This document shows positions 1-64,000 of a stretch of 64,000 bases of DNA, one piece after another (within the stretch, counting starts at the first letter, position 1; the number at the start of each line of letters is the position of its first letter). The DNA comes from Acholoe squamosa (taxonomy: Eukaryota > Annelida > Polychaeta > Phyllodocida > Polynoidae). The stretch lies in assembly GCA_949317995.1 (NCBI GenBank), contig OX439044.1:27662733-27726732 (forward strand). Direction: 5' to 3'. The position numbers were made by a program, and so were the translations under genes. Under the pieces are notes generated by a model that saw only the letters and a list, made by a program, of their open reading frames with translations, searched no databases and was not told the origin of the DNA.

Positions 1-262
1 TTTTTTCAAAGGTTAGATTGGAAATAGTGAATCTACATTTTATTCAGTGCAGATTTAGGCAGAATCAGGGTGTTTTTACGCGATAGTCCAGTGCTCAAAA
101 TTTTCGTGGTCAATTCATATTTTAAGTCAGCCTATATTATGAAGGAAAGATGTATCTATTAATTCTGGGGTGATTTTTAGAAAATGAACATGTTCCAATG
201 GGTGCTATCGCGTTTCGCGCTACATTAAATTATAGTGCGGAACCAATTCCTTCTGTGAGACC

Positions 263-1177
263 TAAAGCATACATGGGGGATTAGCATGAAGAAGGAAAAA
301 ACCCTTCAAATCAGTTCTTTTCTATATTAATTATTTAGAGAAGGATTGGTTTTGCCAAATTCTATGGAAAATATGTTCATAGGTCTCTAAAATGTGTCCA
401 AAATCAAGGAAAAATCATGTTTATATTGCTGTCGGAGTGGTCTGCAGGCCGCGCTGCAGGTTCATTTCAGTCTAGGCCCACTGGCATGGTGCAGATTATT
501 TTGATAGGCCCGATTTATTTTTTACCTTATTCTTAACAGGGTATGCATATCATATCTGTGTAGTATTGGCCACTTGCAGCTAGTCTAGGTAGTACAGAGA
601 GGGGTTATTTTTGCGCTTTGACATATCATCTGTATTAGTTAAGTTAGGCACTGACACCGCAAATGGTATATCTACCGCTTCAAGGAAACTATCCAGGGTA
701 TAATATTTTGGGACATTTCTTTGAAATCATCTAGAAATGTAGTATTGTATAACCCAGTATCCATGTTATGTACTCTCACAAATCTTCCCAGGCATGGCAT
801 GTGAATATTGTGTACTTTTTGCAGTGATTTTTATGTATTTTTCTACAATTTTTCATAATTTGTCAATTATATCCACAGTAAACTACAACAAGGACACTTA
901 CACCATATAGAGCAAGATCAAAAGAATATCCATGCCAAATTTGATGGTCCTAGAGGCACTGCTTGTCATGAAAATGACTCAAAGATGAAGAGGGCGGTGT
1001 CCTCGGACAGAGACATAGAAATCAGGCTGATTTTGGGTATAACTTGGCCTGAAAGGCACCCTATATCATGAGATAGAGTGGTCCAAGGAGCATAAAACCT
1101 AGGGGCCTGTGTAAAAACATCTATTGGATTATAAAAATCTCAATTATAGACAAGACATGCACACAGCCCATTAATAG
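263..1177. repeat. Satellite core monomer, 915 bp (representative)
   Basis: This is the first complete copy of the 915-bp core, running from the TA after one inverted-repeat element to the base before the TA that precedes the next. In two places (16314 and 29613) cores follow each other directly with a 915-bp spacing, which shows that 915 bp is a unit in its own right. No coding sequence, tRNA-like box or obvious transposon end was found in it. Confidence 0.85.
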
Positions 1178-1179
1178 TA

Positions 1180-1638
1180 GGTCTCAGTGAAGGAAATCCC
1201 GCAGAAAACCGGAAGTCATATACGATTGTGGTCAGAAGTGAATACTGCAGGCACACTGAATGGTCAATAACCATGTTGAAAATAATGCCAATAAATATAA
1301 AACCACTACACATGTTGTTGAACATTTGCTGCTTTGGATAAAATACCAGGAGGGCATTTCTCAAAGTGCTTACCCATTTTTTCAAAGGTTAGATTGGAAA
1401 TAGTGAATCTACATTTTATTCAGTGCAGATTTAGGCAGAATCAGGGTGTTTTTACGCGATAGTCCAGTGCTCAAAATTTTCGTGGTCAATTCATATTTTA
1501 AGTCAGCCTATATTATGAAGGAAAGATGTATCTATTAATTCTGGGGTGATTTTTAGAAAATGAACATGTTCCAATGGGTGCTATCGCGTTTCGCGCTACA
1601 TTAAATTATAGTGCGGAACCAATTCCTTCTGTGAGACC
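1180..1638. mobile_element. 459-bp TIR element embedded in every 1376-bp satellite unit (representative copy)
   Basis: The segment starts GGTCTCAGTGAAGGAAAT and ends with a sequence whose reverse complement is GGTCTCACAGAAGGAATT, so it has imperfect terminal inverted repeats of about 18 bp. It is flanked by TA on both sides (1178-1179 and 1639-1640). At 16314 and 29613 the same flanks meet with one TA and the 459 bp missing, which is what an unoccupied site looks like. A TA duplication is typical of Tc1/mariner-type and related DNA transposons. No transposase is present, so this is a MITE-like passenger. Superfamily assignment is an inference. The identical element recurs 23 times at 1376-bp spacing, except next to the two empty sites. 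Confidence 0.85.
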
Positions 1639-4600
1639 TAAAGCATACATGGGGGATTAGCATGAAGAAGGAAAAAACCCTTCAAATCAGTTCTTTTCTA
1701 TATTAATTATTTAGAGAAGGATTGGTTTTGCCAAATTCTATGGAAAATATGTTCATAGGTCTCTAAAATGTGTCCAAAATCAAGGAAAAATCATGTTTAT
1801 ATTGCTGTCGGAGTGGTCTGCAGGCCGCGCTGCAGGTTCATTTCAGTCTAGGCCCACTGGCATGGTGCAGATTATTTTGATAGGCCCGATTTATTTTTTA
1901 CCTTATTCTTAACAGGGTATGCATATCATATCTGTGTAGTATTGGCCACTTGCAGCTAGTCTAGGTAGTACAGAGAGGGGTTATTTTTGCGCTTTGACAT
2001 ATCATCTGTATTAGTTAAGTTAGGCACTGACACCGCAAATGGTATATCTACCGCTTCAAGGAAACTATCCAGGGTATAATATTTTGGGACATTTCTTTGA
2101 AATCATCTAGAAATGTAGTATTGTATAACCCAGTATCCATGTTATGTACTCTCACAAATCTTCCCAGGCATGGCATGTGAATATTGTGTACTTTTTGCAG
2201 TGATTTTTATGTATTTTTCTACAATTTTTCATAATTTGTCAATTATATCCACAGTAAACTACAACAAGGACACTTACACCATATAGAGCAAGATCAAAAG
2301 AATATCCATGCCAAATTTGATGGTCCTAGAGGCACTGCTTGTCATGAAAATGACTCAAAGATGAAGAGGGCGGTGTCCTCGGACAGAGACATAGAAATCA
2401 GGCTGATTTTGGGTATAACTTGGCCTGAAAGGCACCCTATATCATGAGATAGAGTGGTCCAAGGAGCATAAAACCTAGGGGCCTGTGTAAAAACATCTAT
2501 TGGATTATAAAAATCTCAATTATAGACAAGACATGCACACAGCCCATTAATAGTAGGTCTCAGTGAAGGAAATCCCGCAGAAAACCGGAAGTCATATACG
2601 ATTGTGGTCAGAAGTGAATACTGCAGGCACACTGAATGGTCAATAACCATGTTGAAAATAATGCCAATAAATATAAAACCACTACACATGTTGTTGAACA
2701 TTTGCTGCTTTGGATAAAATACCAGGAGGGCATTTCTCAAAGTGCTTACCCATTTTTTCAAAGGTTAGATTGGAAATAGTGAATCTACATTTTATTCAGT
2801 GCAGATTTAGGCAGAATCAGGGTGTTTTTACGCGATAGTCCAGTGCTCAAAATTTTCGTGGTCAATTCATATTTTAAGTCAGCCTATATTATGAAGGAAA
2901 GATGTATCTATTAATTCTGGGGTGATTTTTAGAAAATGAACATGTTCCAATGGGTGCTATCGCGTTTCGCGCTACATTAAATTATAGTGCGGAACCAATT
3001 CCTTCTGTGAGACCTAAAGCATACATGGGGGATTAGCATGAAGAAGGAAAAAACCCTTCAAATCAGTTCTTTTCTATATTAATTATTTAGAGAAGGATTG
3101 GTTTTGCCAAATTCTATGGAAAATATGTTCATAGGTCTCTAAAATGTGTCCAAAATCAAGGAAAAATCATGTTTATATTGCTGTCGGAGTGGTCTGCAGG
3201 CCGCGCTGCAGGTTCATTTCAGTCTAGGCCCACTGGCATGGTGCAGATTATTTTGATAGGCCCGATTTATTTTTTACCTTATTCTTAACAGGGTATGCAT
3301 ATCATATCTGTGTAGTATTGGCCACTTGCAGCTAGTCTAGGTAGTACAGAGAGGGGTTATTTTTGCGCTTTGACATATCATCTGTATTAGTTAAGTTAGG
3401 CACTGACACCGCAAATGGTATATCTACCGCTTCAAGGAAACTATCCAGGGTATAATATTTTGGGACATTTCTTTGAAATCATCTAGAAATGTAGTATTGT
3501 ATAACCCAGTATCCATGTTATGTACTCTCACAAATCTTCCCAGGCATGGCATGTGAATATTGTGTACTTTTTGCAGTGATTTTTATGTATTTTTCTACAA
3601 TTTTTCATAATTTGTCAATTATATCCACAGTAAACTACAACAAGGACACTTACACCATATAGAGCAAGATCAAAAGAATATCCATGCCAAATTTGATGGT
3701 CCTAGAGGCACTGCTTGTCATGAAAATGACTCAAAGATGAAGAGGGCGGTGTCCTCGGACAGAGACATAGAAATCAGGCTGATTTTGGGTATAACTTGGC
3801 CTGAAAGGCACCCTATATCATGAGATAGAGTGGTCCAAGGAGCATAAAACCTAGGGGCCTGTGTAAAAACATCTATTGGATTATAAAAATCTCAATTATA
3901 GACAAGACATGCACACAGCCCATTAATAGTAGGTCTCAGTGAAGGAAATCCCGCAGAAAACCGGAAGTCATATACGATTGTGGTCAGAAGTGAATACTGC
4001 AGGCACACTGAATGGTCAATAACCATGTTGAAAATAATGCCAATAAATATAAAACCACTACACATGTTGTTGAACATTTGCTGCTTTGGATAAAATACCA
4101 GGAGGGCATTTCTCAAAGTGCTTACCCATTTTTTCAAAGGTTAGATTGGAAATAGTGAATCTACATTTTATTCAGTGCAGATTTAGGCAGAATCAGGGTG
4201 TTTTTACGCGATAGTCCAGTGCTCAAAATTTTCGTGGTCAATTCATATTTTAAGTCAGCCTATATTATGAAGGAAAGATGTATCTATTAATTCTGGGGTG
4301 ATTTTTAGAAAATGAACATGTTCCAATGGGTGCTATCGCGTTTCGCGCTACATTAAATTATAGTGCGGAACCAATTCCTTCTGTGAGACCTAAAGCATAC
4401 ATGGGGGATTAGCATGAAGAAGGAAAAAACCCTTCAAATCAGTTCTTTTCTATATTAATTATTTAGAGAAGGATTGGTTTTGCCAAATTCTATGGAAAAT
4501 ATGTTCATAGGTCTCTAAAATGTGTCCAAAATCAAGGAAAAATCATGTTTATATTGCTGTCGGAGTGGTCTGCAGGCCGCGCTGCAGGTTCATTTCAGTC

Positions 4601-7600
4601 TAGGCCCACTGGCATGGTGCAGATTATTTTGATAGGCCCGATTTATTTTTTACCTTATTCTTAACAGGGTATGCATATCATATCTGTGTAGTATTGGCCA
4701 CTTGCAGCTAGTCTAGGTAGTACAGAGAGGGGTTATTTTTGCGCTTTGACATATCATCTGTATTAGTTAAGTTAGGCACTGACACCGCAAATGGTATATC
4801 TACCGCTTCAAGGAAACTATCCAGGGTATAATATTTTGGGACATTTCTTTAAAATCATCTAGAAATGTAGTATTGTATAACCCAGTATCCATGTTATGTA
4901 CTCTCACAAATCTTCCCAGGCATGGCATGTGAATATTGTGTACTTTTTGCAGTGATTTTTATGTATTTTTCTACAATTTTTCATAATTTGTCAATTATAT
5001 CCACAGTAAACTACAACAAGGACACTTACACCATATAGAGCAAGATCAAAAGAATATCCATGCCAAATTTGATGGTCCTAGAGGCACTGCTTGTCATGAA
5101 AATGACTCAAAGATGAAGAGGGCGGTGTCCTCGGACAGAGACATAGAAATCAGGCTGATTTTGGGTATAACTTGGCCTGAAAGGCACCCTATATCATGAG
5201 ATAGAGTGGTCCAAGGAGCATAAAACCTAGGGGCCTGTGTAAAAACATCTATTGGATTATAAAAATCTCAATTATAGACAAGACATGCACACAGCCCATT
5301 AATAGTAGGTCTCAGTGAAGGAAATCCCGCAGAAAACCGGAAGTCATATACGATTGTGGTCAGAAGTGAATACTGCAGGCACACTGAATGGTCAATAACC
5401 ATGTTGAAAATAATGCCAATAAATATAAAACCACTACACATGTTGTTGAACATTTGCTGCTTTGGATAAAATACCAGGAGGGCATTTCTCAAAGTGCTTA
5501 CCCATTTTTTCAAAGGTTAGATTGGAAATAGTGAATCTACATTTTATTCAGTGCAGATTTAGGCAGAATCAGGGTGTTTTTACGCGATAGTCCAGTGCTC
5601 AAAATTTTCGTGGTCAATTCATATTTTAAGTCAGCCTATATTATGAAGGAAAGATGTATCTATTAATTCTGGGGTGATTTTTAGAAAATGAACATGTTCC
5701 AATGGGTGCTATCGCGTTTCGCGCTACATTAAATTATAGTGCGGAACCAATTCCTTCTGTGAGACCTAAAGCATACATGGGGGATTAGCATGAAGAAGGA
5801 AAAAACCCTTCAAATCAGTTCTTTTCTATATTAATTATTTAGAGAAGGATTGGTTTTGCCAAATTCTATGGAAAATATGTTCATAGGTCTCTAAAATGTG
5901 TCCAAAATCAAGGAAAAATCATGTTTATATTGCTGTCGGAGTGGTCTGCAGGCCGCGCTGCAGGTTCATTTCAGTCTAGGCCCACTGGCATGGTGCAGAT
6001 TATTTTGATAGGCCCGATTTATTTTTTACCTTATTCTTAACAGGGTATGCATATCATATCTGTGTAGTATTGGCCACTTGCAGCTAGTCTAGGTAGTACA
6101 GAGAGGGGTTATTTTTGCGCTTTGACATATCATCTGTATTAGTTAAGTTAGGCACTGACACCGCAAATGGTATATCTACCGCTTCAAGGAAACTATCCAG
6201 GGTATAATATTTTGGGACATTTCTTTGAAATCATCTAGAAATGTAGTATTGTATAACCCAGTATCCATGTTATGTACTCTCACAAATCTTCCCAGGCATG
6301 GCATGTGAATATTGTGTACTTTTTGCAGTGATTTTTATGTATTTTTCTACAATTTTTCATAATTTGTCAATTATATCCACAGTAAACTACAACAAGGACA
6401 CTTACACCATATAGAGCAAGATCAAAAGAATATCCATGCCAAATTTGATGGTCCTAGAGGCACTGCTTGTCATGAAAATGACTCAAAGATGAAGAGGGCG
6501 GTGTCCTCGGACAGAGACATAGAAATCAGGCTGATTTTGGGTATAACTTGGCCTGAAAGGCACCCTATATCATGAGATAGAGTGGTCCAAGGAGCATAAA
6601 ACCTAGGGGCCTGTGTAAAAACATCTATTGGATTATAAAAATCTCAATTATAGACAAGACATGCACACAGCCCATTAATAGTAGGTCTCAGTGAAGGAAA
6701 TCCCGCAGAAAACCGGAAGTCATATACGATTGTGGTCAGAAGTGAATACTGCAGGCACACTGAATGGTCAATAACCATGTTGAAAATAATGCCAATAAAT
6801 ATAAAACCACTACACATGTTGTTGAACATTTGCTGCTTTGGATAAAATACCAGGAGGGCATTTCTCAAAGTGCTTACCCATTTTTTCAAAGGTTAGATTG
6901 GAAATAGTGAATCTACATTTTATTCAGTGCAGATTTAGGCAGAATCAGGGTGTTTTTACGCGATAGTCCAGTGCTCAAAATTTTCGTGGTCAATTCATAT
7001 TTTAAGTCAGCCTATATTATGAAGGAAAGATGTATCTATTAATTCTGGGGTGATTTTTAGAAAATGAACATGTTCCAATGGGTGCTATCGCGTTTCGCGC
7101 TACATTAAATTATAGTGCGGAACCAATTCCTTCTGTGAGACCTAAAGCATACATGGGGGATTAGCATGAAGAAGGAAAAAACCCTTCAAATCAGTTCTTT
7201 TCTATATTAATTATTTAGAGAAGGATTGGTTTTGCCAAATTCTATGGAAAATATGTTCATAGGTCTCTAAAATGTGTCCAAAATCAAGGAAAAATCATGT
7301 TTATATTGCTGTCGGAGTGGTCTGCAGGCCGCGCTGCAGGTTCATTTCAGTCTAGGCCCACTGGCATGGTGCAGATTATTTTGATAGGCCCGATTTATTT
7401 TTTACCTTATTCTTAACAGGGTATGCATATCATATCTGTGTAGTATTGGCCACTTGCAGCTAGTCTAGGTAGTACAGAGAGGGGTTATTTTTGCGCTTTG
7501 ACATATCATCTGTATTAGTTAAGTTAGGCACTGACACCGCAAATGGTATATCTACCGCTTCAAGGAAACTATCCAGGGTATAATATTTTGGGACATTTCT

Positions 7601-10600
7601 TTGAAATCATCTAGAAATGTAGTATTGTATAACCCAGTATCCATGTTATGTACTCTCACAAATCTTCCCAGGCATGGCATGTGAATATTGTGTACTTTTT
7701 GCAGTGATTTTTATGTATTTTTCTACAATTTTTCATAATTTGTCAATTATATCCACAGTAAACTACAACAAGGACACTTACACCATATAGAGCAAGATCA
7801 AAAGAATATCCATGCCAAATTTGATGGTCCTAGAGGCACTGCTTGTCATGAAAATGACTCAAAGATGAAGAGGGCGGTGTCCTCGGACAGAGACATAGAA
7901 ATCAGGCTGATTTTGGGTATAACTTGGCCTGAAAGGCACCCTATATCATGAGATAGAGTGGTCCAAGGAGCATAAAACCTAGGGGCCTGTGTAAAAACAT
8001 CTATTGGATTATAAAAATCTCAATTATAGACAAGACATGCACACAGCCCATTAATAGTAGGTCTCAGTGAAGGAAATCCCGCAGAAAACCGGAAGTCATA
8101 TACGATTGTGGTCAGAAGTGAATACTGCAGGCACACTGAATGGTCAATAACCATGTTGAAAATAATGCCAATAAATATAAAACCACTACACATGTTGTTG
8201 AACATTTGCTGCTTTGGATAAAATACCAGGAGGGCATTTCTCAAAGTGCTTACCCATTTTTTCAAAGGTTAGATTGGAAATAGTGAATCTACATTTTATT
8301 CAGTGCAGATTTAGGCAGAATCAGGGTGTTTTTACGCGATAGTCCAGTGCTCAAAATTTTCGTGGTCAATTCATATTTTAAGTCAGCCTATATTATGAAG
8401 GAAAGATGTATCTATTAATTCTGGGGTGATTTTTAGAAAATGAACATGTTCCAATGGGTGCTATCGCGTTTCGCGCTACATTAAATTATAGTGCGGAACC
8501 AATTCCTTCTGTGAGACCTAAAGCATACATGGGGGATTAGCATGAAGAAGGAAAAAACCCTTCAAATCAGTTCTTTTCTATATTAATTATTTAGAGAAGG
8601 ATTGGTTTTGCCAAATTCTATGGAAAATATGTTCATAGGTCTCTAAAATGTGTCCAAAATCAAGGAAAAATCATGTTTATATTGCTGTCGGAGTGGTCTG
8701 CAGGCCGCGCTGCAGGTTCATTTCAGTCTAGGCCCACTGGCATGGTGCAGATTATTTTGATAGGCCCGATTTATTTTTTACCTTATTCTTAACAGGGTAT
8801 GCATATCATATCTGTGTAGTATTGGCCACTTGCAGCTAGTCTAGGTAGTACAGAGAGGGGTTATTTTTGCGCTTTGACATATCATCTGTATTAGTTAAGT
8901 TAGGCACTGACACCGCAAATGGTATATCTACCGCTTCAAGGAAACTATCCAGGGTATAATATTTTGGGACATTTCTTTGAAATCATCTAGAAATGTAGTA
9001 TTGTATAACCCAGTATCCATGTTATGTACTCTCACAAATCTTCCCAGGCATGGCATGTGAATATTGTGTACTTTTTGCAGTGATTTTTATGTATTTTTCT
9101 ACAATTTTTCATAATTTGTCAATTATATCCACAGTAAACTACAACAAGGACACTTACACCATATAGAGCAAGATCAAAAGAATATCCATGCCAAATTTGA
9201 TGGTCCTAGAGGCACTGCTTGTCATGAAAATGACTCAAAGATGAAGAGGGCGGTGTCCTCGGACAGAGACATAGAAATCAGGCTGATTTTGGGTATAACT
9301 TGGCCTGAAAGGCACCCTATATCATGAGATAGAGTGGTCCAAGGAGCATAAAACCTAGGGGCCTGTGTAAAAACATCTATTGGATTATAAAAATCTCAAT
9401 TATAGACAAGACATGCACACAGCCCATTAATAGTAGGTCTCAGTGAAGGAAATCCCGCAGAAAACCGGAAGTCATATACGATTGTGGTCAGAAGTGAATA
9501 CTGCAGGCACACTGAATGGTCAATAACCATGTTGAAAATAATGCCAATAAATATAAAACCACTACACATGTTGTTGAACATTTGCTGCTTTGGATAAAAT
9601 ACCAGGAGGGCATTTCTCAAAGTGCTTACCCATTTTTTCAAAGGTTAGATTGGAAATAGTGAATCTACATTTTATTCAGTGCAGATTTAGGCAGAATCAG
9701 GGTGTTTTTACGCGATAGTCCAGTGCTCAAAATTTTCGTGGTCAATTCATATTTTAAGTCAGCCTATATTATGAAGGAAAGATGTATCTATTAATTCTGG
9801 GGTGATTTTTAGAAAATGAACATGTTCCAATGGGTGCTATCGCGTTTCGCGCTACATTAAATTATAGTGCGGAACCAATTCCTTCTGTGAGACCTAAAGC
9901 ATACATGGGGGATTAGCATGAAGAAGGAAAAAACCCTTCAAATCAGTTCTTTTCTATATTAATTATTTAGAGAAGGATTGGTTTTGCCAAATTCTATGGA
10001 AAATATGTTCATAGGTCTCTAAAATGTGTCCAAAATCAAGGAAAAATCATGTTTATATTGCTGTCGGAGTGGTCTGCAGGCCGCGCTGCAGGTTCATTTC
10101 AGTCTAGGCCCACTGGCATGGTGCAGATTATTTTGATAGGCCCGATTTATTTTTTACCTTATTCTTAACAGGGTATGCATATCATATCTGTGTAGTATTG
10201 GCCACTTGCAGCTAGTCTAGGTAGTACAGAGAGGGGTTATTTTTGCGCTTTGACATATCATCTGTATTAGTTAAGTTAGGCACTGACACCGCAAATGGTA
10301 TATCTACCGCTTCAAGGAAACTATCCAGGGTATAATATTTTGGGACATTTCTTTGAAATCATCTAGAAATGTAGTATTGTATAACCCAGTATCCATGTTA
10401 TGTACTCTCACAAATCTTCCCAGGCATGGCATGTGAATATTGTGTACTTTTTGCAGTGATTTTTATGTATTTTTCTACAATTTTTCATAATTTGTCAATT
10501 ATATCCACAGTAAACTACAACAAGGACACTTACACCATATAGAGCAAGATCAAAAGAATATCCATGCCAAATTTGATGGTCCTAGAGGCACTGCTTGTCA

Positions 10601-13600
10601 TGAAAATGACTCAAAGATGAAGAGGGCGGTGTCCTCGGACAGAGACATAGAAATCAGGCTGATTTTGGGTATAACTTGGCCTGAAAGGCACCCTATATCA
10701 TGAGATAGAGTGGTCCAAGGAGCATAAAACCTAGGGGCCTGTGTAAAAACATCTATTGGATTATAAAAATCTCAATTATAGACAAGACATGCACACAGCC
10801 CATTAATAGTAGGTCTCAGTGAAGGAAATCCCGCAGAAAACCGGAAGTCATATACGATTGTGGTCAGAAGTGAATACTGCAGGCACACTGAATGGTCAAT
10901 AACCATGTTGAAAATAATGCCAATAAATATAAAACCACTACACATGTTGTTGAACATTTGCTGCTTTGGATAAAATACCAGGAGGGCATTTCTCAAAGTG
11001 CTTACCCATTTTTTCAAAGGTTAGATTGGAAATAGTGAATCTACATTTTATTCAGTGCAGATTTAGGCAGAATCAGGGTGTTTTTACGCGATAGTCCAGT
11101 GCTCAAAATTTTCGTGGTCAATTCATATTTTAAGTCAGCCTATATTATGAAGGAAAGATGTATCTATTAATTCTGGGGTGATTTTTAGAAAATGAACATG
11201 TTCCAATGGGTGCTATCGCGTTTCGCGCTACATTAAATTATAGTGCGGAACCAATTCCTTCTGTGAGACCTAAAGCATACATGGGGGATTAGCATGAAGA
11301 AGGAAAAAACCCTTCAAATCAGTTCTTTTCTATATTAATTATTTAGAGAAGGATTGGTTTTGCCAAATTCTATGGAAAATATGTTCATAGGTCTCTAAAA
11401 TGTGTCCAAAATCAAGGAAAAATCATGTTTATATTGCTGTCGGAGTGGTCTGCAGGCCGCGCTGCAGGTTCATTTCAGTCTAGGCCCACTGGCATGGTGC
11501 AGATTATTTTGATAGGCCCGATTTATTTTTTACCTTATTCTTAACAGGGTATGCATATCATATCTGTGTAGTATTGGCCACTTGCAGCTAGTCTAGGTAG
11601 TACAGAGAGGGGTTATTTTTGCGCTTTGACATATCATCTGTATTAGTTAAGTTAGGCACTGACACCGCAAATGGTATATCTACCGCTTCAAGGAAACTAT
11701 CCAGGGTATAATATTTTGGGACATTTCTTTGAAATCATCTAGAAATGTAGTATTGTATAACCCAGTATCCATGTTATGTACTCTCACAAATCTTCCCAGG
11801 CATGGCATGTGAATATTGTGTACTTTTTGCAGTGATCTTTATGTATTTTTCTACAATTTTTCATAATTTGTCAATTATATCCACAGTAAACTACAACAAG
11901 GACACTTACACCATATAGAGCAAGATCAAAAGAATATCCATGCCAAATTTGATGGTCCTAGAGGCACTGCTTGTCATGAAAATGACTCAAAGATGAAGAG
12001 GGCGGTGTCCTCGGACAGAGACATAGAAATCAGGCTGATTTTGGGTATAACTTGGCCTGAAAGGCACCCTATATCATGAGATAGAGTGGTCCAAGGAGCA
12101 TAAAACCTAGGGGCCTGTGTAAAAACATCTATTGGATTATAAAAATCTCAATTATAGACAAGACATGCACACAGCCCATTAATAGTAGGTCTCAGTGAAG
12201 GAAATCCCGCAGAAAACCGGAAGTCATATACGATTGTGGTCAGAAGTGAATACTGCAGGCACACTGAATGGTCAATAACCATGTTGAAAATAATGCCAAT
12301 AAATATAAAACCACTACACATGTTGTTGAACATTTGCTGCTTTGGATAAAATACCAGGAGGGCATTTCTCAAAGTGCTTACCCATTTTTTCAAAGGTTAG
12401 ATTGGAAATAGTGAATCTACATTTTATTCAGTGCAGATTTAGGCAGAATCAGGGTGTTTTTACGCGATAGTCCAGTGCTCAAAATTTTCGTGGTCAATTC
12501 ATATTTTAAGTCAGCCTATATTATGAAGGAAAGATGTATCTATTAATTCTGGGGTGATTTTTAGAAAATGAACATGTTCCAATGGGTGCTATCGCGTTTC
12601 GCGCTACATTAAATTATAGTGCGGAACCAATTCCTTCTGTGAGACCTAAAGCATACATGGGGGATTAGCATGAAGAAGGAAAAAACCCTTCAAATCAGTT
12701 CTTTTCTATATTAATTATTTAGAGAAGGATTGGTTTTGCCAAATTCTATGGAAAATATGTTCATAGGTCTCTAAAATGTGTCCAAAATCAAGGAAAAATC
12801 ATGTTTATATTGCTGTCGGAGTGGTCTGCAGGCCGCGCTGCAGGTTCATTTCAGTCTAGGCCCACTGGCATGGTGCAGATTATTTTGATAGGCCCGATTT
12901 ATTTTTTACCTTATTCTTAACAGGGTATGCATATCATATCTGTGTAGTATTGGCCACTTGCAGCTAGTCTAGGTAGTACAGAGAGGGGTTATTTTTGCGC
13001 TTTGACATATCATCTGTATTAGTTAAGTTAGGCACTGACACCGCAAATGGTATATCTACCGCTTCAAGGAAACTATCCAGGGTATAATATTTTGGGACAT
13101 TTCTTTGAAATCATCTAGAAATGTAGTATTGTATAACCCAGTATCCATGTTATGTACTCTCACAAATCTTCCCAGGCATGGCATGTGAATATTGTGTACT
13201 TTTTGCAGTGATTTTTATGTATTTTTCTACAATTTTTCATAATTTGTCAATTATATCCACAGTAAACTACAACAAGGACACTTACACCATATAGAGCAAG
13301 ATCAAAAGAATATCCATGCCAAATTTGATGGTCCTAGAGGCACTGCTTGTCATGAAAATGACTCAAAGATGAAGAGGGCGGTGTCCTCGGACAGAGACAT
13401 AGAAATCAGGCTGATTTTGGGTATAACTTGGCCTGAAAGGCACCCTATATCATGAGATAGAGTGGTCCAAGGAGCATAAAACCTAGGGGCCTGTGTAAAA
13501 ACATCTATTGGATTATAAAAATCTCAATTATAGACAAGACATGCACACAGCCCATTAATAGTAGGTCTCAGTGAAGGAAATCCCGCAGAAAACCGGAAGT

Positions 13601-15398
13601 CATATACGATTGTGGTCAGAAGTGAATACTGCAGGCACACTGAATGGTCAATAACCATGTTGAAAATAATGCCAATAAATATAAAACCACTACACATGTT
13701 GTTGAACATTTGCTGCTTTGGATAAAATACCAGGAGGGCATTTCTCAAAGTGCTTACCCATTTTTTCAAAGGTTAGATTGGAAATAGTGAATCTACATTT
13801 TATTCAGTGCAGATTTAGGCAGAATCAGGGTGTTTTTACGCGATAGTCCAGTGCTCAAAATTTTCGTGGTCAATTCATATTTTAAGTCAGCCTATATTAT
13901 GAAGGAAAGATGTATCTATTAATTCTGGGGTGATTTTTAGAAAATGAACATGTTCCAATGGGTGCTATCGCGTTTCGCGCTACATTAAATTATAGTGCGG
14001 AACCAATTCCTTCTGTGAGACCTAAAGCATACATGGGGGATTAGCATGAAGAAGGAAAAAACCCTTCAAATCAGTTCTTTTCTATATTAATTATTTAGAG
14101 AAGGATTGGTTTTGCCAAATTCTATGGAAAATATGTTCATAGGTCTCTAAAATGTGTCCAAAATCAAGGAAAAATCATGTTTATATTGCTGTCGGAGTGG
14201 TCTGCAGGCCGCGCTGCAGGTTCATTTCAGTCTAGGCCCACTGGCATGGTGCAGATTATTTTGATAGGCCCGATTTATTTTTTACCTTATTCTTAACAGG
14301 GTATGCATATCATATCTGTGTAGTATTGGCCACTTGCAGCTAGTCTAGGTAGTACAGAGAGGGGTTATTTTTGCGCTTTGACATATCATCTGTATTAGTT
14401 AAGTTAGGCACTGACACCGCAAATGGTATATCTACCGCTTCAAGGAAACTATCCAGGGTATAATATTTTGGGACATTTCTTTGAAATCATCTAGAAATGT
14501 AGTATTGTATAACCCAGTATCCATGTTATGTACTCTCACAAATCTTCCCAGGCATGGCATGTGAATATTGTGTACTTTTTGCAGTGATCTTTATGTATTT
14601 TTCTACAATTTTTCATAATTTGTCAATTATATCCACAGTAAACTACAACAAGGACACTTACACCATATAGAGCAAGATCAAAAGAATATCCATGCCAAAT
14701 TTGATGGTCCTAGAGGCACTGCTTGTCATGAAAATGACTCAAAGATGAAGAGGGCGGTGTCCTCGGACAGAGACATAGAAATCAGGCTGATTTTGGGTAT
14801 AACTTGGCCTGAAAGGCACCCTATATCATGAGATAGAGTGGTCCAAGGAGCATAAAACCTAGGGGCCTGTGTAAAAACATCTATTGGATTATAAAAATCT
14901 CAATTATAGACAAGACATGCACACAGCCCATTAATAGTAGGTCTCAGTGAAGGAAATCCCGCAGAAAACCGGAAGTCATATACGATTGTGGTCAGAAGTG
15001 AATACTGCAGGCACACTGAATGGTCAATAACCATGTTGAAAATAATGCCAATAAATATAAAACCACTACACATGTTGTTGAACATTTGCTGCTTTGGATA
15101 AAATACCAGGAGGGCATTTCTCAAAGTGCTTACCCATTTTTTCAAAGGTTAGATTGGAAATAGTGAATCTACATTTTATTCAGTGCAGATTTAGGCAGAA
15201 TCAGGGTGTTTTTACGCGATAGTCCAGTGCTCAAAATTTTCGTGGTCAATTCATATTTTAAGTCAGCCTATATTATGAAGGAAAGATGTATCTATTAATT
15301 CTGGGGTGATTTTTAGAAAATGAACATGTTCCAATGGGTGCTATCGCGTTTCGCGCTACATTAAATTATAGTGCGGAACCAATTCCTTCTGTGAGACC

Positions 15399-17228
15399 TA
15401 AAGCATACATGGGGGATTAGCATGAAGAAGGAAAAAACCCTTCAAATCAGTTCTTTTCTATATTAATTATTTAGAGAAGGATTGGTTTTGCCAAATTCTA
15501 TGGAAAATATGTTCATAGGTCTCTAAAATGTGTCCAAAATCAAGGAAAAATCATGTTTATATTGCTGTCGGAGTGGTCTGCAGGCCGCGCTGCAGGTTCA
15601 TTTCAGTCTAGGCCCACTGGCATGGTGCAGATTATTTTGATAGGCCCGATTTATTTTTTACCTTATTCTTAACAGGGTATGCATATCATATCTGTGTAGT
15701 ATTGGCCACTTGCAGCTAGTCTAGGTAGTACAGAGAGGGGTTATTTTTGCGCTTTGACATATCATCTGTATTAGTTAAGTTAGGCACTGACACCGCAAAT
15801 GGTATATCTACCGCTTCAAGGAAACTATCCAGGGTATAATATTTTGGGACATTTCTTTGAAATCATCTAGAAATGTAGTATTGTATAACCCAGTATCCAT
15901 GTTATGTACTCTCACAAATCTTCCCAGGCATGGCATGTGAATATTGTGTACTTTTTGCAGTGATTTTTATGTATTTTTCTACAATTTTTCATAATTTGTC
16001 AATTATATCCACAGTAAACTACAACAAGGACACTTACACCATATAGAGCAAGATCAAAAGAATATCCATGCCAAATTTGATGGTCCTAGAGGCACTGCTT
16101 GTCATGAAAATGACTCAAAGATGAAGAGGGCGGTGTCCTCGGACAGAGACATAGAAATCAGGCTGATTTTGGGTATAACTTGGCCTGAAAGGCACCCTAT
16201 ATCATGAGATAGAGTGGTCCAAGGAGCATAAAACCTAGGGGCCTGTGTAAAAACATCTATTGGATTATAAAAATCTCAATTATAGACAAGACATGCACAC
16301 AGCCCATTAATAGTAAAGCATACATGGGGGATTAGCATGAAGAAGGAAAAAACCCTTCAAATCAGTTCTTTTCTATATTAATTATTTAGAGAAGGATTGG
16401 TTTTGCCAAATTCTATGGAAAATATGTTCATAGGTCTCTAAAATGTGTCCAAAATCAAGGAAAAATCATGTTTATATTGCTGTCGGAGTGGTCTGCAGGC
16501 CGCGCTGCAGGTTCATTTCAGTCTAGGCCCACTGGCATGGTGCAGATTATTTTGATAGGCCCGATTTATTTTTTACCTTATTCTTAACAGGGTATGCATA
16601 TCATATCTGTGTAGTATTGGCCACTTGCAGCTAGTCTAGGTAGTACAGAGAGGGGTTATTTTTGCGCTTTGACATATCATCTGTATTAGTTAAGTTAGGC
16701 ACTGACACCGCAAATGGTATATCTACCGCTTCAAGGAAACTATCCAGGGTATAATATTTTGGGACATTTCTTTGAAATCATCTAGAAATGTAGTATTGTA
16801 TAACCCAGTATCCATGTTATGTACTCTCACAAATCTTCCCAGGCATGGCATGTGAATATTGTGTACTTTTTGCAGTGATTTTTATGTATTTTTCTACAAT
16901 TTTTCATAATTTGTCAATTATATCCACAGTAAACTACAACAAGGACACTTACACCATATAGAGCAAGATCAAAAGAATATCCATGCCAAATTTGATGGTC
17001 CTAGAGGCACTGCTTGTCATGAAAATGACTCAAAGATGAAGAGGGCGGTGTCCTCGGACAGAGACATAGAAATCAGGCTGATTTTGGGTATAACTTGGCC
17101 TGAAAGGCACCCTATATCATGAGATAGAGTGGTCCAAGGAGCATAAAACCTAGGGGCCTGTGTAAAAACATCTATTGGATTATAAAAATCTCAATTATAG
17201 ACAAGACATGCACACAGCCCATTAATAG
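15399..17228. repeat. Two adjacent 915-bp cores with an empty insertion site at 16314
   Basis: Core copies 15399-16313 and 16314-17228 abut. The junction reads AATAG-TA-AAGCA, with one TA where other units have TA-element-TA. The spacing between neighbouring units is 2291 bp (1376 plus 915) instead of 1376. Confidence 0.93.
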
Positions 17229-20200
17229 TAGGTCTCAGTGAAGGAAATCCCGCAGAAAACCGGAAGTCATATACGATTGTGGTCAGAAGTGAATACTGCA
17301 GGCACACTGAATGGTCAATAACCATGTTGAAAATAATGCCAATAAATATAAAACCACTACACATGTTGTTGAACATTTGCTGCTTTGGATAAAATACCAG
17401 GAGGGCATTTCTCAAAGTGCTTACCCATTTTTTCAAAGGTTAGATTGGAAATAGTGAATCTACATTTTATTCAGTGCAGATTTAGGCAGAATCAGGGTGT
17501 TTTTACGCGATAGTCCAGTGCTCAAAATTTTCGTGGTCAATTCATATTTTAAGTCAGCCTATATTATGAAGGAAAGATGTATCTATTAATTCTGGGGTGA
17601 TTTTTAGAAAATGAACATGTTCCAATGGGTGCTATCGCGTTTCGCGCTACATTAAATTATAGTGCGGAACCAATTCCTTCTGTGAGACCTAAAGCATACA
17701 TGGGGGATTAGCATGAAGAAGGAAAAAACCCTTCAAATCAGTTCTTTTCTATATTAATTATTTAGAGAAGGATTGGTTTTGCCAAATTCTATGGAAAATA
17801 TGTTCATAGGTCTCTAAAATGTGTCCAAAATCAAGGAAAAATCATGTTTATATTGCTGTCGGAGTGGTCTGCAGGCCGCGCTGCAGGTTCATTTCAGTCT
17901 AGGCCCACTGGCATGGTGCAGATTATTTTGATAGGCCCGATTTATTTTTTACCTTATTCTTAACAGGGTATGCATATCATATCTGTGTAGTATTGGCCAC
18001 TTGCAGCTAGTCTAGGTAGTACAGAGAGGGGTTATTTTTGCGCTTTGACATATCATCTGTATTAGTTAAGTTAGGCACTGACACCGCAAATGGTATATCT
18101 ACCGCTTCAAGGAAACTATCCAGGGTATAATATTTTGGGACATTTCTTTGAAATCATCTAGAAATGTAGTATTGTATAACCCAGTATCCATGTTATGTAC
18201 TCTCACAAATCTTCCCAGGCATGGCATGTGAATATTGTGTACTTTTTGCAGTGATTTTTATGTATTTTTCTACAATTTTTCATAATTTGTCAATTATATC
18301 CACAGTAAACTACAACAAGGACACTTACACCATATAGAGCAAGATCAAAAGAATATCCATGCCAAATTTGATGGTCCTAGAGGCACTGCTTGTCATGAAA
18401 ATGACTCAAAGATGAAGAGGGCGGTGTCCTCGGACAGAGACATAGAAATCAGGCTGATTTTGGGTATAACTTGGCCTGAAAGGCACCCTATATCATGAGA
18501 TAGAGTGGTCCAAGGAGCATAAAACCTAGGGGCCTGTGTAAAAACATCTATTGGATTATAAAAATCTCAATTATAGACAAGACATGCACACAGCCCATTA
18601 ATAGTAGGTCTCAGTGAAGGAAATCCCGCAGAAAACCGGAAGTCATATACGATTGTGGTCAGAAGTGAATACTGCAGGCACACTGAATGGTCAATAACCA
18701 TGTTGAAAATAATGCCAATAAATATAAAACCACTACACATGTTGTTGAACATTTGCTGCTTTGGATAAAATACCAGGAGGGCATTTCTCAAAGTGCTTAC
18801 CCATTTTTTCAAAGGTTAGATTGGAAATAGTGAATCTACATTTTATTCAGTGCAGATTTAGGCAGAATCAGGGTGTTTTTACGCGATAGTCCAGTGCTCA
18901 AAATTTTCGTGGTCAATTCATATTTTAAGTCAGCCTATATTATGAAGGAAAGATGTATCTATTAATTCTGGGGTGATTTTTAGAAAATGAACATGTTCCA
19001 ATGGGTGCTATCGCGTTTCGCGCTACATTAAATTATAGTGCGGAACCAATTCCTTCTGTGAGACCTAAAGCATACATGGGGGATTAGCATGAAGAAGGAA
19101 AAAACCCTTCAAATCAGTTCTTTTCTATATTAATTATTTAGAGAAGGATTGGTTTTGCCAAATTCTATGGAAAATATGTTCATAGGTCTCTAAAATGTGT
19201 CCAAAATCAAGGAAAAATCATGTTTATATTGCTGTCGGAGTGGTCTGCAGGCCGCGCTGCAGGTTCATTTCAGTCTAGGCCCACTGGCATGGTGCAGATT
19301 ATTTTGATAGGCCCGATTTATTTTTTACCTTATTCTTAACAGGGTATGCATATCATATCTGTGTAGTATTGGCCACTTGCAGCTAGTCTAGGTAGTACAG
19401 AGAGGGGTTATTTTTGCGCTTTGACATATCATCTGTATTAGTTAAGTTAGGCACTGACACCGCAAATGGTATATCTACCGCTTCAAGGAAACTATCCAGG
19501 GTATAATATTTTGGGACATTTCTTTGAAATCATCTAGAAATGTAGTATTGTATAACCCAGTATCCATGTTATGTACTCTCACAAATCTTCCCAGGCATGG
19601 CATGTGAATATTGTGTACTTTTTGCAGTGATTTTTATGTATTTTTCTACAATTTTTCATAATTTGTCAATTATATCCACAGTAAACTACAACAAGGACAC
19701 TTACACCATATAGAGCAAGATCAAAAGAATATCCATGCCAAATTTGATGGTCCTAGAGGCACTGCTTGTCATGAAAATGACTCAAAGATGAAGAGGGCGG
19801 TGTCCTCGGACAGAGACATAGAAATCAGGCTGATTTTGGGTATAACTTGGCCTGAAAGGCACCCTATATCATGAGATAGAGTGGTCCAAGGAGCATAAAA
19901 CCTAGGGGCCTGTGTAAAAACATCTATTGGATTATAAAAATCTCAATTATAGACAAGACATGCACACAGCCCATTAATAGTAGGTCTCAGTGAAGGAAAT
20001 CCCGCAGAAAACCGGAAGTCATATACGATTGTGGTCAGAAGTGAATACTGCAGGCACACTGAATGGTCAATAACCATGTTGAAAATAATGCCAATAAATA
20101 TAAAACCACTACACATGTTGTTGAACATTTGCTGCTTTGGATAAAATACCAGGAGGGCATTTCTCAAAGTGCTTACCCATTTTTTCAAAGGTTAGATTGG

Positions 20201-23200
20201 AAATAGTGAATCTACATTTTATTCAGTGCAGATTTAGGCAGAATCAGGGTGTTTTTACGCGATAGTCCAGTGCTCAAAATTTTCGTGGTCAATTCATATT
20301 TTAAGTCAGCCTATATTATGAAGGAAAGATGTATCTATTAATTCTGGGGTGATTTTTAGAAAATGAACATGTTCCAATGGGTGCTATCGCGTTTCGCGCT
20401 ACATTAAATTATAGTGCGGAACCAATTCCTTCTGTGAGACCTAAAGCATACATGGGGGATTAGCATGAAGAAGGAAAAAACCCTTCAAATCAGTTCTTTT
20501 CTATATTAATTATTTAGAGAAGGATTGGTTTTGCCAAATTCTATGGAAAATATGTTCATAGGTCTCTAAAATGTGTCCAAAATCAAGGAAAAATCATGTT
20601 TATATTGCTGTCGGAGTGGTCTGCAGGCCGCGCTGCAGGTTCATTTCAGTCTAGGCCCACTGGCATGGTGCAGATTATTTTGATAGGCCCGATTTATTTT
20701 TTACCTTATTCTTAACAGGGTATGCATATCATATCTGTGTAGTATTGGCCACTTGCAGCTAGTCTAGGTAGTACAGAGAGGGGTTATTTTTGCGCTTTGA
20801 CATATCATCTGTATTAGTTAAGTTAGGCACTGACACCGCAAATGGTATATCTACCGCTTCAAGGAAACTATCCAGGGTATAATATTTTGGGACATTTCTT
20901 TGAAATCATCTAGAAATGTAGTATTGTATAACCCAGTATCCATGTTATGTACTCTCACAAATCTTCCCAGGCATGGCATGTGAATATTGTGTACTTTTTG
21001 CAGTGATTTTTATGTATTTTTCTACAATTTTTCATAATTTGTCAATTATATCCACAGTAAACTACAACAAGGACACTTACACCATATAGAGCAAGATCAA
21101 AAGAATATCCATGCCAAATTTGATGGTCCTAGAGGCACTGCTTGTCATGAAAATGACTCAAAGATGAAGAGGGCGGTGTCCTCGGACAGAGACATAGAAA
21201 TCAGGCTGATTTTGGGTATAACTTGGCCTGAAAGGCACCCTATATCATGAGATAGAGTGGTCCAAGGAGCATAAAACCTAGGGGCCTGTGTAAAAACATC
21301 TATTGGATTATAAAAATCTCAATTATAGACAAGACATGCACACAGCCCATTAATAGTAGGTCTCAGTGAAGGAAATCCCGCAGAAAACCGGAAGTCATAT
21401 ACGATTGTGGTCAGAAGTGAATACTGCAGGCACACTGAATGGTCAATAACCATGTTGAAAATAATGCCAATAAATATAAAACCACTACACATGTTGTTGA
21501 ACATTTGCTGCTTTGGATAAAATACCAGGAGGGCATTTCTCAAAGTGCTTACCCATTTTTTCAAAGGTTAGATTGGAAATAGTGAATCTACATTTTATTC
21601 AGTGCAGATTTAGGCAGAATCAGGGTGTTTTTACGCGATAGTCCAGTGCTCAAAATTTTCGTGGTCAATTCATATTTTAAGTCAGCCTATATTATGAAGG
21701 AAAGATGTATCTATTAATTCTGGGGTGATTTTTAGAAAATGAACATGTTCCAATGGGTGCTATCGCGTTTCGCGCTACATTAAATTATAGTGCGGAACCA
21801 ATTCCTTCTGTGAGACCTAAAGCATACATGGGGGATTAGCATGAAGAAGGAAAAAACCCTTCAAATCAGTTCTTTTCTATATTAATTATTTAGAGAAGGA
21901 TTGGTTTTGCCAAATTCTATGGAAAATATGTTCATAGGTCTCTAAAATGTGTCCAAAATCAAGGAAAAATCATGTTTATATTGCTGTCGGAGTGGTCTGC
22001 AGGCCGCGCTGCAGGTTCATTTCAGTCTAGGCCCACTGGCATGGTGCAGATTATTTTGATAGGCCCGATTTATTTTTTACCTTATTCTTAACAGGGTATG
22101 CATATCATATCTGTGTAGTATTGGCCACTTGCAGCTAGTCTAGGTAGTACAGAGAGGGGTTATTTTTGCGCTTTGACATATCATCTGTATTAGTTAAGTT
22201 AGGCACTGACACCGCAAATGGTATATCTACCGCTTCAAGGAAACTATCCAGGGTATAATATTTTGGGACATTTCTTTGAAATCATCTAGAAATGTAGTAT
22301 TGTATAACCCAGTATCCATGTTATGTACTCTCACAAATCTTCCCAGGCATGGCATGTGAATATTGTGTACTTTTTGCAGTGATTTTTATGTATTTTTCTA
22401 CAATTTTTCATAATTTGTCAATTATATCCACAGTAAACTACAACAAGGACACTTACACCATATAGAGCAAGATCAAAAGAATATCCATGCCAAATTTGAT
22501 GGTCCTAGAGGCACTGCTTGTCATGAAAATGACTCAAAGATGAAGAGGGCGGTGTCCTCGGACAGAGACATAGAAATCAGGCTGATTTTGGGTATAACTT
22601 GGCCTGAAAGGCACCCTATATCATGAGATAGAGTGGTCCAAGGAGCATAAAACCTAGGGGCCTGTGTAAAAACATCTATTGGATTATAAAAATCTCAATT
22701 ATAGACAAGACATGCACACAGCCCATTAATAGTAGGTCTCAGTGAAGGAAATCCCGCAGAAAACCGGAAGTCATATACGATTGTGGTCAGAAGTGAATAC
22801 TGCAGGCACACTGAATGGTCAATAACCATGTTGAAAATAATGCCAATAAATATAAAACCACTACACATGTTGTTGAACATTTGCTGCTTTGGATAAAATA
22901 CCAGGAGGGCATTTCTCAAAGTGCTTACCCATTTTTTCAAAGGTTAGATTGGAAATAGTGAATCTACATTTTATTCAGTGCAGATTTAGGCAGAATCAGG
23001 GTGTTTTTACGCGATAGTCCAGTGCTCAAAATTTTCGTGGTCAATTCATATTTTAAGTCAGCCTATATTATGAAGGAAAGATGTATCTATTAATTCTGGG
23101 GTGATTTTTAGAAAATGAACATGTTCCAATGGGTGCTATCGCGTTTCGCGCTACATTAAATTATAGTGCGGAACCAATTCCTTCTGTGAGACCTAAAGCA

Positions 23201-26200
23201 TACATGGGGGATTAGCATGAAGAAGGAAAAAACCCTTCAAATCAGTTCTTTTCTATATTAATTATTTAGAGAAGGATTGGTTTTGCCAAATTCTATGGAA
23301 AATATGTTCATAGGTCTCTAAAATGTGTCCAAAATCAAGGAAAAATCATGTTTATATTGCTGTCGGAGTGGTCTGCAGGCCGCGCTGCAGGTTCATTTCA
23401 GTCTAGGCCCACTGGCATGGTGCAGATTATTTTGATAGGCCCGATTTATTTTTTACCTTATTCTTAACAGGGTATGCATATCATATCTGTGTAGTATTGG
23501 CCACTTGCAGCTAGTCTAGGTAGTACAGAGAGGGGTTATTTTTGCGCTTTGACATATCATCTGTATTAGTTAAGTTAGGCACTGACACCGCAAATGGTAT
23601 ATCTACCGCTTCAAGGAAACTATCCAGGGTATAATATTTTGGGACATTTCTTTGAAATCATCTAGAAATGTAGTATTGTATAACCCAGTATCCATGTTAT
23701 GTACTCTCACAAATCTTCCCAGGCATGGCATGTGAATATTGTGTACTTTTTGCAGTGATTTTTATGTATTTTTCTACAATTTTTCATAATTTGTCAATTA
23801 TATCCACAGTAAACTACAACAAGGACACTTACACCATATAGAGCAAGATCAAAAGAATATCCATGCCAAATTTGATGGTCCTAGAGGCACTGCTTGTCAT
23901 GAAAATGACTCAAAGATGAAGAGGGCGGTGTCCTCGGACAGAGACATAGAAATCAGGCTGATTTTGGGTATAACTTGGCCTGAAAGGCACCCTATATCAT
24001 GAGATAGAGTGGTCCAAGGAGCATAAAACCTAGGGGCCTGTGTAAAAACATCTATTGGATTATAAAAATCTCAATTATAGACAAGACATGCACACAGCCC
24101 ATTAATAGTAGGTCTCAGTGAAGGAAATCCCGCAGAAAACCGGAAGTCATATACGATTGTGGTCAGAAGTGAATACTGCAGGCACACTGAATGGTCAATA
24201 ACCATGTTGAAAATAATGCCAATAAATATAAAACCACTACACATGTTGTTGAACATTTGCTGCTTTGGATAAAATACCAGGAGGGCATTTCTCAAAGTGC
24301 TTACCCATTTTTTCAAAGGTTAGATTGGAAATAGTGAATCTACATTTTATTCAGTGCAGATTTAGGCAGAATCAGGGTGTTTTTACGCGATAGTCCAGTG
24401 CTCAAAATTTTCGTGGTCAATTCATATTTTAAGTCAGCCTATATTATGAAGGAAAGATGTATCTATTAATTCTGGGGTGATTTTTAGAAAATGAACATGT
24501 TCCAATGGGTGCTATCGCGTTTCGCGCTACATTAAATTATAGTGCGGAACCAATTCCTTCTGTGAGACCTAAAGCATACATGGGGGATTAGCATGAAGAA
24601 GGAAAAAACCCTTCAAATCAGTTCTTTTCTATATTAATTATTTAGAGAAGGATTGGTTTTGCCAAATTCTATGGAAAATATGTTCATAGGTCTCTAAAAT
24701 GTGTCCAAAATCAAGGAAAAATCATGTTTATATTGCTGTCGGAGTGGTCTGCAGGCCGCGCTGCAGGTTCATTTCAGTCTAGGCCCACTGGCATGGTGCA
24801 GATTATTTTGATAGGCCCGATTTATTTTTTACCTTATTCTTAACAGGGTATGCATATCATATCTGTGTAGTATTGGCCACTTGCAGCTAGTCTAGGTAGT
24901 ACAGAGAGGGGTTATTTTTGCGCTTTGACATATCATCTGTATTAGTTAAGTTAGGCACTGACACCGCAAATGGTATATCTACCGCTTCAAGGAAACTATC
25001 CAGGGTATAATATTTTGGGACATTTCTTTGAAATCATCTAGAAATGTAGTATTGTATAACCCAGTATCCATGTTATGTACTCTCACAAATCTTCCCAGGC
25101 ATGGCATGTGAATATTGTGTACTTTTTGCAGTGATTTTTATGTATTTTTCTACAATTTTTCATAATTTGTCAATTATATCCACAGTAAACTACAACAAGG
25201 ACACTTACACCATATAGAGCAAGATCAAAAGAATATCCATGCCAAATTTGATGGTCCTAGAGGCACTGCTTGTCATGAAAATGACTCAAAGATGAAGAGG
25301 GCGGTGTCCTCGGACAGAGACATAGAAATCAGGCTGATTTTGGGTATAACTTGGCCTGAAAGGCACCCTATATCATGAGATAGAGTGGTCCAAGGAGCAT
25401 AAAACCTAGGGGCCTGTGTAAAAACATCTATTGGATTATAAAAATCTCAATTATAGACAAGACATGCACACAGCCCATTAATAGTAGGTCTCAGTGAAGG
25501 AAATCCCGCAGAAAACCGGAAGTCATATACGATTGTGGTCAGAAGTGAATACTGCAGGCACACTGAATGGTCAATAACCATGTTGAAAATAATGCCAATA
25601 AATATAAAACCACTACACATGTTGTTGAACATTTGCTGCTTTGGATAAAATACCAGGAGGGCATTTCTCAAAGTGCTTACCCATTTTTTCAAAGGTTAGA
25701 TTGGAAATAGTGAATCTACATTTTATTCAGTGCAGATTTAGGCAGAATCAGGGTGTTTTTACGCGATAGTCCAGTGCTCAAAATTTTCGTGGTCAATTCA
25801 TATTTTAAGTCAGCCTATATTATGAAGGAAAGATGTATCTATTAATTCTGGGGTGATTTTTAGAAAATGAACATGTTCCAATGGGTGCTATCGCGTTTCG
25901 CGCTACATTAAATTATAGTGCGGAACCAATTCCTTCTGTGAGACCTAAAGCATACATGGGGGATTAGCATGAAGAAGGAAAAAACCCTTCAAATCAGTTC
26001 TTTTCTATATTAATTATTTAGAGAAGGATTGGTTTTGCCAAATTCTATGGAAAATATGTTCATAGGTCTCTAAAATGTGTCCAAAATCAAGGAAAAATCA
26101 TGTTTATATTGCTGTCGGAGTGGTCTGCAGGCCGCGCTGCAGGTTCATTTCAGTCTAGGCCCACTGGCATGGTGCAGATTATTTTGATAGGCCCGATTTA

Positions 26201-28697
26201 TTTTTTACCTTATTCTTAACAGGGTATGCATATCATATCTGTGTAGTATTGGCCACTTGCAGCTAGTCTAGGTAGTACAGAGAGGGGTTATTTTTGCGCT
26301 TTGACATATCATCTGTATTAGTTAAGTTAGGCACTGACACCGCAAATGGTATATCTACCGCTTCAAGGAAACTATCCAGGGTATAATATTTTGGGACATT
26401 TCTTTGAAATCATCTAGAAATGTAGTATTGTATAACCCAGTATCCATGTTATGTACTCTCACAAATCTTCCCAGGCATGGCATGTGAATATTGTGTACTT
26501 TTTGCAGTGATTTTTATGTATTTTTCTACAATTTTTCATAATTTGTCAATTATATCCACAGTAAACTACAACAAGGACACTTACACCATATAGAGCAAGA
26601 TCAAAAGAATATCCATGCCAAATTTGATGGTCCTAGAGGCACTGCTTGTCATGAAAATGACTCAAAGATGAAGAGGGCGGTGTCCTCGGACAGAGACATA
26701 GAAATCAGGCTGATTTTGGGTATAACTTGGCCTGAAAGGCACCCTATATCATGAGATAGAGTGGTCCAAGGAGCATAAAACCTAGGGGCCTGTGTAAAAA
26801 CATCTATTGGATTATAAAAATCTCAATTATAGACAAGACATGCACACAGCCCATTAATAGTAGGTCTCAGTGAAGGAAATCCCGCAGAAAACCGGAAGTC
26901 ATATACGATTGTGGTCAGAAGTGAATACTGCAGGCACACTGAATGGTCAATAACCATGTTGAAAATAATGCCAATAAATATAAAACCACTACACATGTTG
27001 TTGAACATTTGCTGCTTTGGATAAAATACCAGGAGGGCATTTCTCAAAGTGCTTACCCATTTTTTCAAAGGTTAGATTGGAAATAGTGAATCTACATTTT
27101 ATTCAGTGCAGATTTAGGCAGAATCAGGGTGTTTTTACGCGATAGTCCAGTGCTCAAAATTTTCGTGGTCAATTCATATTTTAAGTCAGCCTATATTATG
27201 AAGGAAAGATGTATCTATTAATTCTGGGGTGATTTTTAGAAAATGAACATGTTCCAATGGGTGCTATCGCGTTTCGCGCTACATTAAATTATAGTGCGGA
27301 ACCAATTCCTTCTGTGAGACCTAAAGCATACATGGGGGATTAGCATGAAGAAGGAAAAAACCCTTCAAATCAGTTCTTTTCTATATTAATTATTTAGAGA
27401 AGGATTGGTTTTGCCAAATTCTATGGAAAATATGTTCATAGGTCTCTAAAATGTGTCCAAAATCAAGGAAAAATCATGTTTATATTGCTGTCGGAGTGGT
27501 CTGCAGGCCGCGCTGCAGGTTCATTTCAGTCTAGGCCCACTGGCATGGTGCAGATTATTTTGATAGGCCCGATTTATTTTTTACCTTATTCTTAACAGGG
27601 TATGCATATCATATCTGTGTAGTATTGGCCACTTGCAGCTAGTCTAGGTAGTACAGAGAGGGGTTATTTTTGCGCTTTGACATATCATCTGTATTAGTTA
27701 AGTTAGGCACTGACACCGCAAATGGTATATCTACCGCTTCAAGGAAACTATCCAGGGTATAATATTTTGGGACATTTCTTTGAAATCATCTAGAAATGTA
27801 GTATTGTATAACCCAGTATCCATGTTATGTACTCTCACAAATCTTCCCAGGCATGGCATGTGAATATTGTGTACTTTTTGCAGTGATTTTTATGTATTTT
27901 TCTACAATTTTTCATAATTTGTCAATTATATCCACAGTAAACTACAACAAGGACACTTACACCATATAGAGCAAGATCAAAAGAATATCCATGCCAAATT
28001 TGATGGTCCTAGAGGCACTGCTTGTCATGAAAATGACTCAAAGATGAAGAGGGCGGTGTCCTCGGACAGAGACATAGAAATCAGGCTGATTTTGGGTATA
28101 ACTTGGCCTGAAAGGCACCCTATATCATGAGATAGAGTGGTCCAAGGAGCATAAAACCTAGGGGCCTGTGTAAAAACATCTATTGGATTATAAAAATCTC
28201 AATTATAGACAAGACATGCACACAGCCCATTAATAGTAGGTCTCAGTGAAGGAAATCCCGCAGAAAACCGGAAGTCATATACGATTGTGGTCAGAAGTGA
28301 ATACTGCAGGCACACTGAATGGTCAATAACCATGTTGAAAATAATGCCAATAAATATAAAACCACTACACATGTTGTTGAACATTTGCTGCTTTGGATAA
28401 AATACCAGGAGGGCATTTCTCAAAGTGCTTACCCATTTTTTCAAAGGTTAGATTGGAAATAGTGAATCTACATTTTATTCAGTGCAGATTTAGGCAGAAT
28501 CAGGGTGTTTTTACGCGATAGTCCAGTGCTCAAAATTTTCGTGGTCAATTCATATTTTAAGTCAGCCTATATTATGAAGGAAAGATGTATCTATTAATTC
28601 TGGGGTGATTTTTAGAAAATGAACATGTTCCAATGGGTGCTATCGCGTTTCGCGCTACATTAAATTATAGTGCGGAACCAATTCCTTCTGTGAGACC

Positions 28698-30522
28698 TAA
28701 AGCATACATGGGGGATTAGCATGAAGAAGGAAAAAACCCTTCAAATCAGTTCTTTTCTATATTAATTATTTAGAGAAGGATTGGTTTTGCCAAATTCTAT
28801 GGAAAATATGTTCATAGGTCTCTAAAATGTGTCCAAAATCAAGGAAAAATCATGTTTATATTGCTGTCGGAGTGGTCTGCAGGCCGCGCTGCAGGTTCAT
28901 TTCAGTCTAGGCCCACTGGCATGGTGCAGATTATTTTGATAGGCCCGATTTATTTTTTACCTTATTCTTAACAGGGTATGCATATCATATCTGTGTAGTA
29001 TTGGCCACTTGCAGCTAGTCTAGGTAGTACAGAGAGGGGTTATTTTTGCGCTTTGACATATCATCTGTATTAGTTAAGTTAGGCACTGACACCGCAAATG
29101 GTATATCTACCGCTTCAAGGAAACTATCCAGGGTATAATATTTTGGGACATTTCTTTGAAATCATCTAGAAATGTAGTATTGTATAACCCAGTATCCATG
29201 TTATGTACTCTCACAAATCTTCCCAGGCATGGCATGTGAATATTGTGTACTTTTTGCAGTGATTTTTATGTATTTTTCTACAATTTTTCATAATTTGTCA
29301 ATTATATCCACAGTAAACTACAACAAGGACACTTACACCATATAGAGCAAGATCAAAAGAATATCCATGCCAAATTTGATGGTCCTAGAGGCACTGCTTG
29401 TCATGAAAATGACTCAAAGATGAAGAGGGCGGTGTCCTCGGACAGAGACATAGAAATCAGGCTGATTTTGGGTATAACTTGGCCTGAAAGGCACCCTATA
29501 TCATGAGATAGAGTGGTCCAAGGAGCATAAAACCTAGGGGCCTGTGTAAAAACATCTATTGGATTATAAAAATCTCAATTATAGACAAGACATGCACACA
29601 GCCCATTAATAGTAAAGCATACATGGGGGATTAGCATGAAGAAGGAAAAAACCCTTCAAATCAGTTCTTTTCTATATTAATTATTTAGAGAAGGATTGGT
29701 TTTGCCAAATTCTATGGAAAATATGTTCATAGGTCTCTAAAATGTGTCCAAAATCAAGGAAAAATCATGTTTATATTGCTGTCGGAGTGGTCTGCAGGCC
29801 GCGCTGCAGGTTCATTTCAGTCTAGGCCCACTGGCATGGTGCAGATTATTTTGATAGGCCCGATTTATTTTTTACCTTATTCTTAACAGGGTATGCATAT
29901 CATATCTGTGTAGTATTGGCCACTTGCAGCTAGTCTAGGTAGTACAGAGAGGGGTTATTTTTGCGCTTTGACATATCATCTGTATTAGTTAAGTTAGGCA
30001 CTGACACCGCAAATGGTATATCTACCGCTTCAAGGAAACTATCCAGGGTATAATATTTTGGGACATTTCTTTGAAATCATCTAGAAATGTAGTATTGTAT
30101 AACCCAGTATCCATGTTATGTACTCTCACAGGCATGGCATGGCATGTGAATATTGTGTACTTTTTGCAGTGATTTTTATGTATTTTTCTACAATTTTTCA
30201 TAATTTGTCAATTATATCCACAGTAAACTACAACAAGGACACTTACACCATATAGAGCAAGATCAAAAGAATATCCATGCCAAATTTGATGGTCCTAGAG
30301 GCACTGCTTGTCATGAAAATGACTCAAAGATGAAGAGGGCGGTGTCCTCGGACAGAGACATAGAAATCAGGCTGATTTTGGGTATAACTTGGCCTGAAAG
30401 GCACCCTATATCATGAGATAGAGTGGTCCAAGGAGCATAAAACCTAGGGGCCTGTGTAAAAACATCTATTGGATTATAAAAATCTCAATTATAGACAAGA
30501 CATGCACACAGCCCATTAATAG
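28698..30522. repeat. Second pair of adjacent cores with an empty insertion site at 29613
   Basis: The same element-free junction recurs exactly 13299 bp after the first (nine 1376-bp units plus one 915-bp core). The second core of this pair (29613-30522) is 910 bp because of a small replacement at about 30130, where CAAATCTTCC is lost and GGCAT is repeated. Confidence 0.93.
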
Positions 30523-33276
30523 TAGGTCTCAGTGAAGGAAATCCCGCAGAAAACCGGAAGTCATATACGATTGTGGTCAGAAGTGAATACTGCAGGCACA
30601 CTGAATGGTCAATAACCATGTTGAAAATAATGCCAATAAATATAAAACCACTACACATGTTGTTGAACATTTGCTGCTTTGGATAAAATACCAGGAGGGC
30701 ATTTCTCAAAGTGCTTACCCATTTTTTCAAAGGTTAGATTGGAAATAGTGAATCTACATTTTATTCAGTGCAGATTTAGGCAGAATCAGGGTGTTTTTAC
30801 GCGATAGTCCAGTGCTCAAAATTTTCGTGGTCAATTCATATTTTAAGTCAGCCTATATTATGAAGGAAAGATGTATCTATTAATTCTGGGGTGATTTTTA
30901 GAAAATGAACATGTTCCAATGGGTGCTATCGCGTTTCGCGCTACATTAAATTATAGTGCGGAACCAATTCCTTCTGTGAGACCTAAAGCATACATGGGGG
31001 ATTAGCATGAAGAAGGAAAAAACCCTTCAAATCAGTTCTTTTCTATATTAATTATTTAGAGAAGGATTGGTTTTGCCAAATTCTATGGAAAATATGTTCA
31101 TAGGTCTCTAAAATGTGTCCAAAATCAAGGAAAAATCATGTTTATATTGCTGTCGGAGTGGTCTGCAGGCCGCGCTGCAGGTTCATTTCAGTCTAGGCCC
31201 ACTGGCATGGTGCAGATTATTTTGATAGGCCCGATTTATTTTTTACCTTATTCTTAACAGGGTATGCATATCATATCTGTGTAGTATTGGCCACTTGCAG
31301 CTAGTCTAGGTAGTACAGAGAGGGGTTATTTTTGCGCTTTGACATATCATCTGTATTAGTTAAGTTAGGCACTGACACCGCAAATGGTATATCTACCGCT
31401 TCAAGGAAACTATCCAGGGTATAATATTTTGGGACATTTCTTTGAAATCATCTAGAAATGTAGTATTGTATAACCCAGTATCCATGTTATGTACTCTCAC
31501 AAATCTTCCCAGGCATGGCATGTGAATATTGTGTACTTTTTGCAGTGATTTTTATGTATTTTTCTACAATTTTTCATAATTTGTCAATTATATCCACAGT
31601 AAACTACAACAAGGACACTTACACCATATAGAGCAAGATCAAAAGAATATCCATGCCAAATTTGATGGTCCTAGAGGCACTGCTTGTCATGAAAATGACT
31701 CAAAGATGAAGAGGGCGGTGTCCTCGGACAGAGACATAGAAATCAGGCTGATTTTGGGTATAACTTGGCCTGAAAGGCACCCTATATCATGAGATAGAGT
31801 GGTCCAAGGAGCATAAAACCTAGGGGCCTGTGTAAAAACATCTATTGGATTATAAAAATCTCAATTATAGACAAGACATGCACACAGCCCATTAATAGTA
31901 GGTCTCAGTGAAGGAAATCCCGCAGAAAACCGGAAGTCATATACGATTGTGGTCAGAAGTGAATACTGCAGGCACACTGAATGGTCAATAACCATGTTGA
32001 AAATAATGCCAATAAATATAAAACCACTACACATGTTGTTGAACATTTGCTGCTTTGGATAAAATACCAGGAGGGCATTTCTCAAAGTGCTTACCCATTT
32101 TTTCAAAGGTTAGATTGGAAATAGTGAATCTACATTTTATTCAGTGCAGATTTAGGCAGAATCAGGGTGTTTTTACGCGATAGTCCAGTGCTCAAAATTT
32201 TCGTGGTCAATTCATATTTTAAGTCAGCCTATATTATGAAGGAAAGATGTATCTATTAATTCTGGGGTGATTTTTAGAAAATGAACATGTTCCAAAGGGT
32301 GCTATCGCGTTTCGCGCTACATTAAATTATAGTGCGGAACCAATTCCTTCTGTGAGACCTAAAGCATACATGGGGGATTAGCATGAAGAAGGAAAAAACC
32401 CTTCAAATCAGTTCTTTTCTATATTAATTATTTAGAGAAGGATTGGTTTTGCCAAATTCTATGGAAAATATGTTCATAGGTCTCTAAAATGTGTCCAAAA
32501 TCAAGGAAAAATCATGTTTATATTGCTGTCGGAGTGGTCTGCAGGCCGCGCTGCAGGTTCATTTCAGTCTAGGCCCACTGGCATGGTGCAGATTATTTTG
32601 ATAGGCCCGATTTATTTTTTACCTTATTCTTAACAGGGTATGCATATCATATCTGTGTAGTATTGGCCACTTGCAGCTAGTCTAGGTAGTACAGAGAGGG
32701 GTTATTTTTGCGCTTTGACATATCATCTGTATTAGTTAAGTTAGGCACTGACACCGCAAATGGTATATCTACCGCTTCAAGGAAACTATCCAGGGTATAA
32801 TATTTTGGGACATTTCTTTGAAATCATCTAGAAATGTAGTATTGTATAACCCAGTATCCATGTTATGTACTCTCACAAATCTTCCCAGGCATGGCATGTG
32901 AATATTGTGTACTTTTTGCAGTGATTTTTATGTATTTTTCTACAATTTTTCATAATTTGTCAATTATATCCACAGTAAACTACAACAAGGACACTTACAC
33001 CATATAGAGCAAGATCAAAAGAATATCCATGCCAAATTTGATGGTCCTAGAGGCACTGCTTGTCATGAAAATGACTCAAAGATGAAGAGGGCGGTGTCCT
33101 CGGACAGAGACATAGAAATCAGGCTGATTTTGGGTATAACTTGGCCTGAAAGGCACCCTATATCATGAGATAGAGTGGTCCAAGGAGCATAAAACCTAGG
33201 GGCCTGTGTAAAAACATCTATTGGATTATAAAAATCTCAATTATAGACAAGACATGCACACAGCCCATTAATAGTA

Positions 33277-33735
33277 GGTCTCAGTGAAGGAAATCCCGCA
33301 GAAAACCGGAAGTCATATACGATTGTGGTCAGAAGTGAATACTGCAGGCACACTGAATGGTCAATAACCATGTTGAAAATAATGCCAATAAATATAAAAC
33401 CACTACACATGTTGTTGAACATTTGCTGCTTTGGATAAAATACCAGGAGGGCATTTCTCAAAGTGCTTACCCATTTTTTCAAAGGTTAGATTGGAAATAG
33501 TGAATCTACATTTTATTCAGTGCAGATTTAGGCAGAATCAGGGTGTTTTTACGCGATAGTCCAGTGCTCAAAATTTTCGTGGTCAATTCATATTTTAAGT
33601 CAGCCTATATTATGAAGGAAAGATGTATCTATTAATTCTGGGGTGATTTTTAGAAAATGAACATGTTCCAATGGGTGCTATCGCGTTTCGCGCTACATTA
33701 AATTATAGTGCGGAACCAATTCCTTCTGTGAGACC
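33277..33735. mobile_element. Last TIR element copy, forming the right edge of the satellite array
   Basis: This copy is complete, ending in GAGACC at 33735, but the next bases are TTTATTAG instead of TAAAGCAT. The array therefore stops at the element terminus and not at a random point within the unit. Confidence 0.9.
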
Positions 33736-34060
33736 TTTATTAGTGTTCTCTGAAGCGCCTCTGCTTGAAGAGTGGTGCTTCCCGTGTGTACACAAATGGC
33801 AGGATGTTGAAGGTACATGCAGTAAGAAGGGTTGATATTTCTTGAATTGTGAGTCCCTAATGCTATGATACACTTTCTAATTATTGCTCAAATAGAAAAC
33901 AACATATAGCTTACGTCAGAGGTACAAATGTTGGTCTAATATCCCTAGATTTTAGCAAATCTATACGACAAAATAACAGTAGGGAGTGGTTATTTATCAA
34001 CTGGGCCGGGCACGGGCCAGCCTCTGTCCACGTCTGCGTCTACTCTACCCTACCCACGGT
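33736..34060. other. Unique DNA beside the satellite, no gene seen
   Basis: No open frame with gene-like features, splice-supported exon or recognisable repeat was found. The last nine bases (34052-34060, ACCCACGGT) are the left target duplication of the next element. Confidence 0.5.
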
Positions 34061-35053
34061 AGCGAAGTCAGTCAAAAATCATTGATACAACAGAATCTCG
34101 CAAGTCATACACCAAATGATAGGTCTAAAAGAGTGTAATCCATAGGTTTTTAAATCAAATTGATACTCGTACTTGAGGCGCTTTTACGACAATTTAAAAT
34201 TCTGGAATGTGAATATTTTTCTGTCACTACCGACCCTGCAATTTGGCCCAAATATTGATAAGAGACTGATAATTAAACATGCTGCGCGCACTGGAGATTT
34301 CTACAGCATTGTACTTAATGGGTGATAAATTTTGACTGAATTGGCAGATCCACTTACCAATTATACCACTTTAAAGCTGAATATTACCAGAGTAACATAT
34401 CCAAAGGACATTGCTATAAGAAAGGTATAAGTATTTTAAAGTTTAGGTTGAATTCAGAAGTTTTGATGATTTGCTGTTGAAAATTTTGGTATGATGCATT
34501 CAGTAGATTAAAAATCGCAGCCCTGTAGCTGTTAAAACTAGCCAAATTCTGATAAACAAGATCCTATAGAATCACCCTGTATGTCCTGATAGCTTCTGCA
34601 CTAAATGATTATTTTGGAAAATATGTCCAAAGTTATATAAGTTTACCAGACCGCCCTGCTCGTAATAACCAGTCAATATTTCGCAAAATCTCCTTAAAAT
34701 GTAGGTTTTCATGTTGGCTACAGATTTGCAAGATCATATTTTATCTAATGTATAGTAGAAAGGGGAATATTCATGTATTTCTATAATAAGTGCAAGGCTG
34801 CTCAGCTGACTCACATTGTGGTCTGGCAGAATCATTAAGTTCACTTAACAGTTGACTGCCTGAATTTGCCAAAAAAAAACAACCAGCTGAATGAAGCAAA
34901 ATATTGGTTCAGGGTTGTAGAGTTAGGTTTTACCTTTCATTTGATACCAATTTGAAGTAATTCTGTCCAGTAGAACCCTCAGGGTCAATATTTTACCAGT
35001 CTATCATAGTGACAGATACGGGGAGCATGCAGCCTGATTCAGCTGACTTCGCT
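34061..35053. mobile_element. 993-bp non-autonomous TIR element with 9-bp target-site duplication
   Basis: The element is bounded by the 11-bp inverted ends AGCGAAGTCAG...CTGACTTCGCT. Directly outside lie identical 9-bp direct repeats, ACCCACGGT, at 34052-34060 and 35054-35062. No transposase frame is present. A 9-bp duplication is compatible with Mutator-like or Merlin-like families, but the short ends do not settle which. If the terminal T/A is counted within the repeat, the duplication could be read as 7-8 bp. Confidence 0.75.
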
Positions 35054-35062
35054 ACCCACGGT

Positions 35063-35798
35063 GGATAGCCTGGGACCAGATCTACACATGACTCATGACC
35101 GCTGCAGAGTGGCTTCCTTGACAACTGTTGAAACATGAATGTTATTTATTTATATGGGGAAAGTACTATTCTTTGATATTCTACAAAACTCCCCTCCATT
35201 ACTTCAGTTTACTTTACAGTTAAACTTCAAAGAAGAGGAATAGTGTTGTGCATCAATCAACACACCTCAAGGTGTGGAGTGTTCACACCTAGGCCTACAG
35301 GCTACAGGTGTGAAGACCTACAACTACAGGCAGGACGTATTGATTCCATTGATAAGTGTGGGATAGAGTGGATTCATTCCCACCACAGTTTGTGCCAGGC
35401 TTGTGGCGCAAAAAGTAGCAGTGAGTAAGCTCTGGTCCCGGCCCGAAGAGCAGAGAGGTGTCGGGTGGGGGGTCAGAGCCTGGGCACGGGCTAGTCTGTG
35501 CGTGCATAGAGCATAAGAGAGTATAGGATCCCCTGGGGGTTCCCCAGATAGGTTCCTAAGCTGGGGGGGGCACTTCATTTTTGGGTATTTGTTTTGGGGG
35601 GATACTTTTTTATGGATGAAGAGGAGAACAGGCCTGCAGGAATGATCCCTGATGCAATTGAAGCCCTTGGGGTCCTAACAAGTACCGGTAAGCTTAGTAA
35701 CAATCAGCCGAAATGAGTGCATGAAGCTTCGCTAGCAATGAATGTTTTAGTAATGTTATATCACATCATCATTGGTGACTACAAATGGCATACAATGG
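35063..35798. other. Intergenic DNA with a T-box-like half-site cluster
   Basis: No gene is supported. Short open frames overlap on both strands without homology or codon-like character. Four AGGTGT cores lie within 35262-35314 in alternating orientation (see separate entry). Confidence 0.45.
35262..35314. promoter_or_regulatory. Cluster of four inverted T-box-like half-sites
   Basis: The sequence shows ACACCT-ca-AGGTGT at 35262-35275, then TTCACACCT at 35282-35290 and AGGTGTGAA at 35306-35314, giving two inverted pairs in 53 bp. TCACACCT/AGGTGTGA is the known half-site of T-box transcription factors (Brachyury family). Function is inference; such a short cluster can arise by chance or through local palindrome formation. 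Confidence 0.3.
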
Positions 35799-35948
35799 TA
35801 AAGGTGAACGATGATGAGTGTTTGGCAACAATTATTTCCCGAGCTGGTTTGGGCCGTTCCGCACGAGGGCGGAAGGCCGAGTGCAGAGCGGCCCAAACCT
35901 GCGAGGGAAATAATTAGGAGCCAAACACTCATCAGAGTTCATCTTTAC
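35799..35948. repeat. Foldback (inverted) repeat, inner arm pair
   Basis: The left arm 35799-35856 and the right arm 35889-35948 are reverse complements with few mismatches. They share a GATGAGTGTTTGG stretch, an AATTATTTCCC stretch and GGTTTGGGCCG. The 32-bp loop contains a smaller TTCCGC/GCGGAA hairpin. This is the structure of a foldback MITE. Confidence 0.85.
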
Positions 35949-36296
35949 ATTTATGTCAAGGTGTTTGGGTGGATAATTAATCGATATTTCATCAATATAA
36001 GCCATAATTAACTCTGATTTACCTCTCGTCTAACCCAAAATGCCGTGTGCCGCCATCTTGTTTGTTTACGGTTTGAAGCAGTCGTGCATGCGCGGTGGAC
36101 CTATGACGTCATCGTGCGGATTTGGCGCCGGTTATTTAACGCAGGGGTACAATATGCGGTCTCAGTGCATTGTCAATGGGGCATCGATATTCACCTTGAC
36201 ATAAAAACAGTTTATTCTTCACTTTCATTGTCAGCTTAAATCATTATAGATCTAGAGCAACCAGGTAAAAAATGTGTATTTTAAAGACGAGAGGCC
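35949..36296. repeat. Outer part of a complex foldback repeat with nested inverted segments
   Basis: TATGTCAAGGTG near 35955 is the reverse complement of CACCTTGACATA near 36190, and ACCTCTCGTCT near 36021 pairs with AGACGAGAGG near 36284. These overlapping inverted pairs suggest either a composite foldback element or successive rearrangement. The segment between them carries promoter-like motifs. Confidence 0.6.
36049..36130. promoter_or_regulatory. Promoter-like motif cluster (YY1-, CRE- and E2F-type)
   Basis: GCCGCCATCTTG (36049-36060) matches the YY1 consensus on the minus strand. GCATGCGCGG near 36086 resembles an NRF1 half-site, TGACGTCA (36104-36111) is a perfect CRE palindrome, and TTTGGCGCCG (36121-36130) resembles an E2F site. 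They lie within 85 bp inside the foldback repeat. No adjacent gene is seen within 2 kb, so any promoter activity is a guess. Confidence 0.4.
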
Positions 36297-36484
36297 GTTC
36301 AAATATTACTTAACACCATAGTAGGGGAGGGGGTTCATGAAGTTTGTTACACTTTGTGACAGGAGGAGGGGGGGTCTGCCCAAGTTTTACATAACAAAAA
36401 TGGTAAAATGTCTCACATGACAAAAGTAGACTATTTACAAGCATTTGAACCCCTAAACACAACTCAAGAATTGAATGTTCTCAT

Positions 36485-36956
36485 GAACCGGACGATTCGT
36501 GTTGGAATCACAAGTCATAACACATGTAGACATGAGTTAATCATGGGGATTAACTGAGCAGATTCTTGTTGCAATCACAAGTCTGACAGACATAAATTTA
36601 CATCTCTATTTATTCCCTGGCACTAAACATGTTCTCATAAACCAGTGGATTCTTGTGGGTGAGTGAGTAATAGATGTTTAACGTCATTTCCACAGCTAAG
36701 GTCATATTCACGGCGAGAACTACATTACACAATTTCACAGAGGAATGTGTCAGTGCCCGCACATATGTGCACCACACACATCAGAGGGGATAGGAAAGAG
36801 GAGAAATAGACCCTTTTAAGTGGGCTAGGGAAGCCCGGGGTTCTTGTGGCGATCACCAGTCATGACACAAATTGAAATCTTGAGTTATCCCCGAGAATCA
36901 ACTGACTAAATTCTCGTAACATTTATAAGTCATGATACAAGTTTAAATGTCAAGTT
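36485..36956. repeat. Degenerate tandem repeat, about 70-90-bp units, split by a SINE-like copy
   Basis: Four diverged units begin with ATTCKTGT...ATCACAAGTC-like sequence, at about 36491, 36561, 36649/36841 and 36911. The third is interrupted by the SINE-like copy below. No function is apparent. Upstream, 36297-36484 holds a short G-rich stretch and nothing else recognisable. Confidence 0.5.
36659..36840 (-). mobile_element. SINE-like retroposon copy 1 (ACTC-tailed family)
   Basis: Read on the minus strand it starts near CCGGGCTTCCCTAGCCCAC and ends in GTTAAACATCTATTACTCAC plus a short ACTC tail. It aligns along its length with the copies at 52716 and 54902. Direct repeats TTCTTGTGG flank it (36650-36658 and 36841-36849). 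The fixed 3' end, simple tail and variable-sequence target duplications are hallmarks of LINE-mobilised SINEs. No clear tRNA promoter boxes were seen, so the class is inferred. Confidence 0.75.
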
Positions 36957-37820
36957 ATTGGCCCAGATCCTGGGTCATTGGCGGTGCCTTTTTGGTCAAA
37001 AACTGATGGTCATGAATTGGAACTTTAGATGGGAATTGCTCATCGAAATTGGGGATAATTAAACAAAAAATCATGGAAACATTCTTTAGGATGTAGTCTT
37101 TCATTGCACATGCACAATTCCTGGAAAAAAATTCTTTAGCTATGAAAAAAGCTGAAGAAAAAACCTGAAATGTTTGAACTTCTTTCTCACGAAACGAGGC
37201 TCCATAGGATTGCATTAGGCGGTCCATTTCGGCGGTCGACAGGGGGTCAAAATATCACATTGACTCCTATGGGAATTGGGTAATTAAGACGCTTTTTTTC
37301 AGCAGGCAAGGTGGAATTCTTGGCTCAGGAGGGGTTAAGACCGTTGGTGTATGAGTGTGTAAATCGGACCACCATAATTTTGTTATGTCGACCCCCTCAT
37401 TTCCGGTCTGGAGACTAAACACATCCGCGCAGAGTAACCGGTCATCAGATTTTATTTTTTTAACAGTAAATTGAGGGGATATATTCGATTAAATTTGATA
37501 TATATTGCCAAAGATGTATGGATTATATTCAAAAAGCCATTATTTTCAAGTCAAATTGATAGAATATATCATTTCTCCGTCGAAAATGCTACTTCCGGCA
37601 AGGAGGGGTCGCACATGCGCACAGAACATCAAAATCCAAAATGGCGGACAGCGAGACGATCGACTCACAGTGCCATCGAAACTGCTGGATTATAACAAAA
37701 TGGAGGAGAAATACAATCTCTCTGGCAATTCTATTGAAAATATGGATCCTCAAGGGGGGATGTAAAAACTCACCACCCCCTACCTGTTAATAAATAATGA
37801 CCACTCCCTCAGTAGGCCAC
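36957..37820 (+). repeat. Interspersed repeat family R1, copy 1, just upstream of MFSD5
   Basis: It shares long stretches with 48082-48778, starting at ATTGGCCCAG and including GGTCTGGAGACT-like, CGAAAATG, ACTTCCGGCAAGGAG and AAAATGGCGGACAGCGAG segments in the same order. It is longer than the other copy. The right end is approximate because the final 100 bp are diverged. A short open frame common to both copies starts without ATG and diverges by frameshift, so I do not call it a gene. Confidence 0.8.
37591..37647 (+). promoter_or_regulatory. ETS-NRF1-YY1 motif module in repeat R1, about 670 bp before the MFSD5 start codon
   Basis: ACTTCCGGC (37591-37599) matches an ETS/GABP site, GCACATGCGCA (37611-37621) is one base from the NRF1 consensus, and CAAAATGGCGG (37637-37647) matches YY1. 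These three site types are typical of TATA-less housekeeping promoters. The same module is present in the other repeat copy at 48573-48631. Whether it drives MFSD5 is untested inference. Confidence 0.45.
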
Positions 37821-38312
37821 TTTTCTGACTCGCTTGTCACTCTATCGGATCTTAGTAGCTGGCTGATCCAGGGGGTGGTCGGTGGGGGGGGGGCGTAAAA
37901 GGGGCGAGGGGACTCCAAAGGAGAACAAATATATCATCAATATTAAACTAGATTGTAGATAATAGCTAAGCTTGGGATTATAGGCTGCCCCTAAACTCAG
38001 GATGTTTACACTAAAACACAGTAAAACGTTTTCAACTAAAATTTCAAAGGCCCGGTGTGGCTATAAAGCATTCAAATCTTTGGCTCGGCCAAAGTAGAGG
38101 ATCAGGACCCTTTCCAAAATCCAGGGATTTGTGGCTTCAGAGGCTGATGGGTGCAGCCCTAAGCTATTCAAGGAGTATTATGACTAGGGATCCACTTGTG
38201 TGTTGACCATTGTGAATGTTGGCGGACAACGAAACCTTTCGAATGTATCTGAACATCATTGCAGTCTTTCGATGGAAGTTGATGCAGTGGGCAATCTGGA
38301 GTGACTGTCACG
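37821..38312 (+). other. Probable MFSD5 5' flank and 5' UTR
   Basis: The stretch contains a G-rich run near 37885 with a GC-box-like GGGGCG at 37901-37910, and no coding frame that I can support. An in-frame TGA at 38280-38282 precedes the MFSD5 start codon. The transcription start was not located. Confidence 0.4.
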
Positions 38313-38601
38313 ATGATGCTAATTACGTACGCCGCGTTTGTTATCTTGGGGTTGCTCTGTGTCGTGCTTCAGTACTGGGCAAAGAGAGTGAGGAATGATC
38401 CACTTGTTGGTAACAATCCCACCTTCCTCCAGTTTCAAACAGGCTACTTTGCATCGTATTACTTAGCTTTACTAGCTGACTGGTTACAGGTAAGTCTGTG
38501 ATAAGATGCTATTTGAGGTACTGTACGTATATTTTGTGTATCAGTGAGCCGGGTATTAATATAATCTTTAAAGGAAAAACTTTTGTTGTACTTTCCAAAT
38601 A

Positions 38602-38686
<85 letters not shown>

Positions 38687-39981
38687 CACACCCTGCGTAT
38701 ATGCAAGGAATTATGGTAATCATGAAGTATTTTCATTTACAGTATATACTTAACCGGTATATGTTTTGTGTTTACTCTCCACAAGCTCCGCTGTATTATC
38801 TCTTTTAGGGTCCGTACCTATACAAGCTGTATCAACACTATGGATTTCAAGAAGACCAAATTGCAGTTCTGTATGTGTGTGGGTTCGCCTCCTCTGTGGT
38901 GCTTGGCACGTGGGCCCCAATAGCAGCTGACAAGTTCGGACGGAAGAAACTTTGCCTCTTCTTCACAGTCATCTACTCTCTGGCATGCTTCTTTAAACTG
39001 TCAAGAAGCTATGGCATCCTCCTGTTGGGCAGGGTTCTTGGTGGTGTGGCCACCAGTCTTTTATTCTCAGCATTTGAGGCATGGTATATCCATGAGCACT
39101 CAGAAAACGACTTCCCCAGGGAGTGGATTGGGGTGACGTTTAATAAAGCAGCTGTGTGGAATGGCTTGCTTGCAGTAATTGCTGGAGTCGTTGCTAATGT
39201 GACATCCGAGTGGATGAACTTCGGGCCGGTGTCGCCCTTCATGCTAGCCATTCCATGTCTGATAGCTTCTGGAGCAGTTGTCCTGGTTCAGTGGAAGGAG
39301 AACTATGCAGAGAAGAAAATCCACTTCGCTAAGCCATGCATGTTAGGACTCCGCGAGATTGTTACTGAACCACAAATTTTCCTCATTGGTACAATCCAGT
39401 CATTGTTTGAGAGTGCGACTTTCATATTCATCTTTCTATGGACACCTATACTGGACCCTGGTAAACCGTCACTTGGTATCGTGTTTTCCAGTTTCATGGT
39501 GTGTATCATGATTGGGTCAGCCATCTTCCAGTTACTCCACGCACGTAAGGTGCCCTTGTTACACCTGCTTTGTATCTCCATTCTTATTGCCCTATCTGGT
39601 AACATCCTCTGCGTACTTGCGACACACCCAGACAACATGAGTAGGAATCTCGCCTTTGTAGCATTTCTGATGATTGAGGTGGCTGTGGGCATGTACTTCC
39701 AGGCCATGGGAAAGCTAAGGACAAAAGTCTTACCTGAGGCCAATGCAGCAAGTATTATGAATTGGTTCCGGGTGCCACTGAATCTGATTGCCTGTATCGC
39801 GCTCATGTCTTTACACAGTAAGACCATGAAGCACGGAAACCGTATGCTCTTTGTGGCCTGTGTCGGTTTACTCTCTGTTGCTGTGCTGAGCGTATTCAAG
39901 TTTATTGCACTTGTTAAGAATGATGAGGAATTCAGGGCCGTCAATAATGACTCTTTGGACGAAGATACTGTTGAAGCATGA
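38313..39981 (+). CDS. MFSD5: Major facilitator superfamily domain-containing protein 5 (molybdate-anion transporter)
   Basis: Two coding exons, 38313-38489 and 38809-39981, join in phase 0 across a 319-bp GT-AG intron and give 449 residues, about the length of vertebrate MFSD5 (450). The start is the first ATG after an in-frame TGA at 38280. A second ATG follows immediately (38316) and aligns best with the vertebrate start. Visible family signatures are the LADWLQ-GPYLYKLYQHYGF stretch across the splice site, GRVLGG near residue 134, the FSAFEAWYIHEH motif near 145-156 and LFESATFIFIFLWTPILDP near 258-276, with alternating hydrophobic segments consistent with 12 membrane helices. MFSD5 is described as a high-affinity molybdate importer of the plasma membrane. 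The acidic C-terminal tail is hydrophilic. Nothing is missing. HPS5 follows on the same strand 3.1 kb downstream. Confidence 0.96.
38605..38683. repeat. (TA)n microsatellite in the MFSD5 intron
   Basis: About 79 bp of uninterrupted TA dinucleotides. It is directly followed by AGGCACACCCTGCG, the sequence of the ATAAGGCRCACC repeat family seen elsewhere in the window, so the microsatellite probably grew from the end of such an element. The Tyr-Ile open frames across it are artefacts. Confidence 0.97.
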
Positions 39982-40782
39982 TCTATTATAACCATGCTGC
40001 ACTCCTAAGGAATTGTAAAATATTATTCACATGAAACAAAAGCCAAACTGGTTCTACCTTGTAAATAGCATCGAACCCAGCCACATCTACTCCACATTCA
40101 GATTTAGAGTCAAACTGTAACAGTTTAAAGGTATATTGATACGATAAGTCAATGGACCATAGCTATAGTCTAGATAATCCTGCCAAAACGGAATAAATAT
40201 TTATTCAATTTATCTAAATTCTGTGACTAACCGCTGTGCTTCTCTAATAATGAGCAAAATTGATTACGATCCACTTTCATAAACATTCCATTTACTATTC
40301 CGTTGAAATATCATGCATTATTTGAGAACATTGTCTTTCACTGAAAAGACTCCAAATAAGCTGTAATTTTATCTCATTAAGTAGGATGAATCAGTAAAAT
40401 TTCAGGGATGTAAGTCTTCAGGTTTTATCAGGATTTCCTGATTTCTGAAAATATTGAATGACACATATTTTCCTTATACGAGTGGTAAGGAGGGCTGTTT
40501 GGGAAAACAGAAGGCTTTTATATCAAGTAAACATATGGCTTCCTGATTTTTGCCCATTTCTGACTTACATCCCTGTAAAATGAATTGCTCTAATAGCCTA
40601 ATATAGCTATTTACTGAAGCGTATACATGTAAACTATGTCTGCTGGGTCCAGCTATTTTTTGTGTGTGAACAGGATTTTCCCTGGTCATCTTTGTGAACG
40701 TTTTAATGAATAAATGAAGTTGGGTTAACTACATCTCTCAAGACCACAGGATACGTGGTACTGTTATTGAAAAATGAATAAA
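39982..40782 (+). other. MFSD5 3' UTR region with three candidate poly(A) signals
   Basis: AATAAA hexamers occur at 40192-40197, 40709-40714 and 40777-40782. The last two lie beyond a MITE insertion (40403-40575), so transcripts using them would carry the MITE in the 3' UTR. The actual cleavage site is unknown. Confidence 0.5.
40403..40575. mobile_element. hAT-like MITE in the MFSD5 3' region
   Basis: A 173-bp segment has the 14-bp inverted ends CAGGGATGTAAGTC...GACTTACATCCCTG. CAGGG-type ends are typical of hAT elements. The flanking octamers TAAAATTT (40395-40402) and TAAAATGA (40576-40583) agree at six of eight positions, fitting an aged 8-bp target duplication. There is no coding capacity. 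Confidence 0.7.
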
Positions 40783-41392
40783 AGTTCAAGAAAAGCTGTT
40801 GCTTTGAACATGTGGTGACCTTTTATGTTAAGAAATCTCAGATGTGCGACTCATATTTTTTCCCCATAGTCCATGTATTTTTACAAAACAGTGAGTAGAT
40901 ATGGAATATAGAACCTATGGAGTGAGCACCCCATAGTATATTGAAGTAAACTCATAATGATCTTAGAATTAAAGTAACCACTAGAACAGGGATAGACTTT
41001 TACATCGTCTGTAGTGAATAGATTTAGTTTATATGAACTAATTTGTATGAATCAGTATGACACCAGGCAGAAATGACTTCCTTCAGACGTCAATAAAAGA
41101 TATTATTACTATGACCTTAGGATAGGGTATTCAATCAAATGAAAAATGATGTGTATATAAGCCGAATTTAAGAGCAGCCTATCCCATGAGTTTGCATCTA
41201 AAATCTATCATAAAACCTATGAATATTAAATCAGCTTTAAAGTTTGTACCAGGGTACCAACTTTCCGTATTGACGATGTGGGTTCAGTGGGGTTAAAATG
41301 ATAATGTATAGGCCTACTCAAATCTCTCCCCTCCTCCCCCAAAAAGGCTTAATGGATTTTCTTGGGAGGCAAAAGGGTCACTTCTTGCAGAA
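40783..41392. other. Intergenic DNA, nothing recognised
   Basis: AT-rich sequence without supported exons, RNA genes or repeats. It ends in the left TTAA of the next element. Confidence 0.4.
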
Positions 41393-41396
41393 TTAA

Positions 41397-41696
41397 CCTG
41401 GCCCTCCGTGGAGACGAATGTTGACGCCGCCGCGGTTCCCGTGGTGCCCAGCCAAACGGGGGTTCTGGGGCAGGGCCCCGATCAAGGATATATGCCAGAA
41501 CTCATCTGAATTTGAACTACATTCAGATGAGATCATCTGAAACTTATGGAAACTTAAAAGGAAGATTATTATTCAGATGAGATCTCATCTGAAAACAGTC
41601 AGAAGTGTGTGACAGCATGGTCCCACCATGTTCCCGAGGAACTAAGGCGGCGTGAATGTTTGTCTCTAGTGTGACGTCATTCTACTTCCGGCCAGG
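41397..41696. mobile_element. TTAA-flanked foldback element
   Basis: The ends CCTGGCC...GGCCAGG are inverted and are flanked on both sides by TTAA (41393-41396 and 41697-41700), the target of Kolobok and piggyBac-type transposons. The outer 100 bp pair imperfectly (GACGCCGCCGCGGTTCC against GGAACTAAGGCGGCGT). The centre contains TTCAGATGA/TCATCTGAA palindromes, including a perfect 22-bp palindrome at 41572-41593. CG-rich arms with TGACGTCA near 41672 contrast with the AT-rich surroundings. Confidence 0.65.
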
Positions 41697-42292
41697 TTAA
41701 AATCCCAAGAAGAGATCCAGATGCTCTTGTGAGTGGGGGGGGGGGGTGTGCTGGTTTTGTTGGTGGGGGTTCATCTGGCAGGCAGGCATCTGCATCTGAC
41801 AGAGACTGCTGGCGCCATCTGGAGTGATTTACTTTAACAGCCTTCCTATTGGAACTCTTCACATATGTCATGCAGAGGTAGAAATAAACAATCCCAAAAC
41901 TCCTCACATGACCCAAAACAAAGTTGAGGGAGCAGACAGATTTGTGAATGTGAAGTAGTCCAGTATGGTATGGAACAACATATGCCTACTATCTGATAAA
42001 GATAGAAGGATAGGAGAAAAATCTGAGTCTTTATAACAGGAAGGTAATTGTTAACCTTTGGAAATTGTCAGTAAAACTGGGATAAGCAGTAGTACGGTAG
42101 TAATAGTAGGATACGCAGTGCAGTAAGATACATGACCATGAATGATTATGATGATATAGAACTTTTTTTTACAATGTCCAACTTTCAATCACTTTTAGTA
42201 CATGTGCATGAAGTGTCATAATTTGTGGGTATACTAATTACATTGGTTGATAGGACTCATTTATGGACTGGGGCCTTGAACTGTCAGCGTTT

Positions 42293-42390
42293 AGGCCGAA
42301 ATACCTGCCTGCTTACTTGTATACATACATATACATATAGACTTGTATACATCTTGGATCCTGCCTGTAAGCAGGTAGGTATATCGGCCT
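42293..42390. repeat. 98-bp hairpin (24-bp inverted arms)
   Basis: AGGCCGAAATACCTGCC at the left is matched by its near-perfect reverse complement at the right end, with a TA-rich loop of about 50 bp. It could be a tiny foldback element. The surrounding 41701-42429 shows nothing else recognisable apart from a poly-G run near 41735. Confidence 0.7.
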
Positions 42391-42429
42391 ATCAACGTTA
42401 TTGTTATAACATATGTCAACTCAAATTAA

Positions 42430-42764
42430 GGGAGTGATCATTTTTTAACAACAGGGGGAGGGGGCTGGTGGGTGTGCGTGCGTGCAGGCACATGAAAAAA
42501 TTCCGACCTCCCCCTCTTGAGGGGGTAACATTTTTTTGACCTGCCCCCCATAAGGGATGAAAATCATGCGAATGTGCCCTTTTAACCTATAATAACGCGC
42601 TGGGTTTCCACTGAAAACAGGTGGAATTTTTTTGACCCCCCCCATCAGAGGGGTTGAAAAAAATTCTGACCCCCCCCCCCCTGGTCAAGGGGTTGAAAAA
42701 ATTCTGACCCCCTTCAAACCCACCAGCCCCCTCCCCCTCCCGTTGTTTAAAAATGATCACTCCC
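42430..42764. mobile_element. PIF/Harbinger-like MITE, copy 1
   Basis: The element starts GGGAGTGATCATTTTTTAAC and ends in the reverse complement, with TAA repeated on both sides (42427-42429 and 42765-42767). A 3-bp TWA target duplication is the PIF/Harbinger signature. The interior alternates C-rich and TTTTTTGACC-like blocks. A sister copy lies at 52392-52712 and a diverged interior fragment at about 60005-60105. Confidence 0.85.
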
Positions 42765-42767
42765 TAA

Positions 42768-43075
42768 TGCTGAGCTCTGGCCTCTGGCTCTGCTATTAAA
42801 CCAATGCTGCCAATGAATGGCAGCAACATGTACCATAGCCCTGTTGACGAGGGAGACAGCTAGTGAATGAAGCCATAACGAGAATGAAGTCACGTGTGGC
42901 TACATGTACCACAGTCCCTTCATGTGAGCTCTCGCAAAAACTTACCCCTCATTCTCTCCCTCTTCCTCTATGCTAGAAGAATAAATTGCATACACTATTT
43001 TTTGGCCTATGCTCTTAATAAATTTTCGGTCATCTCAGTTTCAGATATTTGTGTTATGTGAATTGACTGCACAAC
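42768..43075 (+). promoter_or_regulatory. Probable HPS5 promoter and 5' UTR
   Basis: The stretch between the MITE and the start codon has a pyrimidine-rich segment near 42945-42970 and an in-frame TGA just upstream of the ATG. The transcription start is not defined. Confidence 0.35.
42889..42898. promoter_or_regulatory. E-box of CLEAR/M-box type upstream of HPS5
   Basis: GTCACGTGTG contains the CACGTG core with the 5' GT flank preferred by MiT/TFE factors (MITF, TFEB), which activate lysosome and melanosome genes. It sits 178 bp before the HPS5 ATG. Binding is inference from motif and gene function. Confidence 0.35.
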
Positions 43076-43240
43076 ATGGAAGGCCCTGTTAGCAATCCTG
43101 AGAGTGTTAGTCCCTGCGACATGGCAGATATGGATGTATCAATTGAAAGCAAGCTTGATGGTCAACCAACCCATTTCCTTGTCCGAACCGATCCGGTAGA
43201 TGGACTAATGCAGCCAGTGAAAGCATCGACTCGTATTAAA
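43076..43240 (+). CDS. HPS5: HPS5 coding exon 1
   Basis: Residues 1-55; donor GTAGGT, phase 0. The acidic leader is followed by THFLVRTDPVDGLMQPVK, which aligns with the start of vertebrate HPS5. Confidence 0.88.
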
Positions 43241-46200
43241 GTAGGTGGAAACTATCATATCTTCCTCAAATAGTTTTTTTTTTTTTAAAGAATTTTTTCA
43301 TTTTAACTCACTACATGCCTATAGAGAAGAAATACAGTTACTTGTACTAATAGCACTATTATCATGGCAATTGTCAAAAAAAAGTCCAGATAAATGTACA
43401 TACCCAGGTAACTCTTCCTTTATATCTTCGATCTAGTATGTCTGCATAACTGTGGCCGAAAGTTGTATTGCTTTGGGAACCAACACAGGCGTTGTCTACG
43501 TGTTCAGCAGAATCAGTCATAGACGGATCCATGTTATACCTGCAGACAGTGTAAGTTAGTCTTCCCTGTCAGTCTGTAATTCTTATCGCTGATTCACAAA
43601 ATTAAAATGCAATGAATAGGAGTCTACAACAACAAAAAAAAACAAAAAAAACACCAAAAAACTAGAAAATTTTAAAAGTGAGCATAAATCTTTTGTTCAT
43701 TTGTAGATCAGTTGACAGTCAAAACTAGAGAAAAAATTAATTTAATATGTAACCTGTATCACAATGTCAGTATGGACCCGTATATATTGTTTAGTGTGTG
43801 TGGATACCCATTATCATTTATTTTACCTGGCAGTATAGACAAATGGCGAATCAACAATAAGAAATGCTGAATACAACTCTGCTAATCTGTTGCAGGATGG
43901 TGCTATAGTACAAATCTCATTGAATGAACAAGGAAATCTATTAGCCTATGCTACTAGGTGAGTATATATGTCTATATTTTCAATATTCTTGAATTGGGTT
44001 TGTCAGATTACATCTTTAGCAGACATGTATCAGAGCCGATCCATAAAGTATGTCTCATGGCGGGGTGAGGGGAGTTCCATTGCTCATATACATTTGTATA
44101 GGTAAAATTTACGGTAAAAGTGTGACGAAGGGAGAGTGGGGGGGGGTCCAATAAAGCGTGACATACTTTATTGATCAGCATTTATTATAATATGGTGCCT
44201 GAATTGTGCTTATGATATTATTCGAAAAGAGCCTGTTATTGGGACCCAGTAATCATATCATTCAACACCAAAAGTGTCATGTATGGATCTGTGACAGTGT
44301 GGATGAATCTATGATAAAACCTGTAATATTCAATCTATCTTTGTTAGGAAAGGACAAGTGATCATTTGTCGGCTCCACCCCAACACTGGTGGCCACCCAA
44401 CAAGACTGCGAACTGCCTTTGAACATGTTGGGTCAATCGTAACTGCTCTTCAATGGAACCATGAGAGTGATCAGCTCTTCATTGGAGATGATGTGGGTCG
44501 TATATCAGTTGTCAACTTCTTCTACCTCTCCAACAATGTAAGTACATGCACATAATTGTTGCAAATACATGGTTACCACATTTCAGTTAGAAGTGTTATG
44601 GCTTTCCCAGTGAATATGGTTCTTTGATGGATGTTGCAAAATTTTCCATGAATCGGACATTCCAAATTAGGGGATTTGCATGGTTCCTTTCATGAGTAAT
44701 TACCTTCATTGACTGATCAAACACTTACAGCCCCAGTGTGAGGTCATGCCTAAAGTCAGAGGGGTAGACTCAGCCAAAATTTGACACTGCGTATAGAAGA
44801 ACCCCATGTATAGATGCAAGACGGTAACGAGAGGAATCCCCAATTAGTAACGTACCTCCAAATTTACCCAAGTTTATAATGTTGTTTGACTTATCTTCAG
44901 CCATTCGAGTCAGACCAATTATATGAATTTGTTGAATAAATCAAAACTATTTGAAAATAAAGGAAAATATGATTTACAGTTGGTCACTACACTTTATTTA
45001 AATAAAGAATTGACTTGTCTAGAGCCTACAAGTTACAACATGAAGTATTAGCTATAGTGTTACATACAGTGGATATCCAAAGTTCATTGTAATTATTTTC
45101 ATTCCTCAATTTTCATTTTCTTTTGTTGCTCAGGCTCTTGGATCCCTCGGGCCTCCATCAGAGATTATTCTTCGTCTGGATTCTGCAGTGGTGCAAGTGG
45201 ACTCACGGGGTGAGCAGCTACTTGTGTCAACCAAGACGAAGACTGTTCTCTGTGATGTTAAAAAGTATGTGTTATCCATCTTATCCTTATACAAAATGGC
45301 TTTATTACATGGTAAATTTGACGGACCCATAAGTTTAACCAAGGACCACTCCATATGCATGTAAAACCCCACGTATGATTACCCCCATCTGTATAACAGT
45401 CCGGCCTCAGGGAGCATCCTAAATGCCTATAAAACCACATTAGAAATGGGGTTTCCTGTCAATAAGATAAAATAAACATTTTTCACTACAGTCATGCGAA
45501 ATGAAAACAAAGGTACACTTGGATTAGTCCTGATGTAGAACTAATTCCTCTTAACATTTGAATATTTATTACATTATTGAAAGTACTGTTTCTTGTGTTT
45601 CTGACATGAGCTCATCTAAGTTCAAAATTGTGACGTGAAATATATCTTTGTGCAGGGCGCAATCAGTTTTTTTTATTTAATGTGCAATTCAATCATTTTT
45701 TTCCCCATAGACTGACTTGTATTCTTTTGAACTTCGATTGGGCTTATATGTGAGGTTTTAATGGTAATAAGTATTTTTGTCTGTTTCTCCTCCAGGCATC
45801 AGTTCTCACAAATTGGTAAACGACCAAGGTACGAGCTTTCTATCAGTATCATCATGATTCAAATCATTTTCGATTTTAGATCTTAAGGCATTCTTGTATG
45901 ATACGATTACCTCATAAAAGTTTTAACTGCCGAAATACAATGTTGTCTTGTTTTTTTTTTTGTATTGTAAAAAAAAAACTCAGTTTATAGATAAAGCTTT
46001 GGCAAATAATCTGTTTCTGTAGAATATTGTTATTTAAACGAAAGAAATACAGATAACGATATCAGTTAATCAAGGATAAAGTAGATAGTAAACTGTAATA
46101 ATTTTGTTTTGTTCAAGAGATGGGAACTTTGGTTCATGTTTCTATGAGCCTGGTACAGACGGGGATGCAGTGATGTATTGTAGCCGGCCTGGCTCCCGCT

Positions 46201-49200
46201 TGTGGGCAGTAGACCATGAGGGTGTAGTCCTCAACACCCATCAGTTTAAACACGTCCTCAACAAGCCACCTTCACCAATATTTTGTCTCGGGTAAGCATG
46301 ATTAACAGATGTCAAATTTGAATGTGTAATAATTGTTTTGCAACATTTCTAGCAGATTTACACTTTTAAGAAAATCTATGTATTATCGGTCTCACTACCG
46401 TAGTCCTTTCACCCACAGAATCGTACCGTACCTTCTTCTATTCCTTTCTTCCCCCACCTGTCCCTTCATCGGTGAAATAAACCTATTGACCACTTTGTCA
46501 CACATATCTAGAAGTTGGGAACCCAGATGGGATTCCAGATGAATACCGATGGCTACGAGGGCCTCCATGACATGGAAATCCATGTCCTAGAGATTATACA
46601 TAGAGCTCCCCATTCTGATTATATAGCAACCAATGCCTGCATTGCTTACATCCCCCTTTTCGCTGTCTCCCTTCAAGTTTCAAGTTTTTAACAGTTTTTA
46701 TTACCAGGAAAGAGTACAGGATTCGCCATTTCGGAGATCTCCCTGCATGTCTACCCTGGGAGATAGATATTAGCAAAGAAATATCTCTAAGTTGAATAAC
46801 AATATTCATGAACAATGCAATAACAGAGTCTTTACTATAGATTAGCCTTAAGGGCGCTATTTACTAAAATGGTATTGACAAAAACACTTATTATGACAGA
46901 CGGAAACAGAACAGGCAGGACAAACAGGACAGACAAATAGACAATACTGGGTGTACAACAGTAAAACGTATGTAAATGAATGCTGTCATGTTATAAAAGG
47001 TCAGATACTGTACATGAAGGCTGGGATTCAGGTGCCAATATACTTCTGCCCTCATAGAGAAGACAAGGGAGGTCTAGAGACCAGTGGTTATAGAAATAGG
47101 TAATAATTCTTTTCTTTACATGGGTTTTAAAATTCTCTTGAGGGACTACCCAACGGAGAATTGGGTCAAGGACATTCCATTGTGCTTGTTGTCTCCCTCT
47201 CCCGTTGCCTTCCCACCCAATGTCATGCCTCTTACTCATTACCTATCTCTCTTCCTTAACTGCCCCCACCCATCTTCTTTCATCACTTCTGTTTTGCTAC
47301 CCATAGTCCCCCCCCCCTTCATTGTCTTTCCTCCATTGTCTATGATCATTGTCTATAATACGATATATACTTTTGTCTTACAGAAATTGGAGCCTAGCAG
47401 ACTTTGTTTCTCACTCCAGTCCTGGACCTCAGTCAATTGCTTTTCCAAAGTTACTTCTGTTTGGGTATGTAGGCTTAATCATACCACCCGGGTATTTCTC
47501 ATTTTACATATATTTAAGTCAGGCATCGTTTTCCCTTGTGAATTGTTTAGAAATAGCTGAAATTATATATAATTACAAAATACAGGTACCGAAATGCGAT
47601 AGAATGTAACATTGGCATGGTTTCCCTAGCTTCTGATATATCCTATGGTAACTCCTGCATATAAGGTGCAACCTGCGTATAAGGCACACCTTGAGTTGAA
47701 GAGAAAACTATAAGGCACACATAGGGCCTGATTTTGAACACTTTACTTCTATTTTGATGTAATAATACCCCATCTATAAGACAGGTACTGAGTTCAGGAT
47801 GATTCTATAATGCACAGTAGTCCTCTGATTCATGTTTCATACATGGGTCATTAGGGTATCTGATTTATGTACTGGTAGATACATGTGCTCTTTCCTATTT
47901 TTTCGACCGTAATATCTAATAAATATAGACGGGAATCAAATTTGACTTTGTTACAGCGAGCAGTACTTACTGTTTTGCTGCCCTAAAGGCCTGTTCATTC
48001 TGGACCCTGTGAATGTAGGTCTCCTCAGTTGGACTAATCAAGTTATGGGTAAGATTTTGCCATATTTTCTATCAACGATTTATTGGCCCAGGTCCTTGGT
48101 CATTGGTGGCGCGTTTTCAGCATTTTTAGTCGATCAAAATGGCTGACTTTAAGTGGGAATTGCTTATACAAAGAAGGGGTCTAGAAATTAATGGAAAGTT
48201 GATGCATGTTCCTTAGATCCTTTTCTTTCTGTCGATGGTAACAATTCCCGGAAAAAAATTTTTTTACCTATGAAAAATGCCGAAGAAAAACACATTGACT
48301 CTTATGGGAATTGGGCAATTAAGATGTTTTTTTTTTTTAGCAGGTGAGATGTTAAGACCGTTTATATAGGAGTGTGTGCCTCACTTCCAGTCTGGAGACT
48401 TGACGCATGCGCGCAGAGTGACCGGTCTTCAGATTTGATTTTATAACGGTAAATTGAGAGGGTGTATTCGATTCAATTCGATTAATATTGCCAAACATGC
48501 TTGGATTATATTCAAAAAGCCATTAATTTCAAGTCAAATCGATAGAATGTATCATTTTCCGTCGAAAATGCGACTTCCGGCAAGGAGCGCGTTCGCGCAT
48601 GCGCACAGAACATCAAAATCCAAAATGGCGGACAGCGAGACGATCGACTAACGGTGCCATCAAAACTGCTTGATTATAACAAAATGGAGGAGAATGACAG
48701 TGTCCCATGCCTTTTTATGGTTAATGGTCACTATAGTGCCAGTCACCTACAGTAGGTCATGGACGAACCTGGGCCAATCGTGCATTGCACGTGTTCAATC
48801 TTTTTAAAACCAGCAGTAACCTCTTCTATGTCAGCAAATGGTGATGATTTTCCAGTCCTCAGAATTAGTACATTGTAATAGGTATGAGGTATGTTTGTTA
48901 ACAGCATATGACAGAACTTTGTGTAAAGAAGGATTTAAATTCCACAGACGCTGAGGATATCTGCTGCTACAAGAGTGAAGTGTATGTGTTAGGACAGAAT
49001 GGTGAAATAGACAAGTTAGAGCTTCTGACTGTACGTGAGCTGTGGACATGTCTCGTCTCACGACAGCAGTGGGACTTAGCTGGCTGGCTAGTCCTCAATC
49101 ACCCAAATCTTACCACGAGTCAAGGAAAGACATATGGCATTGCACTTTCATTGCTGAAGGAGCTTTCAAATAAGGTGAATACTTCATAATCTTTTAACCG

Positions 49201-52200
49201 AGGCCATGTCAGATATAGTGCGGATTATAGTTTTAGATTTAGAAATATTTGCCAGTTTACATACCGTTACAATTTTTGCTATTGCAGTATTACATTGAGA
49301 CTGATTTACAAAAAGATAAAGAGTGAGTCACAAAAGTGTTTTTTCTTTTAATTGAAATTGCTGTTACCCGGTCCAACAGGTAACGACATCTTGTACCAGG
49401 ACCTCCCTTATCAGCCTCATCCAGAGGCTGGAGGCTGAGGGAGTAGAAATGTCCCCGAGTACAGAAGAACCACTTTATGATAAATTGGATAGTGGCATAT
49501 ATAAGATACGAACACAAAACATAGAGACAAAGCTGCTACAGAACTTTATCAGTGAACCTTGTTTGGAAACGAGTGAGAAGACATCAGAAATTAACACCAC
49601 TGTATCAGCTGACAGATATGAGAAAGATGTATTAGAAGAAGAACTACTAAACGTAGGTAAGGGGCGATACATTCTATTTTCTTTTTCTGAAGGAAAGAAC
49701 CTGTAATTTTTAAAGGTATTGGTTACGCTTCCATCCATGTATAAACTGTACAGGTTTGATGTGTTTTACAATTATTTTACATGAAAATTTGATTTTACAT
49801 GAAAATTTGTTTTTGTGGAATCTCCCCCCTTACGACCCCTTAATGAACCCTTTTACTGTTATGAATCACAGGTCAGTATTCTATGCGTGTGGCTGCCATG
49901 TTGCAATTCATATTGAACTATAATTAGCCGTGGAAATATGTGTCCAATTACCACAGATGATATTGGTTGTCTTTAATGCTTCAGGGGACCCTGGTAATAG
50001 CCATGGCTTGTCAGAAACCATTGCAAATGACCGAAAAGAGGACGTTCAAGTCTCTAATGGCCTGAAATGTGGTAAAGACACAGACACTTCCCAAAGGATA
50101 GAGAGAGAGACAGCAGAAACTACAACCATAGATACTATTACGTCTGCTGTAACAAAGATGTCCAATATATCAGGGGATATTGATGAGGAAGCCAAGAAAA
50201 TCATAATTCATGGTAAGCATTGCAAGTGAGACATATTCTTAGATAAGCTTGATTTAAAATTTCACTAACCGGTACTTAAAAGCCTTATATAAAGTCAATG
50301 TTGAAATTGATATCTCAGACTTCTCTTGCGCGACTTTCATTTCTATTACCCCTCCAGACCCTGCTCCAGTCTATCCAGCAAGTGGGGAAACAAGGAAGGT
50401 CAAAGGCCGGAAGATCAAACCTGCTAGCATCGGGCTAGACTCCAACAGAAAGAAAATAGCAGAAAAGGGTAATGGGACACATTTACATAGTATTTCCCTA
50501 TAAACCTTTCCTATACATTTAGGTCGGCCCTGGTCTTTGGTCAGTGTCCATCTTCCATAATGTTATTTATGATTTATGATCAAGGAAATAGTAAAATCGC
50601 AGGCTTATTCTAAATTTCCACCACGATTTTCATCACTTTAATTTTCAGCCGGAAAAAAACTTTCTAAGTTTTAAAAAATTAAGTATAAGTGATTATTGGA
50701 AGTTTCTTGTTGATGTTGCAGAGAGGAAATCAAAGAAGTCCAAAGCACATGGCCATGTCAAAGCGACTGATTCGGGTACGTTTTGCACCAGACACTTACA
50801 TTCAACAGCATTACAAAAATGTGTAAAACCTTATTTAAACATAATTGTTTGATAGGTTTAGATATCTATAATTAAACACAAGTATTGAACCATCTCTGCT
50901 TTCCATTTACAATGAAAAAGGTGTCGTCGTGATTTACATGGAAAAGGGAAATTGTAGATCTGGTATAGAGAGACCTTGTTTGACTCTTGCAGGTAAATGT
51001 GATGAAGCTCCAAATGAAATCACAGGGAATAAAGGTACAGTTATTGGAGATCACATTGACCATTCTTCAGAGTCACTGGAAAAATCGTCAGGTGGCGTTA
51101 CCGAGACTGCCTTTACAAACAGCCCACAGGGATGCGGTGACATCGCAGTCATAAGTGAAAAGTTTGCAGAAGGCCCAGAAACCAAAATGCAGCTTTCAGG
51201 TGATGTGTGGGAAGCAGAGACACCAACAGAACAAGGCGTATTAGATGTGGATACCTCAGCACCTGAGACAAGCCTGGGCACTGCAGGAGACAGCATAATG
51301 CTATCAACTAGAATCAACTTCTCCAATGTCAAAGACAGGTAAACTTTGGTTTTTACAAAGTACCAGCACTATTTTTCAATGGAATATATTGCTTAAAACA
51401 ATTCTCTTACGTAGAAAGTCAAACCCTTATAAAGGTAAATTACTAGTAATTTCTACTTATTTGTTATGTCAAAAGAATTTTTTTTTGTAATTCTTACAGG
51501 ATTTCTTCGAAAGTGAAAAGTACCACAATGTCTATGATACAAAATATAAAAGACAAAAAGGTTCAACTGACTCGAATTGTTTCATCTCCGGAAGACAAAG
51601 ATGTGAGTACTGGATTGAATCTGTCATTACCTTTTTCTGCGATTTGATATTTGAAATGAATTAGTACAGTTGCATGTTTCACAAAATTGAATTACCCTGA
51701 GTCGCTTACATTCTTGTACCAATGCTTGAATACGTCTACGTCAATCTCTGCCTTATTAATATTGCTACCTCTGTAGTGTTGTTTGCTTTATGATTTCATT
51801 ACCTACTCAACTATAATCCGCAGCTTTGCTATTGTATAAACCCTAGTATTCATTTTCCTCTACATTCTTCCTTATATGGGTTTGCAAACATCTGTGCACA
51901 TTTGATCTGCATGAAATTCTCCTCTTGCTTATTATCAGTGACCATTCCTCAAGAAGAAGTCCTTCTCGAGGAAGTCATCCTCTAATCAAGCAGATTGTTG
52001 AAAAAAATTAGACACATAACACTCCTTATAGTACGCAAATCATAGTTATTCTCTTTTAGTTGTGGAAACTTTGCTCATATTAATTTCAGCTTAGTTGCTT
52101 CATTGACAACTTGCACATTGAGGATCAGGGCTCTGAACTGTCGTGTCCTCTGGAACCTTCCTCTGAACCTTCGCAGGTACATTTGTTTTACCCCGTTAGA

Positions 52201-55200
52201 GTTCCTATCTATAGATATTACCATAATGCCTGACGTATAAAGTGCACACTGCGATGAAGAAAATCGTATAACGCTCACCTTGGCCTTGATTTTCAGCAGT
52301 TTGACACTAATATAATATACTCGTCCTGTTAGGCGCATCCCGCCTTTGGGAAGATTATATAAGGCGCACCAGGGGTTTTCCTATTGTTTAAGGGAGTGAT
52401 CATTTTTTAACAACAGGGGGGGGCTGGTGGGTTTGCGCGCGGACGCGTGAAAAAAAATTTCGACCCCCCCCTCTCAAGGGGGTAAATTTTTTTCGACCCC
52501 CCCCATAAGGGACAAAAATCGCACGCAAACGTCGCCTTTTAGCCTATAGTAACGTACGGGGTTTTGCACTGAAAACAGGTGAAATTATTTTGACCCCCCC
52601 ATCAGAGGTGTTGAAAAAATTCTGACCCCCCCCTGTCAAGGGGTTGAAAAAATTTTGACCACCACCTCAAACCCACCAGCCCCCCCCCTGTTGTTAAAAA
52701 ATGATCACTCCCTAAGGGCTTCCCTAGCCCACTTAAAAGGGTCTATTTTTCCTCTTTCCTATCCCCTCAGGATGTGTGTGGTGCACATATGCGCACACAC
52801 TGACACATTCTTTTGTGAAATTGTGTAATGTAGTTCTTACCATGAATATGACCTTAGCTGTCGAAATGGCGTTAAACATCTATTACTCACTCACTCACTC
52901 ACTCACTCCTATTGTGTAAGATGCGCCTCATATATACCGACTTAGCGGGATTGATTATCAGGCAATGAAATAATTGCAACTCTTCACTGTGGGCCTCTCG
53001 TGGCTAGGTGGTTATCTGATAAAAAACTGTTGTCGGTGATAACCACCAGTAACAGGCTTCAGCAATTGACACGCCGATTCTCAGTATACATATATGAGAT
53101 GTGCTACGGAGACAGAGGTGAACCACCACCCTGTGGGTACATCGATGTTGATTCAACGTATGAACGTTTGCAATATTTGCATATCAATAGTTGATTCAGG
53201 GTTGAAATATGGTTTAATTTGAGAGTTGATACAACATAAACAAATCAACTGTGATTCAACATCTAACCATCAGCGCTGATTCAATGTTTGGATTTCTATG
53301 TAATTCAATGTCTTTTAAATGTTGTTTCAAAGTTGATAGTTGTTAGGTGATTCTTTTTTGACATGTCAACATTGAATCAACATTGAAATTGATATCATTG
53401 ATTCACAGTTGACAAATCAATGTTGAATCAATTTTGAATTGAGAACAATATTTCAACATTGATATGTCAACTGTTGATCTGATGTTGAAATGGTGATGGT
53501 TGACAAAATTGAAATTAAATCATTTAAAAAGTGTTGAATACAGGTTGATCAACACTATCAACACACAATATCAAACGGTTTCAACGTTGATGCAATGTTC
53601 TGTGCCCACTGGGCATGGGATACACTGCCATCGATCCACCCAGAGGGAGCCTTTCTCATAATGGCAAAGCCCAGGGAGACAGGATTTCGAGAGGTTGATC
53701 GATGACAATATGTCCCAGTGACTTCATCTCTATATTCATGTTGTGTAAAAGTGTTTACATTCATTTTTATTGAGTTATTTTGGGGGGCCGTGCCATGCTT
53801 TATAGATGTCTGGCTATACAGAACGACCCATATTCTTTGTATTGGGTTTTGGCCAAAAATTTAAGAGAAAGTTGATGGTTAATGGCAGAGATATGAATGT
53901 AAATGTAGGAAATCTGAGAATAGTGTGAGATAGGTAAACATTTTTTTTACATACAATCTGCAGGGATTGTTGAAATTTGATATGGAAGGTTTAGAAAAAG
54001 AGAGGTTTGTAAGAGCTGTCCATTTTCTCTATACATTTCTACAGTAAATCAAGTTTTTTATTACTGTAACCAGGAACTTGATTTTAGGATAGTTGTGAGA
54101 TGAGTGGTCATGGAATACATGTGAGAAATGAGAGATGTTTCTAATAGGCAGTTTTTGATAAATTTCCATTTTTGTATTTGGGTTTAAGGCCATAGGAAAT
54201 AAGATGTTGTTTAGGAACAGATACTAGGTTGTGCAGGTAACTGTTGTAGAAAGACCAAAATGTCCTGTTTTTCTTTTTTTACTGTTTCTATGCAATATAA
54301 AGTCAGTATGAGTGTATCTATTAGTGATGTTGTAATAAGAAACAGGTAGCTGTTATTGTGAAATAATAGTATGAGGTGAAACATGGTAGGCAAGAAGCTT
54401 CAATAGATAGGAGGTGAAACTCAGAGCTTTACCTATGGACACAGTGTAACAGCCCCCCCCTCTACCCCCCCCCCCCTTCAAAGTAGGCTCCCTTTTGTGT
54501 TCAGTATTGAGTCCTATGTAGGATAAGGGGGTTTATAGAGATGTCAGGAATCTTTATCAGAGTGATATCAAATAGAAACAAGGGGCCACCTATACCAGAA
54601 AATCCTGCTGAATCCAGAATTTGTGATCTTGATTCTCAAAATTTGACCAAAAGTACCTAAAAAGGAGGTTTGATGATGAGAATATTTTAAAAATGTACAA
54701 AAAATATATTGAAAATGATTGGAACTATTTATAGATGCAACATGCTAATCAAAGTCAATACCTGAATCTACATATCCTAATGTGTGCCTATCTCAACTGA
54801 CAAGTACTCTACCTGTGTATGGCTCTGCCTCTCCCACATACTGCCTATCCCTTAGTCTACCTATCACTCATACTACCTATCCCTTGAAACATCTAGAGTT
54901 TTTTCGGGCCTCCCTAGCCCACTTAAAAGGGTCTATTTCTCCTCTTTCCTATCCCCTCAGGATATGTGTGGTGCACATATGCGCGGGCACCAACACATTC
55001 CTCTGTGAAATTGTGTAATGTCGTTCTCGCCATGAATATGACCTTAGTTGTCAAAATGGCGTTAAACATCTATTACTCACTCACATCTAGAGTTTAATTA
55101 GGTTTTCTGTCAAATGGCTTAAAGGATTAAAGTTTACCCTTCACCTTTGTACCTAATTTTCTCTGTACATTCTTACCATTAGTCTACCTTTCCTCAATCT

Positions 55201-58200
55201 ACCTATCATTCACTTTACCTATCCCTCATGGTGACTATCCCCCAACTCTTCACATCCCTCATGTTTGACTGGCACATCTGTGATATTACCTAGCACCAAT
55301 GTATCTTTTGAATATGCTCACCTTACAAGGTACCCTCTATACCTATCTCTTAAACTGTTTATTACCTATCCTCCTTGCTACCCATCCTCTTCAATACCTA
55401 TCCCTCAAGCTCACTTTATAGCTTTCCTACCTATCACAGCTTGATCAGCTGGGATAGCTCACAACCAACCTTCATTTTGATCTCTTAGTCAACCTATCCC
55501 CTAAGGAACAAATTTAACAGTCTACCTCACACATACATCTACCTATCGCTCATGCTATATATCATTGAGGTTACCTATCCTTCAGGCTGCCTATCCTTCA
55601 TGGTATATAGCCCTCAGTTTTTTAACTTGTCAAGTGGGATAGCATGAACGATATGCAGCATGAAGGATAGGAAGAGGGGAATAAACAACATACATGTAGG
55701 ATAGGAAGTTAGCTAGTCTAATGATAGCCATGGTGAGGCATTTTAGAAAAGCATGATAATTCAATGGCCTGAGGGATATGTAAGGTAAACATAAGTGATA
55801 TGCAGACTTGAGGATAGGTACAATGAGCGATAGGTATATTTCACAAGGCATAGACTATAAGAGCTACTATAAAGGTAGAAAGGATAGCATACAAGGTGAG
55901 AGATACATAGATAGCTGGTTAGGTAGGCAGAGGGCTATATACCATGAAGGATAGGCAGCCTGAAGGATAGGTAACCTCTAGGATATATAGCATGAGTGAT
56001 CAGTAGATGTATGCTTGAGGTAGACTGTTGGATTTGTTCTTTAGGGGATAGGTTGACTAAGAGTTCATAACAAAGGTTGGATGTGAGCTATCCCAGCTGA
56101 TCAAGCTGTGATAGGCAGGAAAGCTATAAAGTGAGCTTGAGGGATAGGTATTGAAGAGGATGGGTAGCAAGGAGGATAGGTAATAAACAGTTTAAGAGAT
56201 AGGTACAGAGGGTACCTTGTAAGGTGAGCATATTCAAAAGATACATTGGTGCTAGGTAATATCACAGATGTGCCAGTCAAATATGAGGGATGTGCAGATT
56301 TGGGGGATAGTCACCATGAGGGATAGGTAAAGTGAATGATAGGCAGATTGAGGAAAGGTAGACTAATGGTAAGAATGTACAGAGAAAATTAGGTACAAAG
56401 GTGAGGGGTAAACTTTAATCCTTTAAGCCATGTGAGGGAAAACCTAATTAAACTCTAGATGTTTCAGGGGATAGGTAGTATGAGTGATAGGCAGACTAAG
56501 GGATAGGCAGTATGTGGGAGAGGTAGAGCCATACACAATCAGAGTACTTGTCAGGTTCGGATAGGCAAACATTGGGATATGTAGATTCAGGTACTGACTT
56601 TGATTAGCATGTTGCATCTATAAAAAGTTCCAATCATTTTCAATATAACTTTTGTACATTTTTAAAATATTCTCATCATCAAACCTCATTTTTAGGTACC
56701 TTTGGCCAAATTCTGAGAATCAAGACCACAAATTTTGGATTCAGCAGGATTTTCTGGTATAGGTGGCCCCTTGTTTCCATTTGATATCACTCTGATAAAG
56801 ATTCCTGACATCTCTATAAACCCCCTTATCCTACATAGGACTCAATACTGAACACAAAAGGGAGCCTACTTTGAAGGGGGGGTAGAGGGGGGTGGCTTGC
56901 ACTATAGGACTCTATGGAGTAACATATCCTAGGGAACCTATACTATTCTTGTGGTAGGTACATGTGGCCTTGAAATCTTCTACAACAAAGCTTGATGCAA
57001 ATGAGTTGTGTTGATGAACTAAATATAAATAGAACCAAATATAAATAGAAGTGGGCCCTCACTCTCCCTACAAAGTATATAATTGTAAACTTATAGACGT
57101 GTTTTGTTAATATCCTGCAGCAAAAAGTTCTAAGATTATGTTGGGAGAGCAGACAGGAATAGAGGCACTACCACAGATGGCTTTGTTAGTTGTTATCCAT
57201 ATATGGGCATGGGTCAATTTTAGGTAGATTACTACGCCTGGCTAGCATGACTGATGTTTGATTGGTCTAGACACAGCTATAATAAGCTACCTGTCACCAC
57301 ACAAATTAAGGCAGTTGGGTGTAAAGGCAGGGGGGGAGGGTGTAAAGGCATAGGTGGTGACACCATCAGACAATCACCAGTGGGTAGAGTAGGCAGGGGG
57401 AGGGTGGGTGGGTGGTTGTAGGTATGCAGGCAGGCACACCACTGGGTGTAGGAGGTGGGGGACACTAAGCAGTCCTGGGGGCCTACTAAGTCATGCCTCA
57501 GTAGTCCTGGTTGGGCAGGAGTAGGCGCAGTGGCTTAGTAGATGACCACAGGGACTATCAGAGTAGGGTAGTGGGTGTGGGTTGGAGGGGGAAGGGTCTC
57601 ATCCAGCACCAATCTCAGATTTCAGTAAGAGCATATACCTGTATCATGCTACAGGTGTAGATTGATGTTAAGATATCAGTAAGGATGTCTATAACTATAG
57701 GCTCGGACTGATGTAATCCTGTTTTTTTCCCCTACTTTCTCTGCTCTCTTGTTCGACGGCCCCCCATACTGGTAACTGGTTACCATATGAACTGCTCTCC
57801 ATATGAACTGCTCTCACTTTAAATTGCTGTCTAGTTATTGATTGCTGTCATTGTTCTTTCATTAAAGCCATATCATATAATAAATAGCACATGGAGTGCT
57901 GACGTATTCCTATCTCAGATGATGATTAAAAGGTTTTTGCCCCTAATGTCACGCTATATGTCTTCAGGATGTATCTGTAAATGGTAAAGCAAAATCGGAG
58001 TCTGGACTACCTCTGATAGATGTAAAGGACCTAGTTCTTGCCACAGAAAGGTGCAGGTAAGCCGAGAAAAAAGGGTCATAATGATTAAGAAATTATTAGA
58101 CATTCATTATATATATAATTCAAATGTATGTGAAATCTCCGTTTCAAGTGAAATACCCTAAATGCCCGTGCTTGCATCTAAAAGATTCTTCTAGATATTT

Positions 58201-61200
58201 GGTCTAAGCAACCTCGTAATTGTACACATCTCTTATTGCACAGGGCCAAAATTGATGATCCACAAGTTTTGTATCGACCAGATGACGCCAAGACAGCTTT
58301 AAGCTCATGGGCCATGGTGCTAAATTTCACCTTGCAAACCCTACTCATTGCCAAGCAGGCTAGAGAAGAAGTGGCATCAGAAATGGAAAAGACAGAAGAA
58401 ATCTTAACAAATCCTGATGAAAATTTGGAGAAGAAAGTAGAATTGTCAACTACATCGGACCTGAGTCAGAAAAGTTGTTATGAAGACGCTGACTCGCAGG
58501 ACCAAGAAGTCGGTTGTACATTGACAGAAAGGATTTCTTTAGAAGAAAAGCATGACAAAGACAGTGATGTTGATTTACTCCAACCCCACTGTTCAGATGA
58601 CGAGGCATCCTTAAGTGTTCATGCAAATAGAATGAAAACCCCATCCCCTGACGTCTTTCACGGTGAAAAGCTCATGTTTACTCAGGATCCATTTGACTTA
58701 CCAGCAGATTGTCACCAGGCAGCATCTGAACTTGCTCAGTTGTGTTTGTCATTCAGCTGCTATGGAGGCACATCAGACGTCGTCAGTCCTTCTAGGGAAC
58801 TTCCAGAATGTGATATTCAAATTGAACAAAGTGATATTGACTGTGATAAAATCGTTCCCACACCAAAAGAAGCAAACTCTAACTTTCTCACATATGTTGA
58901 GGATCAGTGCACAAGGGATGAACCAAAGGATGAACTTGTTATTTTTCTTCGCTGCCACTTTCACCTTTTCACAGGGCATTTGGAAGAGACTCATCAAGTA
59001 GTGCTAAGGCAGTGCAAGTACAGATTTGAGCGATGGAAATCCTTCGTCTCCTGCCTTATAGGTAAGCAATTATCCTTGCTTATCTTTTTTTTAAATACTG
59101 TATTGAGACATGAATATAGGAAGGCATCACCTTGTAGTATTCACCTTCTTCCCTTTATACTTAAAGCGAATTAACTGTTGAATTCAATACTCATCAGTCA
59201 TTTGCACTTTAATTAAGCAGCAAACCATTTTCATGGCTATTTTGTTGCTGCAAACATCTAGAGATTCAAGCTACCTCTTTCCTCTCCTTGCCTTAGATGT
59301 TCAAATAAGCAGTAAGCTTAATCGAAGGGATGGTAAATTGGCGTACATGTAAATCTAATGGATAATGTGCTTTGTACACAGAGTTGACAGCAGAGGATGT
59401 GGTGACACACCAGATCATGGATACAGAGGTGGAGGCTGCTATCGACTTTCTCCGCTCCCAAGTTTCACAGCGTGGCATCTGGGTCCTTCCCTCTATCATT
59501 AGGTAAGTATACCAAAAGAAAGCTCAATTAATGCTAATGTAATCTCGCACTTATAAGGAGCATCCTGCATATAAGGCACACCCTAAGTTGGATGAAATGC
59601 TATAAGGTGCAGCCAGGGCTTGAATTTCGAAAGTTTAGTACTGTGCTGCAAGAAAAGTTACGCTGGTCCCCGCAGGTATTTGAGGGCATGATACCCGCTG
59701 GCTATGTCTGATGACATTCTCCCCAGATCATGCAGAGAAGTAACTCCACTAGATGGGAGTATTTCTATTCTCCAATCACAGGCTACATCCAAACATCTGT
59801 ATAGGAGAGACAGGTTGACCATTGGGGTGTTACAGTGCCCTCTTGTGAGTAAGGGTTAAAACAGGGGGTGATTGACTGGTATCTTCTTAGACGCTGGCTT
59901 GCCTCTATGATGTCCCCAACATAGAGGCAGGTCGCCAGCCAACAGAAAAGTACCCCACCTACAAGACAGACATTGACTTTGACTTGATTATATAAGGCAC
60001 AGCAAGCCTCAGATTTGCATATAAAATTGCGTGTAAACCCACCTTTTGACCTATTGTAACACGTGGGCTTATTTTGCTGAAAACATAGAATTATTTTGCC
60101 CCCTATCTCATGTTCATAAAGTCATTAATGTGACTCCTTGCCAATATAACCATTTTTAACCATACCACTGAGAATGCCCTCTTTGTGTTTTAGTTCTCTT
60201 AGTTCATTCAATGACTAAATTGCTCTCAAAGAGGATTTTAACATAGGAGCAATGTTGAATATTTAGATGTGATAAGTGATCATAAAATCGTTGTATGTTT
60301 AGTGTTTTAAAATAAATGACTTTGCTACAAAACTTGGCAATTCAAAATACAAAACACGACTAAACAGTGCACTGATCCTGATATAACCCTCACGTATTAC
60401 GGTAATAAGAACTTTCCTCTTTCTAGACTCTATGGAATGGTACCACAGAGGACGCTAGCCTTTTGTGCAGAGATCTGGGAACATTTGCCACCCATAGATG
60501 TTTATTTTCTGACCAAGATGGCATCGAAGTCTGAGACCCACTTTCTTCTGTACATACAACGTGTCCTTGATAAACATACCAACCAAAACTGGTAAAGTAT
60601 ATTCCACAAATTCCTATGCCTTAAAGAATAGATTTCGAAGTCCTAAGAATATGCAGATGCCTATCACTTGATGTTCTTTGAAAATGCGGGAACATAATTA
60701 AAATATTCTGCTGAAAGAAAGTTGGTGACATTTCAATTTATATGAACCAAGGATTTGATAAATGCATTTATTTGTAAGAGGGGACGGGGTTAGATATGTA
60801 GTTAACATATTCCAATACACCTACAGGACACAGGTATTGTCACGGTTGTGTGAAGATGACGAAGTTAGGCAGTGTCTAGTGGACAGCCTGTTACATGTCA
60901 GACCAGAAACAACCACCCCACTCAGCTGTCCGTGTGGAATGCCCTGGTAAGAGAATTCCTGTTTTGTTTATGGTACTTCGCCCCCCCCCCCATTACCTGC
61001 TTGCCCACTCTCTGACTCCATTGACTCACATACCTCTTGGCAATGTAGATTTTCCTCTATTACTGCATTGCAGTGTGAGATCCAGGATTTTGAAAAGGAG
61101 GGAACACATCCCTCGTTGAACTAAATTTTTTTACTAATCTTTTGGCAAAATAGAGGCAAATAAACTACCACTGGTAGAATCCCCAATTCGTCACTGCATT

Positions 61201-63600
61201 GCCTCCCTCCTGCATTGTCCCCCTCCTGCATTGCCTTTCTCTTCTATTGCCTCAAACTGCATTGCCTATATCCTAAAATCCATCCCTCCTTCATTGCCTC
61301 CCACCTGCATTGCCTCCTTCCTGAATTGCCTCCCTTGTGTATTGCCGTCCCCCTACAATGACTCCCTACTGTATTGCCTTACTTCTTCATTGCCTTCCTG
61401 CATTTTCTCCCTCCTGCATTGTCTTTCTCTTTTATTGCCTTCCCGTATTGCCTCCCTCCTGCATTGTCTCCTGCCTGCGTTGCCTCCCTTTTGCATTACT
61501 TCCCTCCTGCATTGCCCGAAGGAGGCGCACAAAAAAAACTACGCTGGAGCTCTGCTCTACATTCAAAGCTGGGAGTGGAGAAAGCACAGGCGCGTGTCAG
61601 CTCTCCCTTCGCATACAGTCTCTATGCTCCTATAGTGTCTTTTTCCTGCATGACCTCTTTTTCAGCCTCTGACCAAATGCCCTAAGTGAGATGGCCAAAG
61701 GATCGGACTCCTGACAAAGGATCAACCTGCAGACATTCGTTCCGATATTTATATTGGCACTATGGTCCCAACCTTTCTTTGTTAACCCAATGCCCAAAAT
61801 CACAATAAATTGACGAGTCCCCTGTTTAATACTTTAATTCATTTTTATTTGTACATGTTTTTGAAAAGATTACAGAGTAATTGATTCAGATGGCATAACA
61901 GGCATGTAAAGTTTATTGCTATCCCAGTATATTTGCAATCGAAGTGCCTCTCTGTTATATTGCCCCCTCCTGTAATACATTCCTCCTGCCTTGCAATGCT
62001 TACCCCTGCATATGCTCACGAATTTCCAATTACTTGTACTACAGAATTAAGAGTTCTATATCACAAAACCAGGAGTTAGCCTATTAGCCATAACGAGCTA
62101 CGCAAATTATGTTTTAATGCCTCCATTCAACTTTTTCAGGCCAGGTGCCCACCTTCAACAATGGCCACACAAAGACCTGCTACATTTAGTTATAGATCAA
62201 GGTTCATGTGGTGTAATGGAGAAGCGGCATTGTTGGGATCATGGCTTTTGGACTGGAGTTATCAAACTTTGCCACCGACAGCTGCAGTGTGCGGCATGCA
62301 GAGAAGGAATATGTGACCTGCACCAGATGACTCATTGTGATATCTTCATGAACAAACAGGAGATAATGAACTGGCATGATCTGAAATGTGCATATGGAGA
62401 TATGCAGAGGGACACAAGTAGTAATGACAATATACATACAGGGAAACCACATAACGGTAGGATTGAAAATTCAGAACTGCAGAAGGATGAAGAAATAGAT
62501 GTGGATTCTGATGGACAAAGCCACAGACTCGGGGGGCAAAGAGTGGATAATTGGTACACAAGCAGAGACACACTACAAACCATCGTCCTCCAACTAGCTG
62601 ACATCAATCTCCTTCATGAAAATACTCAGACTGGTGAGATATCTAGTTGAATGCAGCTTGGTTGCTTTCTGTTAAATCATTACTGCTGATCTCGAGTGCA
62701 AATGATTTTAGGTTACAGGCACAAGGGTTAATATTCTTGTGTGCTTACACACGCTGACACACAAAACGTATTTATGGGGGTTTACTTAAACACCAAATGA
62801 CAGCAGTGATTTTCCAGTCAGTAACCTGGCCAACTTAAGTGATCCTGTAGGTTGGTCTGAATGATTCCCCTTATTTTCGATAGAAAAGATTTATTTGATT
62901 TAAATGTTGTATCACCACTAGTATCTACATATAACAAAAAGGAGTGTTATTTAAAGAATATCCTTCAGAGGGTCTCTCTATGAGTTCCATTAAGTTATAA
63001 TGAAATAATTCAAAATAGCAAGAAGGTGATTATATCTTAGAGTATTATGCAACAACAAATTTCTGTTAATGTCACTAGAGTTGTCAAGCTACAATCCATG
63101 TTGTCTCCAGGTCTACCCTATGTTACCCTCTATAAAGGACTGGACTGTACATCCATTCATTGACAGGCTGTAATCTTTTCAGGATACTTCCCAGAATCGG
63201 TGGCAGAATGGGAAGAACTGTTACAAAAGAGGAAATCCCAGGGTTATAGGAAAGGTGGTGAGGCAGACTGTGTTGATAATGCTGTCCGCTGTCTGGGATG
63301 TTCCCGGCCATTAGTCACTAACTCAACAATCACCATGAAGCCAAATGGCAGTATCACAGGCTATCAGATAACAGACAATGCCATTGACACGTCCCTTGAT
63401 AATACAAATCAGCAGGATGAAAGGCTCTACAGTTGTAAACCAAATATGACCTGGGAGGCATTGGCAGCCATATTAGTACAGGAGTTAGGCCTGAGTAGAG
63501 GTCTGGGAGTGCTACAGAGGGTAGGGGTACCAGAAGGAGAACTTCCAATGTCCTTCTTCAACAGTTGTGTGATGGCAGCTTCATTACAAAAATGTCAGAG
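43076..63600 (+). CDS. HPS5: BLOC-2 complex member HPS5 homologue (3' end beyond window)
   Basis: Twenty-four GT-AG exons keep one reading frame for 4700 coding bases (1566 codons plus two bases). HPS5 with HPS3 and HPS6 forms BLOC-2, a cytosolic complex that directs endosomal carriers to lysosome-related organelles. The N-terminal 420 residues match the HPS5 WD40-type propeller, for example VTALQW...FIGDDVGRISVV and SRPGSRLWAVDHEGVVLNTH. LDSGIYKI follows the propeller as in vertebrates. Residues about 470-1010 are polar, acidic and poorly conserved. The C-terminal part (about 1050-1566) matches the helical solenoid: ELAQLCL, FLRCHFHLF, GFWTGVIKLC and FPESVAEWEELL. The protein is already longer than the human 1129 residues, mainly through the disordered middle and insertions in exons 23-24. 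The start ATG follows an in-frame TGA. The missing end should encode the last 15-20 residues. Confidence 0.95.
43437..43550 (+). CDS. HPS5: HPS5 coding exon 2
   Basis: Residues 56-93, phase 0 on both sides. It encodes the first propeller strands (ITVAESCIALGTNTGVVYVF). Confidence 0.9.
43896..43957 (+). CDS. HPS5: HPS5 coding exon 3
   Basis: 62 bp, ending in phase 2. It encodes DGAIVQISLNEQGNLLAYAT, aligned with the vertebrate EGAISQVACC segment. Confidence 0.9.
44038..44176. mobile_element. Short MITE in HPS5 intron 3
   Basis: The 17-bp inverted ends GATCCATAAAGTATGTC...GACATACTTTATTGATC enclose 139 bp with a central poly-G run. No target duplication could be fixed. Confidence 0.6.
44348..44537 (+). 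CDS. HPS5: HPS5 coding exon 4
   Basis: 190 bp, residues up to 177, ending in phase 0. It contains VTALQWNHESDQLFIGDDVG, the best-conserved propeller blade. Intron 4 after it (44538-45133) shows no recognisable feature. Confidence 0.93.
45134..45264 (+). CDS. HPS5: HPS5 coding exon 5
   Basis: 131 bp, ending in phase 2. It encodes SAVVQVDSRGEQLLVSTKTK and the LCD motif. Intron 5 (45265-45795) has nothing recognisable. Confidence 0.92.
45796..45828 (+). CDS. HPS5: HPS5 coding exon 6 (33-bp micro-exon)
   Basis: Eleven codons (KHQFSQIGKRP plus split Arg) between good splice sites. The equivalent vertebrate stretch is REKFWKIGNK, so the micro-exon is needed to keep the frame and the alignment. 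Confidence 0.88.
46118..46291 (+). CDS. HPS5: HPS5 coding exon 7
   Basis: 174 bp, ending in phase 2. It contains FGSCFYEPG and YCSRPGSRLWAVDHEG, nearly invariant in HPS5 proteins. Confidence 0.95.
46292..47383. other. HPS5 intron 7, possible old retrotransposon remnant
   Basis: The 1.1-kb intron contains a segment (about 46660-46850) with a TTTTTATTACC run and a CTCCCTGCATG...CCCTGGGAGATAG stretch resembling 3' ends of LINE-type repeats, but I cannot name a family. The open frame over 47084-47560 runs into exon 8 in another frame and is not coding. Confidence 0.3.
47384..47464 (+). CDS. HPS5: HPS5 coding exon 8
   Basis: 81 bp in phases 2 and 2. It encodes GPQSIAFPKLLLF, aligned with vertebrate SQSLSFPKLLHL. 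Confidence 0.92.
47640..47820. repeat. ATAAGGCRCACC repeat family, copy in HPS5 intron 8
   Basis: Several ATAAGGYGCAAC/ATAAGGCACACC motifs are spaced along about 180 bp, with ACCCCATCTATAAGACAGGTACTG near the right end. Related copies lie at 52225-52380 and 59545-60005, and a fragment lies at 38683-38705. Confidence 0.65.
47957..48048 (+). CDS. HPS5: HPS5 coding exon 9
   Basis: 92 bp, ending in phase 1. It encodes QYLLFCCPKGLFILDPVNVG and LLSWTNQVM, the end of the propeller region. Confidence 0.92.
48082..48778 (+). repeat. Interspersed repeat family R1, copy 2, in HPS5 intron 9
   Basis: 697 bp with 11-12-bp inverted ends ATTGGCCCAGG...CCTGGGCCAAT, suggesting a DNA transposon derivative. 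No clear target duplication is visible. It shares its interior with 36957-37820. It carries ACTTCCGGC (48573-48581), a perfect NRF1 consensus GCGCATGCGCA (48595-48605), CAAAATGGCGG (48621-48631) and a further GCATGCGCG near 48405. Confidence 0.78.
48948..49174 (+). CDS. HPS5: HPS5 coding exon 10
   Basis: 227 bp, ending in phase 0. The acceptor at 48947 gives the same spacing from the conserved Trp to the CCYKSEVYVL segment as in vertebrates. An in-frame upstream acceptor would add ten residues. It encodes LGQNGEIDKLELL and the LWTCLVSRQQWDLAGWL helix. Confidence 0.88.
49380..49656 (+). CDS. HPS5: HPS5 coding exon 11
   Basis: 277 bp, ending in phase 1. It encodes SLISLIQRLEAEG and LDSGIYKI, both conserved in HPS5, then enters the acidic low-conservation region. 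Confidence 0.9.
49985..50212 (+). CDS. HPS5: HPS5 coding exon 12
   Basis: 228 bp in phases 1 and 1. The peptide is polar, rich in Thr, Asp and Glu and has no vertebrate counterpart that I can align. Support is from frame and splice sites. Confidence 0.8.
50358..50468 (+). CDS. HPS5: HPS5 coding exon 13
   Basis: 111 bp in phases 1 and 1. It encodes a basic stretch (KVKGRKIK) in the disordered middle. Confidence 0.78.
50722..50775 (+). CDS. HPS5: HPS5 coding exon 14 (54 bp)
   Basis: Phases 1 and 1, Lys-rich (ERKSKKSKAHGH). Because exons 12-14 are all phase 1-1, each could be skipped without a frameshift. Confidence 0.72.
50993..51338 (+). CDS. HPS5: HPS5 coding exon 15
   Basis: 346 bp, ending in phase 2. 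An acidic Ser/Thr-rich peptide; open and in frame from the acceptor CTTGCAG. Confidence 0.8.
51500..51602 (+). CDS. HPS5: HPS5 coding exon 16
   Basis: 103 bp, ending in phase 0. A basic, Ser-rich peptide (RISSKVKSTTMSMIQNIKDK). Intron 16 (51603-52089) holds nothing recognisable. Confidence 0.8.
52090..52176 (+). CDS. HPS5: HPS5 coding exon 17
   Basis: 87 bp, phase 0 on both sides; short acidic peptide LSCFIDNLHIEDQG and following residues. Confidence 0.75.
52392..52712. mobile_element. PIF/Harbinger-like MITE, copy 2
   Basis: 321 bp with the same inverted ends as the copy at 42430 and TAA on both sides (52389-52391 and 52713-52715). It entered the TAA within the 5' target duplication of the adjacent SINE-like copy, so it is younger than that copy. 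Confidence 0.87.
52716..52907 (+). mobile_element. SINE-like retroposon copy 2
   Basis: It starts GGGCTTCCCTAGCCCAC and ends in a run of ACTC repeats. The target duplication CCTATTGTTTAA (52380-52391, before the MITE) matches CCTATTGTGTAA (52908-52919) with one mismatch. Confidence 0.8.
53129..53613. mobile_element. Element with CCCWGTGGGYACA inverted ends and a palindromic minisatellite interior
   Basis: The left end CCCTGTGGGTACAT and the right end (reverse complement CCCAGTGGGCACAG) are inverted repeats. The interior is a degenerate array of TTGATTCAAC/GTTGAATCAA motifs, themselves near-palindromic. No target duplication was resolved. Confidence 0.6.
53614..54450. other. HPS5 intron 17, stretch without recognised features
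   Basis: AT-rich intronic DNA; no exon, RNA gene or repeat end was recognised. Confidence 0.4.
54451..56897. repeat. 2.4-kb imperfect palindrome in HPS5 intron 17
   Basis: The left arm 54451-55615 and the right arm 55930-56897 are reverse complements over about 970 bp, excluding the SINE-like copy in the left arm, with scattered mismatches and small gaps. The 314-bp loop (55616-55929) and the arms are built largely of a degenerate ACCTATCCCTCA-type minisatellite. The outer ends are AGCC plus C-runs against G-runs plus GGCT. No target duplication was found, so either a large foldback element or a local inverted duplication is possible. In HPS5 pre-mRNA it would fold into a long double-stranded hairpin. 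Confidence 0.93.
54902..55082 (+). mobile_element. SINE-like retroposon copy 3, inside the left palindrome arm
   Basis: The same family as the copies at 36659 and 52716. The 13-bp duplication ACATCTAGAGTTT flanks it (54889-54901 and 55083-55095). The right palindrome arm has the uninterrupted complement at 56450-56462, which is the empty site. Confidence 0.88.
56898..57967. other. HPS5 intron 17, G-rich 3' part
   Basis: The stretch contains G-rich low-complexity sequence at 57325-57480 with a quadruplex-type motif (57396-57412) and short direct repeats of CCAAATATAAATAGAA near 57025 and CATATGAACTGCTCTC near 57785. No exon is supported. Confidence 0.45.
57396..57412 (+). other. Predicted G-quadruplex motif
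   Basis: GGGGGAGGGTGGGTGGG has four G-runs with single-base loops, the most stable quadruplex arrangement. It lies on the coding strand, so it would be present in HPS5 pre-mRNA. Confidence 0.6.
57968..58056 (+). CDS. HPS5: HPS5 coding exon 18
   Basis: 89 bp, ending in phase 2. It encodes LPLIDVKDLVLATERC. Confidence 0.8.
58244..59061 (+). CDS. HPS5: HPS5 coding exon 19 (largest, 818 bp)
   Basis: Residues about 855-1127, phases 2 and 1. It starts with a helical segment (SSWAMVLNFTLQTLLIAKQA), passes through an acidic linker, then SELAQLCLSF and FLRCHFHLFTGHLEETHQVV, which align with vertebrate ELTTLCLEL and FLKKYFFLLNLKRAKESI. This marks the start of the C-terminal solenoid. Confidence 0.92.
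59382..59502 (+). CDS. HPS5: HPS5 coding exon 20
   Basis: 121 bp in phases 1 and 2. It encodes AIDFLRSQVSQRGIWVLPSII, in the place of the vertebrate ALRSLIKFFPSI region. Intron 19 before it (59062-59381) has nothing recognisable. Confidence 0.85.
59545..60005. repeat. ATAAGGCRCACC repeat copy in HPS5 intron 20, interrupted
   Basis: The left part (59545-59650) and the right part (59944-60005) match the order of the copy at 47640-47820. They are separated by the insert below. Confidence 0.6.
59659..59943. mobile_element. 285-bp insert with 8-bp target duplication
   Basis: AGAAAAGT occurs on both sides (59651-59658 and 59944-59951), and removing the insert restores the host repeat. Inverted ends are poor (GCTGG-type only). 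An 8-bp duplication suits hAT-like elements, but the family is unsure. Confidence 0.55.
60005..60105. repeat. Diverged fragment of the PIF/Harbinger-like MITE interior
   Basis: ACCTTTTGACCTATTGTAAC and GCTGAAAACA...AATTATTTTG recall the interior of the MITEs at 42430 and 52392 in the same order, without their ends. Confidence 0.5.
60427..60591 (+). CDS. HPS5: HPS5 coding exon 21
   Basis: 165 bp in phases 2 and 2. A helical peptide containing LAFCAEIWEHLPPIDVYFL and THFLLYIQRVL. Confidence 0.87.
60827..60946 (+). CDS. HPS5: HPS5 coding exon 22
   Basis: 120 bp in phases 2 and 2. It encodes EVRQCLVDSLLHVRPETTTP and ends in a CPCGMPW segment. Confidence 0.87.
61195..61520. repeat. Degenerate minisatellite in HPS5 intron 22
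   Basis: About 20 imperfect repeats of a 16-18-bp TGCATTGCCTCCCTCC unit. Overlapping open frames here reflect the repeat and are not genes. A shorter echo lies near 61950-62010. Confidence 0.85.
62140..62633 (+). CDS. HPS5: HPS5 coding exon 23
   Basis: 494 bp, residues about 1263-1427. WPGAHLQQW and GFWTGVIKLC align with vertebrate HPS5. A Cys/His-rich insert follows (C1313, C1316, C1321, H1324, H1328, C1329), and then a polar loop absent from the human protein. Confidence 0.92.
62634..63182. other. HPS5 intron 23, nothing recognised
   Basis: 549 bp of AT-rich intronic DNA with a pyrimidine tract before the exon 24 acceptor. No repeat end or RNA gene was seen. Confidence 0.4.
63183..63600 (+). 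CDS. HPS5: HPS5 coding exon 24 (last exon in window)
   Basis: 418 bp ending in phase 2 at a GTGAGT donor. YFPESVAEWEELL aligns with the vertebrate IPETVEEWKLLL, and WEALAAILVQELGLSRGLGVL with VALLLAKAMGPDRAWSLL. The protein is not terminated, so the final exon lies past 64000. Confidence 0.92.
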
Positions 63601-64000
63601 GTGAGTTGTATTTCCAACTTTTTATATGATCACCCAGAACTGATGTGTTATTAAAGTTTTAATCAATCATTATGAACCTGGGACATGGCCAGACAAATGT
63701 TAGTTCTCTTAATATGTGAATAACCATTGTGTATTACATATTGTATGCCTCATCTTCACCTATATACATCGTATCATTATATTCATTAGAATTTGCTGGA
63801 AAAATGAAACTGTTGTATGACTAAAAGGAATCACCATATTGTCAGATTTCATCACTCATTTTAATTAGTGACTTGACAATAAAAACCTTCAACCTTTAAA
63901 AATTTAAAGCAGAATAAGTATATCAAGTTATGGCTTCTTTACTTAGAATCTTCTACCCTGTGTTATCGCCTTTCTCGTTACTCATACTTTCCGTTCAGTC

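Follow-up and report, generated by a model that had tools for sequence, protein, structure and literature searches.

A satellite-like array in the polychaete Acholoe squamosa whose repeat unit incorporates a probable TIR element

Satellite arrays that carry mobile elements

Bovine satellites 1.711b and 1.715 are a classical case of a satellite that carries an insert. In Messor ants, satellite DNA holds both the MITE IRE-130 and the mariner element Mboumar, and the accessible text of the original report places five Mboumar copies at one TA of IRE-130 (PMC2581405). MITE-linked satellites are treated in two reviews (PMC12628747 and PMC9659126), the second of which, in the part available, includes the Messor case in its Table 1. 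According to the available part of the first, the Xenopus elements miDNA4 and Xstir connect the amplification of a MITE with that of tandem repeats (PMC12628747). Mollusc satellites are described, in the accessible text, as having mobile elements in their monomers and abrupt edges, which for one satellite fall non-randomly within a palindrome (PMC5139131). Finally, reversed-ends transposition in maize has yielded duplications of which nine of nine have end points that coincide with Ac termini (PMC3744419), and such events can trigger re-replication (PMC4270019), as far as the available portions of these two papers go.

We analysed a stretch of 64,000 nucleotides (hereafter the window, in whose numbering all positions are given) from contig OX439044.1 of the Acholoe squamosa assembly GCA_949317995.1, positions 27,662,733 to 27,726,732 of the forward strand. 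Bases 1-33735 are a young, local, tandem and satellite-like array (Table 1), which leaves the window at its left edge and has its right end at 33735. Satellite units that have taken up a TIR element are a known type, of which this array is a new case, and literature searches that were not aimed at the organism gave no title describing this particular unit among the matches listed. Its repeat unit comprises a 459-bp segment, here called E, and the remainder, here called the core; both lengths and coordinates agree with the initial annotation, which had described a 1376-bp unit made of a core and a 459-bp element with inverted GGTCTCA ends and a TA duplication. By motif scans and pairwise unit alignments, the window contains 25 cores, 23 complete copies of E and one partial copy (window positions 1-262), all head-to-tail on the + strand. 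Successive units are spaced at 1376 bp, with two exceptions (16314 and 29613) where neighbouring cores lie 915 bp apart, and the interval after the 29613 core is 1371 bp, as that core is 5 bp shorter. Satellite DNA is recognised by many homogenised, head-to-tail, non-coding copies, and here 21 of the 25 cores are identical, matching the consensus over 917 bp. Abundance, with a heterochromatic location or several arrays, is a further mark of satellite DNA, and the analysis covered this one array.

Table 1. Positions of the array, its components and its right flank in the window
Feature	Positions	Strand	Basis
Tandem array of 1376-bp units (E + core)	1..33735	.	Motif scans and unit alignment
Representative E, 459-bp TIR element, GGTCTCAGTGAAGGAA...TTCCTTCTGTGAGACC, TA on either side	17231..17689	+	Alignment, inverted-end and segment tests
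Representative consensus core, 917 bp with both flanking TAs counted	17690..18606	+	Unit alignment
Empty-site junction 1: core-TA-core, single TA at 16314-16315, no E	16303..16327	+	Motif scan, alignment
Empty-site junction 2: single TA at 29613-29614, no E	29602..29626	+	Motif scan, alignment
Core after empty site 2, 912 bp, private rearrangement (AATCTTCCCA to an extra GGCAT)	29613..30524	+	Alignment
Last E, whose right terminus forms the array's right edge and is followed by TTTATTAG instead of TA and core	33277..33735	+	Sequence reading, alignment
Flank adjoining the array edge, no above-chance similarity to E or core	33736..33980	.	Similarity search

The likeness of this array to the Messor case lies in the combination of a short TIR element and a TA-duplicating transposon within a satellite and in the use of the same TA in several copies (PMC2581405, PMC9659126). 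Here, however, E is regular, nearly invariant and found at 22 of 24 junctions, and the available text on the Messor element does not tell whether it is a regular part of the unit. In Xenopus, the tandem repeat is described as lying inside the MITE or deriving from it, whereas here a whole TIR element stands between cores (PMC12628747, in its accessible part). The one visible edge of our array is placed on the terminus of a TIR element, which differs from what the available text reports for molluscs (PMC5139131). The maize events have in common with this locus that the end points of duplication are transposon termini and that the element separates the duplicated segments (PMC3744419, PMC4270019). 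In contrast to the large maize duplications, which the accessible accounts attribute to an hAT element with 8-bp target duplications, the unit here measures 1.4 kb, has at least 25 copies and is flanked by TA.

The 459-bp element and its empty sites

E is very likely an inserted TIR element. Its termini read GGTCTCA...TGAGACC, and 14 of the 16 terminal bases are inverted-repeated; among 200 dinucleotide shuffles of E, no end-anchored inverted match exceeded 10 of 16. We also treated the unit as a circle and examined its 1,651,200 sub-segments of 100-1299 bp, of which 118,332 have a 2-bp direct repeat at their flanks. Of these, E is the only one whose inverted ends match at 14 or more of 16 positions, and therefore the segment that is absent at the short junctions is the only tested TIR-like one with a 2-bp duplication. 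When the flank condition is dropped, six segments reach 14 of 16, all of them shifted or complementary forms of the inverted repeat of E.

The window holds 24 core-to-core junctions, 22 with E and two (those at 16314 and 29613) with one TA and no E. The short junctions read CATTAATAG-TA-AAGCATACATG, also given as CATTAATAG-TA-AAGCATAC, which is the sequence of an E-bearing junction minus E and one TA. Alignment thus bears out the original observation that the core junction is exactly restored at both places, with 461 bp absent. These two 915-bp junctions are exact empty sites in the assembly, in which an error at the empty junctions or at the array edge is possible. The distance between them is 13299 bp (9 x 1376 + 915). 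A strict higher-order repeat with this period was rejected, as E is present at 3015, one period upstream of 16314.

These are properties expected of a MITE or other non-autonomous TIR DNA transposon. Besides its TIRs, E has TA on both sides and matching empty sites with a single TA at two junctions (the last E of the array has TA at its left side only), and it is short and, as far as the ORF and Pfam scans go, non-coding. ORFs of at least 50 aa that overlap 14940-17700 are limited to an 81-aa frame on the minus strand, present in two copies; it spans the E/core boundary and has no Pfam match at an E-value of 0.01. The TA target-site duplication is also a property of the Tc1/mariner superfamily and is not exclusive to it; membership of E in that superfamily is not claimed beyond this duplication.

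Other identities were considered for the repeated sequences. An Rfam scan of the window at gathering scores gave no match and a tRNA scan found none, and an array of a known RNA gene is ruled out as far as these two scans go. E was also rejected as a long foldback, since single-stranded DNA folding gave no clear excess (z -1.26, with 11 of 100 shuffles doing as well). Dispersed copies at other genomic sites are a further mark of MITEs, and no second copy of E is present in the other 30 kb of the window. Exact words of 30 bases from the core and 37 bases from E had no matches in viral contigs, and an exact 29-base word from E had none in prokaryote contigs; no matches were expected in either case.

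Proposed order of insertion, amplification and loss

E and the core are equally and extremely young, or equally homogenised, because there is one variant among the 23 complete copies of E and there are four among the 25 cores. Specifically, 22 complete copies of E are identical and the remaining one carries a single substitution, 396T>A. Among the cores, 461G>A occurs once, the complex change that shortens the 29613 core occurs once, and 567T>C is found in two non-adjacent cores, two units apart (11271 and 14023). The 567C doubleton suggests that one change can come to occupy two units that are not neighbours, unless 567C arose twice, and therefore one loss event could be enough for both empty sites. 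At 2 of 24 junctions, the empty form falls in the same low-frequency class as these other variants (461A, 567C, the indel and E 396A), which are presumed to be derived. Four cores touch the empty junctions (15399, 16314, 28698 and 29613), three of them consensus and the fourth carrying the private rearrangement at 29613. They have no private variant in common, and therefore nothing marks the 915-bp copies as relics.

We believe that the most satisfactory account, to which we give a probability of about 0.55, is that E inserted before amplification, that the empty junctions are later precise losses and that the ends of E acted as break points. Under this account, E would have entered an ancestral core before the present copies were amplified, and the composite unit would then have multiplied by unequal exchange or by rolling-circle-like copying. 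The two 915-bp junctions would be later precise losses of E, either one event spread by exchange or two events, more probably than survivors of an older 915-bp satellite. Cutting or deletion at the ends of E might have been carried out by a transposase acting in trans, or favoured by a TIR hairpin and TA microhomology, and a deletion between the two TAs aided by TIR pairing is another candidate route of loss. With break points at the ends of E, both the exact losses and the position of the array edge at a terminus of E would be explained.

The frequency of the empty form was compared under the two histories by simulating unequal exchange in a neutral array of 24 units whose size was kept constant; exchange blocks spanned 1-6 units, and each history was run in 40,000 trials. 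A state with two empty sites received about 11 times more visits per loss event than per insertion event, and a state with two non-adjacent empty sites, as observed, about 12 times more; the latter was reached in 48% of the loss trials and 3% of the insertion trials. In this simple neutral model, loss is favoured over insertion by about 11- to 12-fold per founding event, a factor that presupposes that insertion and precise loss are equally frequent and says nothing about their relative rates. Against loss stands the fact that an insertion is needed in either history, such that precise loss is an extra and probably rare event. According to the accessible part of PMC4561436, a footprint usually remains where Stowaway-like MITEs and mariner elements have excised, and precise loss is therefore counted as unusual for a TA-flanked element. 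The same text describes the excision of Tourist/Harbinger elements as generally precise (PMC4561436).

A substantial though still doubtful alternative is that a homogeneous 915-bp satellite came first, that E inserted once at a TA in one unit, and that unequal exchange or conversion then carried the E-bearing unit through the array, leaving the sites at 16314 and 29613 as surviving originals. This history accounts for exact empty sites with one TA and does so without an extra loss event, and satellite DNA that holds MITE and mariner elements is known from the available text on Messor ants (PMC2581405). However, none of the cores adjoining the empty sites carries an older shared variant, an ancestral form at 2 of 24 junctions is visited about 11-12 times less often per founding event in the simulation, and no reason is given for an array edge at the terminus of E. 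A pre-existing 915-bp satellite is thus one of the two main readings, the one less favoured on frequency.

It was also the history preferred in the initial annotation, with precise loss named as its alternative. What stands of that proposal is that E resembles a TIR element that entered at a TA and that the empty sites are exact; the pre-existing satellite itself is unsupported, as the empty units lack older variation. Precise loss, in turn, gains from the frequencies in the simulation and is weakened by the usual footprints of TA-duplicating elements in the available text of PMC4561436.

The array edge and the possible part played by the element

Position 33735, the right end of the array, is also the last base of the right inverted terminus of E, a coincidence that does not appear in the initial annotation. 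The chance that a random edge would fall on either end of E is about 2/1376, although this is one edge and one observation, noticed after looking. The coincidence suggests that the ends of E served as break or join points. It is possible that the edge formed by a late break at the end of E that was repaired to other DNA, or that a tandem duplication was founded there. Since E is not followed by TA at the edge, a standard TA insertion does not account for the edge. An imperfect target duplication of 10 bp, matching the core end ATTAATAGTA to the flank TTTATTAGTG at 7 of 10 positions, was rejected as too weak (P 0.007 at length 10 alone and 0.033 over lengths 4-12). Apart from an overlap of 37 bp with E itself, the best match to the unit anywhere in the 30-kb flank has an E-value of 0.14.

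The rest of the window contains repeats and ORFs of its own. Near the edge, 33981-37809 is a diverged, larger DNA-transposon-like element with imperfect inverted ends beginning AGGGAGTGG and CAGT on both sides. Within it, at 34058-35056, a perfect 14-bp inverted repeat (GGTAGCGAAGTCAG/CTGACTTCGCTACC, about 1 kb apart) might mark a second, nested element. A long inverted repeat at 54451-56897 (arms 54451-55615 and 55930-56897, with 94-95% identity apart from a 180-bp insertion in one of them) has 16-bp tandem sub-repeats in both arms and resembles a foldback element. A dispersed repeat of about 180 bp has three copies with 91.6-92.8% mutual identity (54905-55084, 52716-52898 and 36655-36837), the first of which interrupts an arm of the long inverted repeat. 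The array is close to a gene, since an ORF at 38875-39978 (+) with Pfam MFS_5 (E-value 2.3e-63) and MFS_1 matches starts 5.1 kb from the array edge; just upstream of this ORF lies a perfect (AT)39.5 microsatellite (38605-38683). A degenerate C+T-rich tandem repeat with 16-bp and 45-bp periods and the consensus CTGCATTGCCTCCCTC occupies 61194-61516. The ORFs at 48.9-63.6 kb might belong to an HPS5-like gene, an impression that was not confirmed, as those at 48908-49186, 58236-59171 and 63200-63601 have no Pfam match at an E-value of 0.01.

The position of the edge is the main attraction of another reading, which we consider improbable, that alternative transposition built the array. A transposase would have linked the right-hand terminus of one E to a TA that lay in a nearby or sister copy, producing tandem duplications that end at the termini of E. 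On this reading, and at the same low likelihood, the junctions between E and TA-core would be transposition junctions, and the junction between E and TTTATTAG would preserve the original right flank of the element. Alternative transposition is expected to leave edges at element termini together with target-site duplications. The right edge is exactly the right terminus of E, but it is followed by TTTATTAG and not by TA, and the left edge of the array lies beyond the window. In addition, the six ORFs scanned with Pfam include no transposase, the maize cases involve Ac/hAT elements with 8-bp target duplications and few copies rather than TA elements in arrays, and unequal exchange suffices for the copy number.

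The weakest alternative, that site-specific targeting brought E separately and repeatedly to the same TA in every 915-bp unit, is very improbable: it would fit the identity of 22 of the 23 complete copies, the two unoccupied sites and the hot spot that five Mboumar copies at one TA of IRE-130 had suggested in ants, but every copy of E has a single orientation and a single TA of the unit, the available text on the ants reports that the hot spot was not reproduced in vitro (PMC2581405), and one insertion with co-amplification explains the pattern.

A larger role for the element can also be envisaged than the insertion, amplification and later loss that we prefer. It is conceivable, although rather unlikely, that the satellite was founded and trimmed by E. 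Its termini would then have been the points of breakage and joining in the tandem duplications, whether these arose through alternative transposition or through re-replication, and likewise at the array edge and at the two junctions that lost E exactly. If true, the MITE would be the engine of the satellite and not its passenger. In old, diverged arrays, the steps by which a satellite unit acquires a transposon are difficult to reconstruct. In the present case, a nearly mutation-free array with exact empty sites and an edge at an element terminus makes the order of insertion and amplification, and the possible role of cutting at the ends of the element, directly testable.
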